Assembly (NCBI RefSeq): GCF_002886185.1
Contig: NZ_KZ614146.1
Coordinates: forward strand, 3,465,495-3,529,494
Origin: Salipaludibacillus neizhouensis
GTDB taxonomy: Bacteria > Bacillota > Bacilli > Bacillales > Salisediminibacteriaceae
DNA length: 64,000 nucleotides
Direction: 5' to 3'
Translations under genes and position numbers: made by a program
Shown: piece by piece, positions 1-64,000 of the stretch
How the letters are laid out: each line of letters begins with the position of its first letter
Numbering within the stretch: the stretch's first letter is position 1
Notes under the pieces: model-generated
Told to the model about the DNA's origin: nothing
The model's database searches: none
What the model saw: only the letters and a program-made list of their open reading frames with translations

Positions 1-161
1 TCGTTATTTTCAAAAGTGAGAGGATCACCGACGACAATACCACGGAAATTTACAGCTCGTGCAACATGAACATGCTGTGCTATATCCACACCAACAACAA
101 GATGTTTATCAGAAATTCTTTCAATTAGTTGATTTTGTTTGTCTTGCATTTTAAACTTCAT
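1..161 (-). CDS. IS110-family transposase, N-terminal fragment (continues outside window)
   Basis: The visible 53 residues start at the ATG at 161, preceded by an AAGGAGG ribosome site nine bases upstream. They include the motif LVVGVDIAQHVHVARA, which is the first beta strand of the RuvC-like DEDD domain with its first catalytic aspartate, as in IS110-family DEDD recombinases. The protein would catalyse recombination of its element, guided by a bridge RNA in well studied relatives. The frame is open to base 1, so the copy may be intact, but that cannot be judged here. It is transcribed in the same direction as the dctPQ genes it interrupts. Confidence 0.85.
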   Translation of the reverse strand, partial: MKFKMQDKQNQLIERISDKHLVVGVDIAQHVHVARAVNFRGIVVGDPLTFENN

Positions 162-253
162 ATAAGAGCTCCTCCTTAGATTTGAGTTTTAGTTTGGTAT
201 CTATACTCTTATCTTACTGAGGGGCTCTATTTTTTTCAAAGTCGAAATTAACG
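1..253 (-). mobile_element. IS110-family insertion sequence, partial (left edge of window)
   Basis: The element runs off the left edge. It holds the start of an IS110-family transposase on the minus strand plus about 90 bases of non-coding end. Its inner boundary is set near 253-254, because the neighbouring dctM reading frame matches the intact dctM at 11763-13067 up to that point and then stops. Only about 90 bases separate the transposase start from the junction. That is short for an upstream bridge-RNA end of the IS621 type, so the guide RNA, if present, may lie past the other end as in the IS1111 subgroup. The boundary is inferred from the interrupted gene, not from terminal repeats. Confidence 0.75.
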
Positions 254-448
254 CACTACAGGAATGCTATACTTACTAGCTGTTCCAAAGGCACTCATAC
301 CTAACTGTGCTAAAGCAACATTAGTCCCAGATAAATACAAATAACCTGTAAAGCCAACTAAAAGCAGGGCAATGCCAACTTGGACACGAAGCAAGATAAG
401 AACAAATAAACTAATGATCCCGATAATCCCAACTACTTCAGGACTCAT
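248..448 (-). pseudogene. dctM: TRAP transporter large permease (dctM), truncated by IS110 insertion
   Basis: Only the first 65 or so residues remain of a protein that is normally about 430 residues. The start, MSPEVVGIIGIISL, and the segment ending SKYSIPVV align with MSPELIGMLGIILL and NSYSLSVI of the intact DctM at 11763-13067. The reading frame then enters the IS and stops within two codons. The ATG overlaps the end of the upstream dctQ by 11 bases, as in an intact dctQM pair. DctM is the multi-helix membrane subunit that carries out sodium-driven transport, so this TRAP system is probably dead unless another DctM substitutes. Confidence 0.9.
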
Positions 449-941
449 TTGGATGCACCACCTTCCGTACAGCTTTCAAAAAATCTACGATTACTGTCAA
501 AGCATAAAACAAAATACCTACTGCGCAAACTAGTACAAATATACTAACAGGAAGCTTAAGGTCTCCAGTTACACTACTTGATACTTGGTTGGCGTAAGAA
601 TAGGTTTGCCAAGCCATCAATACTAACAGCACCAGAATAATGATATATGTGATACCATCCACAACAGCTTGTGCTCTTACAGACAGTTTATCAATAAAAA
701 CACCAACTGATATGTGACCCTTTTTCTGCTGTGTATAACCTAGACTTAAAAAAACAATTAGCGCTAGCCACAAATACGTTAACTCATAAGTGCCTGTAAC
801 AGGTCGCCATAAAAAGCGCCCTGTTACATCACTAAACGTTAAGATCATCATTAAAAATAATAATGTCGCAGAGACTTTCGAAGAAATACTGTTCAAGAAA
901 CCTACCAATTTCTCGAAATTAATCAAAAAACTCATAAACAT
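438..941 (-). CDS. dctQ: TRAP transporter small permease DctQ
   Basis: A 167-residue protein of normal DctQ length with four predicted membrane helices, including LLFLMMILTFSDVTGRFLW near residues 27-45, which carries the family's typical D-V-x-G-R-F pattern. DctQ pairs with DctM to form the membrane part of tripartite TRAP importers. The ATG at 941 has the site AAGGAGTG eight bases upstream, lying in the tail of dctP (stop at 947), so the genes are translationally linked. Its dctM partner is destroyed by the IS110 element, so this gene may have no function now. It still shows no stop or frameshift, so the insertion may be recent. Confidence 0.9.
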   Translation of the reverse strand: MFMSFLINFEKLVGFLNSISSKVSATLLFLMMILTFSDVTGRFLWRPVTGTYELTYLWLALIVFLSLGYTQQKKGHISVGVFIDKLSVRAQAVVDGITYIIILVLLVLMAWQTYSYANQVSSSVTGDLKLPVSIFVLVCAVGILFYALTVIVDFLKAVRKVVHPNES

Positions 942-946
942 AATAA

Positions 947-2083
947 TTACACTCCTTGGTCGCGAAGTCGAACAGCTTCATCATAAACTTCTTTACCTGG
1001 TAATCCTTCTTCTTCCATCTCTTCAATCCATTTTTCGTAAAGTGGCTCTAATGGTTTTTTCCATATAGCAAGATCTTCTTCAGGAATTTCGTAAATATCA
1101 ATCCCCGCTTCTGTTGCAGTATCCCAACCACCGTCAGCATCGACGTTATATAGCTCTGCAGCTTTAGTTGCCATGCCCTCACCAATAATCTCTTCAATGG
1201 CGGTTTGATCTTCTTGTGAGATTTCTGACCATGTATTAGGATTGATGACTACAAAGATACTACTTGTATAGAAATTACCTTTTGTAATATAATTTGTTAC
1301 ATCACCCAGTTGGAAGTTTGTAATAACAGATGCCGGAGCTAATGCACCATCAACTACACCTTTTTGCATCCCCTCGTATACATCCCCCATAGGCATTGAA
1401 ACTGGGATCGCACCGTATGATTCTAATATTCCATTTGCTGAAGCAGAAGGTGTTCTTATTTTTAAACCTTTTAGATCCTCAGGAGAAAGGATAGGCTTAT
1501 CAACTGTTAAGATTTGTGCAGGATCATTTTTAAATAACCAGCCAATTTTTGTACCTTCGTGCTCTTCTGCTATTTCGGGGAACGTCTCATTTAGTCCCCA
1601 AAAGATTTTAGTAGCATCTGTTGCATTTTCACCCATAAAAGGTAGTTCGGTAACCCCTGTAAGAGGGAATTTCCCTGGAGTATAACCGTGTAAAGACATT
1701 GACATATCAGCTACACCATTAACAACTAAATCATACTGAGCATTAGCTTCACCTAGAGCATTGGCTGTATATAATGTGCCAGTTACACGACCATCTGTTG
1801 CTTTTTCTATCTGCTGAACAAATGGTTCAAGAATTTCTGTGTGTTGTGGGTGAGGTCCTGGCATAAAAGTAGAGATGGTTAAATCGACCACCGCTCCTGA
1901 TGGAGTTGTAGTGTTGTTAGAGTCGTTATCTGTACTATCGGTGTTTTCTGTGTTATTAGTATTATTTAAGTTATTTGATTCATTGGTTGTAACCGAATCT
2001 GTTTCACTACAAGCTGCCAAAACAACAATTAAAAGACCTATCATACCAAGACAAAGTAAGCGATTCCATATTTGTTTTTTCAT
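947..2083 (-). CDS. dctP: TRAP transporter solute-binding lipoprotein DctP
   Basis: A 378-residue DctP-family binding protein. The signal peptide ends in the lipobox VLAAC (Cys25), followed by an Asn/Thr-rich linker to about residue 65 and then the binding domain. The motif GLKIRTPSASA holds the conserved arginine that pairs with the substrate carboxylate in this family. Family members bind organic acids, and some bind aromatic acids such as mandelate and benzoylformate; the catabolic neighbours suggest an aromatic substrate here. It is clearly diverged from the second DctP at 13663-14787, so the two are not a recent duplicate. It is the first gene of dctP-dctQ-dctM(truncated) and sits just downstream of the decarboxylase pseudogene. 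Confidence 0.92.
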   Translation of the reverse strand: MKKQIWNRLLCLGMIGLLIVVLAACSETDSVTTNESNNLNNTNNTENTDSTDNDSNNTTTPSGAVVDLTISTFMPGPHPQHTEILEPFVQQIEKATDGRVTGTLYTANALGEANAQYDLVVNGVADMSMSLHGYTPGKFPLTGVTELPFMGENATDATKIFWGLNETFPEIAEEHEGTKIGWLFKNDPAQILTVDKPILSPEDLKGLKIRTPSASANGILESYGAIPVSMPMGDVYEGMQKGVVDGALAPASVITNFQLGDVTNYITKGNFYTSSIFVVINPNTWSEISQEDQTAIEEIIGEGMATKAAELYNVDADGGWDTATEAGIDIYEIPEEDLAIWKKPLEPLYEKWIEEMEEEGLPGKEVYDEAVRLRDQGV

Positions 2084-2165
2084 TTTGCACCCCTTTTTAG
2101 TTAATAAACCTACTATTATATTTTCGAATGATCACATAATCTTGCTTTGGTCAAACTATCAAATG

Positions 2166-3038
2166 AATTATTCTCCTGTAATACGAACGTCTAACACAGC
2201 TGATCGACCTTCTCTTACAACTTGGACGGCTTTTTGTAAAACTTCTTTTAATTCATTTGGCTCATCTATAGTTCTAGCAAAGGTTCCTCCAGCTGCCTCT
2301 GCAACTTTCGCCAAATCAGAAGAGGGCACAAATTTCGTCCAGAATTGATCTGTTGTTTGGCAATCCCATTAGGATGTACTCCTAATGCTGAAATATAATA
2401 GTCAAAAAAGGAGTATTATACCTCCTAGCCATCCAGTGAACGGGGGTAGGATTATTAAAGATAAAGCACCCATCACCACATACCACCAATTGCGCTCCTC
2501 CCATTCCAACCTAAAGAACTCGCCCCTCTTTGTGAAGTAAGTACCTGCCTTTACTCTAGGTAAATGTTTATTTACCATTGAAAAGTTGGTAATTGTCCCA
2601 CTCATGATAATCGTTTCTTCATCAATGATTTCTTTAATACAAGATGTTAATGCTAACAACTCAGGGGTAATTCTCCCTTCATCACTAGCTACTTTAAGAT
2701 TAGTCCAACAATTCACTGCACTTGATGATATTGCATCACCTCCTTATAACGGGTCTTGACCATATCCTTGTTAGTTTTAAATTTTCTAGATAACCGTTTA
2801 ACTGTTGCAGAGCAATAAGTGTATCCGCCTTAAAATAGCTCTCCGATGGGATATACCAAAGCGGGGTTTTCTATTTCAACGGATCAACCATCTACATAAT
2901 ATATCTTGCACTCCTCCGCGGGCTTATTGGTTAAAGAAATCTAGGGAACTTCACTATCTAAAACCAAACCAACACTAAATCTGCTTTTGTTAACTGCTCA
3001 TCTTGCCCTGGTTTATTCCACACATATTCAACATGTAA
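2166..3038 (-). pseudogene. Decayed second copy of the ThDP decarboxylase (C-terminal half)
   Basis: This stretch matches the intact gene at 6124-7881 base for base over long runs, from its last codons (matching about 6127) to about 7050, with the same order. It carries several internal deletions (for example near 2390 and near 2495), single-base shifts and in-frame stops, so only short open pieces such as 2402-2716 remain. The N-terminal third is absent. The similarity is at DNA level, so the two copies come from a duplication or from uptake of a close relative, after which this one decayed. It lies between pobA and the dctP whose dctM is broken, suggesting that a whole decarboxylase-TRAP unit is being lost. 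Confidence 0.9.
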
Positions 3039-3205
3039 CAAAAACTATAGTTTATTCAGATCCGCAAAAATGTTTTTTTATCTTAGTAATTACCTTTTTA
3101 TTTTGCAATATAACAATGTGTACTTATTGACTTTCATTAACTATCATAAAGCCAACTTACTGATAAATGTTTCTACTAACGCTCCTTCCATCCCTCCTCG
3201 TTTAA

Positions 3206-4423
<1,218 letters not shown>

Positions 4424-4512
4424 TTATCTCTCCAACACTTTTTATGATTTCATTGTTAAAAATAGGTACAATTCTCTTAGTGAAGCACCCTCATGAGAAT
4501 TACACCACTTAT

Positions 4513-5970
4513 TTAAAATGGAAACTCTCGGTATTTGGTTTGAACAGAGACCCATTTTGTCACCGTAAATTCATCCACTACCCAAGGGTTACCAAAACGA
4601 CCTAATCCACTAGCTTTCGTTCCACCGAACGGAATATTAGGAGCATCATTGACCGTTTGGTCATTAATATGTGTCATGCCTGCATCAACCTGCAATGCAA
4701 GTTCTTCTCCACGTTCCAAATCACTTGTAAATATCGCTGAACTTAACCCGTGATCGGTATCATTAGCTAATTTAATGGCTTCTTCATCTGACTCCGCCTT
4801 AATGATTGGTGCAATCGGAGCGAATAATTCACTCTGTGCTAAACTGCTGGCATTATCGACATTCATAAACACATACGGGGTAAGAACATTCCCGACTTGT
4901 TTTCCTTCTAAGGCAACTGTCACCCCCGCTAACTTAGCTTCTTTCACAAATTTCAACGCTTTCTCCATTTGTTTTTCATTCGCTAAGGGGCCAATCACAG
5001 TTTTCGGATCACTCGTATCACCATACGGAAGTGCACTTGCTTTTTCTACAAACTTTTGTACAAACTCTTCATACTTATCCTTATGAACGATCAATCGGTT
5101 GATAATCATACAAATTTGCCCCTGGTGGATAAACTTCCCGAAGATCGCTGCATCCACAGCACGATCCACATCCGCATCTGATAAAACGACAAACGGGCTA
5201 TTCCCTCCCAGTTCAAGTGCCACTCGTTTCAAATTTTTGCCGGCAATGCCCCCAATATGGCGGCCGACTGCGGTGGAACCTGTAAAGCTAATAAGCTTGG
5301 AATGGCGGTTATCGAGCATGCCATCCCCTATTTCATCGATATCCGTCAACATCATGTTTAATACACCTTTAGGCAATCCGGCATGTTCAAATGCTTTGGC
5401 AATGATGACACCCCCACTTAAACCAACTTGAATATCCGGTTTGTGTACGACACTATTTCCTAATGCGATAGCAGGAGCGATCGTTCTCATAGAAAGATTC
5501 ATCGGGAAGTTAAATGGTGAGATGGAAGCGATTACACCAAGTGGCAAACGATGAATATGGTTTAGTTTCCCATTTACTTCCGGTACTTCCCGAACCGTAT
5601 TCACTTCTCCTGTATATTTTATCGATTCTTCTAAAAATTCGAGTGTCAGATGTAACTCTACATTTCCCTTTAAAACACTACCACCTGTTTCACGACTAAT
5701 CACGCTTACAATCTCATCACGGTTTTCTTTTAAATAGTCCGCTGCGCGCTGAAGGACCACTTTTCGCTCATCAACCGTACTCTTCGCCCATTCCTTTTGC
5801 GCCCTGTTTGCAATCTCGAATGTTTCTTCTAGTTGTCGTGCTGTTGCTAAAGGTACAGAAGCAATCACTGAATGATCATATGGGTTCGTAATGTCATACG
5901 AACGTTCACTAAACCCCTTTGTCCACTCTCCACTGATAAAGCTCTTGTTATAGTTTTCATAGTTTTGCAT
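4513..5970 (-). CDS. Aldehyde dehydrogenase, benzaldehyde/vanillin dehydrogenase type
   Basis: A 485-residue NAD(P)-dependent aldehyde dehydrogenase. I chose the ATG at 5970, ten bases after AGGAGG, rather than the GTG at 5979, which is too close to that site. The catalytic cysteine is Cys287 in GQICMIINR, the general base glutamate lies in LELGGNSPF, and the cofactor loop is FTGSTAVGR. Sequence character is close to the group annotated as benzaldehyde dehydrogenase in Bacillus (B. subtilis YfmT is a vanillin dehydrogenase). The neighbours fit oxidation of an aromatic aldehyde from the upstream decarboxylase to the acid used by PobA. The exact aldehyde is inferred from context. Confidence 0.88.
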   Translation of the reverse strand: MQNYENYNKSFISGEWTKGFSERSYDITNPYDHSVIASVPLATARQLEETFEIANRAQKEWAKSTVDERKVVLQRAADYLKENRDEIVSVISRETGGSVLKGNVELHLTLEFLEESIKYTGEVNTVREVPEVNGKLNHIHRLPLGVIASISPFNFPMNLSMRTIAPAIALGNSVVHKPDIQVGLSGGVIIAKAFEHAGLPKGVLNMMLTDIDEIGDGMLDNRHSKLISFTGSTAVGRHIGGIAGKNLKRVALELGGNSPFVVLSDADVDRAVDAAIFGKFIHQGQICMIINRLIVHKDKYEEFVQKFVEKASALPYGDTSDPKTVIGPLANEKQMEKALKFVKEAKLAGVTVALEGKQVGNVLTPYVFMNVDNASSLAQSELFAPIAPIIKAESDEEAIKLANDTDHGLSSAIFTSDLERGEELALQVDAGMTHINDQTVNDAPNIPFGGTKASGLGRFGNPWVVDEFTVTKWVSVQTKYREFPF

Positions 5971-6123
5971 GTTAGCCACTCCTCCTATTTTTTTATAAAC
6001 TTATTTTTAATATGTTCCTCTACTAGTAGCTTATTGATATTGATTGATTAGATAGTAATTAAAAAGATACATTTAAATAAATAGAAATCCAAAGAGTTTG
6101 AATCTATGAAATGTCTTTTTGAA

Positions 6124-7881
6124 CTATTTCCCTGTAATACGAACATCTACCACGGCTGATCTACCATCTCTTACGACTTGAACTGCTTTTTGTAAAGCTT
6201 CTTTCAAATCATTTGGATTATCCACAGTAAGTGCATAGGCTCCACCAGCAGCCTCGGCAACTTTTGCTAAATCGGAAGAAGGTCCAAATTTTGTCCAGAA
6301 CTGATCCGTTTGTTTGGCAATTCCTTCTGGATGTACTCCTAATGCTGAAAATTTCGGTGCATTCCATTGTTCATTGTTATAAATAATCGTTAAAAACGGA
6401 ATACTATACTTTCTAGACATCCAGTGGACGGGGGTTGGGTTACTAAAGATAAAGCATCCATCTCCGCATAAGCTAACAATCAGTTTATCCGGTGAAGCTA
6501 ATTTTGCACCGATTGCAGCTCCCCCATTCCAGCCTAGAGAACTTGCCCCCATCGTGAAGTATGTCCCTGGCTTTACTCTAGGCAAATGTTTATTTACCGT
6601 TGAAAAATTCGTAATCGTTTCGCTCATGACAACGGTATCTTCATCAATGACTTCTTTAATACAGGATGTTAATAACTCAGGAGTAATTCGCCCCTCATCA
6701 CTAGGTACTTCAAGTTTAGCCCATTCAAGCCGCTGTGTTTGATGATATTGTGTCACTTTCTCATAACGTGTCTTTATCATATCCTTGTTCAGTTGTTTAT
6801 TATCAAGATAAGCGTTTAACTGTTGCAGAACTATAAGAGTGTCCGCCTTAAAGTAGCTCTGAGAAGGTATATACCAAAGCGGGGTTTTCTCTTTTAACGG
6901 ATCAACGTCTACATAATAAACCTTACACTCCTCAGCTGGCTTATTGTTTAACGGAATCCAAGGAACATCGCTATCTAACACCAAAACCAAATCTGCTTTT
7001 GCTAACTGCTCATCTTGCCCTGGTTCATTCCATACATAGCCAACATGTAATGGATGTTTGGAAGGGAAATTCAAATAACTTGGAGCTGATTCTAGAACTG
7101 GAATTGCTAAACGTTCAACCAGTTTTAAAAGTTCACTGACACTTTCCTGTTTTCGACCAACGTACGATGTTACAATCAAAGGATTTTCGGCTTTGATAAG
7201 TTCTTCTGCAATCTCCTCCACATTTTGTGGCGGAATGGCAGCTGGTGATAATGGTCCCCATCTTTGTGTGTCTAAAGAAACTTTCTCTACTTCTTCCTCT
7301 AGTACTTCACGTGCTGCGATTAAGTATGCAGGACCTTTAGGGTCACTTTGAGCAAGCTGCATCGCTCTATGGAGCAATTGTTTGACATTCCTCCCTGTTC
7401 GAATTTCATTGGTGTACTTAGCATACTCCCTAACAATACCACGTTGATCAGATACATCTTGAATCCAATGAATGTACTCATTTCGACTGCCTGTAAGTTC
7501 CCCTTCTTGAGTGGAAGGAGATGTACCAGCAAAAATCAAAACTGGTATTCTTCCTTTTGCTGCGTTATGAACAGCTCCGCCAAGATTTTGTGTCCCGCAG
7601 TCAACGTGAATGACGACGACTTGCGGTTCTCCAGTTAACTGAGCAAATCCATGAGCAGCACTTAATGCAACCATCTCATGTTGACAAATAATGACTTCTG
7701 GCATCTTTCTTCCTTCTGCTTGAAACCTAGCAAAACTCTCAATTAAAGCAGGGTGATCACTCCCTAAATTTGCAAAGATATACGAAACCCCTAATTCCTG
7801 GAATGATTCTAACATTTGATCAGCTGTCGTATATAGTTTTCTTTCAACTGATACATTACTTTCAGTATCTTGTAATTTCAT
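6124..7881 (-). CDS. Thiamine-diphosphate-dependent decarboxylase, benzoylformate decarboxylase-like
   Basis: A 585-residue member of the ThDP superfamily containing acetolactate synthase, benzoylformate decarboxylase and pyruvate decarboxylase. The pyrimidine domain has the cofactor-activating Glu69 in CQHEMVALSAAHG. The C-terminal domain has the ThDP/Mg motif starting GDGCFIFSNP and ending YNNEQWN. It is longer than the roughly 530 residues of P. putida MdlC, and family members are often just called thiamine pyrophosphate-requiring proteins. Its place directly before a benzaldehyde-type dehydrogenase and pobA suggests decarboxylation of (4-hydroxy)benzoylformate or another aromatic 2-oxo acid. 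An acetolactate synthase or oxalyl-CoA-like role is less likely. A decayed copy lies at 2166-3038. AGGAGG precedes the ATG. Confidence 0.82.
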   Translation of the reverse strand: MKLQDTESNVSVERKLYTTADQMLESFQELGVSYIFANLGSDHPALIESFARFQAEGRKMPEVIICQHEMVALSAAHGFAQLTGEPQVVVIHVDCGTQNLGGAVHNAAKGRIPVLIFAGTSPSTQEGELTGSRNEYIHWIQDVSDQRGIVREYAKYTNEIRTGRNVKQLLHRAMQLAQSDPKGPAYLIAAREVLEEEVEKVSLDTQRWGPLSPAAIPPQNVEEIAEELIKAENPLIVTSYVGRKQESVSELLKLVERLAIPVLESAPSYLNFPSKHPLHVGYVWNEPGQDEQLAKADLVLVLDSDVPWIPLNNKPAEECKVYYVDVDPLKEKTPLWYIPSQSYFKADTLIVLQQLNAYLDNKQLNKDMIKTRYEKVTQYHQTQRLEWAKLEVPSDEGRITPELLTSCIKEVIDEDTVVMSETITNFSTVNKHLPRVKPGTYFTMGASSLGWNGGAAIGAKLASPDKLIVSLCGDGCFIFSNPTPVHWMSRKYSIPFLTIIYNNEQWNAPKFSALGVHPEGIAKQTDQFWTKFGPSSDLAKVAEAAGGAYALTVDNPNDLKEALQKAVQVVRDGRSAVVDVRITGK

Positions 7882-8031
7882 TAGTGATTTCCTCCTAATT
7901 TATTAAATTCCACATTATGATAACGCTTTCAATAATTGATGTTTACTTACTTGAGTTCAGAATATCTCATATCGGTCCTTTATAAAACATTATTATTCTC
8001 CTATGCGGAACACACTATAATTTAGGGCCCA

Positions 8032-8475
8032 ATGCCACAAACTAATAAAAAAGTTTACACATTGTCTTCTGTTCAAAACGCTCTTCGCATTTTGAACAGT
8101 TTTTCAATGGATGACTCCGAAAAAAATTATTAATTTTAATTCGTTAGGTTTAGGAAAAAGTACTGTTAGCAGATTAATATCTACTCTATCTAGTGAAGGT
8201 TTTGTAGTGAGAATACCTGAAATAATCGTTACCGTTAGATATGCCCATTTTATAACTTACCACCTTCTATACTTCTAACTTTGAAATTCACAAGCGATGT
8301 CTGTCTCACACCAATTAACGAATTCTTGATGTTCCTGAAATTATTTACACAAATTTGAAAGTAGTCATCACTTTCGTACTTTTACCCTTATCAGTAGAAG
8401 GAATCCACCTACTGTACAAGTTCTGGGAAAGTTTTGTTAGCTTTTATTGATGAGTACTATTTTGTTTTGCAGACA
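8032..8475 (+). pseudogene. IclR-family transcriptional regulator, decayed remnant
   Basis: The plus strand keeps pieces of an IclR regulator in different frames. From the ATG at 8032 it reads LSSVQNALRILNSFSMDD, then after a shift LGLGKSTVSRLISTLSSEGF, which together are the winged helix-turn-helix. Further on it reads LEIHK and finally RRNPPTVQVLGKVLLAFIDE, which matches the effector domain. Stops and frameshifts separate the pieces and the last third is gone. It sits divergently between the formaldehyde dehydrogenase and decarboxylase genes, the usual place for the regulator of an aromatic catabolic operon, so this island has probably lost its local control. Confidence 0.85.
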
Positions 8476-8527
8476 TATTTCAATACATTAGGTATATAGT
8501 AATTACCCACTAATCACTAGATAATCT

Positions 8528-9748
8528 TCATCTATTTTTCACCATGTTATGCGGATCAATCACAAACTTTTTTGAAACTCCGCTGTCGAATTGCTGGTAA
8601 CCTTTAGGCGCTTCCTCAAGAGAAATTATCGTCGCATTAACAGCTTTAGCTATTTGAGCTTTTCCACTTAATATGGCCATCATTAGGTCCCGATGGTACT
8701 TCATTACTGGTGTTTGTCCCGTAACAAATGTGTGTGCCTTAGCCCAACCTAAGCCGAGACGGACCTTTAAAGTACCATGTTTGGCATCATTGTCAGCAGC
8801 CCCAGGGTCTCCCGTCACATATAATCCAGGTATACCTAATCTTCCACCTGCTTTCGTTACTTCCATGATTGAATTAAGTACAATTGCTGGCGCTTCCTCT
8901 TTTGAGTCACCATGTCCATGTGCCTCAAATCCAACGCAATCAATCGCACAATCAACTTCAGGGACTTTTAATATTTGCTCTATTTGTTCCGCTAAATTTG
9001 GGTGTTCTCGCAGGTTAACAGTTTCACATCCAAAACTTCTAGCTTGGGCTAATCGATCATTATTTAAGTCACCGACAATAACAACCGATGCACCTAAAAG
9101 TTGTGCTGAATGAGCAGCAGCTAAACCTACAGGACCTGCCCCTGCAACATAAACCGTTGCTCCAAGTCTGACTCCTGCACTAACAGCACCATGGTATCCA
9201 GTAGGGAATATATCAGAGAGCATCGTTAAATCGAGAATTTTTTCCATAGCTTGATCTTTATCAGGAAATTTGAGTAACTGAAAATCTGCATATGGGACCA
9301 TGACATATTCTGATTGGCCTCCAACCCAGCCACCCATATCTACATAACCATAAGCTGATCCAGGACGTTCTGGGTTAACATTTTCACAAATATGTGTGTT
9401 TTGCTGTTTACAGCTAGTACAACGACCACACGCAATGTTGAATGGAACAGATACTAAGTCACCTTTTTTAATAAATTCAACATCGTTTCCCACCTCAATA
9501 ACTTCACCCGTGATTTCATGACCTAGTACCAATCCACTCGGTGCAGTCGTTCGTCCTCTCACCATATGTTGGTCACTACCACAGATGTTCGTAGTTATTA
9601 CCTTTAAAATAACACCATGGTTACATTTCCTTCCGACATTTAGTGGATTAACTCCCGGTCCATCGCGTAAAACCAATTCTGGAAAACTTATGTCTTGAAC
9701 TTCTACTTCACCAGGTTTTGTAAACACTACTGCGTTATTACCAGCCAT
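8528..9748 (-). CDS. fdhA: Glutathione-independent formaldehyde dehydrogenase-type zinc alcohol dehydrogenase
   Basis: I placed the start at the ATG at 9748, since AAGGGGGA lies seven bases upstream; the longer frame to 9784 has no site. The 406-residue protein has the catalytic zinc site (Cys56 in NICGSDQH, GHEITGEV), four structural-zinc cysteines at 107, 110, 113 and 121, and the nucleotide-binding GAGPVGLAAAHSA. The inserted loop around GFEAHGHGDSKEEAP is typical of Pseudomonas putida formaldehyde dehydrogenase/dismutase, which oxidises formaldehyde with tightly bound NAD and no glutathione. It follows the dioxygenase genes directly, which could mean that the dioxygenase substrate carries a methoxy group releasing formaldehyde. 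A broader aldehyde substrate is also possible. Confidence 0.85.
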   Translation of the reverse strand: MAGNNAVVFTKPGEVEVQDISFPELVLRDGPGVNPLNVGRKCNHGVILKVITTNICGSDQHMVRGRTTAPSGLVLGHEITGEVIEVGNDVEFIKKGDLVSVPFNIACGRCTSCKQQNTHICENVNPERPGSAYGYVDMGGWVGGQSEYVMVPYADFQLLKFPDKDQAMEKILDLTMLSDIFPTGYHGAVSAGVRLGATVYVAGAGPVGLAAAHSAQLLGASVVIVGDLNNDRLAQARSFGCETVNLREHPNLAEQIEQILKVPEVDCAIDCVGFEAHGHGDSKEEAPAIVLNSIMEVTKAGGRLGIPGLYVTGDPGAADNDAKHGTLKVRLGLGWAKAHTFVTGQTPVMKYHRDLMMAILSGKAQIAKAVNATIISLEEAPKGYQQFDSGVSKKFVIDPHNMVKNR

Positions 9749-9823
9749 TAAAAAATCCCCCTTACAGATATTTTTTTCATACAAGAATTACTCATCTTCA
9801 CACATGAACTCTTTTCTCTTAAA

Positions 9824-10348
9824 TTATAAAAGCATACTCATGTTCATCGTACTCATCACCGTTTGATCAGGCAGAATCCGACGAGAAACCAACTTCCATT
9901 CTCCCTCTATTAATCTAACAACATCATCACGTTGACCAAACATTTCTTCTGTCTCTACCATTGAACCTCGACTTCTTTTGTACAAGAAATAGCTCCGAAC
10001 CTTATATTCATCCGTTTTGTCTCCTAATTCAATGAAGACATTTGAAACAAAATGACGTTGTCTAGTTGAGGGGTTTTCCACCCAAGCAGATTTCGTGTAC
10101 AGACGGTTTACTCTGGTTCTAAGAGAGGCTTTCGTTTCGTCAAAAAAAGCGGAGTCCTCTGAAATATTATCAACATTTACTCCTTCTTTCGTTTCTCGCA
10201 TAGGCATCACATAATTTAAATCATCAGATAATAATTCTAGCCATTCTTTATATTTTCGGTTATCTAGGAAAAAAGATTCTTGGTAAAGGAAGTTTGTAAT
10301 CTGATCCTTTATTTCAAGGGAAACTTGAGAACTTACGCTGAAACTCAT
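9824..10348 (-). CDS. Ring-hydroxylating dioxygenase, beta (small) subunit
   Basis: A 174-residue protein of the SnoaL/NTF2-like fold used by beta subunits of three-component aromatic dioxygenases. Recognisable family segments are FLYQESFFLDNRKYKEWLELL near residues 19-39, the run DLNYVMPMRET, and the C-terminal WKLVSRRILPDQT. The beta subunit has a structural role in the alpha3beta3 oxygenase and can affect substrate choice. Its ATG overlaps the alpha-subunit stop in an ATGA junction, which shows tight translational coupling. No ferredoxin or reductase gene follows, so the electron donor must be encoded elsewhere. Confidence 0.88.
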   Translation of the reverse strand: MSFSVSSQVSLEIKDQITNFLYQESFFLDNRKYKEWLELLSDDLNYVMPMRETKEGVNVDNISEDSAFFDETKASLRTRVNRLYTKSAWVENPSTRQRHFVSNVFIELGDKTDEYKVRSYFLYKRSRGSMVETEEMFGQRDDVVRLIEGEWKLVSRRILPDQTVMSTMNMSMLL

Positions 10349-11694
10349 TTATTTACCTCCTTTACAGTATCTTTCGTAATCAAGTCTAGCCAGTGTTCGT
10401 GCATTCTTCTCGATAAAGCATCCACATATGTTGTTGGGTATGCTATCCCTGGGCCCGGAAAATCTTTATCTGGTTTCACGTGACTAAATCCCATCAAATA
10501 GTTACTAACATTATTATAATTAAGCTCTTTATTCTTCATCATGGAAGCTTTACTAACTTCCACAATTCGTGCCCACGTTTCTGTGTCATCCTGTTCTAGC
10601 GTCCCTGTTGGTCCAAAAGATCCCAAATAACCTCGATATGCATCTTTCTTATAGCTCTCCGGGGCATCTTTATCAATCATAAACCAACACCAAACCTCTA
10701 CTTTATCAGGGCCCAGTGGTCGCCAAACTCTAAAATTAAGGTAGTTATGCATTTCCCCCTCTGTACCATGAATTGGACTCACAAATGACAGATTAGGATA
10801 TACCCCGCCAACAAAAACTGTGACTCTTTCCATAATATCCGCCTGTTTCTCTGATAGGTTTCGTTGGAACATTGGCCACATCGACTGAGGCATACTTTGA
10901 AATGCAGACTTAGAACGACCTGTCTTAGAAGTAATGACATTTAATCCGTGCCCATCATTCATTACTATTTGATGCCCATAACTAGCGTAAAGCGGATCCT
11001 CGGGACTTATTCCCATTTCCACCGTTGACCGATGAGTTGTCTGGACGTGATACGGATCTGCTGAAAAATTCTCTTGTGTCGACTTCCAATTTGCTTTAGC
11101 TACCCATCTCTGAGGCAGCCCAATAACTTCCATGCCGTTATCACTTCTTCCGAGCATCATGTCAAAATACCATTTCATGTCACCTAAATAATCTTCTAAC
11201 GTCTCTGCTTCTGAATCCAAACACCCAAAAATCATTCCTCGGTAACTTTCAACTCTAGGTATTGGACGAAGGCCCCAATCATCTTTAACCATTTCTTCTC
11301 CATAAATTTTATTTCCTGCTACAATGCCGACTAAATCCCCGTCAAGATTATATGACCAACCATGGTACGGGCATGTAAACGTTTTCTTTTTTCCTCGATC
11401 AGCGGTGCATAATTGCGTACCACGATGAGAACAAGAATTTAGATAAGCTTTTATCTCGCCTTTTTTATTTTTCACCATCAAGACAGGATCGTTCACCATC
11501 CATCTAGTGACAAAATCTCCATTTTCTTTTAATTCAGTTTCATGACCAAGAAATTGCCACTTTTTGCTAAATATTTTTTCCAGTTCCAACTCATAAATGT
11601 CTGGGTCGGTTATGACCCATTGAGGTAAAAGCCCTTCTGCCATTTTTTCCTTCAATTGCTCAACAAGTTTTTCGTCAATTGTTCTATTAATCAT
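10345..11694 (-). CDS. Ring-hydroxylating dioxygenase, alpha (large) subunit
   Basis: A 449-residue catalytic subunit. The Rieske [2Fe-2S] ligands are Cys88 and His90 (CSHRGTQLC) and Cys108 and His111 (CPYHGW). The mononuclear iron site has the bridging Asp213 and ligands His216 and His221 in DPYHVQTTH, with a third acidic ligand probably in QDDTETW. Such enzymes add both atoms of oxygen to an aromatic ring, or in some cases demethylate. Length and the presence of a beta subunit place it with the biphenyl/naphthalene/benzoate type rather than with single-subunit demethylases. The substrate cannot be read from sequence. AAGGAGG precedes the ATG. It follows the TRAP genes, so it probably acts on the imported acid. 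Confidence 0.92.
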   Translation of the reverse strand: MINRTIDEKLVEQLKEKMAEGLLPQWVITDPDIYELELEKIFSKKWQFLGHETELKENGDFVTRWMVNDPVLMVKNKKGEIKAYLNSCSHRGTQLCTADRGKKKTFTCPYHGWSYNLDGDLVGIVAGNKIYGEEMVKDDWGLRPIPRVESYRGMIFGCLDSEAETLEDYLGDMKWYFDMMLGRSDNGMEVIGLPQRWVAKANWKSTQENFSADPYHVQTTHRSTVEMGISPEDPLYASYGHQIVMNDGHGLNVITSKTGRSKSAFQSMPQSMWPMFQRNLSEKQADIMERVTVFVGGVYPNLSFVSPIHGTEGEMHNYLNFRVWRPLGPDKVEVWCWFMIDKDAPESYKKDAYRGYLGSFGPTGTLEQDDTETWARIVEVSKASMMKNKELNYNNVSNYLMGFSHVKPDKDFPGPGIAYPTTYVDALSRRMHEHWLDLITKDTVKEVNK

Positions 11695-11762
11695 GAATTA
11701 TTTATTCCTCCTTGTGTTCAAATGAAAGTATTTCTATGCACATTCATAAATCAGTAAATCTA

Positions 11763-13067
11763 TTACTCTGTTAAACTTGGTAAATAGAGAACGATCTCAG
11801 GAAAAACAACCAAAAGTATTGTAAAAAACACCATCACTATTACCATCGGTGTCACCCCTCTAAAAATCTTGTCTATCGGGACATCTTTCACCACCCCACT
11901 AATTATATAGATACTCAAGCCTAATGGAGGTGTTAAAACGCCAATATTTAAAACCATTACCATGATTATTCCAAACCATATCCCATCAAACCCGAGTTGC
12001 GTAACAATTGGATAAACGATCGGAAGTGTCAATACCATGATCGCGATTCCTTCCATGAACATTCCCAATACAAGATAAACGAGTAATATCATTGCTAAAA
12101 TAATAAATGGTGACATATCTAGGGATCCTACGTATGCAGTTAATTCCATTGGAATTTGACTTAAAGCTAAAAACCTTCCAAAAATAGTTGCTCCAATTAA
12201 TATTAAGAAAAGCATAACCGATAGGCGTATAGTATCATCTAATGATAAAAGGAATTTAGACCACGTTAATCGTCTCGTGATTATGGTAACTAAGAAAGCT
12301 CCCATTGCACCAATTCCACCTGCCTCAGTAGGAGTAAAAACTCCAAAGTATATCCCGCCAATACTGACCATAAAAATCAATATAAAAGGCCAAATGGTTC
12401 CAAGAGAAAGTATCTTTTCTTTATAAGACGATGTCTCTTGTGACCGAGGTGCAAGTTCCGGTTTTAATCTGACTTGTATATTTATCGTTACCATAAACAC
12501 TAGCGCTAATAAAAGTCCGGGCACAATTCCGGCAATGAGAAGCGGACCAATTGGTTCTGAAGTTAATGCCCCATATAAAATCAATATTACACTTGGCGGA
12601 ATTAATATTCCTAGCGTACCACCTGCAGCTACCGATGCCGTTGATAAAGACGACTGATATTTATATTTGTCCATTTCAGGAATAGCGATTCGAGCCATTG
12701 TTGCCGTTGTTGCATTGGTTGAACCCGAAATTGCTGCAAATATAGAACTAGCACCAATAGTGGCGATTGCTAATCCTCCTCGTAAATGTCCAATCCATTT
12801 ATCTACTGCCTTAAACATATCTTGACCTAAACCCGTATTTGACATAAACATACCCATTAATATAAACAATGGAATGACACTTAAACTATAACTATTTGCC
12901 ATACCAAAAGAAGCTGTTGCTAACTGTGCTAGACCGACATTCCAATCAGTTAAGAGCGATACGCCTAAGAAACCGACTAAGAAAAGGGAGAGACCAACAG
13001 ATACATTTAACATAATTAAGAGGAGCAATAAAATAATTCCTAGCATTCCAATTAGTTCAGGACTCAT
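11763..13067 (-). CDS. dctM: TRAP transporter large permease DctM
   Basis: A full-length 434-residue DctM with about twelve hydrophobic segments. It shows family hallmarks such as IFAAISGSTNATTATMARIAIPEM near residue 110 and GTLGILIPPSVILILYG near residue 150. DctM forms the ion-coupled transport channel with DctQ. It overlaps dctQ by 11 bases and is followed after 68 bases by the dioxygenase alpha gene on the same strand. It is the intact counterpart of the IS-interrupted copy at 248-448. Confidence 0.94.
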   Translation of the reverse strand: MSPELIGMLGIILLLLLIMLNVSVGLSLFLVGFLGVSLLTDWNVGLAQLATASFGMANSYSLSVIPLFILMGMFMSNTGLGQDMFKAVDKWIGHLRGGLAIATIGASSIFAAISGSTNATTATMARIAIPEMDKYKYQSSLSTASVAAGGTLGILIPPSVILILYGALTSEPIGPLLIAGIVPGLLLALVFMVTINIQVRLKPELAPRSQETSSYKEKILSLGTIWPFILIFMVSIGGIYFGVFTPTEAGGIGAMGAFLVTIITRRLTWSKFLLSLDDTIRLSVMLFLILIGATIFGRFLALSQIPMELTAYVGSLDMSPFIILAMILLVYLVLGMFMEGIAIMVLTLPIVYPIVTQLGFDGIWFGIIMVMVLNIGVLTPPLGLSIYIISGVVKDVPIDKIFRGVTPMVIVMVFFTILLVVFPEIVLYLPSLTE

Positions 13068-13635
13068 TCTTTTGCACCACCTTAGTGAATGAATTAATCA
13101 TATTTAATAAAATCGTCAAAGTATAAAAAAACATACCTATTGCCGCTAAATAAGCAAAGTAATTCATTGGGATTCCTAAATCTCCACTTGTCTGGTTACC
13201 GAACCTTTGAGCATAAACAATTAATTGCCATGAAGTTAATGACAATAAAATTATAATAACAAACGAGGTCACCACATTCAGTGATTCTTCAACTTTCATT
13301 GGAAGTTTAACGGTTAAAAAATTAATTGAGATATGATCCTCTTTTATCTGAGTCATCCCTAAGCTAAAGAAAATGATGATCGCCATAGAGAGACTCGTTA
13401 ACTCTACAGCGCCAGTTATTGGATTATTAAAGAAGTATCTTCCAACAACGTCAACTACAGTTAATGACATCATAAAAAACAAAATGACCATGGAAACTCT
13501 ATGTGTAATTTTATTCAACATATGAATAGCTTTTTCTAATCTGCTTTGTCTCTTATCTGGAAGAGAAGACTTGTCGGGCTCCTCAGAACCCAACAAATCT
13601 TTCTTAACACTTATGTCCTTATCTTTGGACTTCAT
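13057..13635 (-). CDS. dctQ: TRAP transporter small permease DctQ
   Basis: A 192-residue DctQ with four membrane helices and a longer, charged cytoplasmic N-terminus (about 35 residues) than the copy at 438-941. The D-V-x-G-R-Y pattern typical of the first helix pair is seen in VVDVVGRYFF. The start has GAGGTGATG just upstream. It works with the DctP and DctM encoded on either side, and the three genes form one transcription unit with short gaps or overlaps. Confidence 0.92.
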   Translation of the reverse strand: MKSKDKDISVKKDLLGSEEPDKSSLPDKRQSRLEKAIHMLNKITHRVSMVILFFMMSLTVVDVVGRYFFNNPITGAVELTSLSMAIIIFFSLGMTQIKEDHISINFLTVKLPMKVEESLNVVTSFVIIILLSLTSWQLIVYAQRFGNQTSGDLGIPMNYFAYLAAIGMFFYTLTILLNMINSFTKVVQKNES

Positions 13636-13662
13636 TCTACATCACCTCTATGGGGTTATTTC

Positions 13663-14787
13663 TTATTCCTCCATTAATTTATGTGCTTCATCAATAATAG
13701 CCTGACCATCAACACCTTTAGCTTCCATGTCTCCAAGCCATCTCTCTGTCACTACTTCTGAAGCTTCTCTGAATCTAGCTAACTCGGCTTCCTCTAATTC
13801 ATAAAATTCAATACCTTCTTCGATTGATTTATCGTAGGCATCTTCTCTTTGAGTATCGAATGCTTCACCGGATTGCCGAGCCATTTGTTCGCCACTCAGC
13901 CCTTCAATAATTTTCTGGTCTTCGGGAGAGATACTATCCCAGCTACTTTGATTCATGAATACATAAAATAATGATGTATTAAAATTACCTATAGTAACGT
14001 AGTCAACAACGTCATAAATATTAAAGTCTGCAATTGCTGCTACAGGAAGTACTCCTCCATCAATTACACCGCGTTGCATCGCATCATAGATTTCCGGAGC
14101 AGGCATGGAAACCGGTGTTCCACCCCATGACTCTATCATTTCGCCGCCCTCCACGTGAGGAGTTCTTAAACGTAATCCTTCTAAGTCTTCTAGTGTCTCC
14201 ACTTTAGTGCCCGCAGTAATAATGGCATACGGATCAGCAGCGTGTGTCCATAGTACTTTTACGTCACCATACTCTTCCTGAATTTCAGGAAATGTATCAT
14301 AAAGCTTTTGCGTGACTACACTTAAATCCGCTGCTGTACCTTCTGCCAAAAAAGGTAATTGCATTGCTGAGTGAATTTCCCAAACACCAGCATTATAGCC
14401 TTGAAGTCCCCAGCCAGCATCCATAATTCCAGTGACAATATTATCGTACGTTTCAGGAGGACTACCTAAAGCACCTCCTGGATAAATTTGAAATTGAACT
14501 CTACCTTCTGTGGCTTCAGCTACTTGTTCACTCCAAGGTCTCATGGCCAGTGAATCCTGTACATGGTCAGTCGAATTCATATGCCCCAAGCTGAATTCTA
14601 AACCCTCCACTGATGCCTCAACCGCAGTATTATTTTCTTCATTTGCATTTGATTCAGCAGAATCGTCCACTTCATTTATTTCGGTATTATTTGAGGTTTC
14701 CACTCCACTCGAATCATTTGTATCCCCACAAGCACCCAGAAAAAGTAACGTTACCATCAACATTGAATTTAAAGTAAGCTTTTTCAT
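13663..14787 (-). CDS. dctP: TRAP transporter solute-binding lipoprotein DctP
   Basis: A 374-residue DctP protein. The signal peptide ends in LGAC (Cys20), followed by an acidic Asn/Glu-rich linker to about residue 60. The carboxylate-binding arginine is in GLRLRTPHVEGG. It should capture an organic acid outside the membrane and pass it to DctQM encoded directly downstream. The dioxygenase, decarboxylase and PobA genes that follow make an aromatic or aryl 2-oxo/2-hydroxy acid the best guess for its ligand. This is the first gene of the unit; a cre-like site and a palindrome lie upstream. Confidence 0.93.
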   Translation of the reverse strand: MKKLTLNSMLMVTLLFLGACGDTNDSSGVETSNNTEINEVDDSAESNANEENNTAVEASVEGLEFSLGHMNSTDHVQDSLAMRPWSEQVAEATEGRVQFQIYPGGALGSPPETYDNIVTGIMDAGWGLQGYNAGVWEIHSAMQLPFLAEGTAADLSVVTQKLYDTFPEIQEEYGDVKVLWTHAADPYAIITAGTKVETLEDLEGLRLRTPHVEGGEMIESWGGTPVSMPAPEIYDAMQRGVIDGGVLPVAAIADFNIYDVVDYVTIGNFNTSLFYVFMNQSSWDSISPEDQKIIEGLSGEQMARQSGEAFDTQREDAYDKSIEEGIEFYELEEAELARFREASEVVTERWLGDMEAKGVDGQAIIDEAHKLMEE

Positions 14788-14849
14788 TTCTTTTTAACCC
14801 CCTAATTTATTTGGTATTAAGAACAAAAGCGGACCGAACATCACAATTA

Positions 14850-14864
14850 ATTAAACGCTTACAT
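14850..14864 (-). promoter_or_regulatory. Candidate CcpA cre site upstream of dctP
   Basis: On the minus strand the sequence ATGTAAGCGTTTAAT matches the Bacillus cre consensus WTGNAANCGNWNNCW at every fixed position except the last C. It lies about 65-75 bases upstream of the dctP start. Repression of the aromatic island by preferred sugars would be expected if it works. The match is by eye. Confidence 0.55.
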
Positions 14865-14933
14865 TTAAGAATATTCGCTCTTTTCTTAATAGTCTTTATA
14901 TTATTATTTAAATAACACTTATACAATAGTACC

Positions 14934-14950
14934 GTTCTGTTATAAACAAC
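14934..14950. promoter_or_regulatory. Near-palindromic possible operator upstream of dctP
   Basis: GTTCTGTTATAAACAAC is symmetric at nearly every position around its centre. It lies about 150 bases upstream of the TRAP-dioxygenase unit. Local regulators of such islands are often IclR proteins, which bind short palindromes of this size, and an IclR pseudogene is present at 8032-8475. This could be its old operator. Nothing else in the sequence proves it. Confidence 0.25.
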
Positions 14951-15234
14951 ATCTGTAAATAAATTTTAAATAAAGGAACTTTATCAAATAAAGAAAATGT
15001 TCTAGTTTACAGATCTCAGATGTCTGACAAAGAGAAAGTGTGGATAAAAAAATAATTTAGGTGAACCGGGCCTCGCTGACCTAGTACACCTTCAGCTAGT
15101 ATCTAAATTCACTCCGCCGTAGAATTTAATGTTCGACATTAAAAGGTTTCCTCTCTGCTATATCAGATCTGCTTTGTTCCAGTTAAAAAAATTAGAAAAA
15201 AAGATTTGGCAGAGCTTAGTAGCTTTAATAGTAA
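14951..15234. other. Non-coding stretch between dctP and the chemoreceptor gene
   Basis: AT-rich sequence with no convincing open frame on either strand. Together with the two possible sites listed at 14850-14950 it makes up the upstream region of the dctP unit. I recognise no gene remnant here. Confidence 0.5.
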
Positions 15235-15270
15235 TAAAAAAGCCTTCCGCGAGTTAACACCTCGTGGAAG
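15235..15270 (-). terminator. Rho-independent terminator after the chemoreceptor gene
   Basis: A ten-base stem (CTTCCACGAG paired with CTCGCGGAAG, one G-T pair) with a seven-base loop is followed on the minus strand by GCTTTTTT. It begins about 20 bases past the stop codon of the methyl-accepting protein. Confidence 0.85.
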
Positions 15271-15288
15271 ACCTCTTTAACTTTACAC

Positions 15289-16971
15289 CTATAACTTAAA
15301 ACTCCTAACAGATTTTTGTAAATCTTCTGCCATCTGACTTAGTGTTTCAGCTGATGAAGAGATTTCCTCCATCGAAGCATTTTGTTCTTCTGCTGATGCT
15401 GCAACAGTTTGCGTACTCGTTGCTGAGGTTTTCGCTATATTACCAGACTCTTCAACAGAATGTAACATCGATTCCGTGCTTGATGTAATTTGCTGCACAG
15501 CTGCTGATACTTCTTGTACTTGCGTAGTTACGCCGTTTACTGCTATGGAAATTTCCTTGAATGTTACTCCGGCATTATCTCCGTATACAAGACCTTCTTC
15601 TACAGACTTTCGTCCTTCATCCATGGATATTACAGACTGACGAACGCCATTTTGAATATCTTCAACAAGTGTACCTATTTTCCCGGCTGATTGGCTCGAT
15701 TGTTCTGCTAGTTTCCGGACTTCATCAGCAACGACCGCAAAACCTTTCCCGTGTTCACCAGCTCTGGCAGCTTCAATCGCTGCGTTTAATGCTAGAAGAT
15801 TTGTTTGGTCAGCAACATCTGTAATTAGAGAAATAATATTGCCAATCTCGTTCGACTTCAGCCCTAATTGCTCCATACTTTTAGAGGTCGAACTGGTCTT
15901 CTCATTAATCTGGTTCATTTGCGCGACAAGTTGATTGATAACATTCGAACCTTCGTCTGATTTATTGCTTGTTGTAATCGCCGATTCATTTACTTGTTCC
16001 ATGCTTCTAGCAATTTGATTCATTCCTGAAGAAATTTCATTTACCGTGTTCGTAGCAAAGTTAGCACTGCCAACTTGTTTTTCTGAACCCTCGGCAACAT
16101 CTTGAATAGATGATGCTATGCTTTCTGTTGCTTTACTCGTTTCCTCTGCGCTAGCAGTCAATTCTTCCGCAGATGCCGCAACTTGTTCTGATGTGTCTGA
16201 TATTTTATGCAACAACTCCCGTAAACTATCAAGCATTTGATTCATATAATTGCTCAATTTTCCAACTTCATCGCCAGAGTTCACTTTAATTTTTTCAACT
16301 TGTAAATCGCCTTTACTAATGCTTGAAGCCATAATCATTACCTTCTTTAAAGTACCAGTGATGCTGTTACTAAAGAGTACAAATAAAGCCGTACCAATGA
16401 TTAACGCTAAAGCTAGAGATATCCCAAAAATAGTTTTGGTATTTTCAACAGCTTCATCGGCTACTAGTCCCGCTGACAGCATTTGCTCAAATACTAAGTC
16501 TGCTAACTCAAGAGAAGCCTCCGCAGAAACATCTCTGACCTCGTTTAATTCTACCATGAGTGTATCAATTTCGGAATCACTGCCAAGTAATACTTCATCT
16601 TTAATTTCATCTACTCTACTATTATTTTCAACGATGAGATTATACAATCGTAATTCTTCCTCTGAGTCCATCGTCTCTTCTATTTCATCTAACGTTTTCA
16701 CCATTATTCCATCTAGTTCCGCAAATAATTGTGCATTAAATTCCCCTGTTCTAGCATATTCACTTATTGGGATGAATTTCCCTCGAAACAACGCTGCTAC
16801 ATCCGTAACGGCAACTGATCTTTCTGCACGTGCCTCCAAAATATTTATTTCATCTTCTACCGTGTTTAATTGTAGAAAACTGATAACAAAACCTACTGTA
16901 AAAAGGAATAAAACAATTCCAAACGTTGATAGTAACTTGTAGCGAATACTTAATCTTTTCCAAATTTTCAT
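15289..16971 (-). CDS. Methyl-accepting chemotaxis protein
   Basis: A 560-residue transmembrane chemoreceptor. I chose the ATG at 16971 because the ATG at 16980 directly abuts the GGGGA ribosome site. Helix 1 covers about residues 10-30. An extracellular four-helix-bundle type sensor follows to about 180, then helix 2 at about 182-202, a HAMP domain, and a long signalling coiled coil. The conserved hairpin tip reads [19 protein letters not shown]. It would couple to CheA/CheW and control flagellar movement. No che genes are near, so it is an orphan receptor. Its place beside the aromatic island makes an aromatic or organic-acid attractant possible, but the sensor gives no direct clue. Confidence 0.93.
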
Positions 16972-16980
16972 AAGACACAT

Positions 16981-17470
16981 TCCCCTTTTTCTATTATGTA
17001 CATTCTTACAATATCTTTTACTTTAAAAGCACACTTCATAAAGCATAGTTATTTAATCCTATAAAGTAGATTTAATAGTACTTTAATAGTAGTACTTATT
17101 GTATATTACATCTATTTTAGACAAACATCAACACTTTTACCTAATTATATTTACTCTCTTATTATCATATAAAGAGGTAAAAAAGGTTTCAAATCTACAA
17201 TAATTAGTCTCAAATACCCACTTTAAAAACATTATACTGGAGCAGTTAACCAAAACAAGGACTAAAGACCGGTAAATGCTTAGGTATTTGTTTTATATTT
17301 ACAACATATGTGCATAAATAGACTTCTTTCGACAGTTGTAAAATTATTTATTAACTCATTTCAAATAACTTTATACGCTTAGAAAAATAGAGTGAGAGAT
17401 GGAAGAATTTATTATTTAAAAAGAAGGTTCCAATCTTGCAATATTAGGGAAGAGTACAAAAATACTAATT
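16981..17470. other. Divergent intergenic region, chemoreceptor / AbrB-like gene
   Basis: About 490 AT-rich bases between the divergent chemoreceptor and AbrB-domain genes. It must hold both promoters. I see no open frame and no clear repeat. Its length and AT content would suit binding by an AbrB-type protein, but no specific site can be named. Confidence 0.4.
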
Positions 17471-17492
17471 TTTCCAAAGGTGGTTGGTAAAT

Positions 17493-18671
17493 ATGGTTAA
17501 AACGTTTAAAAGGCAAGTTGACACCGTTGGCCGTATCGTTATTCCTAAAGAAATTCGAGAAGCACTGGATTTTTCACAGAGCGAACTTGAAATGAAAATT
17601 TTAACTGATAATAAAGGAATCAAATTGTCCAAGGCAAAAAGCACAACGAAGGTCTCCAAAAAATTAGACCGATACGGTCGTCTAATCATTCCATCTGAGA
17701 TAAGAGAGAATTTGGCCTGGAATAAGAATATGGAGATTGAATTTAAACTTGCGGAGAGTTTTGTCGTGTTAAATGATCGTGTACAAGTCTGTGAGTTTTG
17801 CGGAAATGATGATTCTCTTGTAGATATTAAATCTAATTTCCTATGTGAAAAATGCTTAGACATAGGTAATAAACAAAAGAATATTAAATGGATAACACCG
17901 ATAGATTCCCTTGTTTCTGATTACATTGCGGCCTGCGAAAGAACCATTAATAGTAAACATACAAGTGATATCCAACAAGCTAAAGAAACAGGAGAAAAGA
18001 TTGAAGCGTTATTAGCGTTATTGAAAATTTCACCTGAACACACTCTCCTTATCAAAATGAAAGAAGCTGATAAACTTCTCGAAAAAATTATGGAGACAGA
18101 CGCATTATCTAAAGAATTCGAGTCACGTAATGAAGTTGCCGTAGATGTAAAGCATGCCGAGGTGTACGCACAGATGAAGAAATTTGCTGAAAAAAAACGT
18201 AAGAAACAAGACAAAAAGCTTGAAAACAAGCTTCCACAGATCATCGACAATGGTTTTGTCGAAAGCTGGGAAGAGTTTAAAAATAGTGAATTCCCTAGTT
18301 ATGTCGCATCATTTAACTTCTCCAATAATCTTGATGAACAGGAACGCTCTATTAAAGAAGCAAAAGAAGCTCAGAAAACAGCTGTGGAGGATCAAGGCGA
18401 GGAATCCCTGGCAGTAGTTGAAGTCAACAAACAACTTATGTTTGCTGAAAGACGAATCGCAGTTATGTATGATTATCTTGATGATATCCAAAGCAATACT
18501 AGCTTTAAAAATAAAGCAGCGAAATATGAAAAAGAGGCACACCAACTTCAGAAACAAACTAGTGTGAACAACCGTCTAACCGAATTCGAAAAGACCCGCA
18601 AAAATTTAGAGGGTAAGAAAAAACATATCAAAGCTGTAAAACAAGAGCTGATGGAGGAACTTCATAAGTAA
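17493..18671 (+). CDS. Tandem AbrB-domain protein with Cys4 knuckle and coiled coil
   Basis: A 392-residue protein. The ATG at 17493 follows AAAGGTGG by about ten bases and is preferred to the TTG at 17484. Two AbrB/SpoVT-type swapped-hairpin domains stand in tandem: RQVDTVGRIVIPKEIREAL (residues 7-25) and KKLDRYGRLIIPSEIRENL (56-74). Next comes a zinc-knuckle-like CxxC-14-CxxC (Cys100, 103, 118, 121). The remaining roughly 270 residues are charged, Lys/Glu-rich and helical, probably coiled coil, with no signal peptide. AbrB domains bind DNA as dimers, so a protein with two could close the dimer within one chain. The tail suggests further oligomerisation or DNA bridging. I do not recognise a characterised relative. 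Confidence 0.8.
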   Translation: MVKTFKRQVDTVGRIVIPKEIREALDFSQSELEMKILTDNKGIKLSKAKSTTKVSKKLDRYGRLIIPSEIRENLAWNKNMEIEFKLAESFVVLNDRVQVCEFCGNDDSLVDIKSNFLCEKCLDIGNKQKNIKWITPIDSLVSDYIAACERTINSKHTSDIQQAKETGEKIEALLALLKISPEHTLLIKMKEADKLLEKIMETDALSKEFESRNEVAVDVKHAEVYAQMKKFAEKKRKKQDKKLENKLPQIIDNGFVESWEEFKNSEFPSYVASFNFSNNLDEQERSIKEAKEAQKTAVEDQGEESLAVVEVNKQLMFAERRIAVMYDYLDDIQSNTSFKNKAAKYEKEAHQLQKQTSVNNRLTEFEKTRKNLEGKKKHIKAVKQELMEELHK

Positions 18672-18700
18672 TTGTCGTGTCTCACTAACCAAAGGAAATA

Positions 18701-18734
18701 TAAAGCTCATTCCTGAATTCAGGAATGAGCTTTA
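18701..18734 (+). terminator. Perfect 34-base palindrome, probable terminator
   Basis: The arm TAAAGCTCATTCCTGAA is followed directly by its exact complement, with no mismatch. It lies 30 bases after the stop of the AbrB-domain gene. There is no long T run, only GCTTTA, so termination may be weak and a protein-binding role is possible. Confidence 0.6.
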
Positions 18735-19290
18735 CGCATACGACCAGGATGTTATTCATTCTACTGAAATCAAGGATCCTGAACAAAGAGGCGTTGAAAA
18801 ACGATGAAATTAACCTCTCTCAATAAAACTGAAAAATAAAGATATATTTTTTTGTAAGGAAACCTATTTTGTCATCATAAATTCTTCCAAAACTCACGCG
18901 TTGACATAACACTTCCCACTTTCTTTTTGTACATAATAACAATTTTCAACAAGTTACTTTAATTAATCACTTAGATGAATCATACCTGCATTTAAAATGC
19001 GTATCTTCAGATCGCGTTCCTTCCAACGTTTCTTAATAAGCAGAAAGATCTATCATCATTTCTTTTAAGTGTAATCAAGAATTCTTTACTGATATGATAA
19101 TGAATATAGTATTTTCGTCGATTAATCACATCTGTGTAATCAATTTCAATACCTTTTAAAAGTTATATAAAATGTCACTAGCATTGCATTATTAAATTTG
19201 AGGATTCTACCTAATCATAGTATTGAAAAAAGTGGTTCATGGCATAAAAAATCCTTTATAATGAATAGACAGGTGATTCCCTGTCCAACC
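18735..19290. other. Long gene-poor stretch with coding-like debris
   Basis: No intact gene. On the minus strand about 19155-18965 there is a coding-like patch: EIDYTDVINRRKYYIHYHISK followed, after a frameshift, by KKRWKERDLKIRILNAGMI. I cannot assign it to a family. The rest is AT-rich and shows nothing I recognise. Confidence 0.35.
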
Positions 19291-19292
19291 AT

Positions 19293-19395
19293 ATGGACAA
19301 AAATACACTACTATTATCATTTGGTAAATGGGTTCGGCGACTAAAAGTCGTACAGTACCGTAAAATACAAAATGCCGTTGTCAATCGAGTTTAAA
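19293..19395 (+). pseudogene. N-terminal fragment of an IS4-type transposase
   Basis: From the ATG at 19293 the frame reads MDKNTLLLSFGKWV and stops after 33 residues. This start resembles IS4-family transposases common in Bacillaceae. A small hairpin (GACAGG/CCTGTC) just upstream fits the leader of an insertion sequence. The rest of the transposase is missing, and no terminal repeat could be fixed. It is unrelated in sequence to the element at 54400-55670. Confidence 0.4.
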
Positions 19396-19566
19396 TGTAT
19401 AATATCACCAAATGGATAGAGCCACATTTTGTTCAGGTTTCCTTTTTTGACTCTGACAAGAGAAAAAAATAACAATCTCAACTTTCAGATCTTACTTTTG
19501 CAACACTAGTGATGAAATGTAGATTAATTTTTGGAGTATTATGACTCCTTGGAGGTGACGCTAAAT

Positions 19567-21594
19567 ATGAAGCCTTTATTTTTTATCACTTTATTGACCA
19601 CCCTCCTGACTACTCAACAGTATTCTCTCATTGTAATAGCAGATGAACATAGCGAGCAAACTTTTGATTATAGAAACTCTCCCCCGTTACGCGTGGCCTA
19701 TGATCCCGATCTCATTCCGTTTCATAGGTTTGAAAGTAGTGGTGAATCTGGTTTTGCGATTGAATTAATGGACCGAATCTCAGAATCTGCTGACATCGAT
19801 GTGACTTATCTGCCAATGACAAAATCTGAGGCAGTTGATCGAATCGAAAATAACGAGATCGATATCATTCTAAGTGTCCCCTTCTCTGAAAAGCATTCGA
19901 CCATGATGGAATTTACTGATTCATTTTTTTCCACATCCATTGGGATTCTGACTCGTGTAGAAGACAATCAAATTGACGCAATGACTGACCTCTCTGAGTC
20001 GTTAGTCGCCTTGCAATCAGAAACGATTGAATACGAATTCTTAAAAAATACTCGCGGTATTCAATATCAGGTAGCTAGTAGTCAAAAACGTGCTTTTGAT
20101 ATTTTTATAGCAGGTCGTGCCGATGCGTTTGTGGGAAATATTGTAACAACCAAGGAACTCTTGCGACAATATGATATAGAAGATCAATATACTTTTGCAG
20201 ATACTTTCCTGCTTCATGTGGATTATTCAATAGCCATTCAAAAAGAAAACTATTCGTTGCTAAATCAATTAAACTCGGAAATTCGGCAAATGAAAGCTTC
20301 GGGAGAATACAGCGAACTTTACGATCATTATTTCCAGCAAGATAATGATTCTTTTGCCCGTTGGCTTCTTCTTTCTGTCCAAATAGCTGGTGGTCTTCTA
20401 ATTATTATGCTCCTTTTAATTTTTATCGGGATCCGATGGAACCGGGCACTACAAAGAAAAGTGGACAAAAAAACAACCGATTTAAACCAATTAAATCATT
20501 CACTTATGCTACAAATAGTACTGAAACGAAATAATAATGAGTTTTTAAATCAAATATTAGATAGCAGTCCGAGAGGAATCGTCACACTTGATAAGCAAGG
20601 TAACGTGACAAAATTTAACCCTCGGGCACTTGAAATTGTTGGAATTACTGAACCGCCTGTTAAGAAACCTTATCAGAAAATTGAGCTCGTCCGTGAATTA
20701 TTGATAGGGAAAGCTGAAACCGTTCTAACTGGCAAAACACAAAGGTTTTTAGGTCAACACAAGGCTTGGATAAGAAGTGATGACCAATCATTTCAATTTA
20801 GATACTTTGTCTATCCTCTGTATGACTTTGATCGGAAAATTAATGGCCTTATTCTTACATTTGAAGATGTTACCGAAGAATTCTCATTAAGAAAAAAACT
20901 GTTTGAACAAGAAAAAAACCAAGCATTGAGCCGAGTTGTTGCCGGGATTGCTCATGAAATTAGAAACCCGCTTAGTTCAATAAAGACATTTGTGGAATTA
21001 ATTCCAACAAAAATTAACAATCAGAAATTCCAACAAGAAATCTCTACTTATGTTCCAAAAGAAATTGTTCGTGTAAGTGAACTAATCGAAAGTCTTATAA
21101 ACTATGCAAAACCACGCCATCTAACCTTTGAGATTCTCGATGTAAAAAAGCTTCTGCATGAGTGTTTCATTCTTTTTGAACCAACTGCGAAAAATAAGGG
21201 ATTTACCTTTAATTTTGATGTTCCTCACAATTTATTTATCTCTGCTGACTCTCATCAAATAAAACAAATTGTTATTAATCTAATTATTAACTCGTTAGAT
21301 GCACTCGAAGAAAAACAGGCTACTGATTCTTCGCTAGAAGCCGTTAAGCTAGAGATTTCAGTTTGTAAAAAACAAGATGACATATACATAAATGTGACCG
21401 ATGAAGGTATCGGCATGACATCTGATGAACGTAAGAAAATATTAGAACCTTTTTATACAACAAAGAAAAAAGGAAATGGATTAGGTCTTGCTATTGCTGA
21501 CCAGATGATTCGTGAAAATGAAGGAGAACTACAAATAACTAGTCAAAAAAATATAGGAACAACAATGACTGTCATTTTTCCCGCTACTTCGTAA
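19567..21594 (+). CDS. Sensor histidine kinase with periplasmic-binding (PBPb) sensor and PAS domain
   Basis: A 675-residue kinase. The ATG at 19567 follows GGAGGTGA by eight bases; the longer frame from 19531 lacks a site. A signal peptide or first helix covers residues 1-22. An extracellular solute-binding-protein-3-like domain (about 35-260) includes LRVAYDPDLIPF and the tail QMKASGEYSELYDHYF. Then come a membrane helix near 268-292, a PAS domain (about 325-440), the phospho-acceptor His463 in GIAHEIRNPLSS, and an ATPase domain with NSLDALEE, DEGIGM and KGNGLGLAI. The architecture is like DctB/BvgS-type sensors. With the sigma-54 activator directly downstream it should control the adjacent TAXI TRAP genes in response to the solute bound outside. 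Confidence 0.9.
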   Translation: MKPLFFITLLTTLLTTQQYSLIVIADEHSEQTFDYRNSPPLRVAYDPDLIPFHRFESSGESGFAIELMDRISESADIDVTYLPMTKSEAVDRIENNEIDIILSVPFSEKHSTMMEFTDSFFSTSIGILTRVEDNQIDAMTDLSESLVALQSETIEYEFLKNTRGIQYQVASSQKRAFDIFIAGRADAFVGNIVTTKELLRQYDIEDQYTFADTFLLHVDYSIAIQKENYSLLNQLNSEIRQMKASGEYSELYDHYFQQDNDSFARWLLLSVQIAGGLLIIMLLLIFIGIRWNRALQRKVDKKTTDLNQLNHSLMLQIVLKRNNNEFLNQILDSSPRGIVTLDKQGNVTKFNPRALEIVGITEPPVKKPYQKIELVRELLIGKAETVLTGKTQRFLGQHKAWIRSDDQSFQFRYFVYPLYDFDRKINGLILTFEDVTEEFSLRKKLFEQEKNQALSRVVAGIAHEIRNPLSSIKTFVELIPTKINNQKFQQEISTYVPKEIVRVSELIESLINYAKPRHLTFEILDVKKLLHECFILFEPTAKNKGFTFNFDVPHNLFISADSHQIKQIVINLIINSLDALEEKQATDSSLEAVKLEISVCKKQDDIYINVTDEGIGMTSDERKKILEPFYTTKKKGNGLGLAIADQMIRENEGELQITSQKNIGTTMTVIFPATS

Positions 21595-21620
21595 TGAATG
21601 AAAAGAGAAAGGAATGATAC

Positions 21621-22991
21621 ATGATGATTAAGATTTTAATTATTGATGATGAAGAATCTATCTGTTCCTCGTTAACGTTTGCACTGGAAGATGCCTATCA
21701 AGTAACAGCAATAACTGACCCCATTCAGGCCTTACATGTAGTGGAGTACGAAATATACCAGCTTTGCTTGCTTGATTTAAAAATAGGTAATGTCGATGGG
21801 ATCACGATTTTAAAGCAATTGAAACAACTTCAACCATCAATGGAAGTAATTATGATTACCGCCTATGGAACAATTGAGTCTTCCGTAACGGCTTTACAAA
21901 ATGATGCTTTTTCATATGTAACGAAACCAATCAACATGGATGAACTTCATGCCAACATAAAAAAAGCTTTGAAGTATAAAGAATTAAATCAGCAAGTGGA
22001 ATACTTAACAAGAGAGTTAGAAAAGAAATACAGATACGAAGAAATGATTGGTCAAAGTGAAGAAATGCAAAAAGTCTTCACTTTGATAGATAAAGTGAAA
22101 GAATTCAACACAAATATTTTGATCACAGGAGAAAGCGGGACGGGCAAAGAACTCGTAGCGAGGGCTATTCACTATTCAGGTAAACGAAAAAAGGGTCCCT
22201 TAGAGATTCTTAATTGTGCTGCGATTCCCGAACAGCTTCTCGAGAGCGAATTGTTCGGTTATGAAAAAGGTGCATTCACTGGAGCAGTCAGTTCCAAAGC
22301 AGGAAAATTTGAACAAGCCAATAGAGGAACCCTTTTTCTTGATGAGATTGGAGACATGCCAGCTTCTTTACAAGCGAAACTACTTCGAATTTTACAAAAA
22401 AAAGAAGTGACACGTTTAGGTTCAAATGAAATGAAAGTTTTAGATGTGAGGATTATCGCTGCAACAAACTTAGATCTAGAAGAAGAAATGGAAAAAGGAA
22501 ATTTCAGAGAGGATCTTTATTTTAGGCTGAACGTCATTGAAATTCGTACTCCTCCTTTACGAGAACGAAAAAGCGATTTACCTTTTTTAATAGAATACTT
22601 CATTGGTAAAAATAACGATGACCACGGTCTAACTAAAACAAAGTTTACGAAAGAAGCTGAAGCGAGAATGCTTTCCTACAACTATCCTGGGAATATTCGC
22701 GAACTAGCAAATATCATTGAATCCTCGATCGTCTTTGCGGAGAAGAACGTAATAGGTGTCTCTGACTTACCTGCTTCAATGAAGCGATCTGGGAAACGCC
22801 CAGTGACTTTAGCTTCTGTCTCGCTAGAACAATTTGTTGGGCTTACCCTCAAAGAATTAGAAAAACGATTTATATTAGAAAACTTAGAATACCAGAATGG
22901 GCATAAGAAAAATACAGCAACTGCATTAGGAGTTAGTGAAAGAAGTTTACGAGATAAACTAAAACAATATAAAGAGGAAAATCCGCTTTAG
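21621..22991 (+). CDS. Sigma-54-dependent response regulator (DctD/NtrC type)
   Basis: A 456-residue activator with three domains. The receiver has the phosphorylation site Asp52 in [11 protein letters not shown]. The AAA+ domain has Walker A GESGTGKE and the sigma-54 contact loop GAFTGA. A Fis-type helix-turn-helix ends the protein ([18 protein letters not shown]). It hydrolyses ATP to open sigma-54 RNA polymerase promoters. It starts 26 bases after the kinase gene with AAAGGA upstream, so the two form one operon. The -24/-12 element and the palindrome at 23017-23112 directly downstream make the TAXI operon the obvious target. Confidence 0.93.
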
Positions 22992-23016
22992 TATTTACCG
23001 GCATTTTTTTCACAAA

Positions 23017-23031
23017 CGGCAAATAATGCCG
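23017..23031. promoter_or_regulatory. Palindrome, candidate upstream activator site
   Basis: CGGCA-AATAA-TGCCG is a perfect inverted repeat about 70 bases upstream of the sigma-54 promoter. A further CGGCATT lies at 22999. This is the usual position for binding by NtrC/DctD-type activators. A role as weak terminator of the regulator gene, just upstream, is the alternative. Confidence 0.55.
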
Positions 23032-23097
23032 CAATTGTTCAGACATAATTTTGTATACGCTTACAATTAATCGCCCTGCATCAATGTTTTTAAAAGT

Positions 23098-23112
23098 TGG
23101 CATGGTTTTTGC
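23098..23112 (+). promoter_or_regulatory. Sigma-54 (-24/-12) promoter of the TAXI TRAP operon
   Basis: TGGCATGGTTTTTGC matches the consensus TGGCAC-N5-TTGC closely. The invariant GG (23099-23100) and GC (23111-23112) are separated by exactly ten bases. Transcription would start near 23124, about 33 bases before the binding-protein gene. Confidence 0.85.
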
Positions 23113-23156
23113 ATTCTATTTATACTGAACACAATATTAAAGGGGGAAAAATACGC

Positions 23157-24215
23157 ATGAAAGATTTTAAATTATTGTTATTAGGAACTGTTTTGTCAGT
23201 TGGGTTGATCGCTTGTGGTGATGAAGCTGATGAGGTGAATAACGCAGAGAGCGAAGACGATAACAGCACAGTGGAAAACAACGATGGAAATGATACCAAT
23301 AAAGAAGCTGAAGAAGGTACTTCAGGAATTGATGAAGATTTGTTTATTACTGTTGCGACTGGCGGGACTTCAGGAGTATACTATCCAATTGGTGGTGCGA
23401 TCGCAAAAGTTTTAGAAAGTGATTTAGGTCTCGATACTTCCGTCCAATCTACAGGAGCTTCTGTTGAAAATATTAATCTTCTTGATACGAATCGAACCGA
23501 ACTTGCCATAACTATGGCCGATGCTGTTTCTCAAGCGTATGAAGGTAATGGCGCATTTGAAGGCGAAGAGCCGAAAGAAAATTTAACAGGTTTAGCCGCA
23601 TTATATCCTAACTTTGTTCAAGTAGTTACGACTGCTGATACAGGTATCGAAACAATAGATGACTTAGAAGGTAAAAGCATTGGCGTTGGTGCACCGGGGT
23701 CAGGCGTTGAGTTAAATGCTCGATTGGTATTAGAGGCTCACGACATGAGCTATGATGACATTGAAGAAGATTTTCTATCTTACAGTGAAGCCATAGACCA
23801 AATTAAAAATGGCCAGATTGATGCTGCATTTGTAACAAGTGGTGTTCCAAATGCTACGATAATTGACTTATCAACAACGCATGATGCAATAGTTATTCCA
23901 ATTGAAGGAAAGCCATTGGAAAGTTTGATAGAGGAGTATCCATTTTTCTCCACAGGAGTTATTGAAGGTGGAACGTATGATCAGGAGGGAGATGTTAATA
24001 CAGCAACAATTACAAATCTTCTCCTCGTTAATAGTAAATTGTCAGATGACACTGTATATGAAATAACGAAATCTTTATTTGAAAATATAGATGACATTCA
24101 TGCTTCTCATAATGCTGCTCAAGATATTATTCTTGATAACATTGAAGAAGGAATGCCAATTCCATTTCATCCAGGCGCACAACGCTATTTCGAAGAAGTA
24201 GATGCATTTGACTAA
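23157..24215 (+). CDS. TAXI-family TRAP solute-binding lipoprotein
   Basis: A 352-residue binding protein starting at the ATG at 23157, with AAGGGGGA upstream; the longer frame overlaps the promoter and is not used. The signal peptide ends in LIAC (Cys20), and a very acidic linker runs to about residue 60. The mature domain opens with ITVATGGTSGVYYPIGGAI, the TAXI signature, and contains GKSIGVGAPGSGVE and AAFVTSGVPNA. TAXI proteins deliver organic acids or amino acids such as glutamate to fused DctQM permeases. The ligand is not known here. The genes for a DUF1850 protein and the permease follow in the same operon. Confidence 0.93.
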   Translation: MKDFKLLLLGTVLSVGLIACGDEADEVNNAESEDDNSTVENNDGNDTNKEAEEGTSGIDEDLFITVATGGTSGVYYPIGGAIAKVLESDLGLDTSVQSTGASVENINLLDTNRTELAITMADAVSQAYEGNGAFEGEEPKENLTGLAALYPNFVQVVTTADTGIETIDDLEGKSIGVGAPGSGVELNARLVLEAHDMSYDDIEEDFLSYSEAIDQIKNGQIDAAFVTSGVPNATIIDLSTTHDAIVIPIEGKPLESLIEEYPFFSTGVIEGGTYDQEGDVNTATITNLLLVNSKLSDDTVYEITKSLFENIDDIHASHNAAQDIILDNIEEGMPIPFHPGAQRYFEEVDAFD

Positions 24216-24261
24216 ATAAGGAGGCAGGCAGAAGGAACTTCTGTTTCTTCTGTGTATAACT

Positions 24262-24735
24262 ATGGTAGGAAAAAGATTGTTAGCCACTTTTATTATTGCT
24301 GGAACGTTAACTGTCTCCTTTTTTCATAGTAGTGGTGATAAAGAGGATGTCATGCTCGTATTTCAGCACGCCCGAACAGGTAACGTTATTTCTCAATATC
24401 CAGTGACTGTAGAAAGTGAAATTACCTTATCATGGATACATTCCGTGGAGAAAACACCTTGGCATGAAACGTATCAAGTTCAAGATGATCATCGATTGCT
24501 ATTAAAAAGAACAAGCTTTCAATCATACGGTGCTGGTGTGGATCATCAAAAAGGAGAGATTAAAATAGAGAATGGTTTTATCATTTATGAAAATATTAAT
24601 GAATATTTCGATGAATTATCTTGGATACATTCTCATCGTACGAAGCATGAAATCACAATGGATGATGAGACTATCTTATCCGTGACGGACCTCCCACATC
24701 ATGAACCAATTAAATTATCCGTTGAAAAGAGGTGA
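24262..24735 (+). CDS. DUF1850 family protein of TAXI TRAP operon
   Basis: A 157-residue protein with an N-terminal hydrophobic segment (about residues 3-20), so probably secreted or membrane-anchored. The conserved core IHSVEKTPWHETYQV is typical of DUF1850 proteins, which are regularly encoded between TAXI binding proteins and fused permeases. Their function is unknown; a helper in transport is likely from that link. The good AAGGAGG site at about 24218 is some 40 bases upstream of the ATG, so an earlier non-standard start or a structured leader is possible. Its stop overlaps the ribosome site of the permease gene. Confidence 0.85.
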   Translation: MVGKRLLATFIIAGTLTVSFFHSSGDKEDVMLVFQHARTGNVISQYPVTVESEITLSWIHSVEKTPWHETYQVQDDHRLLLKRTSFQSYGAGVDHQKGEIKIENGFIIYENINEYFDELSWIHSHRTKHEITMDDETILSVTDLPHHEPIKLSVEKR

Positions 24736-24740
24736 CTTAC

Positions 24741-26717
24741 ATGGGAAATGAAAACCAAGTACCAGTAATTGAAAATGAGAAGGATGTTCTCGAAAAATAC
24801 GATAAAGAATCCCGGTCTCGTAGCTATCGTTTAAAACCAGTCTCCCTCATCGTCTCAGGAATTGCAATTTCTTTGTCAGTGTACCACCTTTATACATCAT
24901 ATTTTGGCACACTTGTAACTTTACAGCATCGATCTCTACACGTGGCAGTCGTCCTAGCCCTAATTTTTCTAATCTACCCCGCTTTTAAAAATCTGGACAG
25001 AACAAAACTTCATTGGTACGACGTGGCATTCGCTTTGTTAGCTATAACAACAACTATTTATATTTATATAGATTATGATGGAATCGTTAATCGAGGAGGT
25101 ATACCAAATGATTGGGATCTCTTCTTCGGCGCTATACTCGTCGTCCTTATTCTAGAAGCAGCAAGGCGAGTAGCTGGTTGGGCATTGCCGACGTTAGGGA
25201 TTCTATTTTTAATCTACGGCCTCTATGGAAACCATTTATCAGGAATCTTCCGCCACCGAGGCTATAACTGGGAAGACATTGTCAATTTCATGTATGTGAC
25301 GACCGAAGGGATTTATGGAACGGCTATTGGTGTATCGTCAACGTATATCTTTTTATTTATATTGTTTGGGGCCTTTCTAGCTAAATCTGGCATGGGACAA
25401 TTCTTTAATGATCTAGCAATGGCTATTGCTGGTCAAACGAAAGGTGGGCCTGCAAAAGTATCGGTAATTGCAAGTGGATTTTTAGGTAGTATTAATGGAG
25501 CAGCGGTTGCTAACGTCGTTACCACTGGATCGTTTACTATTCCATTAATGAAAAAAATCGGCTATAAGAAAAACTTCGCTGGGGCCGTGGAAGCTTCCGC
25601 AAGTGTAGGCGGTCAAATCTTGCCGCCAATTATGGGTGCTGCTGCGTTTATCATGGCCGAAACACTGGGAGTTCCTTATCGGGAAATCGCTTTAGCTGCT
25701 TTGTTACCAGCACTTCTATTTTATTTAGGGGTCATCGTTCAAATTCACCTACGTGCGACCAAAGAAGGATTAAAGGGGATTTCTAAAGACAATCTACCTA
25801 AAATCATGGACGTAATGAAGGAACGCGGACACTTAATGATTCCACTGTTATTTTTGATGTATATGCTGTTCTTCAGTGGACGTACCATTATTTATTCCGC
25901 ATTTTTGACAATTATTGTTACTGTTGGAATAGCAATGATTCGCAAAACGACACGAATGACGTTCAAAGATATCATAGAAGCATTGGAAAACGGTGCTCGA
26001 ACAGCACTAACTGTTGCCATTGCTTGTGCTTCTGTTGGATTGATTGTAGGAATTGCAACGTTAACAGGCTTCGGACTTAAACTAGCAAATGCCATCGTGA
26101 CATTAGGTGGAGAATCTTTATTACTGACTCTTATGTTTACTATGGTTGCGTGTATTGTCCTAGGAATGGGTCTCCCCAGTATTCCTACGTATATTATTAC
26201 AGCTACGATGGCTGCACCGGCTCTTGTTCAATTGGGTATTGAGCCACTCGTTGCTCATTTATTCGTTTTCTACTTTGGTATTTTTGCGAACATTACACCA
26301 CCCGTAGCACTAGCATCCTTTGCTGCAGCAGGAATATCCGGGGGCGATCAGATGAAGACTGGTTTTATCTCTATGAAGCTTGCGATCGCTGGCTTTATCG
26401 TTCCTTATCTTTTTGTATATAATGACAGTTTACTTCTTATAAATACAACCTTTTTAGAGGGGGTACTTGTTGTTATTACATCAATAGTAGGGGTCGGCAT
26501 GCTTGGAATCGCCGCTGAGGGGTATTACTTAACAAAAGTGAATCCAGTTATTCGTATAATACTATTTGGTGGAGCTTTGTTATTAATGAATCCAAATTGG
26601 CTTCAAGATGTGTTCGCTTTAGTAATCATTTTGTTCGTTGTTTTTGTACAATGGAGAAAAGCTAAAAAAGAAGGGGGATTCAATCTCCCACTTAAAGGTT
26701 TCATGGAAGCGAGTTAA
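24741..26717 (+). CDS. TRAP transporter fused permease (DctQ-DctM, 4TM/12TM)
   Basis: A 658-residue membrane protein starting at ATG 24741, six bases after AGAGGTG. The first part (residues about 20-140) is DctQ-like. The rest is DctM-like, with family motifs such as GFLGSINGAAVANVVTTGSF, SVGGQILPPIMGAAAFIMAE and GMGLPSIPTYII. It imports the solute caught by the TAXI protein using an ion gradient. Fused permeases are standard partners of TAXI binding proteins. It is the last gene of the operon. Confidence 0.94.
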   Translation: MGNENQVPVIENEKDVLEKYDKESRSRSYRLKPVSLIVSGIAISLSVYHLYTSYFGTLVTLQHRSLHVAVVLALIFLIYPAFKNLDRTKLHWYDVAFALLAITTTIYIYIDYDGIVNRGGIPNDWDLFFGAILVVLILEAARRVAGWALPTLGILFLIYGLYGNHLSGIFRHRGYNWEDIVNFMYVTTEGIYGTAIGVSSTYIFLFILFGAFLAKSGMGQFFNDLAMAIAGQTKGGPAKVSVIASGFLGSINGAAVANVVTTGSFTIPLMKKIGYKKNFAGAVEASASVGGQILPPIMGAAAFIMAETLGVPYREIALAALLPALLFYLGVIVQIHLRATKEGLKGISKDNLPKIMDVMKERGHLMIPLLFLMYMLFFSGRTIIYSAFLTIIVTVGIAMIRKTTRMTFKDIIEALENGARTALTVAIACASVGLIVGIATLTGFGLKLANAIVTLGGESLLLTLMFTMVACIVLGMGLPSIPTYIITATMAAPALVQLGIEPLVAHLFVFYFGIFANITPPVALASFAAAGISGGDQMKTGFISMKLAIAGFIVPYLFVYNDSLLLINTTFLEGVLVVITSIVGVGMLGIAAEGYYLTKVNPVIRIILFGGALLLMNPNWLQDVFALVIILFVVFVQWRKAKKEGGFNLPLKGFMEAS

Positions 26718-26729
26718 GACATCCTTGTC

Positions 26730-26830
26730 TCTTGAACAATATGGATTGCCTGAAAAATTTGCGAATACCAGTATTTTTCTCGGATCAGGAATGAACACTT
26801 ACGTTACCGGACAAACGTGGTTAATCCGTG
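26730..26830 (+). pseudogene. C-terminal remnant of a short-chain dehydrogenase (SDR)
   Basis: Directly after the permease stop, one frame reads EQYGLPEKFANTSIFLGSG and then MNTYVTGQTWLI. This matches the end of classical SDR enzymes (RYGEPEE-type, then S-x-YVTGQ-x-L-x-VDGG). The VDGG end is lost and the N-terminal 200 residues are absent. It is a leftover of a gene once located here. Confidence 0.7.
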
Positions 26831-27003
26831 AACCCCCGAGCAAACTAACACTCTGCGGGGGCTAGCTTGGATCATTCTTCCCACAGGATTCTTCCAAACA
26901 ACAATTTTTTATAAAGGCAGTTTACATTGACTTTCTTTTTTTGAACAAATAATAGGAAGAAGCGAAGGCTGCGATTCTTGCGTGATTAACAACAACTTCT
27001 GAA
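26831..27003. other. Convergent intergenic region
   Basis: A stem of six G-C pairs (CCCCCG/CGGGGG, about 26835-26863) with a 17-base loop may end the TAXI operon, but no T run follows. The remaining bases up to the terminator at 27004 show no gene. Confidence 0.4.
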
Positions 27004-27045
27004 AAGAATAGATAAAGCAGTCGCCCCACTGCTTTATCTATTCTT
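27004..27045 (-). terminator. Strong terminator after rbsC
   Basis: Two 17-base arms (AAGAATAGATAAAGCAG and its exact complement) flank an eight-base loop, with TTCTTTTC following on the minus strand. It lies 46 bases past the rbsC stop. Confidence 0.8.
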
Positions 27046-27090
27046 CTGCTTCTGTCCCAAGATTTTAAAATAGTTATCCATAGGTATTCT

Positions 27091-28059
27091 TTAATCTTTT
27101 TTTCTATTATATATACGATCGATTCCAACCGCTACTAATAGTACTGCCCCTGAAATAACCATTTGGTAAAATTCATTAATATTAAGTATAACGAGACCAT
27201 TCGCTAATACACCTAAAATAAATACTCCTAAAACTACTCCTATTAACTTCCCTTGTCCACCGAAAATACTTACTCCACCAAGTACTACTGCTGTTACTAC
27301 CTCTAATTCAAATCCTTGAAGAGCATTTGGCTGTCCGGAATTTAATCTACCTAGCAGGATTAATCCTGCAATACTGCAGAAAAAACCTGATAGCATATAA
27401 ACTAACATTTGAACTTTCTTTGTATTTATTCCTGAAAGTCTTGTAGCTTCTAAATTTCCTCCCAATGCATAAATATGCCTACCGATATATGTTTTATAAA
27501 GTAAAATATATACACCAACAAAAACAGCTACCATTATGATTGCAGGAACTGGAATACCTAGAAGATACCCATTCCCAAAAAAACGGATACTTTCCGGGAA
27601 GCCAAATACCGGGTACCCACCAGTAATAACAAAGGTAGTTCCTCTTAACATCGTTAGCATCCCTAAGGTGGTTATGAGTGCAGGAATACCTACCCGAGTA
27701 ACAATTAATCCGTTAACTGCACCGACAAAAACTCCAGCAATTATTCCAACAATAATCGCTATCCAAGGTGGGATTCCTGCAGTAATCAACATCCCCATTA
27801 CAACACTTGTAAAAGCAACATTAGAGGCAACTGAAAGATCAATTCCCCCAATTAATAACACCATCGTCATCCCAGCTGCAATAATTCCTAATAAGGCCAC
27901 TTGACGAATGATATTAATTAAATTTCCCCCTGTTAAAAAAGTAGGTGACATAATGGAGAAAAAAATGATCACCCCTATAAGTACGAGTAACAAAATGACT
28001 TCTTGATTAAACTTGAATTGAAAAGATGATTTAGTTTCTGTTTTGGTTTCAGCTTTCAT
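27091..28059 (-). CDS. rbsC: Sugar ABC transporter permease (RbsC type)
   Basis: A 322-residue permease of the ribose/galactose/xylose family with about eight to ten membrane helices. It contains GGIDLSVASNVAFTSVVMG near residue 70 and the C-terminal GGVSIFGGQGKLIGVVLG, both characteristic. It forms the membrane channel energised by the RbsA-like ATPase; its ATG overlaps the rbsA stop by four bases. The sugar cannot be named from sequence; rbs is used for the family. Confidence 0.9.
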   Translation of the reverse strand: MKAETKTETKSSFQFKFNQEVILLLVLIGVIIFFSIMSPTFLTGGNLINIIRQVALLGIIAAGMTMVLLIGGIDLSVASNVAFTSVVMGMLITAGIPPWIAIIVGIIAGVFVGAVNGLIVTRVGIPALITTLGMLTMLRGTTFVITGGYPVFGFPESIRFFGNGYLLGIPVPAIIMVAVFVGVYILLYKTYIGRHIYALGGNLEATRLSGINTKKVQMLVYMLSGFFCSIAGLILLGRLNSGQPNALQGFELEVVTAVVLGGVSIFGGQGKLIGVVLGVFILGVLANGLVILNINEFYQMVISGAVLLVAVGIDRIYNRKKD

Positions 28060-29561
28060 GTCTTTCCCTCCAAATCCTTAGAGATCCCTGATGATAGTGA
28101 AAATATATTTTCTTGAGTTGCTTTATCAAAAGGTAAAATCCCCGCTAATTCTCCCTCTTTCATAACAGCAATACGATCAGATAAATTTAATATTTCGCCC
28201 ATCTCCGATGAAATCATGATGATTGATTTACCTTCTCTAAGCAGCTCATTCATTAAATTATAAATTTCTTGCTTCGCTCCGATGTCCACTCCTCTAGTAG
28301 GTTCATCAAAAATGAGTATATCCGCATCCGTAGCAAGAGCTTTTGCAATGACCACTTTTTGTTGATTACCGCCGCTCAACTGACCAGCTAGCTGTCCATC
28401 ATAATATTTAATACTTAATTTATCTTTGTATTCTTTTGAAATACTTTTTTCCTTTTTTAAATCTAAAAAGAGCCCTCGACTGTTCTTTTTAGTTGCCCCT
28501 AAATTTGTATTTACTTCACAGTCCAAACCCAAAACTACCCCTTCTTTTTTCCGATCCTCAGGGATTAGTCCTATTCCTATTTTGAGAGCATGCTCCGGAG
28601 AATCAATTTTACTGTACGTTTTCCCTTTAACGCTTATTGTTCCGCTAGTTATTGGATATAAACCATACAATACTTTCGCGAGCTCCGTGCGTCCTGACCC
28701 CAGTAAACCCGCTACACCTAATACTTCTCCTTTTTTCAAATCAAACGAAATATTGGCTACCTTTCCTTTTGAAAATAGATTTTCCGCAATTAAAATCGTT
28801 TCTTCTTTTTTTGTCCTTGCTCGGGAAGACATGGTCAATTCCCTGCCGACCATCAACTTTACTAATTTCTCATAATCTAATTCTTCAATTGGTTTCGTAG
28901 CAATATAATTTCCATCTCTCAAAACCGTGACTTTATCGGATATTTCAAATATCTCTTCGAACTTATGGGATATATATATGATTGCTACGCCATTTTCTTT
29001 TAATGACCTCATTAATTTAAAAAGAGACTCTACTTCATCACTAGTTAAAGCTGCTGTTGGCTCATCCATTATCAGCACATTTACATCTTGCGAAATAGCT
29101 TTGGCTATTTCTACTAGCTGTTGGTCAGCCACACCTAAATCCTTTACATAAGTACTCGTTGATTTTTTTATATTCATTTTTTCCAAAACATCTTTTGTGA
29201 TTTGTGTATTTAATTGTTTTCTTACAAAAAGCCCTTTTCGCTTTTCTTTTCCTAGCATAATATTTTCTTCTACAGTCAAATGAGGAACCAAATTAAATTC
29301 CTGATATATGATCCCAATGCCTTTTTCCGAGGATGTCCGTGGAGAAAACTCTGTGAGCTTTTCACCGTTCACTTCAATACTTCCGATGGTTGGAGATATC
29401 GCCCCTGCTAAAATTTTCATTAAAGTTGATTTTCCGGCTCCATTTTCTCCCGCTAGGGTATGTACCTCTCCAGGATAAATTTCCATATTAACTCCACTTA
29501 GTGCAATCGTTCCAGGGTACTCTTTTGTCACATCTGTAACTTTAATTATTGGATTAACCAT
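28056..29561 (-). CDS. rbsA: Sugar ABC transporter ATP-binding protein (RbsA type)
   Basis: A 501-residue protein with two fused nucleotide-binding domains, as usual for this family. The first has Walker A GENGAGKST near residue 38 and the Walker B run MDEPTAALTSDEV. The second has a degenerate Walker A, GLLGSGRTE, with LSGGNQQKV and DEPTRGVDIGAK. It drives import of a monosaccharide with RbsC and the RbsB-like binding protein. It lies in the order rbsB-rbsA-rbsC, with a 140-base gap after rbsB. Confidence 0.93.
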   Translation of the reverse strand: MVNPIIKVTDVTKEYPGTIALSGVNMEIYPGEVHTLAGENGAGKSTLMKILAGAISPTIGSIEVNGEKLTEFSPRTSSEKGIGIIYQEFNLVPHLTVEENIMLGKEKRKGLFVRKQLNTQITKDVLEKMNIKKSTSTYVKDLGVADQQLVEIAKAISQDVNVLIMDEPTAALTSDEVESLFKLMRSLKENGVAIIYISHKFEEIFEISDKVTVLRDGNYIATKPIEELDYEKLVKLMVGRELTMSSRARTKKEETILIAENLFSKGKVANISFDLKKGEVLGVAGLLGSGRTELAKVLYGLYPITSGTISVKGKTYSKIDSPEHALKIGIGLIPEDRKKEGVVLGLDCEVNTNLGATKKNSRGLFLDLKKEKSISKEYKDKLSIKYYDGQLAGQLSGGNQQKVVIAKALATDADILIFDEPTRGVDIGAKQEIYNLMNELLREGKSIIMISSEMGEILNLSDRIAVMKEGELAGILPFDKATQENIFSLSSGISKDLEGKT

Positions 29562-29596
29562 TATGTCACCTCCTCATAAATTTCATTTACGAGAGA

Positions 29597-29628
29597 ATGT
29601 TTCAAAAATCCAGAGCATTCTGAAACAT
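29597..29628 (-). terminator. Intercistronic hairpin between rbsB and rbsA
   Basis: ATGTTTCA and TGAAACAT pair across a 16-base loop, with no T run. Such stems behind a binding-protein gene usually protect the upstream message or cause partial termination, giving more binding protein than ATPase. Confidence 0.5.
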
Positions 29629-29701
29629 CCTCAAGTAAATGAGTTTAATCATAGATTTCTACCATTAAACATATTATTGATATGAAACTATCACTAAATT
29701 T

Positions 29702-30712
29702 TTATTGGTATTCCTCGATGTTAGATTCATTTACTCCTCTAACTTCAATTTCATTCTCTACCTCATAGTCATCACCATTTATAATAGCTACCATTACTTC
29801 TACGATCGTTTCGGCAGTTAAAATGGGTTGCTGATCCACAGTAAATTTATAGATTCCTTCTTCACCAATAGCATCTATCGCTTCAGGTACAGCATCTATT
29901 CCACCAACTGCAAATGTATCAGATTCTTTCCCTGCTCCTACTGCTGCATTATAGGCACCTAATGCACCACCATCATTTATACCAAATATTCCTATCATGT
30001 CTGGGTTAGCTTGTAAGAATCCCTCTGAAACATCGTATGCTGTGTTAGGGTCACCTGCCTGTTGATCTCCGACAACTTCGACATCTGGTGAGTATTGACG
30101 GATTCCGTCAATGATTCCTTCTTTTCTTTGAATCACTTGTTCAATTTGGTCAAAATTCAAGATTCCAACTCCACCTTGACCATCATGAACTTCTTTAATC
30201 CACTGTCCCGCTTGTTCACCTAACGCTAATCCCATTCCATACTCATCTGCCCCAATCCAGGCATCCGCATTTTCAAGTTTCGTCGTGTGGGCAAGCACTG
30301 GAATACCAGCATCTTTAGCTTCCTGTACTGCATCGTTTATAGCATTTTGATCAGTGGCTGTAACGATGATTGCGTCAACATCTTGTGCAACGAAGTTTTG
30401 AATAGCTTCAATCTGAGAGTTTACATCATCTCTTGGATCATTAATAATAACTTCATAGCCTTCTTCAGCTGCTAACTCTTCAACTGCAGTAGTTAATTGA
30501 ACAAAAAATGGATTACTTAGATCAAGAACAGTCATCCCAACTTTCATCGAACCCTCTGCATCACTTGCAACTTCACCATTATTTTCAACCGTTTCTTCTT
30601 GATTATTTTCAGCTTGATTGGCATCACCATCTACATCGTTATTTCCACAGGCTGCCAACATCATTATAGATAAAATACATAGAATCGAATAAATTGCATA
30701 CTTACTTTTCAA
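29702..30712 (-). CDS. rbsB: Sugar ABC transporter binding lipoprotein (RbsB type)
   Basis: A 336-residue binding protein of the ribose/galactose class. The lipobox MLAAC (Cys22) is followed by an acidic linker to about residue 55. The two-lobed domain includes KVGMTVLDLSNPFFVQL, DAIIVTATDQNAINDAV and GIFGINDGGALGAY, typical of this fold. It catches a monosaccharide outside the cell. It is first in the operon and a near-perfect cre site lies upstream, so catabolite repression is likely. A three-part sugar sensor encoded at 32373-36832 is a good candidate for its regulator. Confidence 0.92.
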   Translation of the reverse strand: MKSKYAIYSILCILSIMMLAACGNNDVDGDANQAENNQEETVENNGEVASDAEGSMKVGMTVLDLSNPFFVQLTTAVEELAAEEGYEVIINDPRDDVNSQIEAIQNFVAQDVDAIIVTATDQNAINDAVQEAKDAGIPVLAHTTKLENADAWIGADEYGMGLALGEQAGQWIKEVHDGQGGVGILNFDQIEQVIQRKEGIIDGIRQYSPDVEVVGDQQAGDPNTAYDVSEGFLQANPDMIGIFGINDGGALGAYNAAVGAGKESDTFAVGGIDAVPEAIDAIGEEGIYKFTVDQQPILTAETIVEVMVAIINGDDYEVENEIEVRGVNESNIEEYQ

Positions 30713-30847
30713 CTAAATCATCTCCCTTTTCCCAATAGTTATTATGATAAATTCATATAGAAACTTTCCAATAAAATAAAGCAAACTCACTCCTTTCAAA
30801 TTCCTCTAAACATATGGAAGCACTTATTCAATAAATTAATCATACGT

Positions 30848-30861
30848 TTAAAGCGCTTTCA
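30848..30861 (-). promoter_or_regulatory. Candidate CcpA cre site upstream of rbsB
   Basis: On the minus strand TGAAAGCGCTTTAA differs from the optimal cre TGAAAGCGCTTTCA at a single base. It lies about 140 bases upstream of rbsB. Confidence 0.7.
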
Positions 30862-30910
30862 TTTAAATGTGATATCTTTCTGATAAGGGGGGTTTTTTTC
30901 GGTAATAAAA

Positions 30911-30951
30911 AACAACAATTAATTAATGATAAACATTAATTAATTGTTGTT
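30911..30951. terminator. Long AT-rich hairpin between aldo/keto reductase and rbsB
   Basis: Two perfect 18-base arms (AACAACAATTAATTAATG and complement) with a five-base loop have T runs on both sides, so it could terminate in either direction. It lies about 140 bases past the stop of the aldo/keto reductase gene; the stretch from there to 31092 shows no other feature. Confidence 0.7.
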
Positions 30952-31092
30952 TTTGTATATCCACTAGTAAAACTTAGATCTGTTTTCATTTTTAAACTCG
31001 GAGTTAGCACCCACTTGTTTACCTAAAATGGAATAAAAAGATAACACGACGTTAATCAAGTAAACGTGGTCTATACTAGAATTTTATATTCT

Positions 31093-32067
31093 CTACCTTA
31101 AAGGAGTAAAATCTTCTACCTTCTTTAAAACTCGTTCAATCTCCTCTAAAACATCTGAGGATAGGTTAACTTCGACAGCCTTTACATTCTCCACAATTTG
31201 ATCCGGTTTACTTGCACCAATAATCGCTGAACTTACACCTGGTTGACGAAGAATCCAAGCTAAAGATAATTGGGACAATGAGATGCCCAATTCATTTGCA
31301 AGGCCTTGAAGTTCTTGCACTGCCAAAAGAACATTCTCTTGTAAATAGCTTTTTATAACTCCATTCACGGTATCATTTGCAGCTCTACTATCTTTTGGAA
31401 GCTCCATTCCTGGTTTGTATTTCCCGGTTAAAATTCCCTGAGCAAGTGGTGAAAAAACTATCTGACCAAGTCCATTTTTCTCACTAACTTGTAACACTTC
31501 TTTTTCGATATAGCGTTCAAACATATTATAAATAGGTTGATTAGAAATAAGCGGTCTTAAATGTAAACGATTACTAATTTCACTAGCCTCAGTAATTTGC
31601 GCCCCTGTCCATTCACTCACTGCAGAATAGAGTATTTTCCCTTGTGAAGTTAAATCATCCAACGCCCGCAACGTCTCTTCTAAAGGTGTTTCATCGTCAA
31701 AACGATGACAAAAATATATATCAAGATAATCTACACCTAATCGTTTCAAACTAGCATCACATTGCTCGATAATATGTTTTCTAGATAATCCTCTGTCATT
31801 TGGTCCATCACCCATTGGGAAGAAGACCTTTGTTGAGAGCACATAACTTGATCGATCATATCCTTTCAATGCAGCACCAATCGCTTCTTCTCCTGCTCCA
31901 CGATTGTAGGCGTTTGCAGTATCAATAAAATTGATACCATTTTCAAACGCAGTCCTTATACACGCATCTGCCGCCTTCTGTTCTGCTGCAGTTCCATATG
32001 TAAGCCAACTTCCTAAACCAATTTCACTTATTTTCACACCACTATTACCAATACGTCTATATTTCAT
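31093..32067 (-). CDS. Aldo/keto reductase
   Basis: A 324-residue NADPH-dependent oxidoreductase with the full catalytic tetrad: Asp49 and Tyr54 (FIDTANAYNRGAGEE), Lys80 (LSTK) and His121 (YFCHRF). The cofactor end IIGASKPDQIVENV is present. The sequence belongs to the voltage-gated-channel beta-subunit-like group of AKRs, which act on various aldehydes and ketones. It lies alone between the rbs operon and the sensor genes on the same strand. A role on the imported sugar is possible, but nothing specific shows it. Confidence 0.9.
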   Translation of the reverse strand: MKYRRIGNSGVKISEIGLGSWLTYGTAAEQKAADACIRTAFENGINFIDTANAYNRGAGEEAIGAALKGYDRSSYVLSTKVFFPMGDGPNDRGLSRKHIIEQCDASLKRLGVDYLDIYFCHRFDDETPLEETLRALDDLTSQGKILYSAVSEWTGAQITEASEISNRLHLRPLISNQPIYNMFERYIEKEVLQVSEKNGLGQIVFSPLAQGILTGKYKPGMELPKDSRAANDTVNGVIKSYLQENVLLAVQELQGLANELGISLSQLSLAWILRQPGVSSAIIGASKPDQIVENVKAVEVNLSSDVLEEIERVLKKVEDFTPLR

Positions 32068-32346
32068 TTACACATCTTCCCCTTTTATAAAATACATACA
32101 GGTCCAGTCACCAAATAAAACTTGGAAACCAATGATTATATTATACATTATTAACCTTGATGAATTAAACTTTTAGAACTTCATTTTAATTATACGGCTT
32201 TAGCTTAAAAGTCGAATTTTTACAAGGCGAACCTGATTCATCAATTGTCGCATTTGCAGTAGAGGGCTCAGTGCCATATAAGGATTAGTGCTTAGAAGTA
32301 CAGTTGCCAAAAGAGCTCATTGTGTCGCGTTCCTTATTAAAGACAT
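32068..32346. other. Gap upstream of aldo/keto reductase
   Basis: About 280 bases with no open frame of note. It serves as leader of the reductase gene on the minus strand. I recognise no repeat or remnant with confidence. Confidence 0.4.
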
Positions 32347-32373
32347 AAAAAAACTACCACTGAGTGATAGTTT
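32347..32373 (-). terminator. Terminator after the YesN-like regulator
   Basis: On the minus strand AAACTATCA, a five-base loop and TGGTAGTTT are followed by TTTT. The stem touches the stop codon of the regulator gene. Confidence 0.8.
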
Positions 32374-33986
32374 CAAAGTTGAATATTTCTATATTTAGAA
32401 GGCAACTCACCTGTGTATTGTTTAAATAATTTACTGAAGTACTTTGTATCCTTGAAACCAACCTCTTCTGAAATTTCATGTATTTTTAGATTCGATTGAT
32501 GAAGAAGATCTTTTGCTTTTTCTATTCTTATTCTAGTAACATAGTCCAAAACTGTTTCTCCCGTTTGTTTTTTAAATACTTCGCAAAAATAAGTTGGATT
32601 CATATAGATGATATCGGCTATTTTAGAAATAGTAATACTTTCCGAAACATTCTGTTGAATCCAATATTTTGCTTTATCAATATGATTTAAACTACTATCA
32701 ACGCTCATTTTTTCATTGATGACATTCTTCGTCCACGTGATCACCTCAAATTTTAATTGCTCAAAATCCGAAATATTTTTAATCCTGATAAAGATTGGAT
32801 AAAGATATTCATACCCACGATTATCATCTTTAAAAAGATACTTGATGACACGAAAGAGATAAAATCTAATGGTTGTTTCCACTGCTTCTGGTGACTCTAA
32901 TTTCTTTAGTTCACTAAAAAAATCAGGGAACTTTCTTTCTACATCTTGTACATCTAATTTTTCTATTGATAACACTAATTTTTGAATTTCTAAATATATT
33001 TTTTGTGAAGTCTTCCCTTTTGATTCCTTATGAATTTCAGATAGAAACGCAGGGTAATAAACACGATTCCCACCATGTATCATACGTAATTGCATCAATG
33101 ACAAAATTTTATCTCGCATAGCTGGCAACACAGACAAATCATTGAAATAGTCCTCCAGTGCAAAAGAAAAAGTAAGAGGCGTATATGTTTGGATATTTTT
33201 TTTCACATGTTTTACAACACCCTTGCTTTGATCTTCATAATTTATGTCCTCTTCATCAAAGTGTAACAGAAACCAATAACTTGATTTCTCTCCTCTCCAC
33301 CACCAAACATTATTTTCTTCTCTTTTGGAGAAACTTTCTAAAGTTTCGTCTATTATATTTTCAATAGCAAATATCCACGTTTCCCAATCTTTATCAGAAA
33401 ATATGTTTTTCTTATAAGATAAATTATCAAGACTAGTGTTAATCAACATATATTTCCCTGCCGGAAATTTCCTTGTCCATTCCATATTTGATAAGTCGAT
33501 ATCATTTTTTAGAACCATTTCACTTAATAGCTGTACTTGCTTCGTATAGGTTAACTCTTTAGCCTCCGAATGGACTTCAACTAAATGCCTGTCCAACTCG
33601 ATTTTATCGATAACCTTTTCTCTTACAATTCGAAATTGTTTTTCGAGCATTTTTCTATCGATAGGTTTTAATATATAGTCAATTGCCCCTTCTCTCAGAG
33701 CCTCTTGAACAATTTCAAAATCTTCAAAGCCGCTAATGATTACTGAGAGTATCGAGTGAGTGTGATTTAGTTTCTTTATTAATTCGATACCTCCCATATT
33801 CGGCATTTTTATATCAGTAATCAACACATCAAATTCAATTTTTTTATCCTCTATCTCTTCTAATAAAGGTTCCCCATCAGGAAATGCTCCGACTACTTCC
33901 CAACCATCAAATCCATCTATTAATCTAACAATCCCCCGTCTGATTCTAGCTTCATCTTCACAAATTACTGCTTTAACCCTATTCAT
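32373..33986 (-). CDS. AraC-type response regulator (YesN-like)
   Basis: A 537-residue regulator. I chose the ATG at 33986, since GGAGGTGA lies eight bases upstream inside the kinase gene; the start at 34004 has no site. The receiver has Asp58 in VLITDIKMPNMGG. A long middle region carries no known motif. The C-terminal AraC/XylS double helix-turn-helix includes YFCEVFKKQTGETVLDYV and YFSKLFKQYTGELPSKY. It overlaps the kinase gene by eight bases. It should activate sugar uptake or use genes; the rbs operon about 2 kb downstream on the same strand is the nearest target. Confidence 0.92.
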   Translation of the reverse strand: MNRVKAVICEDEARIRRGIVRLIDGFDGWEVVGAFPDGEPLLEEIEDKKIEFDVLITDIKMPNMGGIELIKKLNHTHSILSVIISGFEDFEIVQEALREGAIDYILKPIDRKMLEKQFRIVREKVIDKIELDRHLVEVHSEAKELTYTKQVQLLSEMVLKNDIDLSNMEWTRKFPAGKYMLINTSLDNLSYKKNIFSDKDWETWIFAIENIIDETLESFSKREENNVWWWRGEKSSYWFLLHFDEEDINYEDQSKGVVKHVKKNIQTYTPLTFSFALEDYFNDLSVLPAMRDKILSLMQLRMIHGGNRVYYPAFLSEIHKESKGKTSQKIYLEIQKLVLSIEKLDVQDVERKFPDFFSELKKLESPEAVETTIRFYLFRVIKYLFKDDNRGYEYLYPIFIRIKNISDFEQLKFEVITWTKNVINEKMSVDSSLNHIDKAKYWIQQNVSESITISKIADIIYMNPTYFCEVFKKQTGETVLDYVTRIRIEKAKDLLHQSNLKIHEISEEVGFKDTKYFSKLFKQYTGELPSKYRNIQL

Positions 33987-35799
33987 GTAACAAATCACCT
34001 CCATCTTCTATCCGGTACTCTTTCTTTGGAATCCTTAATACAACAGCCGTTCCGGATCCTAATTCACTTTGGATAGCAATTCCATAATTAGCACCATAAA
34101 GCATTACAATTCTTCCATGAACATTTACCAGCCCAAATTTCTCGTCTTTTTTTATCATCGGGTCGTCTTCATATAATGTTTGTTGCAAACTCGTTAATTG
34201 CTGTCTAGACATTCCTGGACCATTATCAATAATTGTGAAAATGATATCGTCACTAGTTGATTCATCTGAAACAGTAATTGAAATAGCCGCTCGATGTTTA
34301 TTTCTAAGCGCATATTTAACGGCATTCTCAGCAATTGGCTGTAAAATAAATTTGGGCGTAGTATAATTTCCCGAATGAATATTTTCAACTATTTCAAAAT
34401 CCAACCGATCTTCATATCTAAATTTTTGAATAGTCAGATAGTCTTTCACATGCTCTACTTCTTTATCTATAGCGACAGACTCTTCTTTATTTTGTAGGGA
34501 GTATCTTAACATTTTGCCTAGCAAAGAGATCATGTCAACTGCGGTTTCGTTGTCATTTTCTTCTACTGCCATTGTCAGAGACTCTAACGTATTATACAAA
34601 AAATGCGGATTTATTTGAGATTGAAGGGCATATAATTCCGCTTCCTTTTGTTTGATAGTAGTGAAATAATTTATTCTAATTAATTCCCTTATCTTTTCTA
34701 TCATAGAGTTAAAACTATTTGACAACATCCCTACTTCATCTTTTGTATCTATATTAATACCCGCGTTTAAATCCCCCTGTTCAACGGCATTCATCGTTCG
34801 ACGCAATCTGTGAATTGGTTTTGTAACTGACCACGCCAAAATAAACGAAATTCCTATCGAAACTAACGCTAAGGTAATCAATGCAACCAAAATTATATTA
34901 CTAACTACATTTGTTCGGTCTGTAAGATAATTTGATTCAATCTGATGCACTAACGTCCACCCAGTGTTTTCGGATTTACTCACACTTAAAAGGTAATCGT
35001 CATGATCATTTGTTAATTTAAATGTCCCATTTTCAATAGGTATTTCATTAATCCCTTTATATTTACTGCCTATTTTATCTTTTTCAGTTTGATGATATAT
35101 AATTTGATTCATATCATTCATTATCCAAATTTCGGCATTATCTTCTAAACCTAGTAAGATTTCATCAATAAAGCTAATGTCTATAGCTAACGACATCGTT
35201 CCTAGGTTTTTTCGATTATCTACGTCAACAATTTCTTTCATGACTAAAATAAAAGGAATATCCTCCTCAAACGTGATAGGAGTACTGTAAGACGGAAGCT
35301 TTTTCACTTCACTCCTCAAATCATAACTCTCTCCATATGGAACGAAGTCTTCATATTGAAGCTCACCTTCGTAACTTACTCTTGCACTGCTAAAAATCCG
35401 ATCATTAGAATGGATAAATACAGCTAAAATAGCCGGATTAATGCCTTGAAGATATGTTCTTGATAAATAATTGTTAACTTGAAACCGGTCTCTTAGCAAT
35501 GAAGACTGATTTTTATATTGAGTTTCTCCTAAAATAGCTGAAATGGCTGAAGAAGATGTAACAAGTTCAGGCATTTTCTCAATTTCCGATATTTGTGAAT
35601 CAATATTTCTATTAGCCTGATTTAATATGGAAGGGATATATTCAGCTACTTGTAACTCTATCGATTTTGCATAGTGAGTATGAGCAATAGCAGCAAGAAA
35701 TAACAGTGGAATTAATGTTAGTAATACATAGGTGAGGATTAGCTTAGTTCTTAAGCTATAATTTTTTAATTTATTCCATTTCTTTATTTTAGAAATCAT
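33979..35799 (-). CDS. Two-helix sensor histidine kinase (YesM/LytS-like)
   Basis: A 606-residue membrane kinase. Helix 1 is near residues 18-38, followed by an extracellular dCache-like sensor to about 290, helix 2 near 300-322, and a HAMP domain. The His_kinase block has the phospho-acceptor in ALQSQINPHFLYNTLESL, with an ATPase domain containing IAENAVKYALRNK and IIDNGPGMS. It overlaps the binding-lipoprotein gene by 11 bases and the regulator gene by eight, so the three are made together. By analogy with XylFII-LytS-YesN of clostridia, it probably reads the sugar-loaded lipoprotein. Confidence 0.92.
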   Translation of the reverse strand: MISKIKKWNKLKNYSLRTKLILTYVLLTLIPLLFLAAIAHTHYAKSIELQVAEYIPSILNQANRNIDSQISEIEKMPELVTSSSAISAILGETQYKNQSSLLRDRFQVNNYLSRTYLQGINPAILAVFIHSNDRIFSSARVSYEGELQYEDFVPYGESYDLRSEVKKLPSYSTPITFEEDIPFILVMKEIVDVDNRKNLGTMSLAIDISFIDEILLGLEDNAEIWIMNDMNQIIYHQTEKDKIGSKYKGINEIPIENGTFKLTNDHDDYLLSVSKSENTGWTLVHQIESNYLTDRTNVVSNIILVALITLALVSIGISFILAWSVTKPIHRLRRTMNAVEQGDLNAGINIDTKDEVGMLSNSFNSMIEKIRELIRINYFTTIKQKEAELYALQSQINPHFLYNTLESLTMAVEENDNETAVDMISLLGKMLRYSLQNKEESVAIDKEVEHVKDYLTIQKFRYEDRLDFEIVENIHSGNYTTPKFILQPIAENAVKYALRNKHRAAISITVSDESTSDDIIFTIIDNGPGMSRQQLTSLQQTLYEDDPMIKKDEKFGLVNVHGRIVMLYGANYGIAIQSELGSGTAVVLRIPKKEYRIEDGGDLLHE

Positions 35800-36832
35800 A
35801 AAAATCTACATTCTCTTTCGTAAAATCTATCGGATCTCCCATTATAACCGTGTCCCCATTCCACTTAATTCTGCCTACGTTTGGAATATCCTGTCCATTA
35901 GATGGTTTTTTCCCATTTAATAGTTGCTTCGAAAGACTAACCGTTAAATAACCTAACTTTTTAGGACTCCAGAGCGTAACCATTTGAGCGGAATCATTCT
36001 TTAGGTATTGCCTCATTAAGCTAGGAGCCGATAAACCCACAACTGAAATTTCACCTATCTTATTCGCTTCCAACACTGCTTCCGCAGCTGCCGGAGGACC
36101 TACAGAAGAAGCACCGATAATCCCTCTTAACTCCTCATGTTTTTCAATAAGATCCGTCGCCGTTTTATATGCTTTTTGTGGATCATCGTCTGTCTCTACT
36201 ACATCCACTAAATTTAAATCAGGGTAATGATATATTTGTTGATATTTCATCCATTGGAGCCATTCATTGATATTAGGTGCTGTTTCACTTCCGATCATAA
36301 TCGCAAAATCTCCTGATTCACCAACATTCCATGCAAGTGTATCCATAAGGTGCCTGCCTAAAGTTTCTGATTCAACCATATTGATAAAAAAAGATCTTGA
36401 TTCTGGCAATACATCCGAGTCCCAAGTAATTACCTCAATCCCTTCTTTTTGAGCATCTTCCAACACAGAAGATAAATCATTAGGGTCGTTAGCCGAAACA
36501 GCTATTAAATCAACTTCTTCTTCTATTAATTCTTTAATGATCGTTACTTGTGAGTCACTATCACCTATTGCAGGTCCTTTATAAATCAATTCTATCCCTA
36601 AGTCTTCTGCCGCTTCACGTGCACCGTCCTCCACCGCATTGAAATAGCCAATATTCTCTAGCTTTGGTACGAGAGCAATTTTATATTGGTTCGTTGTTCT
36701 ACTTTCCTTTTCTTCTGCCTGTCCCGTATTATAAGTATATAAAACTTCATAACTATTTTCTGTTGAATGAAAGTTTCCACATGCTGTGATCATGATTAAT
36801 AAGGCGCTAAAAATCCATAACTTGTACTTCAC
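35789..36832 (-). CDS. Sugar-binding sensory lipoprotein of a three-component system
   Basis: A 347-residue periplasmic-binding-protein-like lipoprotein with a GTG start and the lipobox MITAC (Cys18). The fold is the RbsB class: KIALVPKLENIGYFNAVEDGA near residue 50, DLIAVSANDPNDLSSVLEDA, and GIIGASSVGPPAAAEAV. There is no transporter gene next to it; instead it is co-translated with a YesM-like kinase and YesN-like regulator. This points to sensing rather than uptake. The nearest likely output is the rbsBAC-like transporter downstream. A plain orphan binding protein is the alternative. Confidence 0.88.
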   Translation of the reverse strand: MKYKLWIFSALLIMITACGNFHSTENSYEVLYTYNTGQAEEKESRTTNQYKIALVPKLENIGYFNAVEDGAREAAEDLGIELIYKGPAIGDSDSQVTIIKELIEEEVDLIAVSANDPNDLSSVLEDAQKEGIEVITWDSDVLPESRSFFINMVESETLGRHLMDTLAWNVGESGDFAIMIGSETAPNINEWLQWMKYQQIYHYPDLNLVDVVETDDDPQKAYKTATDLIEKHEELRGIIGASSVGPPAAAEAVLEANKIGEISVVGLSAPSLMRQYLKNDSAQMVTLWSPKKLGYLTVSLSKQLLNGKKPSNGQDIPNVGRIKWNGDTVIMGDPIDFTKENVDFYDF

Positions 36833-36884
36833 CTAACTCATCCTCTCCAGCTAATAGATAACGTTCACAAAAACGGGGAAGCAA

Positions 36885-37694
36885 TTATAAATTTTTAATC
36901 CAAACACCAGCTAAATCAATCCAGTTTGCAACCTCAGGCTGTAAGGTTGATTCATTGTCTTTCCCCTTTGTTTCTTCCGTGCCAAGGGATAGACCGTGTA
37001 CCCCCTTCGGATAAATGTGCATTTCCAAAGATATTTTATTTTTCACTAGGGCCTCCGCAAACATAAGGCTATTTTGAACCGGAACACTAAAATCTGTCGT
37101 TGTGTGCCATAAAAAAGTGGACGGAGTATCTTCGGAAACTTGCTTCTCTAGTGACACCTCTTCAAAAAGCGCTTCCTCTTTTCCATCCAACAAAGCCTCA
37201 AAAGATCCTTTATGCGCATGCGTTCCCGAAGTAATTACCGGGTAACTCAAAAGAAGCCCATTAGGTTTTATCTCTTCGCTAGCAATCCCTAGTCGCTCTA
37301 CTAAAAATGATTTATTCCAGTGAACACCTAAGCTTGCCGCTAAATGACCACCTGCTGAGAAGCCGGCAACGATGATCTTGTTTATATCGACATGCCATTG
37401 GTCCGCATTTTTTCTAATTAAAGATACTGCCTTTGATAGCTCTAGCAATGCCGTCGGATAAACAGCCGGGCGAACACTATATCTTAAAACACATGCGTTA
37501 AATCCCATCGCATTCAACCTTATCGCAACAGGCTCCGCTTCTCTATCCGACGTGAATTCATAGCCTCCTCCAGGACAAATAACGATCGTCGGACGTTTCC
37601 GGTCACTGTCTATATCAGGAGAGTTATTCAAAATATACGTATACAATTTTGCCTCGGAATTCTCTGTTCGAATAGTGATTATTTCATGTATCAA
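36885..37694 (-). CDS. Alpha/beta hydrolase, probable acetyl esterase
   Basis: A 269-residue alpha/beta hydrolase starting with TTG at 37694, eight bases after AGGAGG. The oxyanion motif CPGGGYEF is near residue 40, the nucleophile serine lies in AGFSAGGHLAASLG near residue 130, the acid is probably in HTTTDFSVPV, and the histidine in KGVHGLSLGT. This resembles bacterial xylan/sugar acetyl esterases (BD-FAE group). No signal peptide is visible, so it acts inside the cell, perhaps on acetylated oligosaccharides. It is the first gene of a run leading into the sugar sensor genes, 52 bases upstream. Confidence 0.85.
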   Translation of the reverse strand: MIHEIITIRTENSEAKLYTYILNNSPDIDSDRKRPTIVICPGGGYEFTSDREAEPVAIRLNAMGFNACVLRYSVRPAVYPTALLELSKAVSLIRKNADQWHVDINKIIVAGFSAGGHLAASLGVHWNKSFLVERLGIASEEIKPNGLLLSYPVITSGTHAHKGSFEALLDGKEEALFEEVSLEKQVSEDTPSTFLWHTTTDFSVPVQNSLMFAEALVKNKISLEMHIYPKGVHGLSLGTEETKGKDNESTLQPEVANWIDLAGVWIKNL

Positions 37695-38005
37695 AACTAG
37701 TTCCTCCTCTTATTTTGACAATACAATTTAATAAACTTACATAGCTTCTTTTTCTAAAAACTCTAGTAACTAACTCTTTAATGGGATAATCCTCTTTCAT
37801 AGTTTAAATGAAACCGTTAACAATATCTATGAATTCTTAAATTATTTACTCAATGATTTAATAAAAATGCATAGCGTTAAATACAGCGTGATCTTTCCCC
37901 ACCCCGAAGCACCTACGAAGTGTGTGTAGGTGCTACTCGAAAGGAGGAGGGGTTCGCTTGATACGCGTGGCGTTAAGATAGCTGTCATCTTATAAATTAT
38001 CTCGC
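37695..38005. other. Intergenic region upstream of the esterase
   Basis: Holds a nine-base stem, AGCACCTAC paired with GTAGGTGCT (about 37907-37934), without a T run, and an AAAGGAGGAGGGG stretch at about 37939-37951 that no open frame uses. No gene is seen. Confidence 0.4.
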
Positions 38006-38044
38006 AAAAAAAAAGCACTTCAAAGTATAAATCACTTTGAAATG
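38006..38044 (-). terminator. Terminator after RNase J
   Basis: CATTTCAAAGT pairs with ACTTTGAAGTG across a seven-base loop and is followed on the minus strand by GC and nine T residues. It is 28 bases past the stop. Confidence 0.9.
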
Positions 38045-38071
38045 CCCATGATTGAACGAATTTTTATCTGT

Positions 38072-39736
38072 CTATACTTCCATAATAATTGGTAAAATGA
38101 TTGGTTTACGCCTTGTTTTAGCATATAAAAATGGGGTCAGAATGCCGGAAATCTCATTCTTAATTTCAGACCATTTTGTTGTTTTTCTTTCCATTAATAG
38201 AGTCAAATGGTCTTCTAGCATTCCTTGTGCTTCATTAATTAAATCGCCAGACTCACGCATATAAACGAACCCACGCGAAATAATACTTGGACCTGCTGTG
38301 ACCTTGTACTCTTTCATGTCTATCGTAACAACGACGACCACAAGTCCTTCTTGAGAAAGAATACGTCGATCTCTTATAACGATGTTTCCTATATCTCCAA
38401 TTCCGCTTCCATCAATATAAATATCTCCCGACGGAATTTTCCCTGCTAAAGAACCTTCTGTTTTATCTAGTGCTAATACTTCACCGTTTTCCATGATAAA
38501 ACAGTTTTCTTCTAAAACACCACAATCTTGAGCGAGTTTCGTATGCTGTTTCAACATCCGATATTCTCCGTGAATTGGCATAAAATACTTCGGCTTCATT
38601 AATCGAAGCATAAGCTTTTGTTCTTCCTGCGCCCCGTGACCAGACGTGTGGATATCGTTTAATGAACCATGGATAACCTCCGCTCCAACTCGGAATAGTT
38701 GATTAATCGTTTTATTCACACTTAACGTATTCCCCGGTATTGGCGATGCAGAGAAGACTACGGTATCTCCAGGGATAATCTGAATTTGACGATGGTTACC
38801 AAAAGCAATTCGAGAGAGTGCTGCCATCGGTTCCCCTTGACTACCCGTACAGAGGATGGTTACTTTATCTTTTTGAATTTTATTTAACTGTGATGAATCT
38901 ATAAATGTATCTTTAGGTGCTTTAATATATCCCAACTCTGTTCCTATCGTTATTGCAGACTCCATACTTCTTCCAAAAACAGCTACTTTTCGACCATACT
39001 TAACTGCTGCATCTACTGCTTGTTGTAGTCGATAAATATTAGATGCAAACGTTGCAAAAATAATTCTTCCATCGACAGAACGGAAAATCTGGTCGATGCT
39101 TTCACTAACCTTGCGTTCGGACATGGAGAATCCTGGAACCTCACTATTTGTACTATCTGATAACAGGCAAAGAACGCCTTCTTCACCTATTTTAGCCATT
39201 TTCGTTAAGTCTGCCGGGTCTCCAATCGGTGTAAAATCAAACTTAAAGTCCCCAGTATGGACGATGTTTCCCGCTGGCGTCTTAACAACAACTCCGAATG
39301 AGTCTGGAATACTATGTGTCGTTCTATAAAATGAAATAGATGTCTTTTGAAATTTAACAATCTCATCCTCATTAATTTCTCGCAAATCCGCTGTACGCAA
39401 TAAACCATGTTCTTCCAACTGTTTACTTAATAAACCTAATGCTAATTTCCCAGCATAAATTGGCACATTAATTTCACGCAGTAAATATGGCAGACCACCA
39501 ATATGGTCCAAGTGACCATGAGTAATAAAAACCCCTTTAATCTTATCTGCATTTTTAACTAAATACGTATAATCAGGAATAACTAAATCGATTCCTAATA
39601 ATTCATCTTCGGGAAACTTTATTCCCGCATCAATAATAATAATCTCGTCTTGGAATTGTACCCCGTAAGTGTTTTTCCCGATTTCACCCAATCCTCCAAG
39701 GGCAAAAACCGATGCTTGATGATTTTTTGTTTTCAT
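38072..39736 (-). CDS. rnjA: Ribonuclease J1
   Basis: A 554-residue metallo-beta-lactamase/beta-CASP nuclease, matching B. subtilis RNase J1 along its whole length. The zinc motif is HGHLDH (His73, His75, Asp77, His78). Further metal and substrate motifs are [35 protein letters not shown] and the end [10 protein letters not shown]. The enzyme degrades and matures RNA 5' to 3' and also cuts internally. In Bacillus, rnjA normally sits next to rpoY; here it stands alone between an esterase and a CBS-domain gene, so it may be an additional copy. The residue before the catalytic Asp is Leu where B. subtilis has Glu. Confidence 0.95.
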
Positions 39737-40035
39737 AATATAATCTCCAATTTTTTTGTCTTTTAACTTATAAAACTTTTGTTTATTGTCTTTTCATTTT
39801 TTATAAATATATAAGTAGTGATGCTAATTAGACACTATGTATATTTCCCGCATATTTCCAATTAATGAATGTAAGTCAATTATACACTATACGACCACGT
39901 AAATCTTCCTTGCCTGTCAAAACAAGAAACTTCCACTACTAAAAGTCCGTAGAATTACGAATAACCTTCTATCTCAAAGCCTGACACATATTTTCATTCT
40001 ATTTGTAAAGTCTAATATTTAAAGGAGTGAACAAC
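39737..40035. other. Divergent promoter region, RNase J / CBS protein
   Basis: About 300 AT-rich bases separating two divergent genes. A TTGACT on the minus strand at about 39879 may be a -35 box for RNase J. No open frame or repeat is seen. Confidence 0.35.
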
Positions 40036-40491
40036 ATGAATCAATCGATAAGAAATTTAATGAGTAGCAACCCGGTATCCGTAACCCCGCAACAATCCAT
40101 TCAAGAAGTAGCTTCCTTAATGGAACAGAACGATATAGGAGCTGTCCCAGTAGTTGAAAATGGACAACTCAGGGGCCTTATTACTGATCGTGATATCACA
40201 TTACGTGCGACTGCACATGGATTGCAAGCTGACTCTAAAGTATCAGAATGTATGAGTAATAACTTAAGCGTTGCTGATGTAAATATGGACATTCATGAAG
40301 CCGCACAATTGATGGCTCAACAGCAAATACGCAGATTACCTGTTGTTGAAAACGATCAGTTGGTTGGAATGCTTTCAATCGGGGACTTAGCAACGCAAAA
40401 CGTCTTTCAAAACGAAGCTGGAGAAGCATTATCGAATATTTCTATCCCCACTCACAATGCAAACAATGTCGATAGAAATACATTAGGATAA
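40036..40491 (+). CDS. CBS-domain pair protein
   Basis: A 151-residue protein made of two CBS motifs (about residues 8-65 and 72-130), starting at ATG 40036 after AAAGGAG. The first motif ends GLITDRDITLRA and the second ends LVGMLSIGDLA. Stand-alone CBS pairs bind adenine nucleotides and act as energy sensors; Bacillus has several such proteins of general-stress type. The last 20 residues are polar and probably disordered. It is a single gene with its own terminator. The sulfate-permease relic follows. Confidence 0.92.
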   Translation: MNQSIRNLMSSNPVSVTPQQSIQEVASLMEQNDIGAVPVVENGQLRGLITDRDITLRATAHGLQADSKVSECMSNNLSVADVNMDIHEAAQLMAQQQIRRLPVVENDQLVGMLSIGDLATQNVFQNEAGEALSNISIPTHNANNVDRNTLG

Positions 40492-40509
40492 ATTAACCGT
40501 ATAGTATTT

Positions 40510-40532
40510 GAAGGCACTTTTTCAGTGCCTTC
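40510..40532 (+). terminator. Terminator after the CBS gene
   Basis: GAAGGCACT and AGTGCCTTC enclose a five-base loop and are followed by ATTTTGTT. It lies 18 bases after the stop. The SulP relic begins right behind it. Confidence 0.8.
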
Positions 40533-40534
40533 AT

Positions 40535-41182
40535 TTTGTTGGTTAGATGACAGTTCTCTTTTGGCCACACATATCAAGGGAAACTCCCTCTCCTTACGAT
40601 TATCATCTCTTGTAGCTGGATTTGTTCTTATGTTCCTTATCATAGCGCTAGGAAATATCGTCGTACAAATACCCATGGCCGCATTAGCCGGCGTTATGAT
40701 CATGGTTGCAATTGGTACGTTTGATTGGAGCTCATTAAAGAATATACACAAACTACCACGGACAGATGCAGCTGTTATGGTTGTCACTGTCGGAACGGTT
40801 CTCTACACCCATGACTTATCTAAAGGGGTCTTTGCTGGCGTAGTCTTAAGCACCATATTCTTTGCAATTAAGATTTCCAAGGTGAAAGTTGATTCGACTT
40901 TAGAAGGTGATTCTGTAAAAGTGTATCAACTGAAAGGCCTGTTATTTTTTGCCTCAGTAACAGATTTTCATAGACTCATTTGACTTCAACGAAGATGTAG
41001 ACAAGGTAATTATTGATGTATCTGAAGCTCAACTATGGGATGATTCTGCCGTAGGCGCAATGGATAAGGCTGAATCGAAATTTGAACAACGAGGCATTAA
41101 AGTTGAAATACGCGGCTTAGATAAACAAAGTTCAATTTTGATGGATAAAATAGGTGGCCTAAGTAAGGCTTCAGGTCACTAA
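40535..41182 (+). pseudogene. SulP-family anion transporter, truncated and frameshifted remnant
   Basis: The frame begins inside the SulP membrane domain and has no start. It keeps the last helices (IALGNIVVQIPMAALAGVM, IGTFDWSSLKNI, HDLSKGVFAGV) and then the STAS domain. An extra T in the run at 40965-40968 shifts the frame; past it the STAS domain continues as FDFNEDVDKVIIDVSEAQLW to KIGGLSKASGH. About two thirds of the transporter, including the substrate site, are gone. The family exchanges sulfate, bicarbonate or organic anions; this copy cannot work. Single-base damage in the remaining part suggests that decay is not very old. Confidence 0.9.
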
Positions 41183-41199
41183 TCACAGGTATTATCATA

Positions 41200-41234
41200 G
41201 AAAACGCAGAGGACTTTTAAAGTCCTCTGCGTTT
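41200..41234. terminator. Bidirectional terminator
   Basis: AAAACGCAGAGGACTTT is followed after one base by its exact complement, giving A and T runs on both sides. It serves the methyltransferase gene on the minus strand, which ends seven bases away, and the SulP relic on the plus strand. Confidence 0.85.
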
Positions 41235-41240
41235 TATTTA

Positions 41241-41873
41241 TTAGTTAGCTTTTTTAGCAACAACAATTCCTATAGGATAGTGTGCATCTGGACGTTTCAC
41301 TTTTTCAACGACAACTCCTAGCTGAAAATAAAAATCGACGCATTGAAATTCGAGCTCCGAGCCATTAAAAAGATCAATCAATTCTGTCTCCGTTAACTGA
41401 TGGTAATGGAAAGGTACAGCCGATTTTATTCCTTTTCCCGCTCCAAACGGTGTAGATAAGATCAGTATTCCACCTGGTTTAAGAAGCTTGTAAATACTAG
41501 ATAAAAACTCTTGGTCGTCAGGTACATGTTCAATCGTTTCAAATGACATAATTGTATCAAAGGTTCCAATCGAAGCTCTGAAGTTAGGATCCAGTACGTC
41601 ACCCATTTGAAAGGTTAATAGAGGATGATAATATGTTTTAGTAGCATATTCAATCGTTTCTTTATGAATATCAACACCAACCATTTCAGATATCACTTTC
41701 TTTTTTGCCTTTGCTACGATTTGACCTCCATAGCCAGTTCCACAGGCCAGATCTAGCACTCTTCCTTTTGCATAAGGAAAGGCAAAATAATACCTCGCCA
41801 GATGTTCCAAAAGCATAACATTTGTTGGCTTCATTTTTTCGGGGATAATTCTTTCCCCAGTATCCTCTAACAC
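41241..41873 (-). CDS. SAM-dependent class I methyltransferase
   Basis: A 210-residue protein with the SAM motif VLDLACGTGYGG near residue 39, motif II acidic residue in EMVGVDIHKE, and the later segments SFETIEHVPDDQEFLSS and LLKPGGILILSTP. It belongs to the UbiE/Coq5-like general methyltransferase class. The substrate is unknown. A GTG start at 41873 with GGTGA upstream fits best. It lies downstream of the inositol genes on the same strand but is separated by 130 bases and is probably its own unit. Confidence 0.85.
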   Translation of the reverse strand: MLEDTGERIIPEKMKPTNVMLLEHLARYYFAFPYAKGRVLDLACGTGYGGQIVAKAKKKVISEMVGVDIHKETIEYATKTYYHPLLTFQMGDVLDPNFRASIGTFDTIMSFETIEHVPDDQEFLSSIYKLLKPGGILILSTPFGAGKGIKSAVPFHYHQLTETELIDLFNGSELEFQCVDFYFQLGVVVEKVKRPDAHYPIGIVVAKKAN

Positions 41874-42004
41874 ATGAGATCACCGCTATCTATTATAGTT
41901 AACACTATTATATTAAACGATAAGATCCGTTTCCTTCAAGTACTATCCTTTTTCGGTAAGTGAAAGTCATTTGTACTAAGTTACGAGCAGTAGGTAATCG
42001 ACAT

Positions 42005-42895
42005 TTAATCTTTCATTAAGCGGCAATCGATATAATTTCTTGCGATAAGTGCATACTCTAGCGGGTGAGCTTTTGCCGGGTCTTGTTCTGCTTCAATCAC
42101 AATCCACCCTTTATAATCTGAAGCAAGCAGTTCTTGATAGACTTGGACAAAGTCTAAGTCTCCATCTCCCGGTACAGTAAACATGCCGTGCAAAAATGAA
42201 TCTAAAAAGGATTTCCCTTCTTTTACACATTCCTTCATCTTATTCGTTCGAATATCCTTAAAATGAACATGTTTAATTCGATCCATATGTTTTTTTAATA
42301 GATCCATATAATTGTTATCAGATACGAAAATATGTCCCGTATCATATAACAAATGCACGTGCGCCGGATCGGTATTTTCCATGAGGCGATCGACTTCTTC
42401 TAATGTTTGCACCCCTGTACCCATATGATGGTGAAAAACGAGTAGTAATCCATAATCTTCAGCCATCTTTCCTAATGTATTTAAACCTTCACAAAGCTTT
42501 TGCCATTCTCCATCATTAAAATAAGGTTTTTCTTCAAAAACATTTTTACTTGTTCCTTGAATGCTGTATGACTGCTCTGAAACAACCACGGCACTTGCTT
42601 GGACGGCTTTCAGATAAGCACAAAGTTCATGAAATTCTTTGGATGCTTCTTCAATACCATCTCGAATAATATAACTACTAAACCATTTTGAGGCGACTTT
42701 TAAGTTACGCAGTGTTAATTCTTTGTTTAATATTTCGGGTTCCGGAAAGAAGCCACCTACTTCGGTGCCGTCAAAACCTGAAATATATACATCTCCTAGT
42801 AAGTGAGACAGGGTCGTTTCCTTACCGATCTCAGGGATATCGTCATTTCTCCAACCGATCGGCGCGATGCCCCATTGAATATGCTCTTGGCCCAT
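42005..42895 (-). CDS. iolE: Myo-inosose-2 dehydratase
   Basis: A 296-residue TIM-barrel enzyme of the sugar-phosphate isomerase-like class. IolE removes water from scyllo-inosose to give 3D-trihydroxycyclohexane-1,2-dione. Recognisable segments are [17 protein letters not shown] at the N-terminus, [20 protein letters not shown] near residue 155, [10 protein letters not shown] and VHFKDIR, which carry metal ligands. The length equals that of Bacillus IolE. It is the last gene of the iol run and starts 18 bases after iolD, with GGAGG in front. Confidence 0.95.
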
Positions 42896-42913
42896 ATATA
42901 TCCTCCATTCTTT

Positions 42914-44827
42914 TTAGTACTTCTTCGCTTTTTCAAGCATTTTTTCCTTGAATTTATATGCCTGCTGGATACTTTCTTTTTCAGAGACTTCTGCTACACC
43001 TAAATTCCACCAGCTGCCTTCATAACCGTCAGACATTGTTTTAGGTAAAACTTTCATTTCGATCAACGTGGATGTTTCCTGTTTTTTGGCATCTTCCAGA
43101 GCAGCTATTAACTCTTCTTCCGTATTTGCCCGATAGGTTTTCGCCCCGTATCCTTCCGCAACTTTGGCATAGTCTATGTTTAACACCTGGTCATCTGCCG
43201 TGCGAAATTCACAATTGTAGCTTCCCCCGCCATGAGCCATTTGAAGATTGTTAATACAACCATATCCAGAGTTATCAAACAGAAGGACGTTAATCTTCGT
43301 ATTATATTGAATGGCCGTAATTAATTCAGAATGAAGCATCAGGAAACTTCCATCTCCTACCATGGCATACACTTCTTTTAATGGTTCCGCTAATTTTGCA
43401 CCCAAGGTTCCAGAAATTTCATATCCCATGCAAGAGTACCCATATTCTAAATGATACGTGTTAGGAACTTCTGATTGCCACAAACGCTGTAAGTCACCTG
43501 GTAGAGATCCTGCTGCGCATACAACCACACTATCCTTATCTATCGTTTCATTAATAGTCAGAAGTGCTGTTGTCTGCGGAAAGTTCGTATTCAATGTATC
43601 TGCGTAGCGATTCAACTTTTCTTGCGAGAATTGCCCTTTTACTTCTGGATCAAAGTTGTCTCGATCATAGGTGATATGACGAAGACGGTTTCGCTCTCCC
43701 GCCCACTCTTCTTTTAATTCTGGGAGGGTTGAACCATGAGAACTCTTATAGCCTTCCAACATGGGTGTTAACTTTTCAAACGTTATTCTTGCATCTGCTA
43801 CTACTTGGAAAGCATCCAATTTCGAAGCTTGCATCCTGCTGACGTTAATATTTAAGAATTTCGTGTTTTCAAAATTGAAAACCGTTTTAGATGAGGTTGC
43901 AAAGTCCGTATATCTCGTTCCCACACCAATTACCAAATCTGCCTGACGAGCAGCTTTATTTGCCGCCAATGTTCCAGTGATTCCAAGGCCACCTAAATTT
44001 TTTTTAAACGTGTGCTCTATTGCTGATTTTCCTGCCTGCGTTTCTGTAAGTGGGATATCATAGGCTTCGGAAAACGCCATAATTGCTTCACGGGCCTCGG
44101 AATATTTCACTCCCCCACCTACTACAATCAGTGGCTTTTTGCTTTGTTTGATTAGTTCGGTAGCTCCTTTTAGTTCTCTTTCTACCGGTTGCTTCCGATC
44201 GATATAATGTACACGCTTCCGGAAAAACTCTTTGTCGTAGTCGAAGGCTTCCCCTTCTACATCTTGAGAAATACAAATCGTTGCTGGACCTGATCTCGCT
44301 GGATCCGTCATCACTTCAAATGCTCGGATAAGACTAGACATTAACTGCTCCGGCCGTGTAACGCGATCCCAATAACGAGATACTGGCTGCAGTGCATCAT
44401 TGGTTGTAATAGCTGTACTGTGCTCTTGTTCAAATTGTTGGAGTACCGGATCCGGCTGACGTGAGGCAAATGTATCCGCTGGTATGAGTAAAACTGGGAT
44501 ATTGTTAGCAAGCGCTGTTGCAGCTGCTGTCACTAAGTTTGCGGAACCAGGTCCACTTGATGTCGTTAAAGCATATATCTTTTTGCGAAGTTTTTGTTTA
44601 CTGTAAGCAATCGCAGCATGTGCCATTCCTTGTTCGTTTTTCCCTTGAATCACTTTTAAGTGTCCAGCATCCTGTTCTAATGCTTGCCCAATTCCTAAAA
44701 CGTTACCATGACCAAAGATGTTGAAAACACCTTCTACAAACGGGAATTCTTCACCATCTATATGCACATATTGTTGATTTAAAAATTTAATGAGTGCTTG
44801 CGCTGTTGTCAAACGGATCTTTTCCAT
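42914..44827 (-). CDS. iolD: 3D-(3,5/4)-trihydroxycyclohexane-1,2-dione hydrolase
   Basis: A 637-residue ThDP enzyme that opens the ring of the dione made by IolE to give 5-deoxy-glucuronate. The N-terminal domain holds GNVLGIGQALEQ and KNEQGMAHAAIAYSKQ with the cofactor-activating glutamate. The C-terminal ThDP motif is GDGSFLMLHSE to LLFDNSGYGCIN. Length and motifs are specific for IolD rather than acetolactate synthase. It is preceded by AAAGGGGTG and follows iolC by 13 bases. Confidence 0.95.
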   Translation of the reverse strand: MEKIRLTTAQALIKFLNQQYVHIDGEEFPFVEGVFNIFGHGNVLGIGQALEQDAGHLKVIQGKNEQGMAHAAIAYSKQKLRKKIYALTTSSGPGSANLVTAAATALANNIPVLLIPADTFASRQPDPVLQQFEQEHSTAITTNDALQPVSRYWDRVTRPEQLMSSLIRAFEVMTDPARSGPATICISQDVEGEAFDYDKEFFRKRVHYIDRKQPVERELKGATELIKQSKKPLIVVGGGVKYSEAREAIMAFSEAYDIPLTETQAGKSAIEHTFKKNLGGLGITGTLAANKAARQADLVIGVGTRYTDFATSSKTVFNFENTKFLNINVSRMQASKLDAFQVVADARITFEKLTPMLEGYKSSHGSTLPELKEEWAGERNRLRHITYDRDNFDPEVKGQFSQEKLNRYADTLNTNFPQTTALLTINETIDKDSVVVCAAGSLPGDLQRLWQSEVPNTYHLEYGYSCMGYEISGTLGAKLAEPLKEVYAMVGDGSFLMLHSELITAIQYNTKINVLLFDNSGYGCINNLQMAHGGGSYNCEFRTADDQVLNIDYAKVAEGYGAKTYRANTEEELIAALEDAKKQETSTLIEMKVLPKTMSDGYEGSWWNLGVAEVSEKESIQQAYKFKEKMLEKAKKY

Positions 44828-44840
44828 CGTTTACACCCCT

Positions 44841-45827
44841 TTATATTGTATTATTTCCCTTAATTAATTTCTCTATCTCTTCTACTGTTGGCATCGCATC
44901 TGAAGAACTGTGTTTACTTACGACAATCGATGCTGATGCACTGCCATACTTCAATGCTGTTTCAATATCTTTTCCTGATACAAGGGCATAAAGGAAGGCT
45001 GATGCATAGGAGTCACCTGCACCAAATGTTTTTAACACTTTTGTTTTATATGCTTTACCACGGTACGTTTCGCCTGATCTTGTATAGGCAAAAGAACCTT
45101 CGACCCCATGCTTGATGACAACCAGCTCCGGAGAGTGCTCAAATAAGTCCTTGATTGTTTTTTCATTTACTCCTTCATGGTCAAGGTTTTCCATCATGTC
45201 AAACTCTTCGCGTGTACCGATCACAACATCTGATTGTTCAGCAACCTGTGTATAATAGACGGCTGTTTCTTCTTTGGATTTCCACGTGTATGGACGATAG
45301 TCCAATTCGAAAATAACCTTTACATGATTTTTCTTCGCCAGTTTCACTGCTTTAAGCAATGCTTCTCGAGATGGGCTTTGTGCCAATGCCGTTCCTGAAA
45401 CAAGTAATATTTTTGTCCGTTTAATATATTCTTCATCTACTTCTGCCGGCTCTAAATAAAGATCCGCTACTTGTTCTCGATACATAAGGATGCTGCACTC
45501 CTCAGGACTCTTTATTTCCGTGAAAGCCAGACCTACTTTGTGCCCGTCATTGTCGATGACCATGTTTGATGTATCAATGCCAACGTTACTCATATATTGC
45601 TCTATGAATCTACCATGCTGATCATTCGGTATCTTACCGATAAAACCAGCCTTTAATCCTAATTTTGAACTTCCGATTGCAACGTTAGCAGGGGAACCAC
45701 CAACATATTTTTGAAACGTGATGGTTTCTTCCATCGGTCTGTTGAATTCCACTGCATTTAGATCAATGCATGCTCGCCCAACTGCGATCAAATCAAACTC
45801 TTTATCTTTATTAAATAAAATAGTCAT
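44841..45827 (-). CDS. iolC: 5-dehydro-2-deoxygluconokinase
   Basis: A 328-residue PfkB-family kinase. I use the ATG at 45827; the ATG at 45839 overlaps the GGGGG ribosome site. It phosphorylates 5-dehydro-2-deoxygluconate. Family motifs are GRACIDLNAVEFNRPME near residue 18, GGSPANVAIGSSKLGL, and the catalytic TFGAGDSYASAFLYAL with its aspartate near residue 275. It lies between iolB and iolD. The matching aldolase gene iolJ is not in the window. Confidence 0.95.
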   Translation of the reverse strand: MTILFNKDKEFDLIAVGRACIDLNAVEFNRPMEETITFQKYVGGSPANVAIGSSKLGLKAGFIGKIPNDQHGRFIEQYMSNVGIDTSNMVIDNDGHKVGLAFTEIKSPEECSILMYREQVADLYLEPAEVDEEYIKRTKILLVSGTALAQSPSREALLKAVKLAKKNHVKVIFELDYRPYTWKSKEETAVYYTQVAEQSDVVIGTREEFDMMENLDHEGVNEKTIKDLFEHSPELVVIKHGVEGSFAYTRSGETYRGKAYKTKVLKTFGAGDSYASAFLYALVSGKDIETALKYGSASASIVVSKHSSSDAMPTVEEIEKLIKGNNTI

Positions 45828-45908
45828 AAAAATAGTCATCCCCCTTTTTGTTAGATTCTGTTAAATAAGTTGTTTTGTCTTTTTATTCTTTCAGCACTCA
45901 ATAAAAAT

Positions 45909-46724
45909 TTATGAGTTGATTATCCACTCGTGATCGGGATCATTATTGAACTTCCATACCCGCTTAGGACCTGCCATCACATTAAGATAGTAAGAAGTGT
46001 ATCCCGCTGGAACACCAACTGGATGATAGCCTTTAGGTACAATAACCATATCTCCGTTTTCGACTGTCATCGTTTCATCTAATGATCGATCATCTGTATA
46101 CACCCGTTGGAAAACAAACCCTTGTTTTGGGTCTTGTTCATGATAATAAGTTTCCTCCAACATTGATTCCTCTGGAAGATTATCCTTGTCATGTTTATGT
46201 GGCGGATAGCTAGACCAGTTACCACCTTCCGTAAATACTTCTACTACTAATAAGCTATTTGCAGAAGGATTATCATCTGGCAAGATGTTATGAACTAACC
46301 GTTGATTATTCCCTTTTCCACGGTGCTCAGGTTTAATATCAGCACCTTTTATAAGTTTTGTAGGCAATTGTTTACTAGATGGAGAATAACAAAGCGCTAT
46401 GCGAGCATTAGTCTCCGCTTTCACCTTAAAAATACGATTGTTTGATACATATACGCTGTCAGTTGGCTTCTTTTCAAAAACTGCATTACGAGTACCAATA
46501 CTTTCATGTGTTACTTCCCCGTCTGTAAAAGTAATTTTACCTGTCATTACAACAATACAACACTCCTGCCAATTTAACTCCTCTCTATAAGTGATACCGA
46601 TTTGAAGATCTATCAGTTTGAAACTAACGTACTTTAAATCAGAATTTTCTGAATTGATTTCGTGCAACAAAATTGCTCCATCGATGTTATTACGATTCAA
46701 CTTCTTCCGGAGTAAACTATCCAT
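45909..46724 (-). CDS. iolB: 5-deoxy-glucuronate isomerase
   Basis: A 271-residue bicupin protein, the same length as B. subtilis IolB. The ATG at 46724 has TTGGAGG nine bases upstream; the frame to 46781 has no site. The metal-binding cupin stretch is WSSYPPHKHDKDNLPEE near residue 175, followed by EETYYHE and the second half GYHPVGVPAGY. It turns 5-deoxy-glucuronate into 5-dehydro-2-deoxygluconate. Confidence 0.95.
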   Translation of the reverse strand: MDSLLRKKLNRNNIDGAILLHEINSENSDLKYVSFKLIDLQIGITYREELNWQECCIVVMTGKITFTDGEVTHESIGTRNAVFEKKPTDSVYVSNNRIFKVKAETNARIALCYSPSSKQLPTKLIKGADIKPEHRGKGNNQRLVHNILPDDNPSANSLLVVEVFTEGGNWSSYPPHKHDKDNLPEESMLEETYYHEQDPKQGFVFQRVYTDDRSLDETMTVENGDMVIVPKGYHPVGVPAGYTSYYLNVMAGPKRVWKFNNDPDHEWIINS

Positions 46725-46806
46725 TTTAATAAACCTCCAAGTATAAATTATTATTAAACCTTCTGCTAAACTAATTAGCATTTTAATCGACAGGTTTTAT
46801 TTTAGA

Positions 46807-48261
46807 TCACCAGCGAGCTGTGACCATTTTTTTGCGAGTGTAAAATTCAACCCCGTCTGTTCCGTTAGCGTGAAGGTCACCGTAAAACGAGTTTTTCCAG
46901 CCGGAGAATGGGAAGAATGCCATTGGAGCTGGCACTCCTAAATTAACACCTAACATGCCTGCATCAATTTCTTGACGGAACTTTCTTACGCTGCTTCCGC
47001 TGTCAGTATAGATGCATGCTCCGTTTGCAAACTCAGATTTGTTCGTTAGTTGAATAGCTTCATCCAATGTTTCTACACGAACGACGGACAAAACAGGAGC
47101 AAAGATTTCTTCTTTCCAAATAGTCATCTCGGTTGTTACGTGATCAAAAATAACTGGACCAATGAAATAACCTTCTTTTAATCCGAGAGTTTTATCGCGT
47201 CCATCATAAGCTAGTTCTGCGCCTTCTTTCTGACCAATTTCAATATAATCTTCTGTTTTCTTCTTATGAGACTCTCGAATGACAGGACCAAGGAATACAC
47301 CTTCATCAAGACCATTACCGATCGTAATGTCATCGACTGCAGACTTTAGTTTCTCCATCAATTTGTCTGCCACGTCACCAACAGCTACTGTAACGGCTGC
47401 GGACATGCAACGTTCTCCTGCAGATCCGTATGCAGCACTTACAATTTGTTGCACCGTAGAGTCAAGATCAGCATCCGGCAGTACGATCGAATGATTTTTT
47501 GCTCCAGCGAGCGCTTGTACTCGTTTTCCATAGTTGGCTCCTGTTTTATAAACATATTCCGCGACAGGTTGAGAACCAACGAAGGAAATCCCTTTAACTT
47601 CAGGGTTTTCGAGGAGACCATTCACCACATCGTGTGCTCCGTGAACGAGATTTAATACACCATTAGGTAAACCTGCTTCTGTAAATAATTCAACGAGTCG
47701 ACCGGCAAGTATCGGCGTCCGTTCCGAAGGCTTTAATACGAATGTATTACCGCATGCAATAGCTAGCGGGAACATCCAGCAAGGAACCATCATTGGGAAG
47801 TTGAAAGGAGTAATTCCGCCAACAACACCAATCGGGTAACGATACATACCAGATTCAATGCCAGTTGCAATGTCAGGTAACTGTTTTCCCATCATAAGCG
47901 TCGGAGCACCGGCAGCAAATTCAACACATTCTATTCCTCTTTGAACTTCTCCATAAGCTTCACTGTAACTCTTTCCATTCTCTTCAGTGACGAGTCTAGC
48001 TAATTCCTCCCAGTGTTCTACTAAGAGTTGTTGATATTTAAATAGAATACGAGCTCGTTTAGGAACTGCAGTATTACTCCAAGATTTAAAGGCACCATTG
48101 GCTACTTGAACGGCGCTATCTAAATCCTCACGGCTCGAGATTGGTACGTGAGCGATTGTTTGACCAGTTGCAGGATTAGGTACCTCTTCTGTTTTTCCGG
48201 AAGTTGATTCGATCCATTGACCTCCAACATAATTTTTGAGATAAGGTGTTTTTTCAGTCAT
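46807..48261 (-). CDS. iolA: Methylmalonate-semialdehyde dehydrogenase (acylating)
   Basis: A 484-residue CoA-acylating aldehyde dehydrogenase. The start at 48261 follows AGAGGAG by eight bases; the longer frame to 48324 is unlikely. The catalytic cysteine is in [11 protein letters not shown] near residue 283, and [11 protein letters not shown] and [12 protein letters not shown] are typical of the MmsA/IolA group. It converts malonate semialdehyde to acetyl-CoA and carbon dioxide at the end of inositol breakdown, and can also serve valine breakdown. The position between iolG and iolB supports IolA. Confidence 0.93.
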
Positions 48262-48324
48262 TTTCATTTCTCCTCTCAGTAAATTTTTTAGTAGGATCTG
48301 CCTGGAACCAGGAAATACTATCAA

Positions 48325-49344
48325 TTACTTTGAATGACTTTCATATAAATCCAAATGAACCGGATGACCTTTATCTAGAGATTCTTTTGCTGCTTTCGCA
48401 ATAAGTTCTGCCTGAAGCCCATCGTTTCCATCGCATATATTCTTCTTACCCATAACACAAAGATTCACAAATTCTTTCACTTCTTCTATATAGGCATCTT
48501 TATATCTTTCAATAAAGAAATAAAGAGGGTTATCTTTTACTACTCTATCTTTTGTTGAAATTTCTATTGTAGACGGTCTATTATTTTCAACATGAGCCAT
48601 TCCTTCACTTCCTAGTACTTCGACTCTTTGATCATAACCATAAATGGCTTGCCTACTGTTATCTATGACCCCAATAGCTCCATTGGCAAATGTCAAAGTA
48701 ACGATAGCAGTATCAATATCTCCTACCTCCCCAATTTTTGGATCAATTAATACAGCACCAACCGCAGAGACTGTCTTAACTTCGCTACCAATCATAAAAC
48801 GCGCCATATCAAAATCATGAATCATCATATCCATAAATAATCCACCCGAGTTGATTATATAGTCAATGCTTGGTGGTGCTGGATCTCTAGATGTTATTTT
48901 AAGAAGATGAGGAATTCCTATTCCTCCATCTTCAACTACTTGACGAAGCTTGATAAAGTCAGGATCAAATCGGCGATTGAATCCTACCTGTAATTTCACT
49001 CCTGTCTTAGACACTACTTCGAGAGCCTCTTTTGTTTCTTTAACTGAAAAGCTAACTGGTTTTTCACAAAAAATATCTTTTTTAGAAAGAGCAACTTCTT
49101 TTATGATACCTGCATGAGTAGAGGTCGGTGTACATATAAAAATTGCTTGTATTTCTGGATCTTGAAGTAAAAGATGATAATCTGTAGTCAACTCTTCTAC
49201 TTGATATCTTGCTGCCCAATCTTGAAGGTGATCTACTTTTATATCTGATACACTTTTTACCCTTACAAAAGGAAGTGCACTAAGATTCTCAACATGTAGT
49301 TGGCCAATACGACCAGCACCTATAATACCAATTGTAAATGTCAT
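48325..49344 (-). CDS. iolG: Inositol 2-dehydrogenase (Gfo/Idh/MocA family)
   Basis: A 339-residue NAD-dependent dehydrogenase. The nucleotide site is IGIIGAGRIGQLHVENL. Lysine of the conserved EKPVS motif is near residue 95, and the catalytic Asp/His pair is in FMDMMIHDFDMARF near residue 170. It probably oxidises myo-inositol to scyllo-inosose, the first step of the pathway encoded downstream. Scyllo-inositol or another inositol derivative is also possible, since this family is broad. It follows the LacI regulator by 83 bases containing a perfect operator palindrome, so it begins the regulated unit. Confidence 0.88.
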   Translation of the reverse strand: MTFTIGIIGAGRIGQLHVENLSALPFVRVKSVSDIKVDHLQDWAARYQVEELTTDYHLLLQDPEIQAIFICTPTSTHAGIIKEVALSKKDIFCEKPVSFSVKETKEALEVVSKTGVKLQVGFNRRFDPDFIKLRQVVEDGGIGIPHLLKITSRDPAPPSIDYIINSGGLFMDMMIHDFDMARFMIGSEVKTVSAVGAVLIDPKIGEVGDIDTAIVTLTFANGAIGVIDNSRQAIYGYDQRVEVLGSEGMAHVENNRPSTIEISTKDRVVKDNPLYFFIERYKDAYIEEVKEFVNLCVMGKKNICDGNDGLQAELIAKAAKESLDKGHPVHLDLYESHSK

Positions 49345-49360
49345 ATATAATTCCCCTTTG

Positions 49361-49378
49361 TGATTAAGCGCTTAATCA
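49361..49378. promoter_or_regulatory. LacI-family operator palindrome upstream of iolG
   Basis: TGATTAAGCGCTTAATCA is a perfect 18-base palindrome with the central CG typical of LacI-family operators. A TATAAA -10-like box at 49385-49380 (minus strand) lies just before it, so a bound repressor would sit at the transcription start of iolG. The gene for a LacI protein ends 50 bases upstream. Confidence 0.8.
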
Positions 49379-49427
49379 TTTTATATAGATTTAAATGAAG
49401 TAAAGAAAATTGAACGTACTGCTTATT

Positions 49428-50444
49428 TCAATCTATTTTCACTTCTTTTATAATTTTAACTGACTTACCTTCCTTAAGTTCAGGCATAAGAACTATCCGT
49501 TTCCATTCCCCTTCTGGATATGATATTGAGTGAACAATTTGGTCAATTGTATGTTTCGCCAATTCTTTTATTGGCTGAGCAACTGTTGTTAACTCTGGAT
49601 CACACAATTCTGCTAATAAAGTATTATCGTAACCAACAACAGAAAGTTCCTCTGGGACTGATATTCCTAGAATCCTTGCCTCTTTAATTAGCACCATTGC
49701 AATTAGATCAGTAAAGCAAAAAACAGCTGTTGGTATTTCTTCTGAAGCTAATAAGGATCTTGCAATTTCTCTGGCTTCTAATATGCTAGATTTTGATGTA
49801 TATAACTGGTTTTCTGATAATGTAACGTTCTGCTCGCCGATTGCTTCTTTAAAACCTTTTAAACGAGTAATACTGTTTTTCCTTCCTTCTTCTAGAATTA
49901 CAGTTATTTTTCTATGTCCATTTTCCATCAAGTAACGCCCTGCAAGATAGCCTCCTCTAAAATCATCTGTTGTTACAACATGAGTTGAAAATGACATCTC
50001 ATCAATAGTAAAGAGAACAACCGGGATTTGTCTTACTTTCACCTTATTGAATGCTTCTATATTAAGAGGATCTGTGGCAATAATAATTCCATCCACTTCT
50101 TTTTTTATTAATAAATCTAAATACATTTGTTCTCTATCTATCTGATAATAGGTACTACAAATAATAAGAGCATAACCCGCTTCTCTTGCATTATTTTCTA
50201 GTAATTTAGCCATTTCAGAGAAGAATGAATTGGATATATCTGGTACCAAAACACCAATTGTAAAAGTCTTTTTCCCCGCTAAAGCCGCAGCAACTCCACT
50301 CGGCTGATAATCCAAAGAATCCATTACTGCAAGAACTCTTTTAATTGTACTTTCACCTATTCTACCGTTATTATTAATTACTTTAGATACTGTGGCAATT
50401 GAAACTCCTGCCTCCTTAGCAACATCGTAAATCGTAGGTTTCAT
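49428..50444 (-). CDS. LacI-family transcriptional regulator
   Basis: A 338-residue repressor. The N-terminal helix-turn-helix and hinge read TIYDVAKEAGVSIATVSKVI and continue to residue 60. The effector domain (61-330) is of the periplasmic-binding type, with VLVPDISNSFFSEMAKLLE and TAVFCFTDLIAMVLI. It probably binds the palindrome at 49361 and controls the iol genes, taking the place of the DeoR-type IolR used by B. subtilis. The effector may be an inositol intermediate or a glycan product. AAAGGAG precedes the ATG. Confidence 0.93.
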   Translation of the reverse strand: MKPTIYDVAKEAGVSIATVSKVINNNGRIGESTIKRVLAVMDSLDYQPSGVAAALAGKKTFTIGVLVPDISNSFFSEMAKLLENNAREAGYALIICSTYYQIDREQMYLDLLIKKEVDGIIIATDPLNIEAFNKVKVRQIPVVLFTIDEMSFSTHVVTTDDFRGGYLAGRYLMENGHRKITVILEEGRKNSITRLKGFKEAIGEQNVTLSENQLYTSKSSILEAREIARSLLASEEIPTAVFCFTDLIAMVLIKEARILGISVPEELSVVGYDNTLLAELCDPELTTVAQPIKELAKHTIDQIVHSISYPEGEWKRIVLMPELKEGKSVKIIKEVKID

Positions 50445-50705
50445 AAGCAGACTCCTTTTATGTCATTTACTTTAATATTACCATAAAGCCCCACTTACGT
50501 TGGTCTTTCAGAAAATAAATCCATAATTAACACTTATAAGCGTGCAGTGGAGCCTATAATTATCTTCTATATGTTTCGCTGTCGCTGTACGACCTGATTG
50601 ATGATGTATTTTATATGGTGTCATCAGAAAATTCCCTTTATTTCTTTATTTTTCTGATTAATTTTATTACTTAAGAGAAGACCATTCTATGCCACTTGTA
50701 TCTTT
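50445..50705. other. Gap upstream of the LacI regulator
   Basis: About 260 bases. On the minus strand a 38-codon frame starts at 50629 (MTPYKIHHQSGRTATAKHIE and on). I do not recognise it and cannot say whether it is real. The leader of the LacI gene must lie here. Confidence 0.3.
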
Positions 50706-52436
50706 TTACTCTAGCTTAAGATGAAAGGTTTTATTAACTGGTGAAAGTAGATTTACCTTTACTATTTGCGCACCATGGCTTTGATTGATATGTTGAATAT
50801 CTTCCATCCAATGTTCATGAGCACCGGATGTGAGTGTTATTTTATCTCCTCCTGCCTCATACAAAAGTTTATCGTCCTTCCAAAAATAGCTGTTCTTCTG
50901 TGGAATAAGACCCTTTCCAGATAAATTACCATTTGCATCAAAAATAAAAACTATCTGAGTAAACACATCTTTTCGTTCATCTGTTCGTATATTAATGATC
51001 CAATCATTTCTATCTGGTAATATACTAATATCTAATTTATGATATTGATTATGGGTTAGCTCACGATCTTGATGTGGAAGTAAATACCAGGGACTTTCTG
51101 TAGGTTTTCCTTTTATAGATTCCGATAGACACTGCGAGGGAATTGGACCTTTATATCCCTTTTGCATCAGTTTCTCTAAATGATACCCACCTTGTATTGT
51201 TTCCAGTGAATCTAATTCAATTAGGCCCGGTGTGAAGCTAGTAAATATCTGGGTCGCTAACAAACTTGCATTGCCGTGTCGCAATGAAAAAAAAGAGGGT
51301 GTACGACCCATAATCGTAGCACTAGTTTCATCTTTACGGTAACGAATAATTGGTGCTCCAAATGAAGTATGCATACTACTGTGTTCTATCTTCGAATGAT
51401 GCCCTACGTTTTCCATCTTCAATAAATTATCAGATAAGGGGTAGTGTTCATTAATAAAAACCTCATAATCCGTTACCAAGTTTTCTTTTTCTACCTCCAT
51501 TTTCTGAACAAAAGGATAGACTAGATATCCAAGCATAATATGATTGTTAGCAGGTCCCATATCCGTAAGAGACTCCACCGCCAGATCAGCCATTGTAGCA
51601 AATGTAGAGTTATTATCATGAACAGCCATTAAGCGATAAATTAAATGATATGGGGATAAGTCAAATTTAACACCGAAATCTTGTCGACTTGAATAATCCG
51701 TCACAACCTCACCATTTGGGTGAATCAGATATTCCATCATCTCTAAGTTCTTTCTTACACTATCGAGTAATTCAGGTTTGTTTAACAATTTTGCAGTATG
51801 ATAGAGGAATATATCACTGACAGAATTATAAATTCCGTTGCTTCGTTCTGTCCATTCGCCATCCTCGGAGATATCGATTCCTTCAAGAAGCCATTCTTCC
51901 GCTCGATTAACCAATTCTCGTTTTTCAAAAATATTATAGAGATGTGCCAATGCAGAGGTTAACACCCACCGATGATTTGGAGTATGACAACCTCCATTCA
52001 ACATTGCCGGTATAGTTCTCTCAAGGAACAATTCCACCTTATTTATTAAATCGCTTACCATACCGCTTTGCTTCTCTTTTAAAAGAAGATAGATTTGTGC
52101 AAAACCAGTAACAATAAAAGCAGTATCTGGTGGGGAATGATAATTAGTCCAACCAGGTGAGATAGTCCCATCCTCGTGCTGCTGATTAACCATGTAATCT
52201 AATGCGCTATTCAAACGAAATCTTAAACTGGATTTTTGATAATATTTAGAATCCGGGTTTACATATGAACATACCCACCCTGCAATTATAGCCGCTGTTC
52301 CAACATGACTAGGGCTTGGAATTCCGGTTTTTACATTTATTATCCCTCCTAAATACTTACTATGATCATCAACAACTTGCTTTTCAAAATAAGACTCGGT
52401 TATTTGATCGTTAAGCGCTACCATTTTTTTGTACAA
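50706..52436 (-). CDS. Unrecognised large enzyme, probable (alpha/alpha) toroid glycan-active protein
   Basis: A 576-residue protein with no signal peptide and no family I can name with certainty. The first 300 residues are helical and repetitive like an alpha/alpha toroid. Conserved-looking patches are SPGWTNYHSPPDTAF near residue 92, CHTPNHRWVLTSALAH near 150 and SNGIYNSVSDIFLYH near 208. The last 270 residues look beta-rich (YRKDETSATIMGRTPSFFSL onward). Heparinase-type and other polysaccharide lyases share this two-part layout. The gene follows GH105 by 33 bases, so it should act on the same uronate-containing oligosaccharide inside the cell. A TTG start is used at 52436; the ATG four codons on has no closer site. 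Confidence 0.65.
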   Translation of the reverse strand: MYKKMVALNDQITESYFEKQVVDDHSKYLGGIINVKTGIPSPSHVGTAAIIAGWVCSYVNPDSKYYQKSSLRFRLNSALDYMVNQQHEDGTISPGWTNYHSPPDTAFIVTGFAQIYLLLKEKQSGMVSDLINKVELFLERTIPAMLNGGCHTPNHRWVLTSALAHLYNIFEKRELVNRAEEWLLEGIDISEDGEWTERSNGIYNSVSDIFLYHTAKLLNKPELLDSVRKNLEMMEYLIHPNGEVVTDYSSRQDFGVKFDLSPYHLIYRLMAVHDNNSTFATMADLAVESLTDMGPANNHIMLGYLVYPFVQKMEVEKENLVTDYEVFINEHYPLSDNLLKMENVGHHSKIEHSSMHTSFGAPIIRYRKDETSATIMGRTPSFFSLRHGNASLLATQIFTSFTPGLIELDSLETIQGGYHLEKLMQKGYKGPIPSQCLSESIKGKPTESPWYLLPHQDRELTHNQYHKLDISILPDRNDWIINIRTDERKDVFTQIVFIFDANGNLSGKGLIPQKNSYFWKDDKLLYEAGGDKITLTSGAHEHWMEDIQHINQSHGAQIVKVNLLSPVNKTFHLKLE

Positions 52437-52469
52437 TAAAATTCACCACTTTCACCAGATATTTATACT

Positions 52470-53591
52470 TTAAATGTGATAGAGCGATTCCGTTAGCAAA
52501 ATCATTGTCAAAGCCTGTCCATAAGCCATAGGTGCAATAATTATATTTTTATAATCTTCCTTTTTTTCCCCAATCGGAGTACCACCGGAAACTCCTTGAA
52601 CTGTTCCATCATTTGAAATTTTTTGCAATATAGTATCGATAGCTCTTAAGCAGACAGGAAAGTTTTTCTCTTTGGACAGGAATCCAAGCCTTATCCCTTT
52701 TAGTATTCCAGCAGTAATTGCAGCTGTTCCAGAGACTTCCGTATAACTATCCTTATCATCAAGTAAAGTATGCCACAGTCCGTTTGAAGCTTGATAATCT
52801 ATCAATGCGTTAACCTGTGCTTGATACGTTGATAGTAAATAATCATAAACTCCTTTGTCCAGATAATCCTTCATAATAATTAGATATTCCGGTAAGCCTA
52901 AAGTAAACCAACTGTTCCCACGACACCAAAAGGCTTCACTAAAGTTATCCCGATTATTATAATTCCATCCATGATAAAACAAATTGGTCTTTTTATCATA
53001 AAGATATTTTATATGTGTTAACAACTGGTAAATCGATTCATCTCTCCATTTTTTTTCATCATGCTTCACACCCATTTTAGCACTAAATAATACAGTCATA
53101 AAAATAGTGTCTAACCAAATTTCACCTTCATTTAATTTCACTTCAGTCTTATTCTCTCCTGTAGTAACATGCTGAAAGCCTTTTTCTTCCGTGCGAGGAA
53201 GTTCATTTATTAACCATGTCATCCACTCTTTACAGAAATCTTCGTTTCCCTCTATATCCATTAATGTCAGTAGAGGTACGGTTGTATTTATATTTCGGGT
53301 TGGGAGACCATTTTCTACTTGCTTGTTCATCCATTTTATAAAATATTCTTCGTATCTCTTATCATTATAATAATGTTGTAATTTGTCTAAACCAAATAAT
53401 CCTACACCTTGTGGCCAGTCCCATTCCCCCATACCGAAGTCACGTGCGAAATAGCCAACTTTTTCTCCTTCTTTTCCCATAAGGCGATAATCATTTTCAT
53501 TTTCAGGTCTTTTTAGATCTATTAGTTGGTCTGTCACTACTTCTAATTTTTGCAAAATAGATAACTTATACAATGATAATCTTCCTTTCAT
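52470..53591 (-). CDS. GH105 unsaturated glucuronyl/rhamnogalacturonyl hydrolase
   Basis: A 373-residue glycoside hydrolase of the YteR/YesR type. The probable catalytic Asp161 lies in NEGEIWLDTIFM. The substrate-pocket motif is FWCRGNSWFTLG near residue 222, and the late motif is GVSGGTPIGEKKEDYKN. GH105 and GH88 enzymes hydrate the unsaturated uronic acid left by polysaccharide lyases, releasing a 5-keto sugar. There is no signal peptide, so it acts in the cytoplasm on imported oligosaccharides. Its start lies right after the stop of a permease gene. Presence of this enzyme implies a lyase in the pathway; the two unrecognised toroid-like proteins nearby are candidates. Confidence 0.9.
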   Translation of the reverse strand: MKGRLSLYKLSILQKLEVVTDQLIDLKRPENENDYRLMGKEGEKVGYFARDFGMGEWDWPQGVGLFGLDKLQHYYNDKRYEEYFIKWMNKQVENGLPTRNINTTVPLLTLMDIEGNEDFCKEWMTWLINELPRTEEKGFQHVTTGENKTEVKLNEGEIWLDTIFMTVLFSAKMGVKHDEKKWRDESIYQLLTHIKYLYDKKTNLFYHGWNYNNRDNFSEAFWCRGNSWFTLGLPEYLIIMKDYLDKGVYDYLLSTYQAQVNALIDYQASNGLWHTLLDDKDSYTEVSGTAAITAGILKGIRLGFLSKEKNFPVCLRAIDTILQKISNDGTVQGVSGGTPIGEKKEDYKNIIIAPMAYGQALTMILLTESLYHI

Positions 53592-53593
53592 AT

Positions 53594-54334
53594 TTATCCT
53601 TTTAATCCGGAAGAAGCTTGCGTATCCATAATATATCTCTGGAAAACAATAAATAATAATATCATTGGCACTAGTGAGATAACAGAAGATGAAAGCAGTA
53701 AAACCCAGTTAATATTATCTGCTCCTACAATACTCCTTAAGGCAACTTGTACGGTATATTTATTGGGGTCACTCAGTACTATTAATGGCCAAATATAATC
53801 ATTCCATCTCCACTGAAAAGAGAAGATTGCAAGAGTTATAACTATGGGTTTAGCTATAGGTAACATTAACTTAAAAAATATTCTTCCTTCACTTGCTCCA
53901 TCAATTCTTGCTGATTCTAGTAAGTCATCTGGAACTGTCATAAAAAACTGACGGAACATAAAAATACCTGTGGCTGTATTTATTGAAGGGAGAATCAAGC
54001 CCCAAAGATTATCATATAGTCCTAGGTTAAGAATGACTGTAAAAGTTGGACTCATAATAACCTCAGTTGGCAGCATAGTTGTCGCTAAAATGCATATAAA
54101 AAACACACTGAGCCATTTATACCTGTATTTTGCAAGAGCAAATCCACAAGTAGCACTAGCAATAATCGTTAATAAAGTTGAAACAACCGCAACAAAAAAA
54201 GTATTTGAAAAATATTTAAAAAACTGCATAGAAGACCAAGCATTTTCATAGCCATCTGTTGTTGGATTTTGAGGCAATATGTTTAATGGATATGAAAACA
54301 ATTCACTTCCTGGTTTTAAAGAACTTAATAACAA
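53594..54334 (-). pseudogene. Sugar ABC transporter permease (MalG type), N-terminally truncated
   Basis: The frame keeps about 246 residues from LLLSSLKPGSELFSYPL to the end, including the ATPase contact loop ESARIDGASEGRIFFKLMLP. Alignment with the intact paralogue at 55681-56544 shows that the first 40 or so residues, containing the first membrane helix, are missing. No ATG with a ribosome site exists; the nominal TTG at 54334 is in mid-helix. Debris of an IS4-type element begins just upstream. The partner permease and binding protein of this transporter are not present either. It may still be translated, but a working channel is doubtful. Confidence 0.75.
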
Positions 54335-54399
54335 CCATAGACATAATTCTAAATTTAATATCTTTTTAGATCGTTCTTGATAGCAATTTGATAACGCTT

Positions 54400-55670
54400 C
54401 CCAATATTGATCAGTAACCGACTTCTTTTTATTAAACTCGTAAGCTATTCACAAAAATTCCTTTCTACTAACTAGTTCTAAAACTAATTTACTCAACTTT
54501 CGCACCTTTAAAAATGTAATCTGGTCAAATTTCTTAAATCAGTCGACTTTTTCATGGAGACGATTTTTAACATTCCTTAGTGCTGATGCGATCAAAAAAG
54601 TATCGACACTCACGACCCATTCGTCCAAAAGTATTAATTTTAGGTGATTCTTCTTATGATCGAAATCGTAGAAAATCAGTTGAGTTACTCGTTCGTTGTT
54701 TTGATACGCTTCTCAAAAAATGCGTTACTCTAAAGGGTTTCGCATGCTTACGCTCGTGTAGTCGGATGAAGCAACGTTTATACTCGTCGACTTTTCTTTA
54801 TTGAGTTCCAAAAAGAGCCAGATCAACGGAATATCAACAAAAATTGTTAAGCATAGCTCTTCTGGTTACAAACGACGTCTAGAAGCCCTTCAAAAAGCAC
54901 CGGAACAGGTTCCAGATATGATTAATCGTGCGATGAATACTGGCTTTGATGCCTCTTATGTGTTGATGGATACACAGTTTACTCATCAGCCACTCATTAA
55001 GGACATTAAAGACAAAGGACTTGATGTGATTGGTATGGTGAAGGCCTTCAATTAACGCTATCTTGTAGGTAGTGAACGAGTGAGTTTGAAAGAGCTTTAT
55101 CGATCGGCAGCACCCGTGAAAGGAAAAAAAGTCTTCTTCGCTCATTCATACAACCCAAGCGAATGGCGTTGCAGTTAAAGGCATCTTCGTTCGCAATCGG
55201 AATAAAAAGAGAGACTGGTTAGCCATTTTGAGTACTGTCTGCACGTTAAGCGACCAAGAGATTATTCGTATTTATGGCTTGCGGTGGGATATTGAAGTCT
55301 TCTTCAAAACAACAAAGTCCATGTTAAAACTACAGAATGAGTTTCAAAGTCGCTCGTATGATTCGTTAATCAGCCATACGACAATCGTTTTGTCCGATAC
55401 ATTGTATTGTCTTGGCAAAATCGGTGCAGTACCGACCAACGAACTCTAGGCGGCATGTTTTCTAAACTTTGTGATGAAATTGGTGATCTCGATTGGGCTG
55501 TTGCACTTCAGCAATTAATCGAGCTTCTTAAAGATATCCTACAAAAGAGTAACAAGAAATTGAAAAAACTCATTCAAAGTCAACTACAACAGTGGATCGC
55601 AGGCTTACCTAACTACATCAAGGCATTCCTGCCTATTTCAGTCTGCGAAAGTTGGGAATAGTTCCATATT
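54400..55670 (+). mobile_element. Decayed IS4-type insertion sequence
   Basis: The element lies between two MalG-type permease genes, opposite to them in direction. Its outer limits are uncertain: the right end is set by the restart of permease coding near 55680, the left end by loss of the permease frame. No clear terminal inverted repeats could be fixed by eye. The transposase inside is broken in several places, so the element cannot move by itself. Confidence 0.7.
54535..55660 (+). pseudogene. IS4-type DDE transposase, broken
   Basis: Pieces in shifting frames reconstruct one transposase: FLNQSTFSWRRFLTFLSADA, SKVLILGDSSYDRNRRKSVELL (first catalytic Asp region), KKSQINGISTKI, ASYVLMDTQFTHQPLIKDIK (second Asp), IIRIYGLRWDIEVFFKTTKS (catalytic Glu region), and the end IKAFLPISVCES. 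The N-terminal 80 or so residues are absent or unreadable. At least four frameshifts or small deletions separate the pieces. The Y-x-x-RW-x-x-E-x-FF pattern is that of IS4-related elements. Confidence 0.85.
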
Positions 55671-55680
55671 ACATATCCTC

Positions 55681-56544
55681 TTATCCCTTATCACCAGAGG
55701 ATATATTTATACCTGTAATATACTTTTGTAATATAAGAAATAGGATAGTAATAGGAATGATAGATATAACTGATCCAGCTAGAATAGAATTCCAGTCAAC
55801 TCCGTTTGCGCCAATGAAATTTTTAATTGCAATTTGAATGGTATAGTTTTTCTGATCTGATAAAACTAATAGAGGCAAAATATAATCATTCCATCTCCAC
55901 ATAAAACTAAATAAACATAATGTGATGGTTACTGATTTGGATAGTGGCAACATAATTTTGGAAAAAATGTAAAATTCACCAGCTCCATCAATCCTTGCGG
56001 CTTCAACGAAGGAAGTGGGTACTGTCAAATAAAATTGCCGATACAAAAAAATACCTGTTGTTGTGGTTACGACTGGAAAGATTACCCCCCAAATATTATT
56101 ATACAATCCTAGTTCACTAATTACAGTAAATTGTGATATTGTTAATGTTTCTCCTGGTATTAAAGTCCCAAGCAAAAACACTCCAAAAATTATATTTGTA
56201 TATTTTACATTATGCCTGTAAATTGCTAGAGCGTAACCGCACATTGAGCTAATTGCAACTGTAATTAATGTTCCTACAACTGCTAAGAAAAAGCTATTAT
56301 AGATATACCTGAAAAATCCATTTTCAATAACTTTTATATAGTGATCAATAGTGAATTCCTCTGGAAATAAACTTAATGGGTATGCAAATAGCTCACTAGA
56401 TGGTTTAAAGGAACTAGATAATAACCATATAATTGGAAATACAATTAGAAAAGCACATGTCAAATTAATGGATGTTAAGACGATGTTAGTGTCTTTCTTC
56501 TGTTTTCTTCTATTATGGTTACTAAATCTATTTTTGTTTCCCAT
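55681..56544 (-). CDS. Sugar ABC transporter permease (MalG/UgpE type)
   Basis: A 287-residue inner-membrane protein with six helices. The basic N-terminus is followed by LTSINLTCAFLIVFPIIWLL, and the ATPase contact loop is EAARIDGAGEFYIFSKIMLP near residue 195. It pairs with the MalF-type permease whose stop overlaps its ATG in a TAATG junction. Together with the binding protein at 57478-58776 it imports an oligosaccharide, probably one made by the local glycan enzymes. No ATPase gene is present; Gram-positive bacteria often share one MsmX-like ATPase among such importers. Confidence 0.92.
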   Translation of the reverse strand: MGNKNRFSNHNRRKQKKDTNIVLTSINLTCAFLIVFPIIWLLSSSFKPSSELFAYPLSLFPEEFTIDHYIKVIENGFFRYIYNSFFLAVVGTLITVAISSMCGYALAIYRHNVKYTNIIFGVFLLGTLIPGETLTISQFTVISELGLYNNIWGVIFPVVTTTTGIFLYRQFYLTVPTSFVEAARIDGAGEFYIFSKIMLPLSKSVTITLCLFSFMWRWNDYILPLLVLSDQKNYTIQIAIKNFIGANGVDWNSILAGSVISIIPITILFLILQKYITGINISSGDKG

Positions 56545-57419
56545 TAGTATTTCTCACCACCTTGATTTGTTTTAAATTGAACATATGCAATTATTGCAAA
56601 CACAATCATAACTATAGCAGAAATGGCTGTTGCATATCCATATTCCCCCTGATTAAAACCTTTGTCAAAAATGTACTGTATGGTATAGGTAGTCCCAGTC
56701 CCTGGTCCACCTTGGGTAACGCCTTGTACCAAAGCGTACTCTTTGAGGAGATCTATGGTACTTAATAACGTAACTAAAAATGTAGTTGGTGCTAATAAAG
56801 GGAAAGTAACGCTTATAAATTTTTGTACACTGTTAGCACCATCAATTTCAGCTGCCTCATATATATCGCTTGAAAGGTTATTAATCGAGCCAATATAAAT
56901 AATCATAAAAAAGCCTGTAGTCATTAGTGTGCTTGCCACACTAATGACTATCGTTGCTAGAACGACATTTGAGCCCCATTCCAAGGGACTACCACCTAAT
57001 TGCTGAATTATAAAATTTACTAAACCATACTCCTGGCTGAACATCCAATTAATTGTTATCCCCATCACTAAAGCAGATAGTAATACAGGAATGTAGATTA
57101 GAGTACGAGCTAGCGTTTTAAATCTAACCTTAGGGGAGGTTAGTAAAACTGCTAACAGCAAAGGTATTGCTACTTTAAAGGGTAAATTTACAATAGTATA
57201 GATAATGCTTCTAAAAAAAGCGCTATAGAATTCTTTATCTTGTAAGACTCTTACATAGTTTTCAATTCCAATAAAATCCATTTGCTTCCATCCATCATAA
57301 TTTGTGAAGGACAAGATCAAATTTAGAAATAAGGGAATTAAGAAAAATATTGTAAACAAAACTCCACTTGGTGCAATAAATAACCAAAAGACGCGATGGT
57401 TTCGTGAATTTTTCGACAA
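56544..57419 (-). CDS. Sugar ABC transporter permease (MalF/UgpA type)
   Basis: A 291-residue protein with six helices. It starts with TTG at 57419, ten bases after GGAGG. Typical segments are FWLFIAPSGVLFTIFFLIPL near the N-terminus, the loop YEAAEIDGANSVQKFISVTFP near residue 187, and VQGVTQGGPGTGTTYTIQY. It forms the channel with the downstream permease. Confidence 0.92.
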   Translation of the reverse strand: MSKNSRNHRVFWLFIAPSGVLFTIFFLIPLFLNLILSFTNYDGWKQMDFIGIENYVRVLQDKEFYSAFFRSIIYTIVNLPFKVAIPLLLAVLLTSPKVRFKTLARTLIYIPVLLSALVMGITINWMFSQEYGLVNFIIQQLGGSPLEWGSNVVLATIVISVASTLMTTGFFMIIYIGSINNLSSDIYEAAEIDGANSVQKFISVTFPLLAPTTFLVTLLSTIDLLKEYALVQGVTQGGPGTGTTYTIQYIFDKGFNQGEYGYATAISAIVMIVFAIIAYVQFKTNQGGEKY

Positions 57420-57477
57420 ATCAAATCATCCTCCACTTCAAAAGAGCATATAGTAAAATATGCTCTCTATAAATCTC

Positions 57478-58776
57478 TTAATTTGCAATTTCCCAATCTG
57501 ATTTTTCACTAAGATCATTTGCAAATACATCAAGTGCTTCTTTTGCAGTCAATTCTCCACTAACAGCACGTTTGATAACGTCTCTGTATTCACTATCTAA
57601 ATAATTTCTCCATGCAGACTTTTCATCAACTAAAAACCTGTCAGTAACGTTTTTCATTTCAGCTTGTAAGATTTCGTAATCAGCTATTACTTTCTCATCC
57701 TCGGGTTCGTAAGTTACCCCATTAATGAATGAAATTCCCTTATCCTGTGCTAAAAATTCAACGTAATTATCTTCTTTATAGAACCATTCTAAAAATTCTT
57801 TTGCCAACTCTGGGTTTTCAGCACTTGATGGTATCCCCAAACCACCTCCACCTGCAATAGCAGATTGTTGTAATGAACCAATCGGTGAAGGCATTACACC
57901 CCAGTCAAAGGCAGTAATTTCTTCATACATAGGACTATACTCCCATGAACCTGATAAATAAATTCCTACATCACCGTTTTTAAAGTAATCTGCTGGATTA
58001 TCTGTTGATCCACCTGTCCAAATAACTTTAGGCATTAAATCAGTTTCATTCCATTCTACAAAGTTTTCAAGGGTTTGAACATTTTCCTCACTATTTATTG
58101 AAACCACAAAACTATCTTCTGTTTCCTGGGTGATAGATCCTCCATTACTGTACATTAGGTTATCGTATCTTCCTCTGGAGAAATCAACGGCTAATCCGTA
58201 ATTAACGTCTCCTGAATCTTTGAGTTTTTGTGCGTTACTTATTAATTCATCCATTGTCCATGGATCATCAATTGTTGGTACTTCAATACCTACCTCTTCA
58301 AATGCATCTGCATTATAAAAGTAAGATGTAATTGTATATTGGTTTGGGAGTGCAAGATTTGAATCACTATCATAATCCTGCCCAATTATTTCTAGAGCTG
58401 CCTGATCAAAAATACCTATATCTACTACATCTGTTAAATCTAAAAATTCCTCTGGATAAAGTCTGGTTAATCTGGTAGTTGAAACTAAATCAGGAACATC
58501 ATCATTTTTTAACATTAACGGAAATTTTGTAATTTGATCATCGTAAGGTATCACAATGGTATCCACTTTATTCCCAGTTTCTTCAGCCCATTTTTTGAAA
58601 GAATTATTTAAAGCATCTTCACTAGAAGGCTCTTCTGACAAGAGAATTTTCAAAATACCCCCATCAGCCTCTTCTGAGTTATTGGCTCCATTTGTTTCGA
58701 CTGATGTCTCTGAACTACATGCAGTTATAAATGATAAAAACAATACGCTACATAAAGTCAATAGAAATCCCCTCAA
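57478..58776 (-). CDS. Sugar ABC transporter solute-binding lipoprotein (family 1)
   Basis: A 432-residue extracellular binding protein. The ATG at 58785 touches its AGGAG site, so the TTG at 58776, nine bases away, is the better start; it gives a clean signal peptide ending in FITAC (Cys20). The mature part has DLVSTTRLTRLYPEEFLDL near residue 85, DVGIYLSGSWEYSPM and the family-typical IPSSAENPELAKEFLEWFY. It should bind an oligosaccharide. The genes for both permeases follow directly. Confidence 0.9.
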   Translation of the reverse strand: MRGFLLTLCSVLFLSFITACSSETSVETNGANNSEEADGGILKILLSEEPSSEDALNNSFKKWAEETGNKVDTIVIPYDDQITKFPLMLKNDDVPDLVSTTRLTRLYPEEFLDLTDVVDIGIFDQAALEIIGQDYDSDSNLALPNQYTITSYFYNADAFEEVGIEVPTIDDPWTMDELISNAQKLKDSGDVNYGLAVDFSRGRYDNLMYSNGGSITQETEDSFVVSINSEENVQTLENFVEWNETDLMPKVIWTGGSTDNPADYFKNGDVGIYLSGSWEYSPMYEEITAFDWGVMPSPIGSLQQSAIAGGGGLGIPSSAENPELAKEFLEWFYKEDNYVEFLAQDKGISFINGVTYEPEDEKVIADYEILQAEMKNVTDRFLVDEKSAWRNYLDSEYRDVIKRAVSGELTAKEALDVFANDLSEKSDWEIAN

Positions 58777-58888
58777 ATTAATCATCTCCTAAAAATAGTT
58801 TGTTTGGTTTAAAAATAATGATATCTCATCCCTTTAATGCATCTAACATAAATGTAATACTTTTTTAATGAATTGTAAGATATATTTC

Positions 58889-61378
58889 TTAGGTTATCAC
58901 CCCCTTCATTAAAGTGGGGTTGAGAATATAATTCCCATCATAGGTAATTGCTTGATCATTAATATATAAACATTCTTTAAAGTAATTTACACTTCCAAAT
59001 TGATAATCATTGAGTGAAATACATTGATGTGAATCTGTAAGATTTACGTTTTTTATTAATGATTGGAATCTTTCAAATGATCCTACTTCATGAGAAGACG
59101 AGCATTTTAATAAAACTTGATGTTCTAAACCATTGGAACGAACCTCCCGAAACGATATAGCGCTTTCATTAGTAATCTCATAACCGTTAGAAAAGTAAGC
59201 GGCAAGATAACTATCATCTTTTTTAATGAATATCCACTTTCCTACTTTTATAACATTATCTAGTTCCCAGTATGGTAAGTACATATGAATAAATGGGATG
59301 GAATCTTTCTTTAATTTATAATGCAACAAAGCTAGATTTTGATATTGCTTTATTAAAGGAATATCACCATTCCCAGCCCAGAAACTTGGACGGTTTTCGC
59401 CGCTATATTCTATCTCTCCTGGGTGGTTAATCCATAGTAATGTACATTCACTCCCAAGTGATATATTGAGAACATGTTGTTGATGCCCTTTCTTATTTGC
59501 TTTAAAGTCTATTAAACTTGCTAACGAATATGCTTTGCATTTGAAAATATAAGTATAAGCTTGGTTCTTGCCTTGTTTGTATTCTGCTTTTAAAGCATTT
59601 CCTTCATTTAATTCCATATAAGGTATTAACTTATCAGGAGGGCTATAGTCTGAAATGGCAAATAACGTGGATGGTCGTAAAGCATTATTAAAATAACCAT
59701 TTCTCCAAGCAATGCTCAAAATATTCGAAATTTCACCTAGTGGCATTGCCTTTAAATTATGTTCATATGATCTGCCATATGTGGAAGATAGAGTGCCTCC
59801 ATGATAATTAATTGCGATAATTTTAAATGTATAGTCAAGCGCTCGCTTAGCTAGGTCTTTAATTTCCTGATCAGGTGCTGCAAGATATAGTCCAAAGAAA
59901 CCAATTAAATCAATAGGTAAGTATGTTGTAGAATTCCATTCAGTAAATCCATAATTGTAAAAGTTATCAAACCAATCAACTAATCTTGACTTCGCAATGT
60001 GATATTGTTCCGAACCACTTCTTTTACTTACTGTAAATACTTCTTCTGGGAAAAGATAACCTGCATAGTATTGAGAAATATGAAATAATAAGGCATGATT
60101 TTCACTGAAATACCACATAACATCATTACCAGGCTCATCGATCCAGTACCTGAAATTAATTGCCAACTCTTTTACTTTTTCCTGCATCTCTTTTGGAAAC
60201 TTCCATTTCTCTTTTGCATAAACTGAAAGCATGGGGACTAACACAAAATCTGCACAATCTCCCTTTGTTTCTATTAACTTAAATGCAGAATTGAAATTAG
60301 TGATAAAATCTTTATCAGGATTTCCTAAGTGAATATTTGCTAATAAAACATTAATATCTTCTAAAGGTAAACTAGCAAAGTAGAATAGAGCATTTGACTT
60401 TCTTTTTTCAAGAGAATCCTCATTCATATAAGCCTTAAACTTCTCTTGGTTGTATAACGTGAATTTAATTCTCCTAGTGAGATACTCCCCATTTGATAGG
60501 GGATATCCTATTTGACAAGTTGTAATACCTGCCGTCTTTAGTTTATCCACGGTACCTATAGAAATCTTACTATTTTCATTTCTTATATCTATGTGAAAGT
60601 CATCATACTTAAAATCCGTAATATTTCCGTCGTGCATATCATCTTCTACATACTTTTCTGGATTCAGGCGAACCTTAAGTGACTTATCAATCTTATTTTC
60701 TATATCAGGAGTAACTAATTTTATTTCTCCCTTACGATATATATCTTGGTCGAAATACAGTTTGTAAAGAAACGTTTCAGCGACTGAGAATTCATCTAGG
60801 GGAATTGGTATTGGTATAAAGCCTTTAATTGAGTCTTTAGATAAGTTTAGCAATTCAAAATAGTAATTAACATCCCGCTCTGCTAAATCATCAAAATATA
60901 CCAAAATTTCATTTTTTCCTCTTTCGAAGGAGAGTTGGATAATTTTTTCAGTCCCATGGTTTCGAGTAAACGGCTCGAATACTTCTTGTAAATTGCCATT
61001 GACCCATATGCGAGTTCCTCCGCAAGTTTTTAATCTAAAAGGCATATTAACCTTTTTATTGGATAATATATAAGTTTTAACATAACACTCTAGTCTATGA
61101 GGGACTGAAATAAAAGAAGAAAAGTCAACCCTCGTATTTTCGAAGGGGATATAAACTTTGTTTATTCCATTATTAATATAGGGAATTGCTTCATTAAATC
61201 GATTTTTTAAGAACTTTTTACGAACAGGATAGTCTACCTGATAGTAACCCTCCGTATTGCTAACTGAAGTATTCATCGTTTCCTTTTCTGTTGAAATAGA
61301 GGTTAATCGAATATCCGAATGTAAAAAACGGTTAAGTGAACCATTGGATAACACTTTATAAAATAATTTGTGGTCCAT
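58889..61378 (-). CDS. Unrecognised 829-residue glycan-active protein with sugar-binding and toroid-like parts
   Basis: I cannot name the family. The N-terminal third (to about 310) looks beta-rich and holds LKTCGGTRIWVNGNLQEVFE near residue 117, like the beta-sandwich lectin domain of many glycosidases. The middle (about 330-600) is helical: GDCADFVLVPMLSVYAKEKW, WYFSENHALLFHISQYYAG and TEWNSTTYLPIDLIGFFGLY look like active-site strands of an alpha/alpha toroid. GGTLSSTYGRSYEHNLKAM follows, and the last 200 residues appear beta-rich again. No signal peptide is visible. A lyase or hydrolase acting on an oligosaccharide in the cytoplasm fits the position between the GH38 and ABC importer genes. 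AAAGGAG precedes the ATG. Confidence 0.6.
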   Translation of the reverse strand: MDHKLFYKVLSNGSLNRFLHSDIRLTSISTEKETMNTSVSNTEGYYQVDYPVRKKFLKNRFNEAIPYINNGINKVYIPFENTRVDFSSFISVPHRLECYVKTYILSNKKVNMPFRLKTCGGTRIWVNGNLQEVFEPFTRNHGTEKIIQLSFERGKNEILVYFDDLAERDVNYYFELLNLSKDSIKGFIPIPIPLDEFSVAETFLYKLYFDQDIYRKGEIKLVTPDIENKIDKSLKVRLNPEKYVEDDMHDGNITDFKYDDFHIDIRNENSKISIGTVDKLKTAGITTCQIGYPLSNGEYLTRRIKFTLYNQEKFKAYMNEDSLEKRKSNALFYFASLPLEDINVLLANIHLGNPDKDFITNFNSAFKLIETKGDCADFVLVPMLSVYAKEKWKFPKEMQEKVKELAINFRYWIDEPGNDVMWYFSENHALLFHISQYYAGYLFPEEVFTVSKRSGSEQYHIAKSRLVDWFDNFYNYGFTEWNSTTYLPIDLIGFFGLYLAAPDQEIKDLAKRALDYTFKIIAINYHGGTLSSTYGRSYEHNLKAMPLGEISNILSIAWRNGYFNNALRPSTLFAISDYSPPDKLIPYMELNEGNALKAEYKQGKNQAYTYIFKCKAYSLASLIDFKANKKGHQQHVLNISLGSECTLLWINHPGEIEYSGENRPSFWAGNGDIPLIKQYQNLALLHYKLKKDSIPFIHMYLPYWELDNVIKVGKWIFIKKDDSYLAAYFSNGYEITNESAISFREVRSNGLEHQVLLKCSSSHEVGSFERFQSLIKNVNLTDSHQCISLNDYQFGSVNYFKECLYINDQAITYDGNYILNPTLMKGVIT

Positions 61379-61618
61379 TTTTTCATCTCCTTTCCTTTTA
61401 TTACGGTCAAGAAATATTATCTGAATAGGTTGTCACCACTTATTAAACGTTTATATAAATCCTGTTAAAGTTCACTTGAAAAAGTATACCTTGTTAAATA
61501 GATTAGTTAGAATTCAGCGATCCCACTATCTGCTGGTCATAATTTATAGGCTTGGACTCTTAACTTTGTAGATCTCTTATAAACTAATATCTTTATATAA
61601 CAGAAGAAGATTATATTG
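61379..61618. promoter_or_regulatory. Intergenic region with a possible LacI-type operator
   Basis: The 240 bases between the alpha-mannosidase and the 829-residue protein contain TAAACGTTTA (61444-61453), a ten-base palindrome with a central CG. It may be an operator in the leader of the downstream gene. No other structure is obvious. Confidence 0.3.
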
Positions 61619-64000
61619 CTAATACTTAATGAATATTGTTTTAATTTCATAGGGATTGAACGACAGAAAAGTTTTATCTCCGCTACTTAGGATCTGACTT
61701 ATTTTATTTTCAAGTAAATCACATTCCCACATCTCAGAAATAGACTTTGTGAATTCTATACTGCTTTTGGTTCTCATACCCCATGATTCATATAGCCGTA
61801 AAATTATCCCATCACCATCTTCTGCATACTTCAATGTCTCACAAATAACATTCTTTTTCTTAATTTGTAAAAATGAATAGCGGGCAGGTAACTTTCCTTT
61901 TTGTTTCTTAACTTCTGCTGTATAAACTGAATGATTTAAGTCATAGGCTTCCTCTACTACATTTCCATTACGGAAATCTCCTTCATGAGGATAGAGTGCG
62001 TATGTAAATGTATGAAGCCCTCTATCAGCTTTTGGGTTTGGATAAACGGCCGATTTAAGTAATGTTAATCTTAAAGATGCATTCAAAAAATCATGACCAT
62101 ATTTACCATTATTTAATAAAGCTATCCCATATCCAGGCTCAGATAAATCTACCCATTTATGTGCGCAAAGTTCAAATTTAGCCTGATCCCAACTAGTATT
62201 AGGATGTATCTGCCTTTCAACATTTCCAAATTGTATATCACAACTTGCTTTTGATGTATGAATGTCTACTGGAAATTCTACTTTCAATAAAAGATTTGTC
62301 TCATGCCAATCAACTGTCGTTTCAAAATCAATTCGTTTTGAATGCTGGTAAAATATTATTTTTTGTTTCATATAGGAGTTTAAAAAGGACTTTTTTAATT
62401 GAATAATAACTCTCAGAGGTGAACACTCCGTTATTTTAAATTCTTCACATGAATCTATATAGTATGCTTTATCCAAGTAACTTTTTTCGATATTCCATGC
62501 ATCATATTCCCATGGACGGTCTTCATAAAGAACAAAATGATTTCCTAATTCATTTTCACGTAATATCTCACGCTTTTCAGACTTATCAAACAAAGATAAA
62601 ATCTCACCCAGTTTGTTGAATTTCACATGATAAAATGGAGTATCTAATACTTTATTAATTCCGTCCCACAGGAAAGGATTTTCTTCGTTGTATGTTTTAT
62701 TGCTGAAAGAATAACAAATATAACCTTTCGTCGGAATTTCAGGTGCCAAAAATGTTAATATTTCATTTTCTTTAAAGCTTGGCAAAGCCTTACCTTCATA
62801 TGAAACCCCTAATATATCTTTTGAAACTGGAATCGTTATAACCCGAGGACGTCTCATTATTGTGTTTAATACAAGGACTCCTGATTTTTCTGCAGCCACT
62901 TCTGCAGATATAATTTCTAAAGCCTGTTGGATGAAAGCATGATTTGTAGTCAATATGTCCTTGTAATCCTTTTGAGAGTCTTCATATACTTCAGCAATAG
63001 CGGTACCTGGTAAAATATCATGAAACTGATTTAACATAGTCTTCTTCCAATTTCTTTCCATAAGTGAATATGGATACTCTTTTTGCAGATTATAAGTTTT
63101 TAAAAAGGAAGCCAAAAATTCTACATCTGAATTTGTGATTTCTGCTAATCGATTTGCTTTTTTGTTTTCAGCCATTGAAGTATAAGTTCCACGGTGATTT
63201 TCTAAATATAGTTCTCCATGCCATGTTGGAGGTTGTTTAGACTTGCTGAAATCTTTTGACAATGAATCAAAGAATTCCTTAGCGAAGGATTGTTGTGTTT
63301 TTGGAAAACCTTTAATTCCGTTTGAGAATCTTCTATTGGATTCTAGCATTTCATATGTAGGTCCTCCTCCTCCGTCTCCATAACCATAAAGTTGTAATAC
63401 ATGTCGTGATTCTTTTTTATTAAGATATTTTTCCCATGCTCCTTTTATCTGTGAAGCATTCAATAGGCCATTATATGTGGTATTTTTCATTTGAGTACGA
63501 TCATGCATAAAGTCAGTAGTTGTTAGCAAGTGGGTTAATATCTTTGAACCATCAATTCCTTCCCACAAAAAGGTGTCATCTGGCATTATGTTTGTATCGT
63601 TCCAAGCAATTTTACTTGTCATAAAATACTTTATTCCGCTTTTTTTCATAATTTGTGGTAAAGCTGCACTGTATCCAAACACATCGGGCAACCATAAGAT
63701 CTCATTCGATTTATTAAATTCCTTTTGGAAAAATGCTTTACCATATAGTATTTGACGAACTAGTGATTCACCACTTGGAACATTACAATCTGGTTCCACC
63801 CACATTGAACCTTCTGGTTCCCACCTACCTTGTCTCACCATTTCCTTAATCTTTTCAAAAAGAGAAGGGAAATCCTTTTTCACAAAATCATATAGTTGCG
63901 GTTGACTAGACATAAACTTGTATTCGGGATATTTATTCATCAAATATATGACTGTGGAAAAACTTCTAATAACTTTTTCTCGAGTTTGAGCTAGTGTCCA
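61619..64000 (-). CDS. GH38 alpha-mannosidase, partial (start outside window)
   Basis: The frame is open to the right edge and reads WTLAQTREKVIRSFSTVIYL into the region usually taken as start, so at least the zinc-binding N-terminus lies outside. About 793 residues are visible. GH38 hallmarks are RWEPEGSMWVEPDCNVPSGE, the nucleophile aspartate in ILWLPDVFGYSAALPQIMKK, and the metal-binding histidine in LNQFHDILPGTAIAEVYEDS. The remaining 450 residues form the beta-sandwich domains. GH38 enzymes remove alpha-linked mannose with retention. Lack of a transport gene in front cannot be judged. It heads the visible glycan block on this strand. Confidence 0.93.
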   Translation of the reverse strand, partial: WTLAQTREKVIRSFSTVIYLMNKYPEYKFMSSQPQLYDFVKKDFPSLFEKIKEMVRQGRWEPEGSMWVEPDCNVPSGESLVRQILYGKAFFQKEFNKSNEILWLPDVFGYSAALPQIMKKSGIKYFMTSKIAWNDTNIMPDDTFLWEGIDGSKILTHLLTTTDFMHDRTQMKNTTYNGLLNASQIKGAWEKYLNKKESRHVLQLYGYGDGGGGPTYEMLESNRRFSNGIKGFPKTQQSFAKEFFDSLSKDFSKSKQPPTWHGELYLENHRGTYTSMAENKKANRLAEITNSDVEFLASFLKTYNLQKEYPYSLMERNWKKTMLNQFHDILPGTAIAEVYEDSQKDYKDILTTNHAFIQQALEIISAEVAAEKSGVLVLNTIMRRPRVITIPVSKDILGVSYEGKALPSFKENEILTFLAPEIPTKGYICYSFSNKTYNEENPFLWDGINKVLDTPFYHVKFNKLGEILSLFDKSEKREILRENELGNHFVLYEDRPWEYDAWNIEKSYLDKAYYIDSCEEFKITECSPLRVIIQLKKSFLNSYMKQKIIFYQHSKRIDFETTVDWHETNLLLKVEFPVDIHTSKASCDIQFGNVERQIHPNTSWDQAKFELCAHKWVDLSEPGYGIALLNNGKYGHDFLNASLRLTLLKSAVYPNPKADRGLHTFTYALYPHEGDFRNGNVVEEAYDLNHSVYTAEVKKQKGKLPARYSFLQIKKKNVICETLKYAEDGDGIILRLYESWGMRTKSSIEFTKSISEMWECDLLENKISQILSSGDKTFLSFNPYEIKTIFIKY

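Follow-up and report, generated by a model that had tools for sequence, protein, structure and literature searches.

Gene content of the island

The window analysed here is a 64-kb stretch of DNA whose minus strand carries, in this order, a GH38 gene, U829, an importer, a GH105 gene, U576, a LacI-family regulator and iolGABCDE. This gene set, its order and its location on a single strand had been named in the first-pass annotation, and every gene named there is present in the order given. In the feature list that follows, paired percentages refer to the counterparts in Vagococcus (locus L038) and Lapidilactobacillus (locus L039), respectively.

61619..64000, minus strand: GH38 alpha-mannosidase, of whose 1043 aa the C-terminal 793 are in the window (Pfam domains GH38 N, middle, C and C2)
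58889..61378, minus strand: U829, putative uronate lyase (model pLDDT 90.8; PL17/PL8/PL12/PL15-type fold matches)
57478..58785, minus strand: solute-binding lipoprotein (SBP) of the ABC importer (Pfam SBP_bac_1; 61/60%)
56544..57419, minus strand: ABC permease A (Pfam BPD_transp_1; 69/68%)
55681..56544, minus strand: ABC permease B (Pfam BPD_transp_1; 74/77%)
54450..55660 (ends approximate), plus strand: degraded insertion sequence, a transposase remnant with frame breaks (open-frame pieces; DDE_Tnp_1)
53594..54448, minus strand: permB2, left over from a second importer and missing its 5ʹ end (aligns at 75-84% with the permease found in iol-linked loci of Bacillaceae type)
52470..53591, minus strand: GH105 (GH88/105 family), putative unsaturated uronyl hydrolase (Pfam PF07470)
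50706..52436, minus strand: U576, second putative uronate lyase (heparinase-like toroid and beta-sandwich; Foldseek and profile match)
49428..50444, minus strand: LacI-family regulator (Pfam LacI)
49360..49379, strand not assigned: operator-like palindrome TGATTAAGCGCTTAATCA preceding iolG (sequence pattern)
48325..49344, minus strand: iolG, inositol 2-dehydrogenase (TIGR04380, 442.7 against a cut-off of 355 bits)
46807..48324, minus strand: iolA, methylmalonate-semialdehyde dehydrogenase (TIGR01722, 625 against 448.5 bits)
45909..46781, minus strand: iolB (TIGR04378, 344 against 205 bits)
44841..45839, minus strand: iolC (TIGR04382, 402 against 300 bits)
42914..44827, minus strand: iolD (TIGR04377, 891 against 715 bits)
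42005..42895, minus strand: iolE (TIGR04379, 380 against 290 bits)

All six Iol proteins (IolG, A, B, C, D and E) exceed their curated NCBIfam cut-offs. The GH38 gene extends beyond the window; its full open reading frame of 1043 aa (L017:114-3245) encodes the N, middle and C domains expected of the family, and its product is 49, 44 and 42% identical to the GH38 proteins adjoining U829 in L038, L039 and the Neobacillus-type locus L042. Located 5ʹ of GH38 are a GH3 gene, an AraC-type regulator (by eye from the sequence) and a pectate lyase/pectin esterase fusion. The SBP has a lipobox-like N-terminus, again judged by eye, and no signal peptide is evident in U829. Rfam and tRNA scans of the 64-kb window gave no match, and no phospholipase or phosphatase is recognised among the island genes.

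The GH105 protein scores 247 bits against the Pfam GH88/105 family (cut-off 26.6), has 3pmm, 3qwt and 4xuv as PDB relatives, and is a putative hydrolase of unsaturated uronides. Its best NCBIfam model, NF051900 ("beta-galactosidase BglB"), gives 354 bits, below the cut-off of 420, and a search for the source of this label returned nothing usable. Elsewhere, the same genome holds kduI together with kdgA- and kdgK-like genes, and its GH88/105 matches number 11.

Two blocks joined at an insertion-sequence scar

The island is a composite. Block A (GH38, U829 and the importer) has its nearest relatives in Vagococcus and Lapidilactobacillus, block B (the truncated second permease, GH105, U576, LacI and iol) has them in Bacillaceae, and a degraded insertion sequence joins the two. 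This element occupies approximately 1.2 kb between the permeases, where the plus strand encodes a degraded transposase that reaches 20.5 bits against DDE_Tnp_1, under the cut-off of 23. The mannose-uronate-inositol pathway that had been suggested for this locus is not supported as one inherited unit: the mannosidase and iol blocks differ in nearest relatives and meet at the scar. Moreover, as the second importer lacks an SBP and permease A, block B may now rely on the importer of block A or on another.

In Vagococcus, block A is found without an iol gene within full 10-kb flanks, and the one IolD over the cut-off is encoded elsewhere in the genome. Lapidilactobacillus, which has the same GH38-U829-GH105 set, likewise carries block A with no iol gene nearby (one flank is only 2.5 kb), and its genome has no IolD over the cut-off; the combination of mannose and inositol in one substrate therefore stays a proposal. 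Among the loci compared, GH38 is represented by four full-length genes and two edge pieces, and full-length GH38 shares a locus with iol, apart from this island, only in the near-identical Neobacillus-type loci L042 and L043. Neither U829 nor an IolD over the cut-off was found in the seven other genomes of the genus that were searched, which marks the segment as accessory.

U829 and U576 resemble toroid lyases

U829 and U576 had been set down as unassigned, and neither has a Pfam or NCBIfam match (E 0.001). Searches of both against PDB sequences yielded no convincing relative (one was empty, and the other gave three matches with a best E of 0.47), and further sequence searches gave 3 and 12 matches, all with E 0.1 or worse. 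U829 models as an N-terminal PA14/GH2-like jelly roll region, an alpha/alpha toroid and a C-terminal beta-sandwich. The predicted toroid and antiparallel beta-sandwich are those of the heparinase II/III-like superfamily, with a fold match whose Z of 9.9 the tool itself rates as modest, and GH2 beta-glucuronidase rows in the structure search cover the N-terminal jelly roll only. The candidate catalytic residues N427 H428, Y486 and H635 are invariant in 42 sequences, and their order and spacing resemble, by motif comparison, those of some heparinase-type proteins of the order. A Pfam scan of the 42 members detected PA14 in 13 of them and a heparinase or other lyase family in none. In profile comparisons, U829 matched neither the heparinases (hhalign probability 0.3%) nor U576 significantly.

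For U576, a relation to the heparinase II/III-like superfamily is evident in both fold and profile, although its model is poor (pLDDT only 63). Foldseek retrieved GAGase II (8khv, E 7e-11) and PL33 (E 3e-9, TM 0.43), and hhalign aligned U576 with a heparinase II/III-type profile at 94.8% probability (E 5e-8, 176 toroid columns); the profile was built from 15 proteins of 500-760 aa, taken from 20 heparinase-type proteins; three of the 15 are below the Pfam cut-off. In this alignment, N154-H155 falls on the heparinase Asn-His and Y203 lies near the E-G-S-x-Y-Y region. The candidate catalytic residues N154 H155, Y203 and H352 are invariant in 12 sequences. In the heparinase comparison, where the U829 match was not significant, U829 and U576 fell in register at their candidate N-H and E-x5-Y positions.

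Heparinase II/III-type and related toroid lyases (families PL12, PL15, PL17, PL21, PL33, PL35 and PL8) share with the models of U829 and U576 the alpha/alpha toroid and beta-sandwich, and the candidate Asn-His, Tyr and His of the two proteins resemble theirs in order and spacing. Unlike these enzymes, U829 and U576 lack a Pfam match, and U829 has extra N-terminal jelly rolls. In one structure search, the top rows (epimerases and GH88 UGLs) cover the toroid only. The earlier suggestion that both are toroid-like lyases gains from the lyase-like models and, for U576, from the profile match, with activity as a prediction.

Recurrence of the uronate-inositol gene link

One genome collection contains 494 stretches related to U829. 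Of 80 U829 loci examined, 17 (Bacillaceae and Rhizobiales) have an iol gene at most 10 kb from U829, and 13 have at least two; 59 loci are at least 22 kb long, 16 of them with iol. In the tree of U829, loci with iol sit on far-apart Bacillota and Rhizobiales branches. The iol label needs seven changes there (gains and losses not distinguished), or five once 20 loci that lack iol and span less than 22 kb are removed. Across 397 genomes of the order, IolD is present in 10 of 14 with U829 versus 64 of 383 without it, and eight of the ten genomes with both have the pair at most 22 kb apart. U829 is not confined to inositol glycans: 63 of the 80 loci have no iol gene near U829, and 7 of 14 U829 genomes in a chosen sample, including Lapidilactobacillus, lack an IolD over the cut-off altogether.

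In Rossellomorea (L020, identical to L045), importer, U829, GH105, LacI, iol and kduI/kduD/kdgK/kdgA genes occur together in a single cluster; in Pseudalkalibacillus (L019, identical to L053), kduI, kduD, kdgK and kdgA are also in the cluster, by similarity. GH105 and LacI are carried by four of the six loci L018-L023, and in L018 and L023 iol adjoins U829 with GH105 and LacI absent from the available stretch. Five iolD loci in four further genomes of this family have neither U829 nor GH105 in the 20 kb covered. The proposal of the first-pass annotation holds in part: U829, GH105-type and iol genes are grouped in other lineages, and the case named there as refuting it, a glycan block and iol genes never found together in relatives, did not arise.

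A probable shared LacI operator

The LacI protein is 43-57% identical to LacI proteins beside iol in relatives, and its SIATVSKV helix is the same in nine of nine aligned. The palindrome TAAGCGCTTA has eight copies in the 5.5-Mb genome, three of them in the island (before iolG and GH38), versus three genome sites for a reversed control pattern of the operator core. Besides the site in front of iolG, GH38 is preceded by two more copies of the core, which lie beyond the window (L017:3276 and 3892); within the window, none precedes U829, SBP or GH105. In the Neobacillus-type and Rossellomorea loci, the core accompanies the SBP-U829 operon and also precedes iolG. From these patterns, U829, GH105-type and iol genes probably share a LacI operator. 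The operator-like sites agree with cre at 10-13 of 14 positions, and on account of this resemblance CcpA may bind some of them.

Proposed pathway and alternatives

We read the locus as a catabolic island of composite make-up, under LacI control, that serves the breakdown of uronosyl-inositol oligosaccharides taken up from outside. These are most likely glycans of the Man-(1-4)-GlcA-(1-2)-myo-inositol type released from plant GIPC head groups, and we give this reading a probability of about 0.5. Gene families, the insertion-sequence joint, the recurrent linkage, the common operator core and the lyase-like folds were computed directly. From them we infer lyase activity, substrate, cellular place and repression as follows. 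The SBP/permease importer would take up the oligosaccharide, and GH38 would trim alpha-mannose where present. U829, U576 or both would then remove the sugar on uronate O4 by beta-elimination, leaving an unsaturated uronyl-inositol that GH105 would split into 4-deoxy-5-ketouronate and inositol. KduI and the KdgA/KdgK-like enzymes, whose genes lie in other parts of the genome, would consume the uronate, and IolG-A-B-C-D-E would burn the inositol. By way of the AAGCGCTT palindrome, LacI would repress both iolG and the transcript that starts with GH38.

Such a substrate exists: a Man-GlcA-Ins oligosaccharide occurs free in plant cell cultures according to PMC11496612, its existence is also backed by PMC12201980, and the latter calls GIPCs the predominant glycosphingolipids of plant membranes. 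The mannose-glucuronate-inositol substrate proposed earlier is a candidate that draws support from this compound and from the recurring uronate-inositol link. GH51, GH95, GH2 and GH38 genes adjoin U829 in relatives, which fits the pentose, deoxyhexose and hexose decorations reported in the same literature (PMC11496612, PMC12201980).

Three known systems overlap with the island. A xanthan utilisation cluster, such as that of Paenibacillus taichungensis (PMC12827396), shares GH38, the unsaturated uronyl hydrolase family (there GH88), an ABC importer and an intracellular lyase, whereas the island lacks a recognised PL8 or GH9 and has iol genes and LacI. The Bacillus iol operon shares iolG, A, B, C, D and E. 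IolR, the iol regulator of B. subtilis, is DeoR-type; the island has a LacI-type regulator and glycan genes ahead of iol. Uronate oligosaccharide operons with GH88/105 and Kdu/Kdg are of a known kind and share the importer, the lyase-like enzyme and GH105, as well as kduI/kduD/kdgK/kdgA in relatives of the island, whose second product, however, appears to be inositol.

The xanthan resemblance underlies an alternative in which two pathways now adjoin, block A (with GH105) serving a xanthan-like or other inositol-free Man-GlcA glycan and block B an inositol glycan, joined by the insertion sequence. The differing nearest relatives, the scar and the Lactobacillales loci, with block A lacking nearby iol, favour this account, which is unlikely yet the strongest competitor. 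Against it, no PL8 or GH9 is present among the proteins scanned here (a PL8 search of the whole genome was silent, as it was in control genomes), the operator core precedes GH38 as well as iolG, and block B would now depend on the importer of block A or on another.

Somewhat less probable still is a system for pectin or arabinogalactan oligosaccharides, for example a rhamnose-glucuronate or rhamnogalacturonan exolyase, with iol as a frequent and metabolically separate neighbour. Pectin-type substrates are suggested by a GH28-like gene in 34 of the 80 U829 loci and by PL4-like genes in lactobacilli, where GH51 genes also occur; the pectate lyase/esterase upstream and the 11 GH88/105 matches point the same way, and a rhamnose-glucuronate lyase family is known (PMC8377490, and PMC10951650 on family 42). 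This leaves the iol linkage in Bacillaceae and Rhizobiales and the common operator core unexplained. A chance meeting of a glycan operon with an iol operon gained by horizontal transfer suits an accessory segment, but the close U829-IolD pairing in the order and the iol linkage on far-apart branches already disfavour it, and we consider it very improbable.

Taken further, the GIPC reading would make this a dedicated bacterial pathway for Man/GlcN-GlcA-inositol GIPC head groups in Bacillaceae and plant-associated rhizobia, with U829 and U576 as two undescribed polysaccharide-lyase families and 4-deoxy-ketouronate and free inositol as joint products. We advance this wider claim tentatively, with the odds somewhat against it. 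No bacterial route for GIPC head-group glycans was found in listings of the open-access literature; if true, the claim would provide one by which bacteria feed on the head groups of lipids that are abundant in plant membranes. With this gene set, both enzymes and substrate can be named, and the assay would be cheap: absorbance at 235 nm, followed by the release of inositol. Assignment of U829 would also aid annotation of loci in rhizobia, spirochaetes, lactobacilli and gut Clostridia. The island has no recognised HAD, PHP-like or PAP2 gene, and the PHP match scores under its cut-off, so such genes were set aside as evidence; in rhizobia and lactobacilli, they are found beside U829, where phosphorylated glycans are possible.

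Organization and composite origin of the island

On the minus strand, from position 64000 down to 42005, the island encodes a GH38 enzyme; U829, an 829-aa putative uronate lyase; the solute-binding lipoprotein (SBP) of an ABC importer; two permeases (permA and permB); an IS remnant; a further permease, permB2; a GH105 enzyme; U576, a 576-aa protein likewise considered a putative uronate lyase; a LacI regulator; and iolG-A-B-C-D-E. Gene calls and domain scans bore out the gene set and strand described in the first-pass annotation, and all six Iol proteins passed curated cut-offs in an NCBIfam scan. The GH38 gene extends beyond the window and encodes 1043 aa in full.

The island is composite. 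As judged by protein identity, the nearest relatives of the GH38-to-permB block are loci in Vagococcus allomyrinae (U829 54%, SBP 61%, permA 69%, permB 74%, GH38 49%) and Lapidilactobacillus bayanensis (49%, 60%, 68%, 77% and 44%, respectively). Unlike this block, permB2 shares 75–84% identity with the permease of iol-linked Bacillaceae-type operons; its 5ʹ end is missing, and it abuts a degraded transposase at the junction:

54450-55660, degraded IS between the two importers, the second of which is reduced to a truncated permease

On the most economical reading, the second importer lost its SBP and permease A through an IS-associated deletion, which also brought the two blocks together.

5ʹ of GH38 lie a GH3 gene, an AraC-type regulator (read from the sequence) and, at L017:7348-11073 in the extended locus, a 1241-aa fusion of pectate lyase and pectinesterase domains with CBM6/CBM35 matches. 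The whole genome holds 11 GH88/105 matches, one with an internal stop, an inventory that suggests specialization on pectin. Elsewhere in the window (27091-36832), a permease (27091-28059) and a double ATPase (28056-29561) belong to another ABC importer; adjacent to it are encoded a periplasmic-binding-like protein, a dCache histidine kinase and an AraC-type response regulator.

Recurrence of U829 and U576 with inositol catabolism

Of 397 genomes of the order searched in full, 14 carry U829, one of them as weak fragments only. IolD scored over cut-off in 74 of the 397, comprising 10 of the 14 genomes with U829 versus 64 of the 383 without (Fisher p 1.6e-5, treating genomes as unrelated), and in 8 of the 10 having both, the two genes lie at most 22 kb apart. 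Six U829 genomes (L018-L023) carry an SBP-U829-permA-permB2-like set and iol genes within the same 19–20 kb. At four of these loci (L019-L022, three from one genus), GH105, LacI and kdu/kdg genes are present as well; GH105 and LacI were not found in the 19–20 kb of L018 and L023. The Rossellomorea locus L020 reads kdgA-kdgK-kduI-x-kduD-x-SBP-U829-permA-permB-GH105-LacI-iolG-iolC-iolA, followed by iolD and iolE. Closer to home, U829 and GH105 were not found at five iolD loci (20 kb each) in four other genomes of the family, and seven other genomes of the genus have neither U829 nor IolD over cut-off.

A scan of named genomes took in 80 of 494 related stretches as loci, four of which (L018, L019, L020 and L023) are duplicates of those above. 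Among the 80 loci listed, iol genes lie within 10 kb of U829 at 17 (8 Bacillaceae and 9 Rhizobiaceae/Rhizobiales, four of the rhizobial ones on the basis of iolG alone at 44–45% identity), and 13 have two or more. Other neighbors are ABC permeases (64), GH105 (52), kdu/kdg genes (12) and GH38 (6; four full length, two as fragments of 78 and 146 aa lying at the edge of the locus). In 7 of 14 U829 genomes chosen from these loci, IolD over cut-off was absent; these include both Lapidilactobacillus genomes, Lactobacillus helsingborgensis, Companilactobacillus, Hungatella and Halanaerobium.

On an 81-row U829 tree, the iol label requires 7 changes versus a shuffled mean of 16.5, so iol linkage is clustered by descent; the changes, which may be gains or losses, number 5 once 20 loci under 22 kb without iol genes are dropped and 4 when the window is also left out. 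The window's U829 groups with iol-less Lactobacillales rows, outside the iol-linked Bacillaceae clade, in this quick tree with long branches flagged, and its iol linkage therefore looks separate.

Strong U576 matches occur in 6 of the 397 genomes, including this one and leaving out two weak fragments; IolD is present in 5 of the 6 versus 69 of the other 391. Two loci (L118 and L120) read U576-permB2-like-permA-SBP-LacI-iolE plus further iol genes, with no GH105 or U829 within 19.5 kb; in the L120 genome (G126), U829 lies ~30 kb from U576, and U829, iolD and U576 fall inside 34 kb of one contig. A third locus, L119, combines this importer with a single iolG-like gene. Distant U576 relatives (25–32%) adjoin U829 and GH105 in 6 of the 80 loci listed, from Hungatella, Lachnospiraceae-type genomes and a spirochaete.

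Shared regulatory sites

An 18-bp palindrome, TGATTAAGCGCTTAATCA, precedes iolG, and two copies of GTAAGCGCTTA lie upstream of GH38; no such site was found in the window before U829, SBP or GH105. Genome-wide (5.51 Mb), the core TAAGCGCTTA is present 8 times versus 3 for a reversed control pattern, and 3 of the 8 fall in this 24-kb island (p 4e-6 for uniform placement, the region being chosen after the fact). In L041-L045 (L041-L043 being near copies), sites are found both in the LacI-iolG interval and at the SBP gene, either ahead of it or at its start; L053 and L040 have two and one, respectively, before SBP, and L046 and L038 have no such sites. All nine aligned LacI proteins share the recognition helix SIATVSKV. 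Since the sites match the cre consensus at 10–13 of 14 positions, CcpA could bind some of them; the Neobacillus iolG sites are the least cre-like (10/14).

Candidate substrates

Uronate-lyase products require KduI, KdgK and KdgA, and beta-elimination needs a sugar on O4 of GlcA. The genome carries kduI (457 bits) with adjacent kdgA- and kdgK-like genes (37% and 43%), and inositol as a reaction product would explain the iol genes. GH51, GH95, GH2 and GH38 genes near U829 in relatives fit the decorations of plant glycosyl inositol phosphoryl ceramide (GIPC) glycans, while in other lineages GH28-like and PL4-like neighbors suggest pectic glycans; our reading is thus that U829 is a family of putative lyases acting broadly on 4-substituted uronides, of which iol-linked branches take inositol-terminated ones. 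According to PMC11496612, plant GIPCs release the inositol-phosphate glycans Hex-UA-Ino-P and unphosphorylated Hex-UA-Ino, bearing additional pentoses and deoxyhexose; a work cited there describes alpha-Man-(1-4)-alpha-GlcA-(1-2)-myo-inositol as an oligosaccharide found extracellularly in rose cell cultures. In PMC12201980, GlcA-IPC carries Man, Glc, GlcN or GlcNAc. Searches of an open-access library brought up no report of bacterial use of GIPC glycans. The mannose-uronate-inositol glycan originally proposed is supported in part: strongly for the uronate-inositol link, with mannose in the same molecule plausible.

The ROK and NagB-like genes beside a second U829 clade (L028:7832-8581, L029:11332-12090 and L086) suggest that it acts on an amino-sugar uronide, although the NagB matches score under curated cut-offs. 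In rhizobial loci that have an oligopeptide-type ABC transporter (L108:8370-9752, L106:8937-9836 and relatives), a HAD-like protein, matching no Pfam family in L106, is encoded directly upstream of U829. PAP2 phosphatase genes lie near U829 in two unrelated lineages, at L050:18374-19318 and at L075:6150-8183 plus 11 other Agrobacterium/Rhizobium loci, the L075 gene having an autotransporter-type repeat.
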